Below, one piece after another: positions 1 to 43,882 of a stretch of DNA of 43,882 nucleotides. The first letter of the stretch is position 1. Every line of letters begins with the position of its first letter. The notes beneath the pieces are model-generated. The model did not search any database, was not told where the DNA came from, and saw nothing but the letters and a program-made list of their open reading frames with translations. This stretch comes from Planctomyces sp. (GTDB lineage: Bacteria; Planctomycetota; Planctomycetia; Planctomycetales; Planctomycetaceae). The stretch is from NCBI GenBank assembly GCA_016795105.1, contig JAEUIH010000037.1:1-43882 (forward strand). The letters are read 5' to 3'. A program made the position numbers and the translations under genes.

Positions 1-52
1 TACATTTGACTTGTCCCGCACTGGTTCGAGTACTGCCGCGGCGCAGGGACGT

Positions 53-77
53 GCTCGGGCAGGAATGTCCAAGCTAC
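53..77 (-). repeat. GTAG-type REP-like hairpin (class B1) at the hemL 3' end
   Basis: Read on the minus strand, the element starts GTAG, then stem CTTGGACA, loop TTCC and stem TGCCCGAG. It is a one-base variant of the class B1 hairpins at 27471-27625 and 30345-30442. The hemL stop codon (74-76) is the TAG of the GTAG foot. Beyond the hairpin (bases 1-52) the sequence matches the roughly 45-bp spacer of the 30345 array (ccctgcgccgc, gcagtactcgaa, gggacaagtc), so this is the edge of a longer composite unit cut by the window end. Confidence 0.75.
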
Positions 78-1363
78 GACAGAGCGGCGGCAGCGGCGGC
101 GATGGTTGCGTCAATTTGCTCGTCTGTGTGAACGGCCGAAACAAACATCGCCTCAAACTGACTGCACGGCAGATAGACTCCACGATCCAACATTCCGTGG
201 AACCACTTTGAAAACTTCTTTGTGTCGGACTGAGTCGCCGACGCCAGATCTTTCACCGGTCCGGCTGTGAAGAACAGTGTCAACATACTGCCAACCCGAT
301 TCACACAGGCTGTCACGCCGGCGTTGGTTGCGGCATTCAGGAAACCGCGTTCGAGCCGCTGTCCGAGCACTTCCAGTCGAGGATACGGATTCTCTGCCTG
401 AATGGCTCGCAGCATCGCAATCCCGGCCGCCATCGCGATTGGGTTCCCGGACAACGTTCCTGCCTGATATACCTTACCCACCGGCGAAACACTGTTCATG
501 ATATCAGCACGGCCACCATACGCTCCAACGGGCAGGCCAGCCCCAACGATCTTGCCCAAAGTCGTCATATCAGGGCGAATACCGAACAGTTGCTGAGCGC
601 CCCCGGCTGCGACACGGAATCCAGTCATCACTTCATCAAAAATCAACACAGAACCATGTGAATCGCAAAGGCTTCGCAAAGACTTCAAAAACTGGGCAGT
701 TGGAATCACACATCCCATGTTGCCAACAACCGGTTCCAAAATCACAGCGGCAATCAGATTGCCTTTCTCCCGAAATGCCGACTCCAGTGATTCCACATCA
801 TTATAAGCCAGCACCAGCGTATCTGCGGTGCAACCCGGCGGCACTCCAGGACTCGAAGGAGCTCCCAGTGTTAGCGCGCCGCTGCCTGCCTGCACGAGAA
901 GACTGTCCACGTGACCGTGATAACAGCCGGAGAATTTGACAATCACATTCCTTCCTGTGAAACCCCGAGCAACTCGAATGGCCGACATGGTGGCCTCTGT
1001 GCCCGAATTGACCATTCGAACTTTTTCGATCGATGGAACCATCGAAATGATCAACTCAGCCAGTTCGCTCTCGGCAACGGTCGGAGCACCGAAACTGGTC
1101 CCAGTCTCAGCCGCTGCCTGTATGGCTTGCAGGATCGGAGGATACCCGTGGCCAAACAGGTGTGGTCCCCATGAACCGATATAGTCGATGTAGCGATTGC
1201 CATCGATGTCAAACAGAAACGGCCCCTGACCGCGAGCAATAAAGGGTGGTGTCCCGCCGACAGCCCCAAATGCACGCGCCGGACTATTCACACCGCCCGG
1301 AATCACGCGGCCCGCACGTTCAAATTCTCGTTCACTCAAAGCACGTCGACTTGTATTTTCCAT
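74..1363 (-). CDS. hemL: Glutamate-1-semialdehyde 2,1-aminomutase
   Basis: Cytosolic PLP enzyme of the C5 tetrapyrrole pathway, converting glutamate-1-semialdehyde to 5-aminolevulinate. The 429-residue product has the usual family length and motifs: the N-terminal stretch IPGGVNSPARAF, the cofactor-contact stretch VNSGTEATMSAIRVARG (about 118-134), FSGCYHGHVD (144-153), the PLP-proximal aspartate in FDEVMTGFR (242-250), and the Schiff-base lysine K271 in TTLGKIVGAGLPVGAYGG. The start is ATG 1361-1363 with CAGGG a few bases upstream. It lies downstream of the LRR lipoprotein on the same strand with a 109-bp gap that holds an imperfect GCCTGC/GCAGGC hairpin (about 1426-1451). The stop codon lies inside a REP-like element. 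Identification is secure. Confidence 0.97.
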   Translation of the reverse strand: MENTSRRALSEREFERAGRVIPGGVNSPARAFGAVGGTPPFIARGQGPFLFDIDGNRYIDYIGSWGPHLFGHGYPPILQAIQAAAETGTSFGAPTVAESELAELIISMVPSIEKVRMVNSGTEATMSAIRVARGFTGRNVIVKFSGCYHGHVDSLLVQAGSGALTLGAPSSPGVPPGCTADTLVLAYNDVESLESAFREKGNLIAAVILEPVVGNMGCVIPTAQFLKSLRSLCDSHGSVLIFDEVMTGFRVAAGGAQQLFGIRPDMTTLGKIVGAGLPVGAYGGRADIMNSVSPVGKVYQAGTLSGNPIAMAAGIAMLRAIQAENPYPRLEVLGQRLERGFLNAATNAGVTACVNRVGSMLTLFFTAGPVKDLASATQSDTKKFSKWFHGMLDRGVYLPCSQFEAMFVSAVHTDEQIDATIAAAAAALS

Positions 1364-1472
1364 GACCCTGCCTGATCGCTGTTGAACTTGCCGCAGTACA
1401 TCACCAGTTGGCTTTAAACATCAGACGGCCTGCAGACATTCAGCCGGCCGCAGGCGTTTGACATGCTACCAC

Positions 1473-2825
1473 TTATCGAACGACTTCGATCCCAGGACGA
1501 GCAGCCTCAAGCTTTTCGATACCTTCTGATGTTACTCCGGAATCATTCAGTTTGATCCACTTCAGTGCCGGCAATTGCCCCAGTTGCGCCACACCTTCGT
1601 CGTCGATCTGAGTCCCGGCGATGTTCAGGCGTTCCAAAGCCTTCAGTTTCACGATCGTTGGAACGCAGGCGCTGGTCACTCGTGAAGCCTCAAGATTCAA
1701 TTCTTTCAAAGTACTCAGTCCGGCCAATGCTTCAACTGTCGAATCATCGGACTTGGTTTCCCACAGGCCAAGATAGGTCAGCTTCGACAACACACCGAGT
1801 TTTGCAATTCCCGCTGGTGATGGGATTCGACATTCACTGATGTCGAGATAATCCGCGTTTGGCATCTTGCTGAGCACCTCAATGCCGACATCGTCCAGAG
1901 ACGTACTTCTCAGTTCGAACTGTTCAATCCCCTGAAGCCCCTCAATCTGCTTCAATCCGTCCCCGGTCACGTCCGTTTCACGAATTCTCAGACGCTTCAG
2001 CTTCTGCAGTTTCGCAATATGAACCATTCCGGCATCGGTAATCCGTGTCGCATCAAGCTGAATCGACTCCAGCGTTCCCATCGCACCGATGGACTCAAGC
2101 GCTTTATCCGTGATCGCAGTGTTGTAATTCAGATTGAGAGATTTCAGAGGCAAAGCGACCAGACTGGCTACCCCGGCATCACCCACTTTTGATTTTTCAA
2201 GCTGCAGATCCACAAGGGAGGTCAGGCCTGCCAGATGAGTCAGACCTTCATCGGTGACATTGCTGTTTCGAAGGTCGAGAGCTCTCAGCTTCTTCAGGTT
2301 CTTAAGTTCAGCAAGTCCAGCATCTGTGAATCCACTTCTTCGAAGCCGAATCACTTCGAGGTTTTCCAGACCACCGATCACCTTGAGAGTGACATCGCCT
2401 ACGGCTGAATCAGAGAGATCGACCTGCTTAAGCTTCTTTAAGGTGGCGAGATGCTCCATACCTGCATCCGTCATCCCCGGACCCGAAAATCGAACAACTT
2501 CCGTATTCGGTATTCCGGAGAGGTTCTTCAGCAAAGCAGAGATGTCTTTGTCACTGCTGGTTGAAACTTCCACAACAACGTTGGCCGAATTCCGAGTCAG
2601 AGCAAATTTCGCCCCTTCCAGAGCCGCAATTGCAGTCGGATCTTCCGGAATCACCGGAGGCTTCGAGCCCGCGCCTTCTGGCACAACTGTCGGGGCCGCA
2701 GAATTTCCGGATCCTGAATTCTCCGGACCGGATTCCTGACATCCGGCAATACCGGTTGCCAGAACAGCCGCTGAACACAGAATCAGTTGACGAACACGCG
2801 TTAACGACGATTGAACAACCAGCAT
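1473..2825 (-). CDS. Leucine-rich-repeat lipoprotein (RNI-type LRR)
   Basis: A 450-residue predicted lipoprotein. The N-terminus has basic residues, a hydrophobic core and the lipobox IAGC near residue 29, followed by a Gly/Ser/Pro-rich linker. From about residue 90 to the end it is a run of roughly a dozen 24-residue leucine-rich repeats with the pattern L..L.L..T.ITD.GL..L, the ribonuclease-inhibitor/adenylate-cyclase subtype abundant in planctomycetes. No catalytic domain is visible. I infer a surface or periplasmic protein-binding scaffold; the partner is unknown. GAGGAG lies about 11 bases upstream of the ATG. It is divergent from the Tat oxidoreductase across a 202-bp promoter region. 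Confidence 0.88.
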   Translation of the reverse strand: MLVVQSSLTRVRQLILCSAAVLATGIAGCQESGPENSGSGNSAAPTVVPEGAGSKPPVIPEDPTAIAALEGAKFALTRNSANVVVEVSTSSDKDISALLKNLSGIPNTEVVRFSGPGMTDAGMEHLATLKKLKQVDLSDSAVGDVTLKVIGGLENLEVIRLRRSGFTDAGLAELKNLKKLRALDLRNSNVTDEGLTHLAGLTSLVDLQLEKSKVGDAGVASLVALPLKSLNLNYNTAITDKALESIGAMGTLESIQLDATRITDAGMVHIAKLQKLKRLRIRETDVTGDGLKQIEGLQGIEQFELRSTSLDDVGIEVLSKMPNADYLDISECRIPSPAGIAKLGVLSKLTYLGLWETKSDDSTVEALAGLSTLKELNLEASRVTSACVPTIVKLKALERLNIAGTQIDDEGVAQLGQLPALKWIKLNDSGVTSEGIEKLEAARPGIEVVR

Positions 2826-3027
2826 GGTTCCGAAAACTCCTCAGACATGTTTCGATGAACAGTGGTCGTCAGCATAGGTCCACAGACCATAAATCTCAAC
2901 GAACACAGAATTTGAGCCCCTCGTTTCCCACGGAATCGTTGCCGTTTCGTACTTCCACGCTAACATGGTGGCAATTCGTTCAGGGACGAAATTTTATTGC
3001 TGTCATCCTGCTCATGGGGAAATATTC

Positions 3028-4434
3028 ATGGCAAACAAGTCAAATCGACGTTCATTTTTTGGTCAATCGGCCGCGATTGGTGCCGGGCTCTGGCTCGGAA
3101 CACAATCTCGCCCGCGTGCGATGGCTTCTTCACCGCTTCAGTCACTTGCCGCAGCCTGCATTGGCGTCGGTGGAAAAGGAAGCAGCGACTCCAGCCATAT
3201 TTCCGAAAATGGCGTCGCCCTGGTCGGGCTTTGCGACGTTGATGAACGCACTCTGACAAAGAAGGGGCGTGAGTTTCCGGATGCAGCCAAGTACACAGAC
3301 TTCCGCGAAATGCTGGATGCTCTGGGATCAAAAATTGACATCGTCACCGTCAGCACTCCTGACCACACACATGCTGTCGCGGCCATAAAGGCCATGAAGA
3401 TGAAAAAGCATGTGTACTGCCAAAAGCCTCTGACCTGGTCCATCCATGAAGCCCGCAAGATGCGAGAAGTCGCTGCGGAGATGGGTGTTGTCACTCAGAT
3501 GGGCAATCAGGGCACTTCAGAAGACGGCCTCCGCGAAGCCGTAGAAGTGATCCGATCCGGCGCAATCGGCGACGTGAAAGAAGTCCATCTGTGGACAAAC
3601 CGTCCAATCTGGCCACAAGGCGTTGGTCGTCCAGCAGGTGAAGACCCAATTCCAAAGGAACTGAATTGGGAAGCATGGATCGGCCCAGCTGCAATGCGTC
3701 CTTACAAAGAGGGCGTCTATCACTCATTCAACTGGCGAGGCTGGGTCGACTTTGGAACCGGGGCACTCGGCGATATGGCCTGCCACACCGCCAACATGCC
3801 AGTGATGGCCCTCGAACTGTGGGACCCGATTGCTGTCACCGCGGTTAAGAATCCGGGTGTCTTCGAGAACGAGACGTTCCCGGCAGCGACCACCCTCAAG
3901 TTCGAATTCCCTGAACGAAACGGGCTCGTTCCATGTGCGTTCTACTGGTATGACGGTGGCAATCTGCCAAGCGAAGAGCTGACCGCCAAACTGCCGGAAG
4001 GTTTCCGCAAGAAACTCGACGCTCAGCGACAGGGCAGCCCCAACAAGACCAGTGCGGCGCTTGTGGTGGGCAGCAAAGGTATGCTGTTGTCAGAAAACGA
4101 CTACGGTGCAGAATACACCCTGCTGCCGGAAGGCGACTACAAGGACTTCAAAAAGCCGGAACAGTCGCTCCCACGCATTCCGTTCAAGGGTAATAACGAC
4201 CAGCGACAGAAGTGGGAATTCGTATCATCCATCAAGGGTGAATATAAGCCCGGAACAATGTCCAACTTCCTGTATGCAGGTCGTTTGACCGAGACAATTC
4301 TCGTTGGAAATCTCGCAGTTCGAGCTGGTGAAGGCGAGAGAATTGAGTGGGATGCAAAGAATCTCAAGAGCACCAACCTTCCGGACCTGAACAAGTACGT
4401 TCAGCGCGAATATCGCGAAGGCTGGAGCCTCTGA
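3028..4434 (+). CDS. Gfo/Idh/MocA family oxidoreductase, Tat-exported
   Basis: NAD(P)-dependent sugar or inositol dehydrogenase family; the substrate cannot be read from sequence. I chose ATG 3028 rather than an upstream in-frame codon because it is preceded by gggga and starts a clean twin-arginine signal (NRRSFFGQSAAIGAG). The 468-residue protein has a Rossmann half with glycine-rich ACIGVGGKGSS, the substrate-binding lysine in YCQKPLTW (family E-K-P), and the C-terminal dimerisation/substrate domain with GTGALGDMACHTANMP, whose His is the conserved family residue. The Tat signal implies export of a pre-folded, cofactor-loaded enzyme, a common planctomycete arrangement. It ends at a strong terminator, so it is probably monocistronic. 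Confidence 0.93.
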   Translation: MANKSNRRSFFGQSAAIGAGLWLGTQSRPRAMASSPLQSLAAACIGVGGKGSSDSSHISENGVALVGLCDVDERTLTKKGREFPDAAKYTDFREMLDALGSKIDIVTVSTPDHTHAVAAIKAMKMKKHVYCQKPLTWSIHEARKMREVAAEMGVVTQMGNQGTSEDGLREAVEVIRSGAIGDVKEVHLWTNRPIWPQGVGRPAGEDPIPKELNWEAWIGPAAMRPYKEGVYHSFNWRGWVDFGTGALGDMACHTANMPVMALELWDPIAVTAVKNPGVFENETFPAATTLKFEFPERNGLVPCAFYWYDGGNLPSEELTAKLPEGFRKKLDAQRQGSPNKTSAALVVGSKGMLLSENDYGAEYTLLPEGDYKDFKKPEQSLPRIPFKGNNDQRQKWEFVSSIKGEYKPGTMSNFLYAGRLTETILVGNLAVRAGEGERIEWDAKNLKSTNLPDLNKYVQREYREGWSL

Positions 4435-4478
4435 TCTGACTGCCCACTGACGCGAAAGCGTTATTTTGCTCAGGCAAT

Positions 4479-4515
4479 AGCTGCCGAAACCCCGCAGGTT
4501 TCGGCAGCTTTTTTT
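4479..4515 (+). terminator. Rho-independent terminator after the Gfo/Idh gene
   Basis: A perfect 12-bp stem AGCTGCCGAAAC / GTTTCGGCAGCT with a 7-base loop is followed by seven T residues, starting 45 bases after the oxidoreductase stop. A smaller ACGC-GAAA-GCGT hairpin followed by tatttt lies just upstream (4450-4466). Confidence 0.93.
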
Positions 4516-4739
4516 ATTGACCGAAAGGTTTTGATGCACAGGGGAGCACCCAGAGTCAGCGAAAACCCTGCAAATTCGATGCAATTGCGAGCTTCGGCAG
4601 GACTCATACATTCCAAAACTTCGTCACAACCCTCACATTTTAACTCAACCTCACCACCGAAATAATCCGATCGAACAGAGTAACCGGTGTACCCGGATTG
4701 CCGGTACATTCTGTAAGCACGGTTCGATCGGAACAATCG
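4516..4739. other. Intergenic leader before the giant beta-helix gene
   Basis: This stretch between the terminator and the next start codon is A/T-rich relative to its surroundings and probably contains the promoter of the large surface-protein gene. I cannot pick a convincing -35/-10 pair. Short open frames here on both strands have no recognisable protein character. Confidence 0.4.
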
Positions 4740-7700
4740 ATGAAAACCAAACGCGTTTATGCCACGGCTTGTCTGCTGTTCAGCAGCGTCGCACTATTTT
4801 CCGCGGCCACCAGGACGATCGGGGACGAGCCCGGCAAGGTCCGGCTGTCGTCCTTCGGTTCACAGACTGGAGGCCCGGGAGGAGGCACTGTGCCAACTCC
4901 CATCCCGGACCCGATGAATGGTGCCATGGCACCAGGATTCGCGCCGGGGCAAATGGTGCAGGGACCGGGCATGAACGGCCCGTATCCGGTTCCGGACAAC
5001 ACGGCCCCATACTTCGAACGAAGCTTCGGAGCTACTCAGTACATTCCAAACGAATCCTTCATGCCGAAGCAGCCGTTTGGACCTGCACTGATGTTCGAGT
5101 CGAACATCGACAATGGTCTCGGATTCAATTCCGGTTACCATCGCCTCAACGCTCGCATCCCTTATCACATCGTGCCTGACACGACTGTGATGATTGGCGA
5201 CCTGTCAGGTTCGGTGACGAACGACGGCGATCCGGTCTACAATTACGGTCTCGTCTACCGTAACTACGACGCCGCTCTGAATCGAATCTTTGGCTGGAAC
5301 GTGTTCGGCGACTACGAGAAGGGGCAGCAGACCGGTGAGTTCTACCGGATGTCGGCTGGCTTCGAATCGCTCGGCAAGTATATCGACTGGCGTGCCAACG
5401 GATACTTCATCCTCGGAGATGACTCGTATCTGCTCAACAGCCAGCTGACCGGCGACCATGTACTCGGCGGAAACAACCTGTTCCGTCTTCGTGATGAGTC
5501 TTATCAGAATGCATACTCAGGCGGTGACCTCGAAGTCGGGGGCCCTCTGCCACTGCTTGGCCGATATGGTCTCGACATGTATGTGGGAGGCTATGTCCTT
5601 GGAAACGACAACGGCTACGACACCGTTGGTTTCCAGGCTCGCTGGCAGGCGATGATCACAGAATCAATCACTGTCAACACGTACCTCACCACTGACGACA
5701 CCTTCGGAACCAACAGTTGGGTCAGCATGGCGTTTACGTTCCCGAACTACAAGGATCGTCGCATTCTGCGACCGAATAGTAGTGTTCGTGAACGTCTACA
5801 GGACCCAGTCTATCGCTCAAACCGAATTCACCAGAACATCGATAACTCACTGGCTCGAGAAGCCATTATCAATAATGGTGAAGACGTCAACGGAAACGGA
5901 ATCCTTGATCCGGGTGAAGACATCAATGGTGATGGTGTTCTGTCTACCGGAACCGGGTTGCCTTACTTCATCACTTATGTTGACCCGAATTCGACAGCAA
6001 CCGGTGTTGGTACCTTTGAAAACCCATACGGTACCTTCCAGCAGGCTGCAGCTGGAAACAATGCAGGAATTGACATCATCCGAGTCCTTCCGCGAACGGA
6101 TGATACCGGAACAAACCTCACTGCACTCGGCGGCATCCAGCTGTTCGATGATCAGTACCTGATCGCCGGCAACCGTGACTTCACATTGTTCACTGTGAAC
6201 GGCGAAGACTGCATTATCCCGGGAACTCCAAACACCAGCGGACTCGGCCCATTGATCTCTGACCCAGCCATGCTGGCCGGAGGCAGCGTCGTCCAGCTCG
6301 CCAACAACAATACCATCTTTGGTATGCGAATCAGTGGTGCGAATGCAGCCGGAACTGTCTTTGGAAACGGAGTCTCCAACGCCGCTCCAATTACAGATGT
6401 GCGACTCAGCAGCAACACCTTCACCAACTACAACAACGGTGCTGAACTGTCCGATGTCTCGGGCCGAGTCATCATCGAACAAAACAACTTCTCCGGTCTG
6501 GCCGGAACATCTCAGAATGGACTGCTGCTCACTGCTGCCGCAGGGCAAACTGTTGAATTGCTGGTTGAAGAAAACCAGGCAACGAACAATCAGCAGGTCG
6601 GCCTGAGCATCATCGCTGAGCCAGGTGCAACGATCAATGCCAACAATCCAACGGGTACTCTCCCAACCGGGATCGTCGGAAACACGGCCACCGGAAACGG
6701 TACCGGAATCCATGTCGAAGCCCGTACCGGAGCTGTCATCAACGCAGTTGTTGAAGACAACACGACCAGCGGTAACACTGCCGACGGGCTGGCAATGGTG
6801 GCTGATGGCGGTACCTTCAACCTCAGCAGCCTGTCCAACAACCTTTTCAGTAACAATACCGGGAACGGTGTGTTCATCCACTATCTGAACGGTGGAACAT
6901 TCACAGCGGTTTCTGAAGATGCAGACGGTGACGGAAGCCTTGACGCCGGTGAGGACCTGAACGGCAACGGAACACTGGACTTCGGAATTGTCTCAAATGC
7001 AGCGAATTCCAACGGCATCGCTGGTATTTGTATCTTCGGCGAAGATGCAAGCACCGGAACATTTGATATCGGTGGCCCGCAGACGGCTCTTGGAAACTCG
7101 TTTATCGGAAACGTCGGAGCCGGTATCGCTGTTGACCTGAGAGACACAGCAACCGCTCAGATGGATACTGTCAACAATATCATCTCTTCGTCATCGGTTG
7201 CGAACTCAGCCCCAACACTGACCTTCGTCCTCGACTTTGTCGAAGCGGGCCAGACGATCGTGGACCCATTCGGTGGTGGAACATTCACACCGTTTGACGT
7301 GACAAGTTTTGGCTTTGCAGCTTCTGAATATGACACTGTCACCAACGCAGTTCTGGAGACAGTTCGGCAGCACTACTACAACATCCCAACCTCTGGTGTT
7401 GACAGCCGCAGCCCAATGCCGGACGGACAACAGCTGGATGTGAACTTTGTCATCGGAGACCTTGGAACAGCTCCAACGATTGGTGCCACAGAATTCTACA
7501 CAACAGTGATTGGATCCGCTCCCACGGCACCAGCCCTTGGCGTAGCCTTCCTCAGTGCTGTTCGAGATGCGTCAGGAGCTGGACCGCTTCCAGGATTCAC
7601 CAACGGTTCACACGTAGCATCAGTTTACTCTAACCAAATCAATGCTCTCGGAGGATTGACTCCAGCGGATATAACAATCCCGGACGAGCCACCTGGGGTC

Positions 7701-10700
7701 CATTACGACATCGCGACCGGAGATGGAACACAGATTCTCCAGGACGCTCTGACCTCCGGAAATCTGACCTTCACCCGAAATGCACTGGCTGGTACGACTT
7801 CCCACGAAATTGGCCACACACTATCACTCACCCATATGAATGTGGCTGGCTCAGTGACCCCAACCGGTGCGCCTCCGATTATGGGAACCGGGGCAATCGA
7901 TACGCCAAATCAGGCTCGAATCGGACTTCGTGAATTCGGTTACTCCGGATTCGACGGTGAAAACGGCAATGCTCCGATTTTCCATGTTCAGCAGCTGATG
8001 AATGCCGTTGGAACTCGTGATGCAGCGGTAGCGGGTGTTTCCGGTGACGGGATCGTTGTCAACGCAACCGACAACGCAGTTCTGCAGGCATCGACCTTCA
8101 TCAACAACACGATCACTCAGAACTCGGGAGACGGCCTTGCAGTTCGCATGAACGACAACGCTGTGACTCAGGGCCTGACAATTCAGGGCAATCGAATCGA
8201 AGATAACACGGGTCGAGGGATTGATCTTCAGGCCAACGGAGCAGGCACGTTTATCGATGCCGACGGAACAATCGGAGGCAATGGAGTCAACATTCTCGGC
8301 GGCTCCTCATTCTCTCAGGGTAACACAATCAGTGGCAACCAGCTGGACGGTGTCCGAGCTCTGGCTTCTGATGGTGGTGTGATTCACGGCAACCTGATCA
8401 ACAACCTGATCGAAGAAAACGGCCAGAATGGTGTCGCACTCAGCATCGACAACGGTGGTGAAGTGGACTTCGGAACAACTGCCAGCAACCGTGTGATCCG
8501 CGGCAACGCAATCAATCGAAACGGTGGAGCCGGTATCGCTCTGACGTCCAACGTTTCGGCAGCCAGCCAGGCAGAGATGCGTGCAACAGTACTGGGGAAC
8601 ACAATCTCCGGGAACGTCTCTGGTGGTATTGCTGCGAATCTGAATGGTTCCAATAACCCACCAAGCCCTCCTGCCGTGCCTGACAACAATCGGCTTATCC
8701 TGAATGTTGGCACCGCAGCAACCGCTGATGCGAATACTCTCAACGGAAACGGTGATGTGGGTATCGGTGTCAATGTCACAGGCAACGGCCATGCGATGGT
8801 TGACGTAAGAAACGCCACCATCACCGGAACCGTGAACGGTGCTGATCCGATCCTGAATGGCGACGGTATCAACTTCCGTCGAAGTGGCTCCGGGGTTCTG
8901 GAAGCCGTCGTGGAAGACAGTACCATCACTGGCAACGCCGGTGACGGCCTTGATGTCGACGTGCAGGGTCAGGACAAGAACGATGTAAATTCCCCTGTAC
9001 CGGGTACTGTAAATACTGTCGAGTGGAATCGAAACAACCTCAGTAACAACACCCAGAACGGTGCACGCTTCCGAACACGTGGCGATGCCCAGCTGATTGC
9101 TGATGGAGCCAACAACACACTCAACAATAACGGAGCCAACGGAATTCTTGTTCAGACCTCAGAGAACTCCAGCTTTGGTGACCCAACCGACGGTGCTCCT
9201 CCGGGACGTCGAGTCGTATTCGATGGTAACGTGATGAACAACAACACGGTTGACGGTCTCAATATTCTTGCCACCGAGAACTCACGGGCTCTGGTCGAAG
9301 TCACAAGCACGGCAATTCCTCCGGCCTCTGGTGCTCATGCTGCCCTCAGCAATGAAGGTGCCACAGGGATCTCCGGAAACGGACGTGACGGTATTCGTAT
9401 CGACACAACCGGTGGACGGTCAGACATCCTGATCACCTCCGGCACAGAACAGACCACAATCAGTGGAAACGGTACGAATGGTGGTGGTAACGGTATTCGC
9501 TGGAATGCCAGTGGGACGTCTGAAGGTTCTGTCCGAATCACCAACGTTGACATCTTTGGCAATCTCCGAGGTGGAAGCGAAGACTCAAACGCAGACGGTG
9601 TCCTTGCTCTGAACGAAGATGCAAACCTGAACGGCATCCTTGAGAACGGTGAAGACCTGAATGGAAACGGGGTCCTCGACACCGGTGAAGATGCCAACGC
9701 AAACCTGGACATTGATGTCGCAGACGGCGACGGTATCCAGTTCAACGCTTCAGACGATGCAAACACAACTCTGATCGTCGGTGGTGTCGGTGACGGCAAT
9801 ACAATTCAGAGAAATCAGGATGATGCAATCGCCATCACTGTCACAGGCTCTGCTGCAACCGGAACTCCTCGACCGATCATCTCCATCATCGAGAATACTC
9901 TTGGTGGCGAAGCAAATGGCGTGGCCGCAGGAAACCGGGGTGATGGAATCAGCATCAACACCTTCGGTGATCGAAGCCAGGGAGCTGGTGACCTGATCGC
10001 TGAAGTTGGTCCTCAGGCTGAAATCACCGCAACAGGAAACGTGATCTCTCAGAACACTCAGCGTGGTATCAGCGTTCTGCTGAACGGAGCTGGCGGTGTA
10101 CGTGATCGTGAAGGAGCGGGAGCCGGAACATTCGACCCGATCAACATTACGATCAACGAAAACAACATCCACTCGAACGGAACCGAAGGTATCTTCTACC
10201 AGGCAAACCCAGGTTATGTCAGCAATCGCCCTGTCTTCCTCGGAAATACAGGATTCCCGGGCGACAACCGACAGCCTGAGTTCACTGGTGTGGATGGTGC
10301 AGGGAACGGTACAGGCAACAATGCCGCAGGTTCTCAGGCATTCTACAACCCTGGACTGCCTCAGTTCACCAACCTGAATGCAGGATCGATCAACGGCAAT
10401 ACGGCTTACATGCCACCTTACCTCAACCTCGCTACAGAGCAGAACAGCTTTGTACGAATCCTCGACAACCGCATCCAGAGCAACGGAACTGGAACGGTTA
10501 CCGGCGAAGGTATCGTGATGCGAGTCGGTACAAACGCTTATGTCGCTGCTGATATTCAGCGAAACGAGATGGGCGGAAATCTGGAAGAAGACCTGAGAAC
10601 AGAATCCTTCCGATACTCTGCGAATCCTGAGAACTTCATCGACAACACCGGAATCGGAACCTTCGACGTAGTGTTCCTCGATGATACCGCTCAGTTCGAC

Positions 10701-10994
10701 CTGCGATTCCAGGACAACACCGGAAACCAGATTCTGACCAACTCAGCTGGGGCCGCCTTCACCAATGGCGACATTGCGAAGGTCTTCCAGCCAGGTGTAC
10801 CGAACGTTCTCAACCGACCAGTCTCGTTCTTCCAGGTTGATAATGGACCAAACCTCAACAATCCAAATAACACCTTCATCAACTTCGGTATTACTCAGAA
10901 CATCAACGGTGCCTTCACAACCGGTGGTTACAACATCCGTGGAGCTGCTGATCCGCTCTTCCCGAACATCGGATTTGCTCCACCACTTCCGTAA
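4740..10994 (+). CDS. Giant surface protein: barrel-like N-terminus, beta-helix repeats, embedded metzincin-like protease motif
   Basis: 2084 residues from ATG 4740, chosen because it opens a signal peptide (MKTKRVYATACLLFSSVALF). Residues about 90-340 are rich in alternating aromatic strands and Gly/Asp turns, resembling the inverse-autotransporter (intimin-like) beta-barrel. From about 400 to 2000 there is a right-handed parallel beta-helix of the PbH1 type, with many N.I..N...G..G.....N turns. Three cassettes of the form ED.NGNG.LD.GED.NG.G.L (nt 5874-5950, 6916-6985, 9580-9725) look like calcium-binding EF-hand/dockerin loops. Residues about 826-1080 break the helix pattern and contain HEIGHTLSLTHM (1022-1033) and a downstream IMG (Met1048), the zinc and Met-turn motifs of metzincin-like proteases, though the usual Gly before the third His is Ser. 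I infer an outer-membrane-anchored adhesin or protease. No individual domain has been checked by search. Confidence 0.82.
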   Translation: MKTKRVYATACLLFSSVALFSAATRTIGDEPGKVRLSSFGSQTGGPGGGTVPTPIPDPMNGAMAPGFAPGQMVQGPGMNGPYPVPDNTAPYFERSFGATQYIPNESFMPKQPFGPALMFESNIDNGLGFNSGYHRLNARIPYHIVPDTTVMIGDLSGSVTNDGDPVYNYGLVYRNYDAALNRIFGWNVFGDYEKGQQTGEFYRMSAGFESLGKYIDWRANGYFILGDDSYLLNSQLTGDHVLGGNNLFRLRDESYQNAYSGGDLEVGGPLPLLGRYGLDMYVGGYVLGNDNGYDTVGFQARWQAMITESITVNTYLTTDDTFGTNSWVSMAFTFPNYKDRRILRPNSSVRERLQDPVYRSNRIHQNIDNSLAREAIINNGEDVNGNGILDPGEDINGDGVLSTGTGLPYFITYVDPNSTATGVGTFENPYGTFQQAAAGNNAGIDIIRVLPRTDDTGTNLTALGGIQLFDDQYLIAGNRDFTLFTVNGEDCIIPGTPNTSGLGPLISDPAMLAGGSVVQLANNNTIFGMRISGANAAGTVFGNGVSNAAPITDVRLSSNTFTNYNNGAELSDVSGRVIIEQNNFSGLAGTSQNGLLLTAAAGQTVELLVEENQATNNQQVGLSIIAEPGATINANNPTGTLPTGIVGNTATGNGTGIHVEARTGAVINAVVEDNTTSGNTADGLAMVADGGTFNLSSLSNNLFSNNTGNGVFIHYLNGGTFTAVSEDADGDGSLDAGEDLNGNGTLDFGIVSNAANSNGIAGICIFGEDASTGTFDIGGPQTALGNSFIGNVGAGIAVDLRDTATAQMDTVNNIISSSSVANSAPTLTFVLDFVEAGQTIVDPFGGGTFTPFDVTSFGFAASEYDTVTNAVLETVRQHYYNIPTSGVDSRSPMPDGQQLDVNFVIGDLGTAPTIGATEFYTTVIGSAPTAPALGVAFLSAVRDASGAGPLPGFTNGSHVASVYSNQINALGGLTPADITIPDEPPGVHYDIATGDGTQILQDALTSGNLTFTRNALAGTTSHEIGHTLSLTHMNVAGSVTPTGAPPIMGTGAIDTPNQARIGLREFGYSGFDGENGNAPIFHVQQLMNAVGTRDAAVAGVSGDGIVVNATDNAVLQASTFINNTITQNSGDGLAVRMNDNAVTQGLTIQGNRIEDNTGRGIDLQANGAGTFIDADGTIGGNGVNILGGSSFSQGNTISGNQLDGVRALASDGGVIHGNLINNLIEENGQNGVALSIDNGGEVDFGTTASNRVIRGNAINRNGGAGIALTSNVSAASQAEMRATVLGNTISGNVSGGIAANLNGSNNPPSPPAVPDNNRLILNVGTAATADANTLNGNGDVGIGVNVTGNGHAMVDVRNATITGTVNGADPILNGDGINFRRSGSGVLEAVVEDSTITGNAGDGLDVDVQGQDKNDVNSPVPGTVNTVEWNRNNLSNNTQNGARFRTRGDAQLIADGANNTLNNNGANGILVQTSENSSFGDPTDGAPPGRRVVFDGNVMNNNTVDGLNILATENSRALVEVTSTAIPPASGAHAALSNEGATGISGNGRDGIRIDTTGGRSDILITSGTEQTTISGNGTNGGGNGIRWNASGTSEGSVRITNVDIFGNLRGGSEDSNADGVLALNEDANLNGILENGEDLNGNGVLDTGEDANANLDIDVADGDGIQFNASDDANTTLIVGGVGDGNTIQRNQDDAIAITVTGSAATGTPRPIISIIENTLGGEANGVAAGNRGDGISINTFGDRSQGAGDLIAEVGPQAEITATGNVISQNTQRGISVLLNGAGGVRDREGAGAGTFDPINITINENNIHSNGTEGIFYQANPGYVSNRPVFLGNTGFPGDNRQPEFTGVDGAGNGTGNNAAGSQAFYNPGLPQFTNLNAGSINGNTAYMPPYLNLATEQNSFVRILDNRIQSNGTGTVTGEGIVMRVGTNAYVAADIQRNEMGGNLEEDLRTESFRYSANPENFIDNTGIGTFDVVFLDDTAQFDLRFQDNTGNQILTNSAGAAFTNGDIAKVFQPGVPNVLNRPVSFFQVDNGPNLNNPNNTFINFGITQNINGAFTTGGYNIRGAADPLFPNIGFAPPLP

Positions 10995-11031
10995 TACCTG
11001 AAGTCAGTCTTGTCTGGCGGAGGACATGCAG

Positions 11032-11078
11032 AAACCGCGGCCCCGAGAGCAATCTCGAGACCGCGGTTTTTCTTTTTT
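11032..11078 (+). terminator. Terminator after the giant surface-protein gene
   Basis: Outer stem AAACCGCGG / CCGCGGTTT, internal stem CGAGA / TCTCG closed by loop GCAA, followed by TTTTT-C-TTTTTT. It starts 37 bases after the stop. It lies between convergent genes, but the T-tract serves the plus strand. Confidence 0.92.
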
Positions 11079-11114
11079 GACCAGTGACTTTTGCAGCGAA
11101 CACCGCTGAATCTG

Positions 11115-12344
11115 TCAGAACGACTCGATCAGAGGGATCTCAGACTGCGTCGTGGAAACTGTCACGCCGGGAGTTGGCTGAGAATTTGAAATCTGTGTCG
11201 CCTGAGTACCATTCGACTGAGAAAATGCAGGATCCGCCTGCGGAACAGGTCCGGACGCTGTCTGAGAAGTTCCACCATTTGCACCGGCCATCGATCCGCC
11301 GGCCATCGATCCCGGTGATCCCGAATCGACGACTCGCAGACTGCCAGGTACGACTTTCCAGCCATCCTGAAGGTACTGACCAGCAATGTCGGCTTCCGTC
11401 AGGCCCGCAAGCGGATTCGTGGCCGTTGTCTGACCCGGAGCTGGCATCATCATTGGGGCAGGGGATGTCGTTGGTCGAAACGCGGTGTTCATTGCCGGAG
11501 GCCCAGCGGCCATCATAGCCGGAGGTCCACTGGCCATCATCGGGGCTCCGGATGTCATACCACCAAATTGCATCTGCTGCTGCATCTGCATTTGTGCCAT
11601 CTGCACACCACGTGATGGTGGGCCAAACACGGTCTGCTGACGAGGAACCTCATAGGGATGAACGCCTCGGGCCATGGCTGTTGCAGACATCGGATGGCCC
11701 GGGCCAGCTCCTTGTGCTGCTGCTGCCATTCTGGAATGAACCTCCGGCTGATTCCAGTCAGACTGAAGTGACTGCTGGTACATCGCGACTGCCTGTTGAG
11801 GCTGTCCGTTATCGTGGAACAGCTGCCCCATGTGGGCAAGTGCTGTTGAGTCACTCGGATTGATCTGAAGTGCCCGCTGCAATGACTGATGTGCAGCCTC
11901 AGGCTGCCCCAGTTCTCGCTGAAGCCACGCCAACTCAACATAGGGCTCCGATGACGTCTGATCCATCGATGCCCATGTGGTCAACATCTGACCGGCCTCA
12001 TCGGTTCGTCGCTGAGCAACCATCAACTCAGCCAACCCGTGATAGGATGGCTGGTGCGATGGAGCAATGGTCAATGCCTGACGATAAACCTGCTCGGCTC
12101 CCGCCTGGTCGCCCAGCTTGTATCGGGTGCGAGCAAGATTCGCCATGTAGTCCGGATTCGCAGGCTCTGCCATCGCTGCTTTGTGGAATTCATTCGCGGC
12201 AGCAACATAGTTGCCCTGCTCGTAATAGGCCTGACCAGACGAATTCAGCACATAGCCGTTCATCGACTGACAACCCGGAAATAGTGCCGATCCCGCGATC
12301 AATAGCAGTGGGCACATCAATTCACGAAGTTTCGTGCAGCGCAT
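11115..12344 (-). CDS. TPR-repeat lipoprotein
   Basis: I place the start at 12344, giving 409 residues, because it is preceded by AAAGG at good spacing and opens a lipoprotein signal with lipobox FPGC (cysteine near residue 25). An upstream in-frame ATG at 12416 would add 24 residues ahead of the signal. Residues about 30-220 form five to six tetratricopeptide repeats (for example GQAYYEQGNYVAAANEFHKA, then LGDQAGAEQVYRQAL and NGQPQQAVAMYQQSL). The C-terminal half is low complexity, rich in Met, Gln, Pro, Ala and Gly, and probably disordered. This is a protein-protein interaction scaffold in the cell envelope. No enzymatic role is visible and the partner is unknown. Confidence 0.88.
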   Translation of the reverse strand: MRCTKLRELMCPLLLIAGSALFPGCQSMNGYVLNSSGQAYYEQGNYVAAANEFHKAAMAEPANPDYMANLARTRYKLGDQAGAEQVYRQALTIAPSHQPSYHGLAELMVAQRRTDEAGQMLTTWASMDQTSSEPYVELAWLQRELGQPEAAHQSLQRALQINPSDSTALAHMGQLFHDNGQPQQAVAMYQQSLQSDWNQPEVHSRMAAAAQGAGPGHPMSATAMARGVHPYEVPRQQTVFGPPSRGVQMAQMQMQQQMQFGGMTSGAPMMASGPPAMMAAGPPAMNTAFRPTTSPAPMMMPAPGQTTATNPLAGLTEADIAGQYLQDGWKVVPGSLRVVDSGSPGSMAGGSMAGANGGTSQTASGPVPQADPAFSQSNGTQATQISNSQPTPGVTVSTTQSEIPLIESF

Positions 12345-12585
12345 AGCGCGTGCCTTTCGGTGGAATGCGTTTGCAAGGAGAAGAGGAGGAGACTGGGAGG
12401 TTTGGTGAGAATTCAATCCGTGAGCTGAAAAGTTGAGAAAATCTCTTCAGATTCGCGGAACAGAGGAGGATCGCAGCATAGACGCTGGCGAAATCTGCTG
12501 CAACGGCGGTTCTTGAGCCAAAAGCCTCCCCACCCGCGTTTTTCTATCCCTCTCCAACACAAACCGGCAATCTCTGCGTGTAACC

Positions 12586-12658
12586 GTAGCAGGCATTCTC
12601 CGAATGCCGTCCGCCAACACCCAGCTCAAGCGGACGGCACATGGAATGTGCCTGCTAC
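12586..12658. repeat. Inverted pair of class A GTAG hairpin repeats
   Basis: The left copy (12586-12614, plus strand) begins GTAGCAGGCATTC, loop tcc, then GAATGCCGTCCGC. The right copy (12630-12658) is the same element on the minus strand but with stem GGCACAT / ATGTGCC instead of GGCATTC / GAATGCC. The two 29-base copies are therefore an imperfect inverted repeat separated by 15 bases, and each copy is itself a hairpin. Confidence 0.85.
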
Positions 12659-12680
12659 AGGCATTCACCGAATGCCGTCC
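12659..12680 (+). repeat. Partial class A hairpin repeat
   Basis: AGGCATTC, loop acc, GAATGCCGTCC: a class A copy without its full GTAG foot, abutting the right copy of the preceding inverted pair. Confidence 0.65.
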
Positions 12681-12745
12681 TCCAGTTTAACGGCTAGCCG
12701 CAGGCGACTGAGTCCACCCCTGCCGACACCCCTGCCCGAATCGCA

Positions 12746-12774
12746 GCGGACGGCACATGGAATGTGCCTGCTAC
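12746..12774 (-). repeat. Class A GTAG hairpin repeat (GGCACAT variant)
   Basis: An exact match over 29 bases to the element at 12630-12658, on the minus strand (GTAGCAGGCACAT, loop tcc, ATGTGCCGTCCGC when read on that strand). Confidence 0.85.
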
Positions 12775-12937
12775 TTTATGACACACCACCCATTCGTATG
12801 ACTGCGCAAAACGTCTTACGCCATTTTTTCGGAAAGTACTTCGTTCACCATTGCGTAGGGGATGTCCAGAAACTACAAGCCCTACGGGTGGCTGACCTCT
12901 ACTGCACGACTCACATCTTGATCAAGGAAAGTACACC

Positions 12938-15900
12938 ATGAGTATGGCACACTGGCTCTCGGCATTTGTGTCCGGAATCGGATTTCCCCGGGGCCGCATT
13001 GCTCGCAGCACCCGCTCCGTCAATGGGCGGCCTCCGGAATCGGTGTCCTCTCGGACAGCAACCTCGGATGCAAAGCCGCAGACACCCAGAAACAGCTCTG
13101 TCTGGCGACGCAAACGCCGGATGTCTTCACTCCCCTCTGAACTTCTCGAAACTCGATTGGTGATGTCCGCAACGTCGATTGCGGATCCAGGAGCGATTGA
13201 TTCCGTTTCTTTGGTGCACTATGACACAAGCCAACTGGATGATTACCAACCGTCGCCAGCCGACGTACCTATCGCCGATCAACAGACGTTAACGACGTCT
13301 GAGACTGGCCTTTATTCATATACCCTGACTCCGGGAAGCGGAACACCAGCCCAGTCAACATTCGACATTGGCCCCTCCCCGGCAATAACCTACGACGGCT
13401 CGCTGGGCGGATACGAATTCGACGGATCACCTACCGGATTTAATGGGCTATCGGGAGACGACCTGCTCTCCGGCGACGGCGATGGCCTCGCAGGAACGGA
13501 CCTTTCAGGCTCTGGCTTCACGGGCTCAAATCTCCCGCCAGCAGACATGCAGGGTGGAGACTTTGGAACGGGAATGAACGACACCGGAACAGACCTTCCC
13601 ACAGGTGACCTGCCACCAGCCGACTATGGAGGTGGCTGGGGCGGGACAGATTTGGGTGACACGGGCGGCGGGGCGGTTGGTGGTGGAGAAACTGGTGGAG
13701 CAACCAGAAACCGGGTCACAGTCCGTGCCGCAGATCCTGAAGCCTGGGAAGGCCCATATCAGGGAACAAAACTCGACGAAGCGGAATTCATCGTAACTCG
13801 CAGCCTCATTCACGACAGCCTCAATGTCTCCATGCGACTCTCTGGCACTGCAAAACCGCTGGATGACTATATCATTATTGGGGAAAACGTCTTCCAGAGC
13901 GGGGACAGACTGCTGGTTCAGTTTCCCATGTTTGAAGAATCTGTCCACGTGAAGGTCATTTCTCGCCCCGACACCGACTTCGAAGAACCTGAACTCGTCA
14001 TCGCAACCGTGGAAGAAGGCCCCGGATACGCAGTGACCGCCAGCTCATCGTCGCAAATCAGCATTGTCGACAAAACCGCAGACCTCGACATTCGCGGCAT
14101 GGAAGGAATCACACTTGACGAAGACCGTGAAGACCAGCCCGGGGCCGATCTTCGTGTCAATCGGGATGACGACAATGAAAACGGCGTCCCGGATGATTCA
14201 GAACCCTACTCAGGCGATGTCCGCGAAAACGACGTAGGACGCCTGGAGTTCCGACATCTCCTCAACAGTACTCGACTGAAATCCTTCAGCGGATACTTTA
14301 CCCTCGAATTCGATGAATCCATCGTTCGTATCTGGCAGGCTCGAAAAGTCGGTAACATCTCGATGTACGACCCAATTCGCTCTGGGCAAACACAATTCAG
14401 TATGTCAGTTGTGCCGGAACTTTACTTCGACGGCATCAGAACTGGCAGCCCGCAGATTCAATTGATGTTTCATTCCACAGTCGGTGCAAAATTCTCTGCC
14501 CAATACGACGTTGTCACTGCCCGATTCTGGGATATCGACCTTGATATCGACAGCGACAACAACTCGAACTTTGCATCGCCTGATGGTTCGGCGTGGGAAG
14601 AAGAACTTGAGGACCACGAATACGGCATTGGTAAACTTGTCTACCCAACCGCTCCCGGGATCCTCTTCACACCGGTTGTCTTCAATCCATACCCCGACGT
14701 GTTTGATCCGCCGGAAGGTAATTTCATCCGCTTCGATTTTCAAAACGCTGGCCTGTCCGGCCTGATGCGAGTCTGGACAGTTCAGATTGGAAACGTGATC
14801 CTTCGACCATATCCTGTCGAAGCTGGCGGCCATCTGATCACACCCGGCCGCAATTACTCGGCCACCGAACTCAAGGCCGCCGGATGGACCAATGGATTCC
14901 TGTATATCGACGCCATCTATGCCTCCACAGGACATGATACTAAGTCCGACGTTGAAGGCCCTCGAGGGAAACCGGATGACCGCATTCGAGTCACCGTCGA
15001 ACGAGAGGGAGTTGATAATCAACGACGTGTCGTCGGTTATGACGAAGTCAAGTACCTGATCGTCAGACCCGACACCTTCTTCCCGAATCTCGTGCATGAA
15101 CTTAGACCCACCAGCGGACGCGTGCTCCGGCACGGTATTCTCGCTGAAGCCGTCTATGAACGAGCCGACTTACCACATTTTGGCATGCAAAAACTGAGCT
15201 TGGATGAACTTCAAAAGCTCGGAGTCTCCCCCGAAGTCAGAAAATGGCTGGAGTATCCTGATGTCAGTGGCTTCAAAGCCGCCATGTATCGCGATTTTGT
15301 CAGCGGTGAATATGTCGTAGCCTTCGCCGGCACTGAAAACTACTCAGACTGGCTCACGGATGGATGGCAGGGAGCCGGCTATGGCGATGGTCAATACTCT
15401 GTAGCGATGGAGATTGGCTTTGTCCTTAAGAGCATTCCAAAGCTTCAGCATTCCGGAGTATGGGTCACAGGGCATTCACTCGGTGGAGGTCTTGCTAGTG
15501 CAGCTTCAGTCGCAGGGGGGCTAAATGCAAACACGTTCAATGCCGCAGGTTTGCATGTAAACACATTGACCAACTGGAACTCTATCATCAACAACTATCC
15601 GACAAAGCGTTATCCTGACATTATTGGAAACTATCAGAACCGGTCCAAGGACCTCATTCACACGTGGCATCTGAAATGGGATATCCTCACATTTCTGCAG
15701 GACAACATCACAACTCTGCCTCAGGTCCTGGGAACCCGTCATGAACTGGCTGCCCCATGGAATCCTCAGCTTGAAATCGATGGCCCAATTGCGGCCGCTC
15801 GACTCCAACAGATGTTTCGCGACGGAGCCAGCGCGTATGAATCGATCAGTTATCTGACATCTGCTTTGCCTCAAATGGGAGAACAGCACACAATGAGCTG

Positions 15901-15982
15901 GTGCCTCTACGGTCTGACTGTTCGCCACAACAACGACGGTAAGATCATCTGGGACATCTATGGAGAAGGTTTCTATAGGTAG
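12938..15982 (+). CDS. Secreted LEPR-XLL-like protein with C-terminal class-3 lipase domain
   Basis: 1014 residues. The N-terminus carries a basic stretch and LPSELLETRLVMSATS (about 66-81), a variant of the planctomycete LEPR-XLL surface-targeting motif that normally precedes very large exported proteins. Residues about 150-260 are a Gly/Asp-rich linker. About 265-390 resembles a Calx-beta domain (EAEFIVTRS, DDYIIIGEN, FEEPELVIATVEEGPGY). Asp-rich cohesin-like segments follow. The C-terminal ~270 residues are an alpha/beta-hydrolase of the Lipase_3 type, with VAFAGTENYSDWLTD, the nucleophile elbow GHSLGGG (Ser847) and a candidate catalytic His in GEQHTMSW near the end. It probably acts extracellularly on lipids or esters. 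RBS AAGGAAAG is 6 bases before the ATG. Confidence 0.85.
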   Translation: MSMAHWLSAFVSGIGFPRGRIARSTRSVNGRPPESVSSRTATSDAKPQTPRNSSVWRRKRRMSSLPSELLETRLVMSATSIADPGAIDSVSLVHYDTSQLDDYQPSPADVPIADQQTLTTSETGLYSYTLTPGSGTPAQSTFDIGPSPAITYDGSLGGYEFDGSPTGFNGLSGDDLLSGDGDGLAGTDLSGSGFTGSNLPPADMQGGDFGTGMNDTGTDLPTGDLPPADYGGGWGGTDLGDTGGGAVGGGETGGATRNRVTVRAADPEAWEGPYQGTKLDEAEFIVTRSLIHDSLNVSMRLSGTAKPLDDYIIIGENVFQSGDRLLVQFPMFEESVHVKVISRPDTDFEEPELVIATVEEGPGYAVTASSSSQISIVDKTADLDIRGMEGITLDEDREDQPGADLRVNRDDDNENGVPDDSEPYSGDVRENDVGRLEFRHLLNSTRLKSFSGYFTLEFDESIVRIWQARKVGNISMYDPIRSGQTQFSMSVVPELYFDGIRTGSPQIQLMFHSTVGAKFSAQYDVVTARFWDIDLDIDSDNNSNFASPDGSAWEEELEDHEYGIGKLVYPTAPGILFTPVVFNPYPDVFDPPEGNFIRFDFQNAGLSGLMRVWTVQIGNVILRPYPVEAGGHLITPGRNYSATELKAAGWTNGFLYIDAIYASTGHDTKSDVEGPRGKPDDRIRVTVEREGVDNQRRVVGYDEVKYLIVRPDTFFPNLVHELRPTSGRVLRHGILAEAVYERADLPHFGMQKLSLDELQKLGVSPEVRKWLEYPDVSGFKAAMYRDFVSGEYVVAFAGTENYSDWLTDGWQGAGYGDGQYSVAMEIGFVLKSIPKLQHSGVWVTGHSLGGGLASAASVAGGLNANTFNAAGLHVNTLTNWNSIINNYPTKRYPDIIGNYQNRSKDLIHTWHLKWDILTFLQDNITTLPQVLGTRHELAAPWNPQLEIDGPIAAARLQQMFRDGASAYESISYLTSALPQMGEQHTMSWCLYGLTVRHNNDGKIIWDIYGEGFYR

Positions 15983-16030
15983 GTCGCCCGTCGAACCAAA
16001 GGCTGGAACAGACCTTCTTTCACAGGGACA

Positions 16031-16059
16031 ACTGCGTTCGACCGAAAGGTCGACGCAGT
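16031..16059 (+). other. Intercistronic hairpin with GAAA tetraloop
   Basis: ACTGCGTTCGACC, loop GAAA, GGTCGACGCAGT: about 12 base pairs with one bulged T. It lies between the lipase stop and the ankyrin-gene start with no T-tract. It could be an mRNA-stability or processing element, or a Rho-type attenuation site. Confidence 0.55.
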
Positions 16060-16087
16060 CGTCCAGTCCCGCATCCTGGATCAACCC

Positions 16088-17116
16088 ATGAATTTAAGCC
16101 CCTCACTTCAGAACTCCAGCTCAGCGATCTCGAAGCACGCACATCGGTTATTCACGGTCTTCTTCTGCCTGATCACGTTCGCTGTAATCAACGGATTGAC
16201 AGCGGCTGACGAAAAGGTCGACTCAAAACCGTCACTCCACCAGAGAATCGGCTGGGTTGCTGATCGATATTTCCACAATCCGAAGACGATTGAACTGTGT
16301 AAAGCAATCGAAGCAAAAGACCTTGATCGAGTCCGTCAGGCCATTGCCGATGGCGCGGATGTGAACGACCGGGGTACCGGGAACATGAACCCTCTGATGT
16401 GGGCGTTCATGGACGGAAAGCTGGAGATCTTTACGCACCTGCTTGAGAGTGGTGCAGATCCCAATGTTGTATATGAAGATGAATTTGGACTCGGGCCGGG
16501 CTTCTGGAAAGGAATGACAATCGTGAGTGCGACGGCAAAGTCTGAATTTCCAGGTTTCTTTGAAGCTGTGATGGCCCACGGCGGCGACCCAAATACTCTC
16601 GACACTCGAAACAACACAACTCTCTATTCGATTGTCATCAAGTCCAACTCAAATCAGCGATACGAACGAATCCAGCTGCTGATCGATCTCGGGGCCAACA
16701 TGGAAGTCGTGTCAACATACGGTATGACGCCCGTCCATGACGCCGTTTCATTTCTCGGCCAATACGAGATCGCTCTTTTGATGCTCAAACATGGAGCAGA
16801 CTACAGGAGATATCACGAACAACATAACACAAGACTGATTCACAACGTTGTCATGGAAGAAGACAGCATTCGATCAGCTCTGCCTGGCCGTGCTGACTTC
16901 TATGTTCGACTGGTCGACTGGTTAGAACGACATGGGGAGACGCGAGACGAAGCAAAGAAAGACATCAACCAATGGAAAGAATGGGCCGTGCTAAGCATTG
17001 ACCGCCAAGAATTCTTGTATAGACGTCAAGCTAAAGAGCGGAAACAGCGGGAAGAAGCATTGCGACGACAGACGTTACCGGAGTCACCTCAGACACCAGC
17101 TTCCCAACAGAACTAA
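16088..17116 (+). CDS. Secreted ankyrin-repeat protein
   Basis: 342 residues with an N-terminal signal peptide (hydrophobic FTVFFCLITFAVINGLTAA, predicted cleavage near residue 40). Residues about 65-255 form ankyrin repeats: LCKAIEAKDLDRVRQAIADGADVND, then NPLMWAFMDGKLEIFTHLLESGADPN and TPVHDAVSFLGQYEIALLMLKHGAD. The C-terminal 60 residues are charged and probably helical (RRQAKERKQREEALRRQ). It is a binding scaffold in the periplasm or outside the cell. The next gene starts 23 bases after its stop on the same strand, which suggests co-transcription with the membrane pair that follows. Confidence 0.88.
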   Translation: MNLSPSLQNSSSAISKHAHRLFTVFFCLITFAVINGLTAADEKVDSKPSLHQRIGWVADRYFHNPKTIELCKAIEAKDLDRVRQAIADGADVNDRGTGNMNPLMWAFMDGKLEIFTHLLESGADPNVVYEDEFGLGPGFWKGMTIVSATAKSEFPGFFEAVMAHGGDPNTLDTRNNTTLYSIVIKSNSNQRYERIQLLIDLGANMEVVSTYGMTPVHDAVSFLGQYEIALLMLKHGADYRRYHEQHNTRLIHNVVMEEDSIRSALPGRADFYVRLVDWLERHGETRDEAKKDINQWKEWAVLSIDRQEFLYRRQAKERKQREEALRRQTLPESPQTPASQQN

Positions 17117-17139
17117 ACAGACTCACTCCGGGACTCGCT

Positions 17140-17658
17140 ATGCAGGTTTGGATCATCAACATATTTATCGTCGTCTTTGCAGTGTTCATGTGGGGCTGGG
17201 ACTATCCGGCCGATCTTCCCATTCAACGATTTGTGCGAAGAATCTGCGAGCCGTTTGCCTTTATGGGACTCTGGCACGGCTGGGCAATGTTTGCTCCGGA
17301 ACCCATCTACATCTCACGCTGGGTACGCGCGGTCATTTCATTCGGAGATGGATCGATCGAAATCTGGGAACCGCTGGGGCCGGTCTCTGACCAGAAACTC
17401 GTCAACAGTTTGTATGTTCGAAGTTTCAAGTTTCAACATTCTGTGGTCTCTGGCCAGAATCCGGTGCTGTATGAACCACTGTGTCAGTTCCTTGCACGAC
17501 AGGCGAACGAGCATACTCGTCCTGTGACAACGATCGAGCTCTATCGAGACTATCGATACGTTCAGCCATACGGAGCAGACACCGTTTATTCTCCGACACG
17601 TTCGGTCTGCTTCTATCAGTACCAGCACAGGGAACTCACATCAGATGCCACTGTCTGA
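17140..17658 (+). CDS. Small membrane-anchored protein, partner of the HTTM protein
   Basis: 172 residues with one N-terminal membrane segment (VWIINIFIVVFAVFMWGW). The motif GLWHGWAMFAPEP (43-55) recurs in uncharacterised proteins encoded next to HTTM/DoxX-like membrane proteins. The remainder looks like a soluble periplasmic domain (IEIWEPLGPVS, TTIELYRDYRYVQP). ccggga precedes the ATG. Its last 14 bases overlap the start of the HTTM gene, so the two are translationally coupled and probably form a complex. I do not know its function. Confidence 0.82.
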   Translation: MQVWIINIFIVVFAVFMWGWDYPADLPIQRFVRRICEPFAFMGLWHGWAMFAPEPIYISRWVRAVISFGDGSIEIWEPLGPVSDQKLVNSLYVRSFKFQHSVVSGQNPVLYEPLCQFLARQANEHTRPVTTIELYRDYRYVQPYGADTVYSPTRSVCFYQYQHRELTSDATV

Positions 17659-18532
17659 CATCCTTGCCGCGTGGAATCAGTTTTTCCATGCACCGGTGTG
17701 CTGTGCTTCGCTGGTCCTGTTTCGGATTTTGACCGGATCAATTCTGGTCACCAATGCAGTGCTGTTGATCCCGCTGACCGAGGAGTACTTCGGCGAAGCA
17801 GGTGCATGGAATACCAAACGCTGGCGGGAGCAATTTGGAAACCGTCGGTTCAGCATCCTGACTTTTCTTCCGGACTCCACAAATTCATTTCGTATTTTGC
17901 TTGCCGTGCATCTCACTTCGGCTTTGGGATTCCTGTTTGGATATCTGTTTCACCTGAGCGCTCTCGTCACGTTTCTGACACTTGTCTCCATCCACCACCG
18001 AAACACGTTTATTCTCTCCAGCGGTGACACATTGTTGAGGATCTTTACGTTCCTCAGTATTTTCAGTGATGCCAGTGCTGCGGTGTCCGTCGATTCCTGG
18101 CTGGCCGAGAACACCTTTGCAGAGTTCCCCCTTGTGGCAGCATGGCCAATACGGTTGATTCAACTGCAAATGAGCATTGTCTATCTGCGAACCGTATTCT
18201 GGAAGCTCAGAGGTCGCCGTTGGCGCGACGGAACGGCCGCATGGTACCCGCTCTGGGTGGAATCGTACGTCCGATTTCGTCCTCCCGCCTGGATGCTGAC
18301 TCGCGGCACAATCCGCTTCGCCACCTGGGGCACCCTGATTGCCGAGGTTGCACTGGGAACCCTGATCTGGATTCGAGAATTCCGTTACCCGGTTCTGGGT
18401 TCCGGAATTCTCTTGCATCTGATCTTCGACCTGATCCTGAATCTCCAGTTTTTCAGCTGGATCATGATTGCAGGACTCGTTCTATTCGTTGCTCCCGAAG
18501 ACGTCGTCAGCCTGCTGAGTCGTATACTGTAG
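17645..18532 (+). CDS. HTTM-domain membrane protein (vitamin K gamma-carboxylase-like)
   Basis: 295 residues with about six to seven membrane helices. The stretch HHRNTFILSSGDTLLRIFTF and the later LQLQMSIVYL / FWKLRGRRWRDGTAAWY match the HTTM family, the bacterial relatives of vitamin K-dependent gamma-glutamyl carboxylase. Many bacterial members are short and lack the C-terminal region of the animal enzyme, and this is one of those, so carboxylase activity should not be assumed. The start overlaps the preceding gene and has AGGGA upstream. A perfect 9-bp hairpin begins at its stop codon. Confidence 0.87.
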   Translation: MPLSDILAAWNQFFHAPVCCASLVLFRILTGSILVTNAVLLIPLTEEYFGEAGAWNTKRWREQFGNRRFSILTFLPDSTNSFRILLAVHLTSALGFLFGYLFHLSALVTFLTLVSIHHRNTFILSSGDTLLRIFTFLSIFSDASAAVSVDSWLAENTFAEFPLVAAWPIRLIQLQMSIVYLRTVFWKLRGRRWRDGTAAWYPLWVESYVRFRPPAWMLTRGTIRFATWGTLIAEVALGTLIWIREFRYPVLGSGILLHLIFDLILNLQFFSWIMIAGLVLFVAPEDVVSLLSRIL

Positions 18533-18553
18533 AACGATTGTCCCCAATCGTTC
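18532..18553. terminator. Convergent-gene hairpin 1
   Basis: Perfect 9-bp stem GAACGATTG / CAATCGTTC with loop TCCC, starting on the last base of the HTTM stop codon. There is no T-tract. It probably terminates or protects the 3' end of the membrane-protein operon. Confidence 0.6.
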
Positions 18554-18589
18554 ACCTCCCACTGCCGCTTGAATCGCAACAAACACGAT

Positions 18590-18611
18590 GATCAATTGAG
18601 GACAATTGATC
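18590..18611. terminator. Convergent-gene hairpin 2
   Basis: Perfect 9-bp stem GATCAATTG / CAATTGATC with loop AGGA, 12 bases beyond the stop of the minus-strand dehydrogenase. Stem and loop lengths equal those of hairpin 1, with one hairpin per convergent gene. Confidence 0.6.
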
Positions 18612-18622
18612 TACTATTGAAG

Positions 18623-19726
18623 TCATCCTTCAGCAACTTCAACGTACACTTTCAGAGCATCCCGATCTTCGACCAGCAGACGCATCATTTCTTTGTAGTT
18701 CTCGAGTCCCTTGACGGGTGTTGTCAGGATTTTCTGAATCACACCGGGCCACGTTACCTCACCGAGAGCAAGGTCGGCAATTCCGGACTCAAAATGACGG
18801 AAGTTTGCATTCACAGAACCGATCAGCATCTTGTTGCCAAGCACCCAGTTCAGATTGACCGAGTCACTCGGGACTTCAATCCTGCGTTGGCCGCCGGTGA
18901 TGCTCGTCCACACAATGCAGCCATTCAGTCCAAGCACTTCCATTGCTTCAAATGCAATGGCGCTGCTTCCGGTTGCTTCAATGATGAGATCCGGCTTTCC
19001 GTGCTTTGCGGCCAGTTCCTTCATGGTGGTTTCGGCCGTGCTGACGTAAGTTGAACCAAACCCTTCAGCGATTTCTGCCTTCAGGTTCGGCTTGCGGCCG
19101 CGAGCCAGAGTAAACACCTGCATGCCTCGCAGCCGCAGGATGAGTGTTGACAAAAGTCCAATCTGCCCGGCTCCGGTTACCCAGGCTCGTTTCGGTTCCC
19201 AAACCTGCAGACGCTTCTGAGCAAGAAATGCCTGCTCAACGGCCTTGGCCGCGCAACTCATAGGTTCTGCAAGTACATGCAGATGCTTCAACCCGACTGG
19301 TACGCGAACAATAAACTCTTCGTCGTCGACAAAGTATTCCGTCAAATATCCATGTCGAAGGTTGATACCACGCTCGTAGTATTCTTCTTCACTGGTGATG
19401 TCGGATCGACCAATCCGATCGTAGATGGACTGTCCTGGGCGTCGCACTGTGCATGTGACATAGTCACCTGGTTTCACCTTGCGAACGTTGTCGCCAACAG
19501 CCTCGACAATCCCGAAACACTCGTGGCCGATGACCAGAAAATCAAAACCTGACGGTGCATTGCCATACAGAGCGTCGTTAATTTCCCGATCTGTTGCGTC
19601 AACACCCACTTTGAGAACTTTGACAAGAACACCGCGTCCGTCGGCGATGTCCGAAACAGCAGGACGAGGTAGTTGAGCAAGATGAACACTGTTTGGAGTA
19701 CCGGGACGAACAGCAATGGCTTTCAT
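18623..19726 (-). CDS. Zinc-dependent MDR dehydrogenase, glucose-1-dehydrogenase-like
   Basis: 367 residues with the medium-chain dehydrogenase fold. The pattern resembles archaeal glucose dehydrogenases more than classical alcohol dehydrogenases: [11 protein letters not shown] at the catalytic-zinc site with an acidic residue where ADH has Cys, [12 protein letters not shown] (H68, E69), [10 protein letters not shown], and [15 protein letters not shown], whose Glu is a further zinc ligand in that family. The Rossmann motif is [13 protein letters not shown], with an Arg-rich stretch after the second strand (ARGRKPN) suggesting NADP preference. The four-cysteine structural-zinc lobe is absent. 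The likely reaction is sugar oxidation to the lactone; glucose as substrate is inference. It is convergent with the HTTM operon. Confidence 0.86.
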
Positions 19727-19869
19727 CGAACAATCCTGAAGCAGTCGGCCTCACCTGAAACAATCAGCGATGACGGCACGAACTGCAAAAAACAAAGTGA
19801 AAAACTCACGGGGCGGGGATTCTAGCCGTGAGGATCTGCTTTCGCCAGCACTCCGAAGCATTGTCTCTG

Positions 19870-21105
19870 TCATGGAATTCCCGATTTACGTTCTTCAATC
19901 TCAGCACCCTGACGAACCTGATCGCCCGGATGCAGAATTACGGAATCTCCTTCAGATAATCCATCCAAAACCTCGGCCGTATCATCATTTCTATGTCCGA
20001 TTCGAACCTGCTGAAGCTGTGCTCGCCCCTGCCTGACCGCATACACGGTCCATGACAATTCTGCTTCCGCATCACCTCTGGTCGACGATTTCTCCGCGTC
20101 CCGGAACAGTGCACCAACCGGAACCTGCAGTACGTTTTCGCCGGCCCAGATTTCAATCGATGCCTCGACGCGATACCCATCCCCCAGCCCATGCAGTTCT
20201 GTCTTGTCCGGAAGATCAACAATGACGTTCACGCGTTGTTCTTCAACACCCAGTGCTGACACTTTCGTGAACGCGGCAGGTTCGATTCGACGGACTCGCC
20301 CGGAAATCACATGATTACCACCCCAATCATCCAACAGCACGTTTGCACCTGGGGAAACGCGAACGGCATCGGACGAAAGAACGTCAACCTCAACTTCCAG
20401 ATCACCAGCATCCCCGATTTCAAGCAGTGGCTCACCAGCCACTACAACCGTGGCACTTTCCCGAAAGACACGTAACACAGTTCCGGACACTGGCGCTTTG
20501 ATCGGAAACTGAACTTTCTGCGGGTCATCCGCTTCGCCGCTCGTCTGCAGCAGAGCCGCCTGAGCCTGTTGAAGTTCGAATGTCGCTATCTGCTCCATGA
20601 ACTCTGTATCTGCGTACTCACTCTGAGCAACGGCAAACGCCAGTTCGGCATCATCGAGAGAACCCCTGTCGAGCGCCTTCTCTTCAAGAAGACTTCTGAT
20701 TCGCGCCAACTCAACTTCCGCATGTGCCAGCGTTTCACGTGCGATTGTCTTCTTTGGTGCCAGCTGCTGAAGGCGAGCCTCTGCAGCCAGTTCTCGTGCT
20801 TTCAGTTCGGCTACGGCCCTGGGGTCCAGCAGTTGTGGGTCGGTCGGCTGAATGACGGCAACCATCGTCTCAGTGCCAATGACCGGATCGCCGGGTTCAA
20901 GATCAATACGGAGCAACCGTCCCGAAACCGGTGTCGAAATCACATAGCGTTCCCGAACACGAGTTCTCCCGTCCTCGCGAACAGCCAGTCTCATCGGTCC
21001 TCGAGAGACACTGACAATATCGACCGCTACCGGCGATGGCTGCATCAACCACCACACTCCGAATACACACAGGAGAGTTCCAGCAATCCAGACGATTCGC
21101 TTCAT
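19870..21105 (-). CDS. HlyD/RND-type membrane fusion protein of an ABC exporter
   Basis: 411-residue periplasmic adaptor: an N-terminal anchor (IVWIAGTLLCVFGVWWL), a biotinyl-lipoyl half-motif (VISTPVSGRLLRIDLEPGDPV), a long alpha-helical coiled-coil hairpin (about 95-185, rich in Ala, Glu, Leu, Gln), the second lipoyl half (FPIKAPVSGTVLRVFRESATVV), then beta-barrel and membrane-proximal domains. It is the last gene of a three-gene minus-strand operon, 20 bases after the permease. It would bridge the inner-membrane permease to an outer-membrane channel, which is not encoded here. The substrate is unknown. Confidence 0.92.
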   Translation of the reverse strand: MKRIVWIAGTLLCVFGVWWLMQPSPVAVDIVSVSRGPMRLAVREDGRTRVRERYVISTPVSGRLLRIDLEPGDPVIGTETMVAVIQPTDPQLLDPRAVAELKARELAAEARLQQLAPKKTIARETLAHAEVELARIRSLLEEKALDRGSLDDAELAFAVAQSEYADTEFMEQIATFELQQAQAALLQTSGEADDPQKVQFPIKAPVSGTVLRVFRESATVVVAGEPLLEIGDAGDLEVEVDVLSSDAVRVSPGANVLLDDWGGNHVISGRVRRIEPAAFTKVSALGVEEQRVNVIVDLPDKTELHGLGDGYRVEASIEIWAGENVLQVPVGALFRDAEKSSTRGDAEAELSWTVYAVRQGRAQLQQVRIGHRNDDTAEVLDGLSEGDSVILHPGDQVRQGAEIEERKSGIP

Positions 21106-21125
21106 GATTCATTCGCCAGTTTCAG

Positions 21126-23489
21126 TTACTCACGACTCTTCAACACGCCAATCATATCCAGTTGCCCAACACGCACGACAACAACAATACCGGAGACAAC
21201 AGAAGCGATCACTGTGACCATCGCAGAAAACATGTACGTGCGACTGCTGATGACCAGCGGAATCCGATACATTTCTGTCTGAAGTGCCAGAGACGTCATC
21301 CAGGAAAACAGAGTTCCCAGCGCGAGCCCGGCGGGAATCGCAGCAGCAGCAAAAACGGCCAGCTCTCCCAGCAGGATGACAGCCACTTCCCGAGTCGTAA
21401 ACCCGATCACGCGAAGTGTCGCAAGCTCTCGACTTCGTTCCGCCAGTGCAATCCTCGCAGTATTGTAGACCACTCCAAAAGCAATGATGCATGCAAACGC
21501 AACGTTGAATGATCGAAGTATCAACTGATTCTCTGCAATCGTGTCCAAAAAGCTTTGAATCGTGGCCTCACGAACCGTAACACTCGCAATCGCGGGCGTA
21601 TGCTTTAGTGAAGTATACAGTGACTCCTGATGATGCGAATCGACAAGCAGCCAGACTCCGGACACTCGAGACTGCTCCTGCATCACACGATCCATCTCGG
21701 CGGCCGAGATGTAGGCATTGGTCCCCGTATAGTCACGAATCAGTCCGGCAACCCGAATTTCTGTGTTGGGACGACGCCCCTCAAGGACTTCAACCTGCAC
21801 CGTATCACCAGCCTGAACATCGAGCAGGGCGGCCAGAGCTTCCGAAAGTAACAAACCCTGCGGAGGCAGAGAGACTTCCTGTTGTCGATCATCATAAAGC
21901 TTCAGAAGTTCTCGCCGATCCGATAAACCCATCAGCGCCAGTCGTCGACTGAGTGCTCCCGAACGCAGCCGAACTGGCAATGCTCGAAATCCTTCAGCGC
22001 GAATCACACCGGACATCTTCTCAAATTCATGGATCACATCGCTGGTTGATGGTTCATAAAGTGTCACAGTCACATCGTCCCGCTGGACCGTGTGGAACTG
22101 AAAGCTGACCAGAAACTCAAGGGCATCGGATCCAAAACTACCTGTGACAAGCACGGATGTGGCTAATGCAATACCCACACAACTGATCAGTGATTTCATC
22201 GGACGACGCTCAATGTTTCGAAGTATCATCCGCATTGCCTGGCCTCTGAAGATCAATGAACTCAATGGTTCGATGATCGAAAGCTGATAGCGAGCCGGTG
22301 GCTCCGGACGCATAGCCTCCGCTGGATGCAGCCGCACCGCCTTCCAGACAGAGTTGAGACATCCCAAATAGCCGGCCACAAGACAAGTGCATCCCACGAC
22401 CAGTGTGGAACTGACATCCAGCTCAAAGAAAAAGAAGGGGAACCGATAAAACCTTGTATAGATTTGTGTCAAACCACTTCCCATCCATGCGCCCGCCAAA
22501 ACTCCAATCAACAGTCCCACAACGGCAATCACGGTCACAAACTGCAGATAGTGGATGGCAATTTCCGGACTGGTGTAACCAAAGGCTTTCAGCGCAGCGA
22601 TTTGCTCTCGCTGAGTCCCAATCACTCGCGACAGCACAATATTCAGGAGAAATGCAGAAACAAAAATGAAAACCAATGGCACATAGGTACCAGTGCCTTG
22701 CAGCTGACGAATTTCGTCAGTGACGTATCGAGCAGAAACCTGTTCGTCACGCCCATAGCTGCCAACATTGCCCCATGGATCGAGCAACTGATCCAATTTA
22801 CGAATGACTTCTTTCTCGTGCGCCCCGGGCATCAATCGCACTGTGATGTCATTGAACGACGCTTTACTGTCAAAAGCTGCTTCAAGTGTCGACCGCAGAG
22901 TCCAGAAGACTCCAAACCGCTGAGCATCCGGCAGCATTTCCCCGGTTCTGACGGTCAGTACGTACTCCGGAGAGAGCGCCACGCCCACAATGAAAAGCCG
23001 TCTGAGTCTTCCGTTGAGAATTGCCTCCAGTGAATCTCCGGGATTAAGCCGATGAACCACAGCGAATGATTCACCAACGAGCACTTCCAGTTCTGAACCC
23101 GGTTGAGGCAATCGGCCACGTCGGAGATAGATTTGATTCAGCTTCGACGGCCCCCGATCTGGCAAAGAGATCAGACGGGCGACAGCAGGCTCTTGAATTC
23201 CGGGCACGATGAGATTGACGTCATGGACGATTCGAGTATCAACAGCGGCAACTCCTTCAAGCAACCGCACATCGTCCGCTACCCACTCCGGAGCACGCCG
23301 CATATTGGCAAACACATGAGCAAACCGATAGCGATCGTAGTAGGTATCCCGAGTGACCGATAACGACCGCAACGTACTCCATGCCATCACACTGATCGCA
23401 ATTCCGCTGGCCATCACAAGGCTCACGGCCAAAGCCTGAGCCCACATTGATGTGAGATCACGGAAGAGTTTTCGCTGCAGGGTTCGCAT
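21126..23489 (-). CDS. ABC transporter permease with two FtsX domains
   Basis: 787 residues, about twice the size of a MacB/DevC permease half. There is one N-terminal helix (WAQALAVSLVMASGIAISVMA), a large periplasmic MacB_PCD-like domain, three helices (about 262-400: VPLVFIFVSAFLLNIVLS, VTVIAVVGLLIGVLAG, LVVGCTCLVAGYLG), then the same arrangement again (helices near 425, 655, 705 and 760). It is a full-length fused dimer-type permease of the mechanotransmission (type VII) class. It starts 3 bases after the ATPase stop, so coupling is likely. The adaptor downstream suggests export of a hydrophobic substrate or lipoprotein-like cargo. Confidence 0.91.
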   Translation of the reverse strand: MRTLQRKLFRDLTSMWAQALAVSLVMASGIAISVMAWSTLRSLSVTRDTYYDRYRFAHVFANMRRAPEWVADDVRLLEGVAAVDTRIVHDVNLIVPGIQEPAVARLISLPDRGPSKLNQIYLRRGRLPQPGSELEVLVGESFAVVHRLNPGDSLEAILNGRLRRLFIVGVALSPEYVLTVRTGEMLPDAQRFGVFWTLRSTLEAAFDSKASFNDITVRLMPGAHEKEVIRKLDQLLDPWGNVGSYGRDEQVSARYVTDEIRQLQGTGTYVPLVFIFVSAFLLNIVLSRVIGTQREQIAALKAFGYTSPEIAIHYLQFVTVIAVVGLLIGVLAGAWMGSGLTQIYTRFYRFPFFFFELDVSSTLVVGCTCLVAGYLGCLNSVWKAVRLHPAEAMRPEPPARYQLSIIEPLSSLIFRGQAMRMILRNIERRPMKSLISCVGIALATSVLVTGSFGSDALEFLVSFQFHTVQRDDVTVTLYEPSTSDVIHEFEKMSGVIRAEGFRALPVRLRSGALSRRLALMGLSDRRELLKLYDDRQQEVSLPPQGLLLSEALAALLDVQAGDTVQVEVLEGRRPNTEIRVAGLIRDYTGTNAYISAAEMDRVMQEQSRVSGVWLLVDSHHQESLYTSLKHTPAIASVTVREATIQSFLDTIAENQLILRSFNVAFACIIAFGVVYNTARIALAERSRELATLRVIGFTTREVAVILLGELAVFAAAAIPAGLALGTLFSWMTSLALQTEMYRIPLVISSRTYMFSAMVTVIASVVSGIVVVVRVGQLDMIGVLKSRE

Positions 23490-23492
23490 CAG

Positions 23493-24230
23493 TCACCACA
23501 CAATCTGCCGAGGAGTCAGTTTGCTGGTGTTGCGGACATCTCCGGCAATTCGGCCATCCGACATTGTGATGACACGGTCCGCCATCCCCGAGATGGCCGC
23601 ATTGTGAGTGATCACGAGAGTGAGTGTCCCCAGTTCCCGATTCACGCGGTCAATAACATCGAGAACGCGCACTCCGGTCGATACATCCAGAGCGCCTGTC
23701 GGCTCATCACACAACAAAACCGCGGGGCGACGGGCAACGGCTCGAGCAATCGCGACTCGCTGCTGCTCTCCGCCCGACATCTGCGAAGGAAAATGACTGC
23801 GACGATCTCCAAGTCCAACCAGGTCCAGGGCCTCGGCAGGGTTCATGGGGGAATCACAAATGTCCGTGACAAGTGCAACATTTTCCTGTGCCGTCAGACT
23901 TGGAATCAGGTTATAGAACTGAAACACAAATCCAACACTTCGTCGTCGGAACCATGTCCGTTCGTGCTCCGTCATTTTTGCAAGGTCCTGACCTCGAAAC
24001 AGCACGCGGCCGGACGTTGGAACATCGAGGCCCCCCAAAATATTGAGAAGGGTCGACTTACCACTTCCCGAAGGTCCTACCAGCACAACGAATTCCCGCT
24101 CTCGAAGAATCAGGCTGGCGCCTCGCAGAGCCACAACGTCAACATCACCCATTCGGTAAACCCGGGAAATGTCTTCGACGTCAAAGACGGTCTGTGCCTG
24201 TATTTCTGCGGGATGTGGGACAGGCTGCAT
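23493..24230 (-). CDS. ABC transporter ATP-binding protein (MacB/LolD type)
   Basis: 245 residues. Walker [11 protein letters not shown]-loop [18 protein letters not shown], signature [13 protein letters not shown], Walker [13 protein letters not shown] and the H-loop His in LVITHN are all intact. The tight spacing and the SGGEQQR/TGALD variants are typical of the LolD/MacB family that pairs with FtsX-type permeases. It is first gene of the exporter operon, divergent from the NtrC-type regulator across about 200 bases, so that regulator is a candidate controller. Confidence 0.95.
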
Positions 24231-24432
24231 CTACAGTTCCTGTCAACTGAAAAAGTGCAAAATTGCAGTGAGTCAAATGCACGCAAGTTCAAATCAAATA
24301 ATACCTTACGGCAGGATCTCACGCCACGCATGAAAGGTCAAGCACCAGTAGATCGGAAAAAGTCGCGTTGCCTCGATCGGCAGATTCTGCTAACTTCACA
24401 TTCCGTAATGATTGCTGAAAACATTCGGCGGG

Positions 24433-25989
24433 ATGCCGACTGACAAAGCCATGGAGCAGGCTGTGACCAAGAAGCGTTTTTCGCTGCGAGTACTGTTTGT
24501 CGATGACGAACAAAACATTGCAGATCTTATGAGATCCGAACTGCCTCGAATGGGCCACACGGCCACAATTCGACAGACTGCCAGTTCAGCGATCGAAGCA
24601 ATCAATAACAACACCTTTGACGCAGCGATCGTCGATCTTCGAATGCCGGGCGGAAGCGGCTGGGACGTCATTGATCACCTTCGTCAGCATTCTCCGGAAA
24701 CTGAATACGTCATCAGCACCGGCCACGGCAGCATGGATGACGCAATTCGCGGTATCCGCATGGGTGCTTATGACTTTCTCCCAAAGCCTGTTTCACTCTT
24801 TGAAATTGCCAGTGTTCTGGATCGAATAGGCGAAAAGAAGGCACTCCAGAATAAAGCGATCGCACTCGAAAGCCGCCTCGAACGCGCAGAAGGGCGATCT
24901 GATCTCATCGGCACTTCCGCACCAATGATGCGCGTACACAAACTTATTGAGAAAATCGCACCGACCGATTCGGCCGTGCTGATCCTCGGTGAAACCGGAA
25001 CCGGCAAAGAAATGGTCGCCCGGCGAATTCACGAAATGAGTGATCGTCGAAATGAGCCTTTCGTCGCTGTCAACTGCGGTGCTCTCCCGGAAAATCTCGT
25101 AGAAAGCGAATTCTTCGGCCACCGAAAAGGCGCATTCACCGGCGCGGATGTTGCCCGTACTGGTCTGTTTGAAGTTGCAAACGGGGGCACACTGTTTCTT
25201 GACGAACTCGGTGAACTCGACAAATCCATGCAGGTGAAACTGCTCCGGTTTCTTGAGTCAGGTGAAGTCCGGCGAGTTGGCGAAAATGAACCATTCCATG
25301 TCGACGTAAGAATCGTGTGCGCAACAAACCGAGAACTCGAAAGCATGGTTGCCGAAGGAAGCTTCCGAGAGGACCTCTTCTTTCGTGTCAACACGTTTGA
25401 GATTCATCTGCCACCACTTCGCGAACGGCTGGATGATATTCCTCAACTCGCCCGACATCTCATCACCCGGCACCTGAAACGGGACCGAATTCCTGATGAC
25501 TTCCTGCCTGCGGAAACCATTCAGGTCCTGCAGACTCATCACTGGTCAGGCAACATTCGCGAACTGTCAAATGTTCTCGAACATGCGGTCATTCTGTCCG
25601 ATGGACAAAAGATCCTGCCCGCCGATCTTCCACGAAGCGTCACAAAGAATCTCTTCGGCAAGCTGGATCAACCGGCGAAATCAGTCGCGGAAACTGTTCC
25701 CGAAAAACCAACGCTGTCCATCGTCCCCCAGCCAAAGATCACAACTCTGAGGGAAATGGAACAGCAGATGATCCTCGATGCACTCAACAAATATGAAGGC
25801 GATAAGCCCAAAGCCGCCAAAGAGCTCGGTATCGCTCTCAAAACGCTGTATAACCGACTGAGTCAGATAGAAGCCTTCCGAGATTCAGGCACCTCTCAGC
25901 CTCAGTCGTCACACACAACTGCTTCTCAAAACAAAATGCTCTCACATGAAAGCCAGCGTGACCTGGAAGGTAATCGACACGCCGGCTGA
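24433..25989 (+). CDS. NtrC-family sigma-54-dependent response regulator
   Basis: Receiver domain with acidic pocket VDDEQ (24-25), phosphoacceptor D68 in IVDLRMPGGSG, and K118 in FLPKPVSL. AAA+ domain with Walker A GETGTGKE, the sigma-54-contacting GAFTGA loop in HRKGAFTGADVARTG, Walker B GGTLFLDELGELD and arginine-finger region FREDLFFRVN. A Fis-type HTH closes the protein (KPKAAKELGIALKTLYNRLSQIE). All three domains look functional. Start choice is uncertain: ATG 24433 or 24451 are both in frame and neither has a strong SD; a TTG at 24412 is less likely. No histidine kinase is adjacent, so it is an orphan here. It is divergent from the ABC exporter. Confidence 0.94.
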   Translation: MPTDKAMEQAVTKKRFSLRVLFVDDEQNIADLMRSELPRMGHTATIRQTASSAIEAINNNTFDAAIVDLRMPGGSGWDVIDHLRQHSPETEYVISTGHGSMDDAIRGIRMGAYDFLPKPVSLFEIASVLDRIGEKKALQNKAIALESRLERAEGRSDLIGTSAPMMRVHKLIEKIAPTDSAVLILGETGTGKEMVARRIHEMSDRRNEPFVAVNCGALPENLVESEFFGHRKGAFTGADVARTGLFEVANGGTLFLDELGELDKSMQVKLLRFLESGEVRRVGENEPFHVDVRIVCATNRELESMVAEGSFREDLFFRVNTFEIHLPPLRERLDDIPQLARHLITRHLKRDRIPDDFLPAETIQVLQTHHWSGNIRELSNVLEHAVILSDGQKILPADLPRSVTKNLFGKLDQPAKSVAETVPEKPTLSIVPQPKITTLREMEQQMILDALNKYEGDKPKAAKELGIALKTLYNRLSQIEAFRDSGTSQPQSSHTTASQNKMLSHESQRDLEGNRHAG

Positions 25990-25993
25990 CCAT

Positions 25994-26114
25994 CTTGTCC
26001 CTGTCCGAATGAACGGCTTGTCCTTGTCCGGGTAAACGGCTTGTCCTGCTGAATGGCTGGAGTTTTCCTGAACAACAGGGACTATCACTGAACGACAGGG
26101 ACTACTACTGAACT
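25994..26114. repeat. Two opposed short tandem repeats between convergent genes
   Basis: The left block has 23-base units beginning CTTGTCC (25994-26016, 26017-26039, partial from 26040). The right block has 20-base units beginning CTGAAC and containing ACAGGGACTA (26068-26087, 26088-26107, partial from 26108). The core GTCCCTGT of the left block is the reverse complement of ACAGGGAC in the right block, so each block reads the same way relative to the gene it follows. The right block overlaps the stop codon of the lexA-like gene. Confidence 0.7.
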
Positions 26115-26758
26115 CCGATCGGCGGATTCGGCTCAATCACTGGCTTTGGTGCAACACGGAATTTACGCACGACACCGGAGATTACTCCGAGTACCTGGCG
26201 AGTCACAGACGAATACGATCCCGGGATCGCAGGAATCAGGTGGCTGTTCCCATCCTGAACCGTACAGATCACCACGCAGTGACGATCGTCCAGAGCTGCA
26301 ACCATTGAACCTGGCTGCATTGGCGCTTCCCGATTCAGGACAAGAAAATCCCCGTCGGAAATATTCAATGCGTTAAATCCGTGGCCTTCAACTCTGAGGC
26401 AGCAAATATCGTTACCTTCGAACACCGAGTTGAATGAAACATGCTCCTCACCTGAGGATACGCTTGGCTGCACGGGTCGACCCGAAACCGCCGTTCCCAT
26501 CAAAGGAACACTCAATCGGTTCTGAGGTGCATCCGACAACTGGATCGCTCGCGACATGTTCTGCTCGCGGCTGATCAGGCCCTTACGCTCGAGGGCCTTC
26601 AGGTGACACATTACTCCGTTGGGGGAGCGAATATTGAAATGCAGCCCGATTTCTCGAACTGTTGGACCGTAGCCTCGATTAATAATCTTCTCGCGCAGAA
26701 ACTCGTAAATCTCTCGCTGACGCTTCGTCAACGATGGCTTCTTGTTGTTTCCCACCAT
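26105..26758 (-). CDS. lexA: LexA-like repressor lacking the autoproteolysis residues
   Basis: 217 residues from ATG 26758; upstream in-frame codons would add an unrelated-looking N-terminus. The winged-helix domain is classical LexA (SLTKRQREIYEFLREKI, YGPTVREIGLHF, HLKALERKGLI, SRAIQL). The C-terminal S24 fold also aligns without gaps to E. coli LexA over the key regions, but the scissile Ala-Gly is Ser92-Gly93 (TAVSGRP), the nucleophile Ser119 equivalent is Gly127 (VEGHGFNAL), and the Lys156 equivalent is Ile164 (HCVVICTV). I infer a DNA-binding dimer that cannot self-cleave, so any damage-responsive derepression would need another mechanism. Assignment to the LexA family is firm; the regulon is unknown. 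Confidence 0.88.
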   Translation of the reverse strand: MVGNNKKPSLTKRQREIYEFLREKIINRGYGPTVREIGLHFNIRSPNGVMCHLKALERKGLISREQNMSRAIQLSDAPQNRLSVPLMGTAVSGRPVQPSVSSGEEHVSFNSVFEGNDICCLRVEGHGFNALNISDGDFLVLNREAPMQPGSMVAALDDRHCVVICTVQDGNSHLIPAIPGSYSSVTRQVLGVISGVVRKFRVAPKPVIEPNPPIGVQ

Positions 26759-26887
26759 GAATGATCTTTCGTGTTTTTCAGGCCGGAGACGGTTCTCTGG
26801 CCGAGTCGACTCGAAGTCCCGTCCGGACACCGGTGCTTCTGCAATTGCGCGGATCATGTGTGTACCACCTGCGTTTTTTCAGTGAAA

Positions 26888-26904
26888 CCTCGATCAGATC
26901 GAGG
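26888..26904. promoter_or_regulatory. Perfect 17-bp palindrome upstream of lexA-like gene
   Basis: CCTCGATC / GATCGAGG around a central A. It could be an operator for a dimeric regulator (autoregulation is usual for LexA) or a leader-RNA hairpin. It does not match the CTGT-N8-ACAG or GAAC-N4-GTTC LexA boxes. Confidence 0.4.
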
Positions 26905-26993
26905 CACAATCCCTCTGACGCAACTGAAACCGCAGCAACTCTGCGTTTCATGCGCCTTCTGTTTTCTCTCTGTGCAAAACCGATGCCAGAAGA

Positions 26994-27007
26994 GTAAACA
27001 GGTTTAC
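26994..27007. promoter_or_regulatory. Perfect 14-bp palindrome upstream of lexA-like gene
   Basis: GTAAAC, AG, GTTTAC. Its size and symmetry suit a helix-turn-helix dimer operator. There is no direct evidence for which protein binds. Confidence 0.4.
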
Positions 27008-27269
27008 AGGCTGACGTGAAGAAACGAAGAATGGACCAGCATTTTTCGCTGTTCATTAACCGTGGATGGCGAAAAACACTGACTTTTTAGCCAAAAAAAC
27101 TGATTTATCGCCTGAGGACCTGTTCATCATGCTGAAAGTCGCGAGCGCCAAAGATTTCCTCAGGGGTGACAAATGTTCTGTAGTCAATTGTTGAAGATTC
27201 AGGCAGAACTTGCAATCCAATTTCATGTAGCGCGCAGCGAACCTGCCCAAAATTTCAACGCCCCAAATC

Positions 27270-27445
27270 GTAGGATGGGCATTCCTGCCCGTCTCGCGCT
27301 GCACTAAGTAGGATGGGCATTCCTGCCCGTCTCGCGCTGCACTAAGTAGGATGGGCATTCTTGCCCGTCTCGCGCTGCACTAAGTAGGATGGGCATTCTT
27401 GCCCGTCTCGCGCTGCGCTAAGTAGGATGGGCATTCTTGCCCGTC
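27270..27445 (+). repeat. Array of five class B2 GTAG hairpins, exact 38-bp period
   Basis: Copies at 27270-27293, 27308-27331, 27346-27369, 27384-27407 and 27422-27445. Each has foot GTAG, stem GATGGGCA, loop TTCC or TTCT, stem TGCCCGTC (or the equivalent with T-to-T change in the loop). The 14-base linkers (tcgcgctgcactaa, with one base change) are also conserved, so the 38-bp unit as a whole was tandemly amplified. Confidence 0.9.
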
Positions 27446-27470
27446 GACGTCATGGTAAAGCGCAGGGATG

Positions 27471-27625
27471 GCTCGGGCAAGAATGCCCAAGCTACAAAAA
27501 AGGGGCAGGGGCGGCTCGGGCAGGAATGCCCAAGCTACAGAAAAGGGGCAGGGATGGCTCGGGCAAGAATGCCCAAGCTACAAAAAAGGGGCAGGGGACG
27601 GCTCGGGCAGGAATGCCCAAGCTAC
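27471..27625 (-). repeat. Array of four class B1 GTAG hairpins, about 43-bp period
   Basis: Minus-strand copies at 27471-27495, 27514-27538, 27557-27581 and 27601-27625, each reading GTAG, stem CTTGGGCA, loop TTCC or TTCT, stem TGCCCGAG. The linkers are similar to one another (ggggcaggg, aaaaaa). The array faces the class B2 array, giving a head-to-head arrangement, and its first unit follows the stop codon of the small membrane-protein gene by about 11 bases. Confidence 0.9.
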
Positions 27626-27636
27626 TTACGGTTTGG

Positions 27637-27888
27637 TTAGTGAGATTCGGCAGGGGCTGCATCACTTGCGGCAGCAGGACCGTTCACCGTTCGATAGGTC
27701 CACCAGCTCACCAGTGACATCACGATCACTGTGTACAGAAACAAACTTGACAGCATCTTCCCAATCGCTCGACCGGCCGTCACATCATCTGCCTCAAACT
27801 GCTCAATCTCCACGGCGCTAAACAGTGGAGCCGTCGCTGCATGGGCGTCGGATGCGTGTTCGGCAGTGTGGGTAGCATGATTGGACAT
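27637..27888 (-). CDS. Small single-span membrane protein of unknown function
   Basis: 83 residues: a His/Ala-rich N-terminus (MSNHATHTAEHASDAHAA), an amphipathic stretch FSAVEIEQFEADDVTAGRAIGKM, then one membrane helix (LSSLFLYTVIVMSLVSWWTY) and an Ala-rich tail. The composition and order are typical of small conserved membrane subunits, and I think it is real despite its size. I do not recognise the family. Its 3' end runs directly into the class B1 hairpin array. Confidence 0.65.
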   Translation of the reverse strand: MSNHATHTAEHASDAHAATAPLFSAVEIEQFEADDVTAGRAIGKMLSSLFLYTVIVMSLVSWWTYRTVNGPAAASDAAPAESH

Positions 27889-28011
27889 GGGACAACCGTT
27901 TCAGGGGAAAAAGGGCCAAAAAGTTGAGTCAACGACAGAAAATATAGCATACGCAAAAAATGAACGCCAGCTATTTTGACGGTCTCCCAGCCACGGGTAT
28001 CAAGACACGGG

Positions 28012-28785
28012 TCAAACTCCCAGCAGCTCACCAAGAAGGTTACTCGACGGATGCGGGTGGCCCTTATATTGGCGGAATGCCTCTCCGTGAGTCACCCCGA
28101 TTTCGTGGCCTCGCTGCCGACTCCAGCGTTCACTGGCATCCATATATTCGTCAATTCCATGCTGCCGACGCAGCCATTCTCGCTGACTTGCATGGCAGGC
28201 GACCGCCCGATGTTTCTCAGCAAACTCATTGGTGACATCCACGATAAAGTCGACAGACTGACGATTGCCGAAGTGATCCATGCCCTCGACAGCATCTACA
28301 TAATACAGCCACGGAATCCGGACTGTTGGCGGGGCAGGGTCCCATTGACAGGTCTTGTAGTTGGGCACGGACGCATTAAAACAGGCATCCCGAACCAGTG
28401 CACTTGTGATCTCGTGATCATGCATATAGTCAACCGGTGGGGCCGTTAAAATCAGGTGTGGCTGTTTCCGGCGGACAAATTCTGTCACCCGATGACGGCT
28501 ATCGTTGTCGAAGCAAATTGACAGGTCACGAAACTCAAGGCACGTATATTCGGCCCCCAGGATGTCTGCCGCTGCTTTCGCTTCCAACCGACGAATCGCT
28601 GCAATTTCCTCCGCACTATGCTCTGCGCTGCCTCCGTCCCCTGGAGTCATGGTTGCAACTGAAATCTGGCACCCCAGTTTACGCAGCCGAAGCAGAGTAC
28701 CAGCACATTGAAATTCGATATCGTCCGGATGCGCATGAATCGCGAGGACTCGCAGTTCACTGACAGGAACTGGTGTGTTGCCCAT
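28012..28785 (-). CDS. PIG-L (LmbE) family deacetylase
   Basis: 257 residues. Zinc-binding motif AHPDD (17-21) near the N-terminus and the second metal-site motif YMHDHEITS are both present, along with TPGDGGSAEHSAEEIAAIRRLEAKAAADILGA, the family's characteristic helix. The family removes N-acetyl groups from GlcNAc-type substrates, including the bacillithiol and mycothiol precursors and GlcNAc-PI. The substrate here is not determinable and no bacillithiol glycosyltransferase gene is adjacent. Length is as expected and both catalytic regions are intact. Confidence 0.92.
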   Translation of the reverse strand: MGNTPVPVSELRVLAIHAHPDDIEFQCAGTLLRLRKLGCQISVATMTPGDGGSAEHSAEEIAAIRRLEAKAAADILGAEYTCLEFRDLSICFDNDSRHRVTEFVRRKQPHLILTAPPVDYMHDHEITSALVRDACFNASVPNYKTCQWDPAPPTVRIPWLYYVDAVEGMDHFGNRQSVDFIVDVTNEFAEKHRAVACHASQREWLRRQHGIDEYMDASERWSRQRGHEIGVTHGEAFRQYKGHPHPSSNLLGELLGV

Positions 28786-29016
28786 GGATCGTATCTCGCT
28801 CGTTCAGAAAAGGGGTGGGATTCAGTGGGATGGTGAGATTCCGGAGGCTAACGATTCTGATTTTGATTGCAACATTCCGCCAACCCTGCCATTGATCACG
28901 ATCGGAGGTATTCCGGCAGACTCGTATTTTCCTGATCGGCGGTTTTGGCTAGAAAACGCTCGAATGACGGAGTCAAATGGCGGTGACTCCAAAGAAGTCT
29001 TCAAGGATGGACGGAA

Positions 29017-30333
29017 ATGCAGAATTTGAAACGACTTTTTCTGACAACAACTCTGGTTGGCCTAATGGCCGGTTGCGGCAGTGATTCAGGTTCCCCGGCT
29101 GCTCAGACCGGGACCGAAACCGAAACTGGCAGCGGATCATCAGAAACTTCAACAGGATCTGCCCAGGCGCGAGTGACAGCCTCAATTCCAGGTCCTGCAA
29201 CGATAACCGACCAGCCGACATCAGACGAACCATCAGCCAGCAACTCTCCGGATGCCGCGGCAAAGGAATCAAAGCCAGCCGAGGACGAAGTGACTCGCAT
29301 TCTGAGAGAAATCCAGCAACTGCGTGTCGCAGCCGCCCCCGCCGATGTTGAGACCGCCAGGCAAATCCGTCGTCAGCGAAACGAAGAGATCATCGAAAAG
29401 GCGACCAACGTTCTGCGTCTCACGATGGAAGACAAGGCCCGGGAACCTCAGTTCAATCAGGCAATCGGCCAATTGCTTGAAGCTCGCTTCCAGATGGCAC
29501 TCACTGGCACTGAAGATGACATCCAGCTGCTTCATGAAGATGTCGAAGCACTTTCAAAACGTGACCCAAAATCTCCAGCGGCGGCCGAAGGTGTCTATCA
29601 GCTTGCTCGACTCGCTCACACCAAGGCCGGTCTCCTTGGAAAGTCTCAGCCAGTCTGGTTCGAGACCTTGTCACGCTGGGCCCGAGAATTCGCTGACCGA
29701 TTCCCGGAACAAAACAAACGAGCCGTAACACTTCTGTTCGGTGCCGCTCGAAGCTGCGAACTTCACGCTCTAGCAACGACTGATGCAGAATTGTCCGGGC
29801 GCCTCATGACCGAATCAAAACTGTGCTACACGACTCTCGCCGAAAAGTTCTCTACATCTCCTCAGGGTCAGGAAGCGGTCGCCGTACTCCGCCGAATGGC
29901 AGTTGTCGGTCAACCCCTGACTCAGTTTGAAGGCCCGACCATCGATGGCGGATTCGTGTCGGTCAGCGAGTTCTCCGGACGCCCAACACTGATCTACTTC
30001 TGGTCTGCTGAAGACGAAGACTTTACGAAAGAAGTTCTGCCTGCGATCCAGAAGATTCGAACGCAACTCGCCGACTCGCGCCTCCGAATGGTTGGCGTGC
30101 CTCTCGATGATGACGAAACTGAACTTGAGGCATTCATGGAGCAGAACTCACTCCCCGGGCAGCAAATCTTCTTCACGAACCCGGAACAACGCTCATGGAA
30201 CAGCCCCTTGATCCGCTTCTGGGGTATCTCCAAAACGCCCTCCATCTGGGTGCTCGACAATCAGACAAATGTGATCAGCACAAACGTCGAAACCAGTAAG
30301 CTGGTTCCAACTCTCCAGAAGGTCGTCCGGTAA
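29017..30333 (+). CDS. Lipoprotein with C-terminal thioredoxin-like (TlpA/redoxin) fold lacking the active-site cysteines
   Basis: 438 residues. Lipobox LMAGC (cysteine at 20) follows a short hydrophobic signal, then a Ser/Thr/Glu linker to about residue 85, a helical TPR-like middle (about 90-280), and a redoxin domain from about 290 (GQPLTQFEGPTIDGGFVSVSEFSGRPTLIYFWSAEDEDF broken into strands). Where TlpA/AhpC proteins have W-C-x-x-C, this has FWSAEDEDF with no cysteine. The cis-Pro loop is kept (SKTPSIWVLD). It is probably a structural or binding protein in the periplasm rather than a thiol oxidoreductase. A strong SD (aaggatggacgga) precedes the ATG. Confidence 0.88.
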   Translation: MQNLKRLFLTTTLVGLMAGCGSDSGSPAAQTGTETETGSGSSETSTGSAQARVTASIPGPATITDQPTSDEPSASNSPDAAAKESKPAEDEVTRILREIQQLRVAAAPADVETARQIRRQRNEEIIEKATNVLRLTMEDKAREPQFNQAIGQLLEARFQMALTGTEDDIQLLHEDVEALSKRDPKSPAAAEGVYQLARLAHTKAGLLGKSQPVWFETLSRWAREFADRFPEQNKRAVTLLFGAARSCELHALATTDAELSGRLMTESKLCYTTLAEKFSTSPQGQEAVAVLRRMAVVGQPLTQFEGPTIDGGFVSVSEFSGRPTLIYFWSAEDEDFTKEVLPAIQKIRTQLADSRLRMVGVPLDDDETELEAFMEQNSLPGQQIFFTNPEQRSWNSPLIRFWGISKTPSIWVLDNQTNVISTNVETSKLVPTLQKVVR

Positions 30334-30344
30334 CCGAAGCAAAT

Positions 30345-30652
30345 GTAGCTTGGGCATTCCTGCCCGAGCACTTCCCTGCGCCGCCGCAGTAGTACTCGAA
30401 GCAGGTTGGGACAAGTCGTAGCTTGGGCATTCCTGCCCGAGCACTTCCCTGCGCCGCGGCAGTAGTGCTTGAAGCGGGCCGGGACGGGCAGGAATGCCCA
30501 TCCTACTTAGCGAGCACTTCCCTGCGCCGCCGCAGTAGTACTTGAAGCGGGATGGGACGGGCAGGAATTCACATCCTACTTAGTGAGCACTTCCCTGCGC
30601 CGCGGCAGCAGTACTTGAAGCGGTCTGGGACGGGCAGGAATGCCCATCCTAC
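30345..30652. repeat. BIME-like composite array of GTAG hairpins
   Basis: Two plus-strand class B1 hairpins (30345-30369, 30418-30442) are followed by three minus-strand class B2 hairpins (30483-30506, degenerate 30556-30579, 30629-30652). Between them is a conserved spacer of about 45 bases (ttccctgcgccgc, gcagtagtactt, gaagcgg). The unit is thus bounded by opposed hairpins with GTAG at the outer ends. It starts 11 bases after the redoxin-like gene stop and its right end enters the next gene. Confidence 0.88.
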
Positions 30653-32086
30653 TTAGTGCAACGCGGGACGGGCAGGGACGCCCTGTTGAATTTGTTCCAG
30701 ACGAATTCTTGCGTGTTCTGCCCATGGGCCGCGACTGTCGTGCTGCAGATACTGCTGCCAGTACGTGCCGGCTTCATCCAGCCGCTCCATCTGTTCCAGC
30801 AGTTGAGCATAATGCAGCAGGGCATCCGGATTCGCTCGATGAATGGAGATCGCAGTTACAAGCGATTCTTCAGCCGCATCCAGCAATCCGGCTTCGGATT
30901 GAAGGCAACCCAGCTGAGTCCACGCTTCGATGAAATCGGGAGCAAACTCGATCGCACTGTGATATCGTTCAATGGCTGCATCGCGGCGGCCAATTCGGTA
31001 AAGCGAATCTGCCAGATGAAAGTTGACTTCCGCCGGGTCAGGAAACACAGCTCGTTCCGCAGGTCCTCCAAACTCATCTTCTCGAAGCAGGAACTGTTCG
31101 GAAACCAACAGGCTCATTGAATTTCGAAACGCATTCACGGCCGATTCAAATTCCGATTCTTCAGCAAGTCGACAACCTTCGTGAAACCACTCGTCGGCGT
31201 TCCAGTCCTTCATTCGCCGATCACCCTGTTGAAGCCGAGCTTCGGTGATCGAAATTGAAATGGGCCCTTCGTCTGAATCCGTTTCAGAACTTTGAATCGC
31301 TGTCGAATTCAACTCCATCTCTCCCTTACCGTGAATACGATCCATCTGTTCTCCGTCCGGATTCACATCCGCCGGAGGGTTCACGACCGACAACGGGCTG
31401 GCAGCTCCATCAAAGTCCAGAAGCCTCTGCCCTGTTTGCGGATGAATCACTCCATAGGCATCACGCAGCAGTACATTTTCATCCTGTACGAGAATTGTGA
31501 GTTGAGCCAAAGAGCGATCGGTCCCCGCTAAAGTCTGTCCAAGCTCCGCAAGACTCTTCTCAATCGTCTGCGGGGAAACTCCCTGATCAAGCAATGAAGC
31601 GAGCCGTCTTGCACTGGCAACTTCCCGATAATCGAAGTACGGCAGACGACAAACACGACGCACAGGGCGAATCAAACCCAGCCGAGCCCAGCGTCGAATC
31701 AGGCGAACTGGAATGTCCAGCAGCCTCGACAACATCGCCGGAGTATAAGCCTTCTGAATCTCTTCCCGCCGTTCATTCAATCCCAGCAAGTGCAGCCAGT
31801 CTGACTCCGCAACGACCCGAATCTCACTTCCGTCCGCCAGCAATTGAAGTGACTGACGAAGTTTCTGAGACGTTGCCCCGTCCGCCTCCAAAGGCCAGCC
31901 TTCTTCTCCAATCACCAACATTGTGGTTGCACTGGAAACCGACTGAATTGCTCGACCTCCAAACTGATCCACCAGTCGAAAGGCTTCTCGGTGCGTCATC
32001 GAGGCGAGCGTTCCTGTAAATGCGACACACTCTCCAGTCAATGGGAGCGAATTCCCGGCAACGGGGATCGAAATCTCCGCAAGCAT
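30653..32086 (-). CDS. BRCT - MerR-type HTH - TPR fusion protein
   Basis: 477 residues from ATG 32086; the only upstream alternative (TTG 32218) has no better support. Residues about 14-102 form a BRCT domain like that of NAD-dependent DNA ligase (GECVAFTGTLASMTHREAFRLV, QFGGRAIQSVSSATTMLVIG). About 113-182 is a MerR-type winged helix (AYTPAMLSRLLDIPVRLIRRW, LPYFDYREVASARRLASLLDQGVSP). The last ~180 residues are TPR repeats (HLADSLYRIGRRDAAIERYHSAI, QLGCLQSEAGLLDAAEESLV). BRCT suggests binding to DNA ends or phosphopeptides, the HTH sequence-specific DNA, the TPR a partner. I infer a nucleoid or DNA-damage regulator. The last nine codons and the TAA stop derive from a class B2 hairpin repeat. 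Confidence 0.85.
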   Translation of the reverse strand: MLAEISIPVAGNSLPLTGECVAFTGTLASMTHREAFRLVDQFGGRAIQSVSSATTMLVIGEEGWPLEADGATSQKLRQSLQLLADGSEIRVVAESDWLHLLGLNERREEIQKAYTPAMLSRLLDIPVRLIRRWARLGLIRPVRRVCRLPYFDYREVASARRLASLLDQGVSPQTIEKSLAELGQTLAGTDRSLAQLTILVQDENVLLRDAYGVIHPQTGQRLLDFDGAASPLSVVNPPADVNPDGEQMDRIHGKGEMELNSTAIQSSETDSDEGPISISITEARLQQGDRRMKDWNADEWFHEGCRLAEESEFESAVNAFRNSMSLLVSEQFLLREDEFGGPAERAVFPDPAEVNFHLADSLYRIGRRDAAIERYHSAIEFAPDFIEAWTQLGCLQSEAGLLDAAEESLVTAISIHRANPDALLHYAQLLEQMERLDEAGTYWQQYLQHDSRGPWAEHARIRLEQIQQGVPARPALH

Positions 32087-32378
32087 TTGATGCGAATCTA
32101 CTTGCGTCAAATCTTCCGAATCGTGTGAAGTCACAAAAGAGGCTCTCGCTTTGCAGAAACAGGGAACCTGAGTCGGGAAACCCCCGGCTGTTTCGTTCGA
32201 AGATACCGTCGAAAACAAGTGAAGGGTAGCAATCAGACCATCTACTGCTATAAGAGACAGAATTCAGCGTCCTGAACGGAAAGATCTTCCGAACAGGGGG
32301 TTCGGGAGATTTGGGAAAATTGCTCTCGGATTTTTCGTTTTATGCTCGACAACCATCGATATTGAGGACCTTCCAGCT

Positions 32379-33620
32379 ATGTCTCGCCTTCAGACCTCCG
32401 ACCCAACCATCTGGGAAGCCATTTGCCACGAACGAACTCGGCAAACCGATGGCCTGGAACTGATTGCGTCCGAAAACTATACCAGCGCAGCAATTATGGA
32501 AGCGGCTGGAACGGTGCTGACCAACAAGTATGCCGAAGGGTATCCAGGCAAACGGTATTACGGCGGCTGCGAACATGTTGACACAGTTGAATCGATCGCT
32601 CGGGATCGAGTCCGTCAATTGTTCGGCGCTGAACACGCGAACGTTCAGCCGCATGCCGGATCTCAGGCCAACATGGCCGTCTATTTTACTGTGCTCAATC
32701 CTGGCGACACAATCCTGGCGATGGACCTGTCCCATGGAGGTCACCTTACTCATGGCATGCATCTCAATTTCAGCGGCAAGCTCTACAAGACCGTTCATTA
32801 CGGCGTTCGAAAAGATGATCATCGAATTGACTTTGATCAGGTGGCTCAGCTCGCGAAAGAACACAAACCGAAGCTGATCATCGCAGGCGCCAGCGCTTAT
32901 CCGCGTGAAATCGATCATGCAAAGTTTGCGGATATCGCTCGTCAGAACGGCGCTCTGCTGATGGTTGATATGGCTCACTATGCAGGGCTCGTTGCCGGGG
33001 GTGTTCATAACAGCCCCGTCCCGGTCGCGGACTTCGTCACGTCGACATCTCACAAGACTCTCCGAGGCCCTCGGTCTGGTTTTGTTCTTTGTCGTGAACA
33101 ATACGCCAAAGACCTCGATCGAAGTGTGTTTCCTGGAATGCAGGGAGGGCCTCTGATGCACATCATCGCTGCAAAGGCAGTCTGTTTCGGAGAAGCTCTG
33201 CAGCCGGACTTTAAGGTATATGCTCAACAGGTTGTTAATAACGCTCGTGTTCTCGCAGAGACTCTGCTTGCCGGCGGACTTCGGCTCGTTTCCGGCGGTA
33301 CCGACAATCATCTCATGATGTGCGATGTCACGGCAATTCAACTGTCCGGAAGCATTGCCGAAAAGGCGCTCGACAAAGCGGGTATCACCGTCAACAAGAA
33401 CATGATCCCTTACGATCAGCGAAAGCCCATGGACCCCAGCGGTGTCCGAATCGGCACCGCGGCTCTGACCACCCGAGGCATGAAGACCGACGAAATGAAG
33501 AGGGTAGGGCAGTGGATCCTGACGGCTCTTCGAGGTGCATCCGATGATGCACAACTCGAAAAAGTCCGCAAGGAAATTGCTGAGTTTGCTCGTTCGTTCC
33601 CGGTCCCGGGGATCGGTTAA
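32379..33620 (+). CDS. glyA: Serine hydroxymethyltransferase
   Basis: 413-residue PLP enzyme interconverting serine plus tetrahydrofolate with glycine plus 5,10-methylene-tetrahydrofolate; the main source of one-carbon units. Motifs: [11 protein letters not shown] (27-37), [20 protein letters not shown] (49-68), [25 protein letters not shown] with the PLP-contacting Asp and His, and Schiff-base K226 in [14 protein letters not shown]. Length is normal. A tataag sequence about 120 bases upstream could be a -10 element. It is convergent with the aldolase gene, and the two stop codons share bases. Confidence 0.97.
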
Positions 33621-34381
33621 GTGTCTGTCTGAGTCTTTAGGTCTTTCAACATCCTTCTGGCTCCCTGACCGACATACAAGATATCAACCCCCGCAACAAG
33701 AAGTGAATAGCCCTGGGTTTGCCAGGGCTTCACCGCTTCGGCGGTGACACCAAAGTAGCCCAGCGGCATTCCGGCTTTCCGACAAACCTCTGTCACTCGA
33801 TTGATGGCTGCAATCACTTCCGGATCGTCAATCTGCCCCATCTTGTTGTAGCTCGCCGAAAGGTCATATGGACCAAGCAAGACAGCGTCGACACCTGGTA
33901 CGGCCACGATTTCTTCTATGTTTTCAACCGCCAGCCGATGTTCAGCCTGAACAACCACAGAAATCTGCTCATTCGCGGATTGAACATATTCGGCAAAGCG
34001 AAAGCCGTAGCCATGAGCGCGAGCAAGTCCAACGCCTCGATTGCCTTCAGGAGCATATCGAGCATACCGAACCACCTCCGCAGCCTGCTCCGCGCTGTTC
34101 ACCTGCGGAACGATCACGCCCTGAGCCCCCACGTCCAGCACACGCTTGATCTCGGCTTCGTTGCAGGAACCGACCCGGACAAGACATGCGGCCTTTCCAC
34201 CGACCGCCTGCAGAATTCCCTGAATGTCAGGAATGGTCAGCGCGCCGTGCTCCGCATCCACAAAAAGCCAGTCAAAGCCGATTTCCGATAACACTTCCGC
34301 GGTCGCTGGCGACGGTAATGTGACCATCGTTCCCAAAAGTGGTTCACACTGTCTCAGTCTCTGACGAAATCCTGGCTGCAT
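33617..34381 (-). CDS. HpcH/HpaI family aldolase (class II, metal-dependent)
   Basis: 254 residues from ATG 34381 (GCGAGG eight bases upstream; a GTG at 34384 is the alternative). It cleaves 2-keto-3-deoxy-type acids to pyruvate plus an aldehyde. Family signatures are [45 protein letters not shown] with the pyruvate-binding Arg, the metal-ligand Glu in [17 protein letters not shown], and the [11 protein letters not shown] loop. The exact substrate (KDG-type, dihydroxyheptenedioate or 5-keto-4-deoxyglucarate) is not resolvable. Convergent with glyA: its TAA and the glyA TAA overlap within TTAA at 33617-33620. Confidence 0.92.
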
Positions 34382-34565
34382 CACGCGGTCCTCGCTCTTT
34401 GCGGAATGTTATCTATCAAGAATACAGGTTGCTGAACTGCCGGCGGTTGATTGTCGGCTGACACTTTAACAAACAGATACTTCTGCACACTGGTGTTTTC
34501 ATTCAGCTCGGCCAATACTATCCTTGTATGCAAAGAATCTTGAGTGCACAGCCGGGAGTCAATCA

Positions 34566-34841
34566 ATGAACCGCGATGAACTGATCAAAACACTGCAAAC
34601 GCTGCACAAGGAACTTGCAGGGGCTCAGAACATCGATTCAGAAACGATGAAGCTCCTGCAGACTCTGACGGCCGATATTCAGAAAGTCCTGGATTCAGAT
34701 TCTGCTCCGGAAATCGCTGATTCCGATCAGTCCCTCTCAGAACGCCTACGCGAAGCGGCAATCGAGTTCGAAGTCCGACATCCTCAGCTCGGCGGTCTCA
34801 TCGAACGCATCACTGACGGACTCGCCGGTCTCGGGATTTAA
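34566..34841 (+). CDS. DUF4404 family protein
   Basis: 91 residues from ATG 34566, chosen because gggag lies eight bases upstream and it matches the expected N-terminus of the family (MNRDELIKTLQTLHKELAG). The protein is nearly all helical, acidic in the middle (DSDSAPEIADSDQSLSERL), and ends in LGGLIERITDGLAGLGI, the conserved DUF4404 tail. Function is unknown; there are no catalytic residues or signal peptide. A class A hairpin repeat starts two bases after its stop. Confidence 0.85.
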   Translation: MNRDELIKTLQTLHKELAGAQNIDSETMKLLQTLTADIQKVLDSDSAPEIADSDQSLSERLREAAIEFEVRHPQLGGLIERITDGLAGLGI

Positions 34842-34843
34842 AA

Positions 34844-34872
34844 GTAGCAGGCATTCTCCGAATGCCGTCCGC
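34844..34872 (+). repeat. Class A GTAG hairpin repeat directly after the DUF4404 gene
   Basis: GTAGCAGGCATTC, loop tcc, GAATGCCGTCCGC: identical over 29 bases to the copy at 12586-12614, and on the coding strand of the gene it follows. Confidence 0.88.
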
Positions 34873-35194
34873 AAACGCGCAATCTACGCCACCAAAAAAC
34901 CAGCGCGGATTCGCTTCGCTCAGCCGCAACTCAGTTCAGTTCGAAGAATGGAGCAAGTGTTTAAAGACTGGACGTGTGGAGGGCGCTGGTCTTCGGTGAA
35001 TGGGTTTCCGTTTGTTCGGTGTGTCCCGTGGTTACCAATCGCACTGGCTACGCGCTGAATGCAGCCGGATTCAACTCATCGCCATCTTCGCTGCGCAAAA
35101 CGACAGCACCATACAATTTATGCGACTCGCCGTAGAAACCTCTGTGGCAGGAAAAGGATTCAACTGCGAGTCGTACAAATCGCACCACCATGGC
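34873..35194. other. Non-coding stretch between repeat copies
   Basis: About 320 bases with no gene I can support. The one longer open frame here (from 35000) runs antisense into proS and includes repeat sequence. It lies in a convergent region with class A repeats on both edges. Confidence 0.5.
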
Positions 35195-35256
35195 GCGGAC
35201 GGCACATGGAATGTGCCTGCTACTTTGGGGACGGCACATGGAATGTGCCGGCTGCT
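35195..35256 (-). repeat. Two tandem class A hairpin repeats after proS
   Basis: Minus-strand copies at 35195-35223 (intact, GTAG foot, stem GGCACAT / ATGTGCC) and 35229-35256 (foot changed, agcagccGGCACAT). They lie within two bases of the proS stop codon, in the sense orientation of proS. Confidence 0.85.
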
Positions 35257-35257
35257 G

Positions 35258-36985
35258 TTACGACATCTGTTTTTCGGCAATCAGGTCTTTGACGTAACCG
35301 ATGACATCCGCAAGCGGCACTTTTTTGGCTTCGGAATCTGTCCGCCATTTGATCTCAGCGATACCTTCTGCAAGCCCTTTGCCCCCAATCGTCACACGCA
35401 GAGGAATCCCGATCAGATCGGCATCCTTGAACTTAAAGCCAGGACGTTGATCGCGGTCATCCATCAGGACGTCGATTCCTGATGAAATCAGTTCATCGTA
35501 AATTCCATTGCTGATCTTCATCACTTCCGGGTCAGTGACATTCAATGGGATCACTTCAACGGAATACGGAGCAATCGACAATGGCCAGATAATTCCGTTT
35601 TCGTCATGACAGGTTTCCACAACCGATGCGACAACACGAGTCACACCGATGCCGTAACAACCCATGATGATCGGATGCGACTGTTCCTGAGCATCAACGT
35701 ACTTCGCTTCCATGGAGACGCTGTACTTCGTACCCAGTTTGAAGACGTGCCCGACTTCAATTCCGTGAACAATTTCCAGATTCCTGCCACAGCGAGGACA
35801 GCTGTCACCTGCTTCCGCATTTCGCAGGTCAAAGGTCTCGGAGAACTGAAAATGAGTTCCCGGAACCACACCCGTCAGATGTGCGTCCTTTTCGTTGGCC
35901 CCGACAATGGCCTTTTCAATCAGCGCAACATCGTGATCGACGAGCACCCGACACTTGATCCCGACTGGACCAGCGAATCCAACAGGAGCGCCCGTTGCAG
36001 CCAGAATGGTGGCTTCATCGGCAAGCTCTACAGATGCAGCGCCGGACGCTCGGCGAATCTTTCCTTCATTTGCAGTGTGATCACCTCGCAGCAGCACAGC
36101 CACAGGCTGACCGTCTGCCTTATAAATCAGAGTCTTAATAAACGACGTCGCGGCCGACTTCAGCAATCGGCTGACCTGATCGATGCTTCCCGCATTGGGA
36201 GTATCGACTTTCACAGGTGCCGCAGAACCATCAACCGGGGCAGGGACCTTCGAACTGCGGCCGGTTTCCGCACGTTCCTGATTGGCCGCGTAGCCGCAGG
36301 CGGGACAATGCACAACAAAATCTTCTCCATTGGACGCAGGCACCATGAATTCATGAGAAGCGTCTCCTCCGATCGGGCCGCTTTCTGCTTCAACCGGAAG
36401 ATACTTCAGCCCACATCTCTGAAAGATTTTACAATAGGCATTGTACATGGCATCGTAGGCCGCGTTGAGCTGCTCCAGCGAAGACCCGAAACTGTACGCA
36501 TCCTTCATGATGAATTCGCTGGTCCTCAGAACACCAAATCTCGGACGCTCTTCGTTTCGGAACTTTGTCTGAATCTGATAGAGCGTGATTGGCAGCTGGC
36601 GATAGCTGCTGATATGGCGAGCCATCAAATCGGTGATCACTTCTTCGTGAGTTGGGCCGAGTGCAAAATGCAGCTTACGGTCTCCTCGCTTTACTTCGAA
36701 GTTAAACAGCACGTTTCCAAAGGCTTCCCGGCGACCCGTTCGTTCAAAGATCTCAATCGGCTGGAGCGCGGGCATAAACAGTTCGACAGCTCCCGCTCGA
36801 TCCATTTCCTGACGCACAATTTCGGAGACCTTGCGAACCGATCGGTATCCAAGCGGCAGGTATGTGTATGCGCCTGCCATTAACTGACGAATCAGACCCG
36901 CTCGCAGCATCAGTTGATGGCTGGGAACTTCAGCCTCGGCAGGAACTTCCTTCATGGTGGGAATAAATGTCTGAGACCAGCGCAT
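35258..36985 (-). CDS. proS: Prolyl-tRNA synthetase (bacterial type)
   Basis: Class II aminoacyl-tRNA synthetase charging tRNA-Pro. The 575-residue length and layout are those of the bacterial (ProS type 1) form with the INS editing domain inserted between motifs 2 and 3: motif 1 region [22 protein letters not shown], motif 2 [25 protein letters not shown], the editing region about 235-380 (includes [20 protein letters not shown]), motif 3 [17 protein letters not shown], then an anticodon-binding domain ([24 protein letters not shown]). AGGG precedes the ATG. It is a housekeeping gene with no visible operon partner. Confidence 0.97.
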
Positions 36986-37306
36986 GGGTGACCCTGAATG
37001 AGAATTGCGAGATTGAACACCGAACTGACAAACAACCAGAAGTCGTGAACTCTGGCAAACCGGCGGGATTCTAGCAAAGCCTGCGATTCAGCAAACCTCC
37101 GTTTCCCAGTTCACCGGCAATCAGCCGCCCGCGGACAGGCACGAACGAAACCGGCTCCCAAAATCGTCCTTCCAGCCGGAAAATTGGCCATGCGGTTGTT
37201 CGAGGTTCTCTCGGTTCTTAGAATCCGCCGCCCCGAACTCGGTTTTGGCTCAATTCGGTACTGGCTCAACGTTGTCTCCCCCCGGCTCTCTTCACTGGAC
37301 TCCCGA
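36986..37306. other. Divergent intergenic region between proS and the YhaM-like gene
   Basis: 320 bases containing both upstream regions. In-frame TTG/ATG codons at 37184-37190 would extend the YhaM-like gene, but the added residues have no family resemblance. I see no repeats, terminator or clear promoter. Confidence 0.45.
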
Positions 37307-38281
37307 ATGCCTCGAACTTTTGTCAAAGAACTCAAGGACGGGGACAACGTCAATCAGATTTTCCTGCTGGCCGATAAACAGCTGCGGGCAAACCGGAACG
37401 CAAACCTCTACCTGCTGGCCACCCTCCGTGATCGAACAGGCGTGATCAGCGGTCTGATGTGGAATGTGGCTGAAGATTCTGTCCAGCACATCTCAGCGGG
37501 CGACTATGTCAGGGTTCGGGGCAAGGTTCAGGTCTTCCAGGGCGGACTCCAGATGATTGTTGTGCAGATGGATTCTGCGCCCGAATCTGAGGTTGATCCC
37601 GAAGAATTCCTTGTGAAACCACAGGCGAACGTCGGACCACTCCTGACGAGACTTAAAGAACTCATGGATTCCCTCGAATCCGCTCCACTGAAACTGCTCG
37701 CCGAATGCATTCTCGAAGATCCGTCACTCGTCGATGACCTTTGTGCGGCTCCTGCCGGTGTCAAAGCCCATCACGCTTATCAGGGTGGATTGATCGAACA
37801 TATCGTTGGAATGGCCGAAGTCGCCGATCGCATCTCAGAATTGTACCCATCTCTCAATCGCGACCTTCTGTTGCTGGGTGTACTGCTTCACGATCTTGGA
37901 AAGATCCGCGAACTCTGCTGGGACCCAACGCTGTCATACACCGACGAAGGTCAACTCCTCGGACATATGAACATCGCGATTGAAATCCTGAACGAAAAAC
38001 TGCTCATCGCCCGGTCCCGTCCTGGTGGCCAGCAGATTCTGCCGGAAGATGTTCTCCGCCTTAAACACATGATCCTTAGCCATCATGGAACTCTCGATTT
38101 CGGAAGTCCCAGAGTTCCCATGACCCCCGAGGCGATTGCTCTGCACCTGATTGACAATCTCGACGCAAAACTCCACGAATTCACGCGAACGATCGCCGAC
38201 GACCCAAACACTCAATCGCCATGGACACCCTATAGCCCGCGGATCGAACGCCGACTCTTCAAGGGCTATCCGCGAAAGTAG
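37307..38281 (+). CDS. 3'-5' exoribonuclease YhaM-like (OB fold plus HD domain)
   Basis: 324 residues from ATG 37307, close to the usual length of YhaM (about 315). The N-terminal half is an OB-fold nucleic-acid-binding domain (DGDNVNQIFLLADKQL, ATLRDRTGVISGLMWN, DYVRVRGKVQVFQGGLQM). The C-terminal half is an HD hydrolase: HHAYQGGLIEHIVGMA, LLLLGVLLHDLGKIREL with the HD pair, LKHMILSHHG and the distal Asp in HLIDNLDAKL. All metal ligands are present. The likely role is 3' trimming of RNA. The TAG stop is inside GTAGCAGG, the start of a class A repeat remnant. Confidence 0.9.
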   Translation: MPRTFVKELKDGDNVNQIFLLADKQLRANRNANLYLLATLRDRTGVISGLMWNVAEDSVQHISAGDYVRVRGKVQVFQGGLQMIVVQMDSAPESEVDPEEFLVKPQANVGPLLTRLKELMDSLESAPLKLLAECILEDPSLVDDLCAAPAGVKAHHAYQGGLIEHIVGMAEVADRISELYPSLNRDLLLLGVLLHDLGKIRELCWDPTLSYTDEGQLLGHMNIAIEILNEKLLIARSRPGGQQILPEDVLRLKHMILSHHGTLDFGSPRVPMTPEAIALHLIDNLDAKLHEFTRTIADDPNTQSPWTPYSPRIERRLFKGYPRK

Positions 38282-38285
38282 CAGG
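38278..38285 (+). repeat. Class A repeat remnant at stop codon
   Basis: GTAGCAGG, identical to the first eight bases of class A hairpins, provides the TAG stop of the upstream gene. The following sequence no longer matches. It could be chance at this length; the location is what makes it worth noting. Confidence 0.35.
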
Positions 38286-38502
38286 TTTAAGTCCGGCAGT
38301 TTGCGCAGACTGTGTTCGTCCTGTGGAAACACATGATGTGACGACATCTGAATGCCGATGGTGATGATGGCAGACTTTCTGTTGCAGTGGTGCATTGCGC
38401 AGATTCTGCCGAAACAGAGTTTGTAGAAGGCCAACCATCGAGTGGCCACCAGTATCGAAGGCCAGTGACGGCCATCATTCAGCAGGCATGAGGTTTGTAG
38501 CC

Positions 38503-40497
38503 ATGGAACGGCTCAGAAGACTGCTCTTTCTTACGACAGCCTGCCTGGTTGCGCAGTTTTCTCTGCAGTCTGTTTCACTCGCAGGGCCAGATTCTTTCGC
38601 ACTTTTCATCCCTGCAGTGGCAGGAGATTCAGTGACGGAGGAATTTACTGTTGCGGGCGACGTTGTGCAGCCTGCCAACTACTTGATACCGTTAAACCAG
38701 CCCATTAGTCTCCAGCAAGCTGTACTCTCCGCCGGTCCGGCCGCGGAATCTCTGATCGTCATGATTGTTCGTCCTGGCCAGGCCGAAACCCACTGGACAC
38801 AATTTGTGTCCCGATCTTCCGGCGAATCTGGTCCTCCCGTACTTCCCGGAGACATTCTGATTGTACAGGCTCAGTCTCTGCCCGATCAGCAAGTCGCCCC
38901 CAATGCAGTTCTTCTGGCGGGGAAAAAGCCCGTTGTGCTGTCACTTCGAGCATCAGAAAATCAAAAAGTACGCATTGGTGATGTTCTCGCAGTCAATCAG
39001 CTGCCGACTGAAGTCGCTTCGCAACTACGCCGACTGTCGTTTCATCCCGGCCGTTCTCAGGCGAAGGCACTCACAGCCTTCGAGCCCGTCGAACATGGCG
39101 ATGTTCTGAAACTCGCGACCCCGACTCCCTCGCAAACTGACCACATCACTTCTGCAAACGATGGACAGAAGCAATTTCGTCCGATGGTCTCAGAATGGAA
39201 TGGTTCCGTCAGCCAGGTCTCCGCGGTGCAGGTATCCGGGACGGTAAACTCTGCGTTCATGATGTCACAGGAACAGGTGCAGCCACCTCAGATTCCTGAG
39301 ACTCCCCAACAGCCATCCGGCGTTTCGGCCGACTATGGTGATGTTTCCGATTCTTCCGCATCCCTGATTCAGACTCAGGAGGAAGAGGGCCATGGATTGC
39401 CGCAGCAATCGAATCCCGAGACTCTGCTTCCGGAACTCGCGGTGTCGGATTCCACCCACAGATCTCAATCCGATTCGGCGCCAGCCAATTCCGAAACGAA
39501 CTCCCGCGATGTCAGTGCGAACGACAGCTTTGAGGTCTTTGGCCCGATGCCGGCAGACTTTGAAGAATCTGCTCCACTCCCTCCGGAAGAAATCCCTGTC
39601 GCAGAAGAAGCCTCTTCATTGAATGTCTGGAATCTGGCTTTTGTGGCAGGCCTGTTCATCGCGGGTGGACTGAATATTGCGGGCTGGATCAAATCTGAAG
39701 CAGAACTCAAACAGCTGGAACGCGCTCAGGTCACCTCCGACCACCTTACCGATGTCGCTGTCGAAAGTCTGGCTGGAAATGTTCTGACAGAACCCGTGCA
39801 TACCGCTCCCGAGACCGAACCATTGGACGTGAAGATGGCACCGGTTGCTCCGACGGTGACAATCACAACACCTGTCGTTCCGCTGGTTGCTTCACATGAA
39901 TGGCGTGCAAAAGACTGGCGTGTCATTGTGGATGAAATTCAGGCCACACAGCCTAAACCCGGAATTTCATCCGGCCTGACCTCTGAAACAACCATCTTCA
40001 ACACGTTAGAGACTGTGGAATCCGCAACACCGATTCACAATGTCGAACAACGGATCGACATCATTGCCCCGGTCTCGATGCTCATGGAAGCGACACATGA
40101 AATGAATCACGAACATCACACTGATGATGCAGCGGCTCCTGAGGCAACAGAGTCTTCTGAGATTGATGGCCCGATCTTTGGCGATCTGAACGACCTGATT
40201 GAAAACAGACTTCCTGTAGATTTGTGCGAAGCTCAGCTGCCTCTTCGAATTGCACTGTTTGGAAACGCGGCAGGACCGAGGCGTCTACGAGTTGATCAGG
40301 CACACACTCAGCTGGCCGGACCTCATATGTCAATGGCCACCGAGCGACGTCGAACAGAGCCAGCTGCGGTCACATCTGCACCGCCAGCCAATGAACATAC
40401 TGATGCACTTCCTCAGACAGAGAACTCGCCTGCACCAAAACGGCACCGAGCCAGTCTGGATCGTGCACTCAATCAACTCAATGAACAGGGCGAATGA
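38503..40497 (+). CDS. SLBB-like periplasmic/transmembrane protein, partner of an actin-like ATPase
   Basis: 664 residues from ATG 38503 (TGAGG nine bases upstream; ATG 38488 is an in-frame alternative). Signal peptide RLLFLTTACLVAQFSLQSVSLAG. Residues about 45-130 and 135-210 look like SLBB/polysaccharide-export beta-grasp domains (EEFTVAGDVVQPANYLIPLNQPISLQQAVLSAG broken into strands, VLPGDILIVQAQ, RIGDVLAV, EHGDVLKLATP). About 220-370 is a disordered Pro/Gln/Glu-rich stretch. One membrane helix follows (VWNLAFVAGLFIAGGLNIAGW, about 375-393). The last ~270 residues are acidic and low complexity and would be cytoplasmic. The stop overlaps the start of the actin-like gene by four bases, so the two proteins are coupled and the tail is the likely actin contact. 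Confidence 0.75.
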   Translation: MERLRRLLFLTTACLVAQFSLQSVSLAGPDSFALFIPAVAGDSVTEEFTVAGDVVQPANYLIPLNQPISLQQAVLSAGPAAESLIVMIVRPGQAETHWTQFVSRSSGESGPPVLPGDILIVQAQSLPDQQVAPNAVLLAGKKPVVLSLRASENQKVRIGDVLAVNQLPTEVASQLRRLSFHPGRSQAKALTAFEPVEHGDVLKLATPTPSQTDHITSANDGQKQFRPMVSEWNGSVSQVSAVQVSGTVNSAFMMSQEQVQPPQIPETPQQPSGVSADYGDVSDSSASLIQTQEEEGHGLPQQSNPETLLPELAVSDSTHRSQSDSAPANSETNSRDVSANDSFEVFGPMPADFEESAPLPPEEIPVAEEASSLNVWNLAFVAGLFIAGGLNIAGWIKSEAELKQLERAQVTSDHLTDVAVESLAGNVLTEPVHTAPETEPLDVKMAPVAPTVTITTPVVPLVASHEWRAKDWRVIVDEIQATQPKPGISSGLTSETTIFNTLETVESATPIHNVEQRIDIIAPVSMLMEATHEMNHEHHTDDAAAPEATESSEIDGPIFGDLNDLIENRLPVDLCEAQLPLRIALFGNAAGPRRLRVDQAHTQLAGPHMSMATERRRTEPAAVTSAPPANEHTDALPQTENSPAPKRHRASLDRALNQLNEQGE

Positions 40498-41549
40498 TGA
40501 TTACCGCCATTGACTTCGGAACCTGTTGGATTCGATCCGCCTTCCGCAATCCGGCACACAGAGACAGGCTCTCAGTTTACGCCGAGCGAGCCGAGTACGC
40601 GCTGATCCCGAACACAGAGAAACATCGGCAGCTTCTCGAGGAACAGTCCATCAGCATCGCCACCTGTGATAACTCGCTGGCGATACTTGGTAATCAAATC
40701 AATCAGGTGAAATGGCTCAGCCGACTGCCATCGACGCCTCTGCTGTCCGACGGAATTGTTCCCATTGACGATCCTCCCGCACGACAGATGCTGAATGTCC
40801 TGGTCAATGCTGTACTCCCGGCTCCCGAAGGCTCCATGAACCTGTGTGCCTTTACGGTCCCGGGCTCCAAAGATCGTTCGGAACAATCACGACGGAATCG
40901 AGAATTCCTGAGTCGCCTGATTGAAATGAAAGGATACGAACCAGTCGAAGTCGGTTCTGCGGAAGCCGCTGTCCTTGCGATCGGACTTGAGTCATCGTTC
41001 ACCGGGATTGCAGTGGTGATGGGAGCCGAAACCACAGAGATCTGCATTTCACGTCTTGGCATTCCGCTGGTGTCTGCAACGCTGCCCCTCGGCAGCAACT
41101 GGATCGACGCAGAAATTGCCAAACAGTTTAAGATGCATGCATGGGACGGCGATGGCCAATGCTACATCGATCTCGAAGCGGCCCGAAGCTGGAAACAAAC
41201 TTCCATGGTGAGCATCCGTCATCCGATGGGTGACCGTGAACAGACTTTTGCCAGGCTCTATGCAGTGGTCATGGACCGCATCACGCGTTCGATTTCACAG
41301 ATGCTCAAACAACCGTCGATTGTGTCTGCTCTTGGAACTCAACGACTTGCAGTCATGCTTGCAGGAGGCCCAACACGTACGACAGGTTTTGCAAACCTCC
41401 TGACGGAACGACTGATTGAGCACGAACTGGCAGACCGACTACTCTCAATCCGAACCGCTCAGGATCCCGATCTTGCAGTTGTTCGCGGCGCTCTTGTGTT
41501 CGCGGAACTGGAAGCGAGTCATCGAAAAGGACAGGAAGTGGCCGCCTGA
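40494..41549 (+). CDS. MreB/FtsA-like actin-fold ATPase
   Basis: 351 residues, the length of MreB (about 347). Phosphate-1 loop TAIDFGTCWIR (4-14), connect region FTVPGSKDRSEQSRRNREFL (MreB has VPCG..QVERRA at this place), phosphate-2 region IAVVMGAETTEICISRLGIPLVSATLPLGSNWIDAEIA (172-209, in MreB VVDIGGGTTEVAVI), adenosine loop VMLAGGPTRTTGFANLL (287-303) and the closing DPDLAVVRGALVFA (MreB DP..CVARG.G.AL). The acidic residue of phosphate-2 is replaced (VVMGAE in place of VDIGGG), so ATP hydrolysis may be altered. It is a cytoplasmic filament-former or ATP-switch coupled to the upstream membrane protein; the role is inferred, not shown. Confidence 0.85.
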   Translation: MMITAIDFGTCWIRSAFRNPAHRDRLSVYAERAEYALIPNTEKHRQLLEEQSISIATCDNSLAILGNQINQVKWLSRLPSTPLLSDGIVPIDDPPARQMLNVLVNAVLPAPEGSMNLCAFTVPGSKDRSEQSRRNREFLSRLIEMKGYEPVEVGSAEAAVLAIGLESSFTGIAVVMGAETTEICISRLGIPLVSATLPLGSNWIDAEIAKQFKMHAWDGDGQCYIDLEAARSWKQTSMVSIRHPMGDREQTFARLYAVVMDRITRSISQMLKQPSIVSALGTQRLAVMLAGGPTRTTGFANLLTERLIEHELADRLLSIRTAQDPDLAVVRGALVFAELEASHRKGQEVAA

Positions 41550-41586
41550 CAGCTTCAGGAAGTCATGATTCCAGCCGGTCGATTGG

Positions 41587-42792
41587 CTATTCCAAACGGT
41601 CCATCCATCGCTGAAAATCGACTTCCACGCGAGCTATATCGCCAAAGACTTCCTGAAACAACTTCAGACGGTCCTCTGCAGAAACGGCAACACCGGCTGT
41701 CTGCTGCTCTGAACGCTGTATGAAGGTCATGAACTGACGTGATCGGACTGGATTGTCGGTCAGGAAGAACGTGAACGCCCAGGCGTGAGAATAGGTGTCC
41801 AGCACTGAACGCTGAAATGGTTCGTCAGATGCGATCAATGTCGCCAGATCGCCCAGTTTTCTTCGAGGCTGGTACTCTGTCCGAAACCAGTCCAGTCGCT
41901 CTGAGTTGATTCGATCCGACAGAGTATGAGCTGCGGAACGACGTCGCATTCCAGGCGCTTCCAGAACGGTTGCCAGTCCTTCGATGATCCACTGAGGCGT
42001 GCCTCCCAGCCGGGAGTGAATTCCAATATTGAATCCGACCTGATGCGTCGTTTCATGAATCACAGTGTCAGCGGCAGTCCCGGAGATCATCGACTGAAAC
42101 TCTGGGCGAAGTCCCGGATATATGACAGCTGCCGTGCCGCGTCCTTCACCGGCTCTGTTTGACGATACTGATGCATTCTGAAACAGAACAGGATCATCAA
42201 ACAAAATCACACGGTTGGATCGCAGGGAATAATAGCCACGCAGTCCATCAGACCAGGCGACGTCATCTCGACGACAGTAATTTGCAAACTCGGACTGACT
42301 TGCAAACACGACAGCCACGAGTGGCCCGTCCGGCTCCGTCGTCCTGAATCCTCGAACTCGATAAAACTTCTCGACGGCCCGGTAGATCTCTTCGAACAGC
42401 GACTGATACGCCTGACCTTTTCCGGATGGTGCACAGATGACGTAGTGAGTTGTCGCTCCAACTTCATAACCCTGACCAATTTCGCGTCGCAGTTCATCGC
42501 ACATCTGCCCGGCAGACAAGGGAACGAACTGCTCTCCAATCACCCGGAAAGACTTCAGTGATGACACAGGCAGTCGGCGCAAATGACCCGTTCGTTCGAT
42601 CAGGCAACACATTTCGTTGTCTGATGTAATCACCTTGCCAACATACGTCTGACTTTCGTCACTGACCTCGACCAGGCGAGCACTCTCGGCGCGAACCGGC
42701 TCCGCGAGAAACAGGACAGCCAATAGAAACGCTGCCACAGTTCGCGCCAGTGCTTTGAACCGAGGACTCCTGGAAGGACTTGCTGAATTCAT
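41587..42792 (-). CDS. DUF1570 secreted metallopeptidase-like protein
   Basis: 401 residues from ATG 42792, chosen because it opens a signal peptide (RTVAAFLLAVLFLAEPVRA); an upstream in-frame codon at 42939 would prepend about 49 unsignal-like residues. After a small beta domain (VGKVITSDNEMCCLIERTGHLRRLP), the DUF1570 region has HYVICAPSG and DGPLVAVVFASQSEF, then the gluzincin-type motif HETTHQ with the downstream Glu in WIIEGLATVLE. The HExxH is complete, so peptidase activity is plausible. The protein is expected in the periplasm or outside the cell. The family is planctomycete-rich and its substrates are unknown. Confidence 0.87.
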   Translation of the reverse strand: MNSASPSRSPRFKALARTVAAFLLAVLFLAEPVRAESARLVEVSDESQTYVGKVITSDNEMCCLIERTGHLRRLPVSSLKSFRVIGEQFVPLSAGQMCDELRREIGQGYEVGATTHYVICAPSGKGQAYQSLFEEIYRAVEKFYRVRGFRTTEPDGPLVAVVFASQSEFANYCRRDDVAWSDGLRGYYSLRSNRVILFDDPVLFQNASVSSNRAGEGRGTAAVIYPGLRPEFQSMISGTAADTVIHETTHQVGFNIGIHSRLGGTPQWIIEGLATVLEAPGMRRRSAAHTLSDRINSERLDWFRTEYQPRRKLGDLATLIASDEPFQRSVLDTYSHAWAFTFFLTDNPVRSRQFMTFIQRSEQQTAGVAVSAEDRLKLFQEVFGDIARVEVDFQRWMDRLE

Positions 42793-43142
42793 GAAACCGC
42801 TTTGTCGAAGACCCGCGACGAGTCTGTCATGTCTGCGAGAAAAGTACTCTCGTCCAGACCAGTGACAGCTGCCGGCCCGGCCAGCAATCATGGCTTCGAA
42901 CTTGACGGCATGTTGCGAAAAAGCGCTCCCGCGCAGCATGAAGACCGCACTGCCATGAGGAACGGTCGGGCGTGTCGACTTCCGGCAACACGCCTTACCT
43001 CATCGCAACAGAAGTTCCAGGCCCCTGTGTTCAAATCTCAACAGCGTTTGTCGCAACAACGCGACAAATGCTGCCGAAATCCAACAGCCGATCCTGCACG
43101 TTGCGGTTTGGCAACGTCCCTGCATTCTCAGGCTGGATGCGC
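42793..43142. other. Non-coding region upstream of DUF1570 gene
   Basis: About 350 bases between the DUF1570 start and the 9-bp tandem repeat, expected to contain its promoter. Open frames across it on the plus strand are driven by the tandem repeat and show no domain. Confidence 0.4.
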
Positions 43143-43223
43143 GTCGGATCGGTCGGATCGGTCGGATCAGACGGATCAGACGGATCAGACGGATCAGACG
43201 GATCAGACAGATCAGACAGATCA
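43143..43223. repeat. Nine-unit 9-bp tandem repeat
   Basis: Nine exact-length units: GTCGGATCG twice, GTCGGATCA, GACGGATCA four times, GACAGATCA twice. The unit drifts stepwise from one end to the other. Its last three bases are the stop codon of the minus-strand SRPBCC gene. Confidence 0.93.
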
Positions 43224-43748
43224 AACCTTGCGGTCCATTGGCCAGTGTTCGCTGCGACACGCTGCGGGAGACATGGGGGACGTCAGTCGAATGATCCCGA
43301 GGATCATTCGTTTGCCAAACGACGGACGTCCGGTCTCAACAACCGACTTCAGGACATCACAGATGAATGGGCCACCCTGCGCCATTTGCTTTTCGGTTTT
43401 TGTACCCTGAGGAATCCGGTCCGAGATCAGTGTAAACTCAACGCCACCATCGACTTCTTTCAGCTCATACGTGACGCGACACGGCTGGTCTTCAAAGTTG
43501 GTAAACCGAAACGTGTGTGAAAAACGATGCGGTGGATCACACTCCAGAATTTCTCCGACAACTCCCGTGTACTTTCCATTCGGCGTCCGCATCCGCAGTT
43601 GAGAACCAGGCTTGATGCCGCCTGATGTATGCATCACCGAACCAAAGAAGTGCTCCAGCACAACGCCTTCCTGAGTCAATGCGTCCCAGACCTTCTGGAT
43701 CGGCGCCTTGATGATTACCTTTGCCACCTGTTGAACCAGTTCGGTCAT
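43221..43748 (-). CDS. SRPBCC (AHSA1/Aha1-type) domain protein
   Basis: 175 residues. The Bet v1/START-like pattern is clear to about residue 145: VAKVIIKAPIQKVWDALTQEG, the Gly-rich turn IKPGSQLRMRTPNGKYTGVVGEILECDPPHRFSHTFRF, and YELKEVDGGVEFTLISDRIP, then a C-terminal helix ICDVLKSVVETG. This family is a hydrophobic-ligand pocket, often an ArsR-controlled gene. The last ~30 residues (GKRMILGIIRLTSPMSPAACRSEHW and on) look like read-through of non-coding DNA: they contain a perfect 10-bp palindrome and end in the 9-bp tandem repeat. The start overlaps the upstream ArsR-type gene by ATGA. Confidence 0.85.
   Translation of the reverse strand: MTELVQQVAKVIIKAPIQKVWDALTQEGVVLEHFFGSVMHTSGGIKPGSQLRMRTPNGKYTGVVGEILECDPPHRFSHTFRFTNFEDQPCRVTYELKEVDGGVEFTLISDRIPQGTKTEKQMAQGGPFICDVLKSVVETGRPSFGKRMILGIIRLTSPMSPAACRSEHWPMDRKV
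43288..43310. terminator. Palindrome inside the SRPBCC 3' coding end
   Basis: CGAATGATCC / GGATCATTCG, a perfect 10-bp stem with loop CGA, encoding RMILGIIR on the minus strand. No T-tract. It has the form of a 3'-end hairpin now within the reading frame. Confidence 0.5.
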
Positions 43749-43882
43749 GTCTCGGCACTCTCTGATTTGTTTTGGTTTTCGAGCAGATATTTCAGATCCA
43801 AAGCCCGCGATGCCCAGAATCGACTGTATTCCGTCGTCCAGCGATCGTAGATCATCTGGATGGGCACTGCGTTGAAGAACAA
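43745..43882 (-). CDS. ArsR-family regulator, C-terminal fragment cut by the window edge
   Basis: The last 45 codons of a minus-strand gene running off the window. The translation FFNAVPIQMIYDRW, TEYSRFWASRALDLKYLLE is the characteristic C-terminus of the ArsR-type winged-helix regulators encoded just upstream of AHSA1/SRPBCC genes. The TGA stop overlaps the SRPBCC ATG, so the two are translationally coupled. The DNA-binding domain lies outside the window. Confidence 0.75.
   Translation of the reverse strand: MFFNAVPIQMIYDRWTTEYSRFWASRALDLKYLLENQNKSESAET

Follow-up and report, generated by a model that had tools for sequence, protein, structure and literature searches.

What are the short hairpins that lie dispersed through this window (the whole stretch of 43,882 nucleotides that was analysed), and which of their possible folds is being conserved? 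The initial annotation had taken them for REP elements with a GTAG foot, a TCC-containing loop and compensatory stem changes, and had proposed at least two families with matching RAYT transposase genes. The hairpins located in the window were as follows.

54..77, minus strand: B1 REP (GTAGCTTGGACATTCCTGCCCGAG, one base off)
12586..12614, plus strand: A REP, stem TTC/GAA
12630..12658, minus strand: A REP, stem CAT/ATG
12660..12679, plus strand: footless A hairpin body, stem TTC/GAA, loop ACC, a remnant
12746..12774, minus strand: A REP, stem CAT/ATG
18529..18553, plus strand: C REP (GTAGAACGATTGTCCCCAATCGTTC)
18590..18614, minus strand: C REP (GTAGATCAATTGTCCTCAATTGATC), head-to-head with 18529..18553, heterotypic
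27270..27445, plus strand: five tandem B2 REPs, period 38 bp
27472..27625, minus strand: four tandem B1 REPs, period 43-44 bp, faced head-to-head by the B2 array 27270..27445
30345..30441, plus strand: two B1 REPs, period 73 bp
30483..30652, minus strand: three B2 REPs with a degenerate middle copy, period 73 bp, head-to-head with the B1 pair 30345..30441
34844..34872, plus strand: A REP, stem TTC/GAA
35195..35223, minus strand: A REP, stem CAT/ATG
35227..35255, minus strand: A REP, stem CAT/ATG, foot degenerate (GCAGCC)

All stems quoted in the initial annotation were found between positions 54 and 35255, namely CTTGGGCA/TGCCCGAG for B1, GATGGGCA/TGCCCGTC for B2, and GGCATTC/GAATGCC and GGCACAT/ATGTGCC for A. 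The foot proved fixed, and the loop was mostly of the TCC or TTCC type. In B, the third stem pair on the GTAG strand departs from Watson-Crick pairing, being a T.G wobble. The A REPs at 12586-12614 and 12630-12658 are head-to-head partners and make up a single REPIN (12586-12658), while the head-to-head partner of the B1 REP at 54..77 would fall outside the contig, before its start. The foot of that B1 REP (74-77, minus strand) supplies the TAG stop of a hemL-like ORF (74-1363, minus strand), and the foot of the C REP at 18529..18553 that of the ORF 17645-18532. It may be noted that a third family in the window, C (18529-18614), had been overlooked earlier, as had the fact that B1 and B2, and likewise the A variants, are opposite partners in head-to-head pairs.

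When the 8.9 Mb genome was searched with strict patterns, 637 matches were obtained for B and 381 for A; the reversed A and B patterns, used as a control on the same genome, gave none. Strict REPINs numbered 55 for A and 68 for B. Stem alleles and neighbours were scored in a sample of 1.28 Mb, a non-randomly chosen 14% of the genome. The 109 A hairpins in it had the stems CAT/ATG (38), TTC/GAA (29), GAC/GTC (22), CTC/GAG (12) and others (8), and the 190 B hairpins had GA/TC (91), CT/AG (85), GT/AC (4) and others (10). Family C, and a family D with a GTCG foot in place of GTAG, were less common (15 and 13 hairpins). The hairpins thus have the features of REP elements: a GTAG-type foot beside a short hairpin, dispersion in high copy number (by the strict counts of A and B, C and D being rarer), a mostly extragenic position (clusters within a mechanical ORF of at least 150 aa: A 1/31, B 5/46, C 1/8, D 0/9) and inverted doublets (convergent neighbours at most 200 bp apart in the sample: A 40, B 34, C 3). 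The strict A and B REPIN patterns were matched in none of 39 relatives, a result that does not amount to absence of the families, as the B variant of the genome G002 escapes the pattern.

RAYT-like genes adjoining matching hairpins, as the initial annotation had anticipated, were found at C42, C350, C353 and C177, next to families A, B, C and D, respectively. Hence there are four REP families, each adjoining its own RAYT-like gene. Cognate REPs flank the B, C and D RAYTs on both sides; the A RAYT has them on its 3' side only, and the contig extends just 174 bp upstream of it. All four proteins matched NF047646 (REP_Tyr_transpos) below its cut-off of 80 bits (63.6, 60.2, 62.4 and 50.5 bits), and are therefore relatives that stand outside that equivalog as curated. 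Pfam Y1_Tnp matched three of them, and a search for it at E 0.001 gave no match for the B RAYT (C350). Among solved structures, 4er8 (TnpArep) was the best relative in a sequence-profile comparison (E 9e-6), and Foldseek likewise ranked it first for the predicted model of the A RAYT (E 6e-6). N135, H136 and H138 (HUH) and Y196 were invariant in 22 aligned proteins, in keeping with a Y1 transposase that has an HUH motif and a putative catalytic tyrosine. Identities were at most 46% to the C RAYT and 31-45% to the A RAYT. The several near-identical transposase copies that are usual (not strictly required) for an IS200/IS605 insertion sequence were not seen, the four RAYTs being one per kind. Among RAYT relatives, 59/80 had at least two similar hairpins with a GTAG or GTCG foot in the stretch fetched; three shuffled controls gave 0/80, 1/80 and 0/80.

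We consider it highly probable (roughly 0.85) that the hairpins are REPs belonging to the RAYT (TnpA-REP, Y1/HUH) systems of a planctomycete-like genome, and that most of them stand head-to-head in REPINs or in arrays derived from REPINs. This upholds the earlier reading, with its two or more families raised to at least four. Each RAYT would bind the foot and hairpin of its own family as single-stranded DNA, cut next to the hairpin and then copy or move the doublet; arrays would arise later through local tandem duplication.

Head-to-head partners in families A, B and C followed a near-strict rule, in that their stems were unlike. Typed by the 5' arm in the 1.28 Mb sample, 0/40 A, 0/34 B and 0/3 C pairs were homotypic. 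Among the matches listed, none of 52 strict A REPINs was homotypic (13.8 expected); they comprised four stem alleles in five combinations, all heterotypic. The strict B REPINs among the matches listed, judged by eye, also included no homotypic one (0/50). Over the whole genome, there was no CAT/CAT match to the strict A REPIN pattern and no CT/CT match to the strict B one. Same-strand tandem neighbours were mostly homotypic (6/7 A, 90/97 B). One exception to the rule was an A pair at C13 with a 91 bp spacer, which was near-homotypic (CTC against CGC/GAG). D neighbours look homotypic, with a search pattern that is blind to other stems. The positions at which partners differ lie at the stem top in A, at the stem base in B and in mid-stem in C, so that the common element is non-identity itself.

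At RAYT loci elsewhere, homotypic pairs occurred at 30/58, about half, and the partner rule is therefore not needed by such systems. When long-spacer REPIN matches were judged by eye in the genomes of five A-RAYT relatives, 14 of the 18 proved homotypic, one nearly so and three heterotypic (G041 had two of these three, at its RAYT, and G043 had one); such REPINs may enclose other hairpins, and not all of them represent adjacent partners.

A REPIN can fold as two small hairpins ('clover') or as one hairpin along its whole length. For 25 A REPINs, the two-hairpin structure had 99.1% of its stem cells paired and a covariation score of 0.464 vs 0.149 for shuffled data, with 0/500 shuffles as high, and one-sided intermediates (e.g., G.U) were found in 0/350 cells. 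The REPIN-wide hairpin was 85.5% paired, and 500/500 shuffles were equal or better. The stem differences were paired in the 14% of the genome that was sampled, and the compensatory changes described earlier are thus real. Conserved pairing, as expected of REPs, was strong in A. In B, covariation within each half was weak (6/500 shuffles as high) because most B columns are invariant; the B1 vs B2 contrast is paired. The lower-energy DNA fold was the REPIN-long hairpin in 24/24 A and 23/23 B REPINs tested, mismatches notwithstanding, and RNAalifold likewise selected it. The idea that heterotypy switches the energetically preferred fold was rejected, as the long hairpin is still lowest. The covariation favours the clover as the conserved form: since it keeps the small hairpins of A paired but opposes pairing between partners, selection would protect the form that a RAYT can bind, not the REPIN-long hairpin.

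A stronger reading, which we hold tentatively and at a little under even odds, is that partners have been selected to be unlike in this lineage, such that a stem allele may be partnered with any other, but not with itself. Covariation within partners and anti-covariation between them would then be sequence evidence for a RAYT acting on the clover, with the REPIN-long hairpin as an avoided dead end. Any cause of the partner rule can be proposed only tentatively, given that relatives often have homotypic pairs, that the lower energy lies with the long hairpin and that the spacer test described below was negative.

Selection against identical partners would be unneeded if the families had spread from a master REPIN whose ends already differed, as do the Y and Z units of E. 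coli BIMEs. Such a founder effect is possible, though we rate it as less than probable. B fits it well, being close to a single fixed pair (CT with GA in 48/50 REPINs listed). The B RAYT has a relative, 64% identical, in a same-genus genome (G002, L224), where CT-type and GA-type REPs flank it, so the B heterodimer is probably older than the species. In C, AACG was on one side in 3/3 head-to-head pairs. The four common alleles of A, with their five combinations and no homotypic one, argue against a founder. Even if combinations are taken as the sole independent events, 5/6 heterotypic and 0/4 homotypic ones were seen (6/252 = 0.024). Moreover, within single arrays (C26, C33, C210, C350) one end changes allele and the pair remains heterotypic.

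Alternatively, homotypic REPINs may be purged as palindromes by deletion, SbcCD cleavage or replication stalling, the stem differences serving to break the inverted repeat, as Di Nocera et al. 2013 (PMC3733652) already suggested. Identical partners would extend the median longest uninterrupted helix of A from 11 to 29 bp and that of B from 16 to 26 bp, and would add about 13-15 kcal/mol; it also agrees that non-identity, rather than a fixed stem position, is common to A, B and C. We regard this, too, as possible but falling short of probable, in view of the predominantly homotypic long-spacer REPINs in A-RAYT relatives and of locus L155, where homotypic pairs have only 12-18 bp separating the hairpins. 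Among 110 RAYT-flank loci (80 + 30), 58 yielded head-to-head pairs, and homotypic spacers (median 47 bp) were not longer than heterotypic spacers (median 66 bp; one-sided p 0.48), the set of loci being partly non-independent (L219 belongs to the window's own genome, L148 resembles L220 and L155 resembles L221, and the hairpins obtained for L244/L245 overlap). Palindrome avoidance via longer spacers was accordingly rejected.

That the hairpins are mainly RNA elements (3'-end protecting, terminator-like or translation-damping), with mobility as mere history, is improbable: many do lie at gene 3' ends, and of 116 outer feet 23 give the stop codon of a mechanical ORF and 32 more lie within 60 bp past an ORF end, but Rfam at gathering scores gave no match in the window, the A stems changed without one-sided intermediates, and each family is accompanied by its own RAYT. 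Of the feet reached by an open ORF, 23/26 were in frame (p 9e-9); the foot as a stop codon is no novelty, being already described by Di Nocera et al. (PMC3733652).

REP/RAYT systems belong to the known types of mobile DNA in bacteria. The GTAG-tagged REP dimers of Di Nocera et al. 2013 (PMC3733652), whose listed hosts include Planctomycetes, resemble the present families in the GTAG foot, the short stem-loop, the clusters and the use of TAG as a stop. They also form head-to-head and tail-to-tail dimers, among them heterodimers with unlike stems, a preference that, in the authors' words, 'has no obvious explanation'. The available text of that paper gives no count of within- vs between-partner covariation, nor does it describe a family whose four stems are interchangeable yet never self-pair. 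A family in which four stem alleles combine with essentially no self-pairs helps to tell the long hairpin from the clover by covariation, and provides ready substrates for a bench test. The analysis also documents four RAYT/REP families, with about a thousand strict hairpin copies of A and B together, in one planctomycete-like genome.

The REPINs of Pseudomonas fluorescens SBW25 (Bertels and Rainey 2011, PMC3116915) likewise have an inverted REP doublet as the unit, a cognate RAYT and the same two possible folds; RAYT use of the clover over the long hairpin was proposed there without being settled. The description of the GI REPINs of SBW25 is of symmetrical units whose compensatory changes run along the long hairpin, whereas here partner stems differ systematically and covariation is not seen in the long hairpin. 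In the E. coli BIMEs (Y with Z1/Z2) and TnpAREP, as reported in PMC8266576 and PMC2817692, two different REPs bound the RAYT gene and the GTAG is essential; the irregular stem of those REPs has its counterpart here in the T.G wobble of B. The E. coli REPs y, z1 and z2 are given as 35, 29 and 37 nt (PMC8266576), whereas the stems here are equal in length and partners differ by paired substitutions.

Pattern and fuzzy searches of the window located REP hairpins of three families, of which C was absent from the initial annotation:

54-77, family B
12586-12774, family A
18529-18614, family C
27270-27625, family B, five B2 on the forward strand followed by four B1 on the reverse strand
30345-30652, family B, two B1 on the forward strand followed by three B2 on the reverse strand
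34844-35255, family A

The consensus for A is GTAGCA GGCA NNN TCC N'N'N' TGCC GTCCGC, that for B is GTAG + XY T GGGCA + TTCC or TTCT + TGCCC G Y'X' (XY being CT in B1 and GA in B2), and that for C is GTAGA.C.ATTG TCCT CAAT.G.T. The A elements of the window run TTC forward, CAT reverse. Strict patterns matched 637 B and 381 A sites genome-wide (8.9 Mb, 391 contigs), while the reversed A and B patterns gave no match in the same 8.9 Mb. The window lies at the beginning of contig C310, whose first bases fall inside a B element, and contigs C19, C25, C26 and C60, among others, carry A or B repeats at their very start, as we would expect of assembly breaks. A 9-bp tandem repeat, CGGATCAGA, at 43136-43234 is unrelated to the REPs.

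Stem covariation was examined in 1.28 Mb of the genome (14%), the contigs being picked by their length and by the REPs or RAYTs on them. In this sample, the A stems (n = 109) were CAT/ATG (38), TTC/GAA (29), GAC/GTC (22), CTC/GAG (12) and others (8), each of the four main alleles being matched by its complementary partner arm; the B stems (n = 190) were GA/TC (91), CT/AG (85), GT/AC (4) and others (10). Twenty-five A REPINs (head-to-head REP pairs) were aligned, one from the window and 24 from the sample whose spacers measure 19-21 bp, and compared with shuffles that, for A and B alike, take the copies as unrelated. For the two-hairpin structure, 99.1% of the cells were paired against 82.4% after shuffling, and changes were both-sided in 66 cells and one-sided in none. 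Its covariation was 0.464 against 0.149, a value reached in none of 500 shuffles (relatedness of the copies uncorrected). For a single REPIN-long hairpin, the same alignment gave 85.5% against 90.6%, with 500/500 shuffles equal or better and no pair changed on both sides. In 20 B REPINs the paired cells were 92.2% for two hairpins and 80.2% for the long hairpin, an alignment that says little alone because most B columns are invariant. On the GTAG strand, one pair of the B stem stays a T.G wobble (19/20 in helix 1).

Head-to-head REPs lying within 200 bp of each other in the sample were then compared by the stem type of their 5' arms. The same type never occurred on both sides (A 0/40, B 0/34, C 0/3; shuffled means 9.9 for A and 16.0 for B). 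Tail-to-tail neighbours shared a type in 1/26 (A), 0/6 (B) and 0/4 (C) cases, and same-strand tandem neighbours in 6/7 (A) and 90/97 (B). Among 55 strict A REPINs counted genome-wide, 52 were readable and none was homotypic (13.8 expected; zero reached in 0/200,000 shuffles); with one REPIN per locus the count was 0/40 against 10.3. The 52 comprised CAT/TTC (22), CAT/GAC (13), CTC/GAC (9), GAC/TTC (3), CAT/CTC (2) and rare alleles (3). All 50 of the 68 strict B REPINs that were listed were heterotypic by eye, two sharing an end: CT with GA in 48, CG with GA in one and GT with GA in one. Direct strict-pattern searches found no CAT/CAT or CT/CT REPIN. The closest to an exception, on contig C13, pairs CTC forward with CGC/GAG reverse over a 91-bp spacer. 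Pairs of a fourth family, D, look homotypic under a search pattern that was fixed.

For family A, we put selection as the cause of this partner rule at about even odds; a founder effect would have to account for five combinations and zero self-pairs. For B and C we lean towards inheritance. In a same-genus genome, a B RAYT (REP-associated tyrosine transposase) 64% identical to ours has CT-type and GA-type REPs alongside, the foot of the GA-type ones being mostly GTAC, and the B heterodimer therefore probably predates the species. Simple palindrome avoidance is opposed by homotypic pairs in 30/58 RAYT-flank loci, the spacers of these pairs being no longer than those of heterotypic ones, and by 14/18 long-spacer REPINs being homotypic in the genomes of five A-RAYT relatives. 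A switch of the lower-energy fold was ruled out, the long hairpin having the lower computed DNA energy in 24/24 A and 23/23 B REPINs. Heterotypy does cut the long hairpin's median advantage (A 29.0 to 15.3, B 32.5 to 20.4 kcal/mol) and leaves shorter unbroken helices, the longest going from 29 to 11 bp in A and from 26 to 16 bp in B.

Arrays grow differently by family: A arrays (e.g., C33:21344-21662) are mostly built of whole REPINs, their feet 1 bp apart and the period 80 in several arrays, whereas in B arrays such as 27270-27625 it is mostly the single REPs on each side that recur, at a period of about 30-103 bp that differs from array to array. In the sample, the 12 bases scanned before the outer foot were A-rich nearest it, with A at -3 in 36/43 (family A) and at -2 in 46/66 (family B), a bias that may come from the choice of target or from a longer foot.

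A Pfam Y1_Tnp search of the genome gave nine matches, including the RAYT genes on contigs C42, C353 and C177 but not that on C350; a protein search with one RAYT as query grouped all four. They match the NCBIfam REP-associated tyrosine transposase with scores below its cut-off. The top match was E. coli TnpArep (4er8) both for the RAYT profile against PDB (E 9e-6) and, by Foldseek, for the predicted A RAYT structure (pLDDT 88; E 6e-6). Each gene adjoins its own repeats. The C42 gene has three A REPINs directly 3', the TAG of the first foot being its stop and the right-hand feet of two being degenerate; C REPs lie on both sides of the C353 gene, B1 and B2 on both sides of the C350 gene, and family D (GTCGTGGATCGCTCCGCGATCC) on both sides of the C177 gene and within its reading frame. 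The ORF of the C177 gene (L069:2574-3416, minus strand) holds two inverted D hairpins, so that its own repeat seems to have inserted into it with the frame kept.

Relatives were sought in named genomes; 340 of at least 585 stretches were confirmed and the best 80 of the 340 kept. These 80 are mostly from Planctomycetota, also from Verrucomicrobiota and Poribacteria, which suggests a planctomycete-like genome for the window. In 59 of the 80 stretches, at least two hairpins with a GTAG or GTCG foot resembled each other; base-shuffled controls gave 0, 1 and 0 of 80. Some copies look decayed, loci L156 and L190 having a stop codon within the matched RAYT segment.

The TAG of the foot also serves as the stop codon of adjoining genes in the window, at 74-77 (hemL; TIGR00713, 608 bits, profile 2-420 of 423, nearly full length) and at 18529-18532 (ORF 17645-18532). 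Where an open ORF met an outer foot in the sample, the foot was its in-frame stop in 23/26.

Covariation counts within hairpins against between partners were not found in the passages of the open-access literature searched. Foot-derived TAG stops in general, as well as REP heterodimers and a possible SbcCD explanation, already appear in passages of Di Nocera 2013 (PMC3733652). Modified REPs that keep complementarity are described in part of Nunvar 2010 (PMC2817692), and the choice between long hairpin and clover, the latter being the two-hairpin fold, in part of Bertels and Rainey 2011 (PMC3116915).
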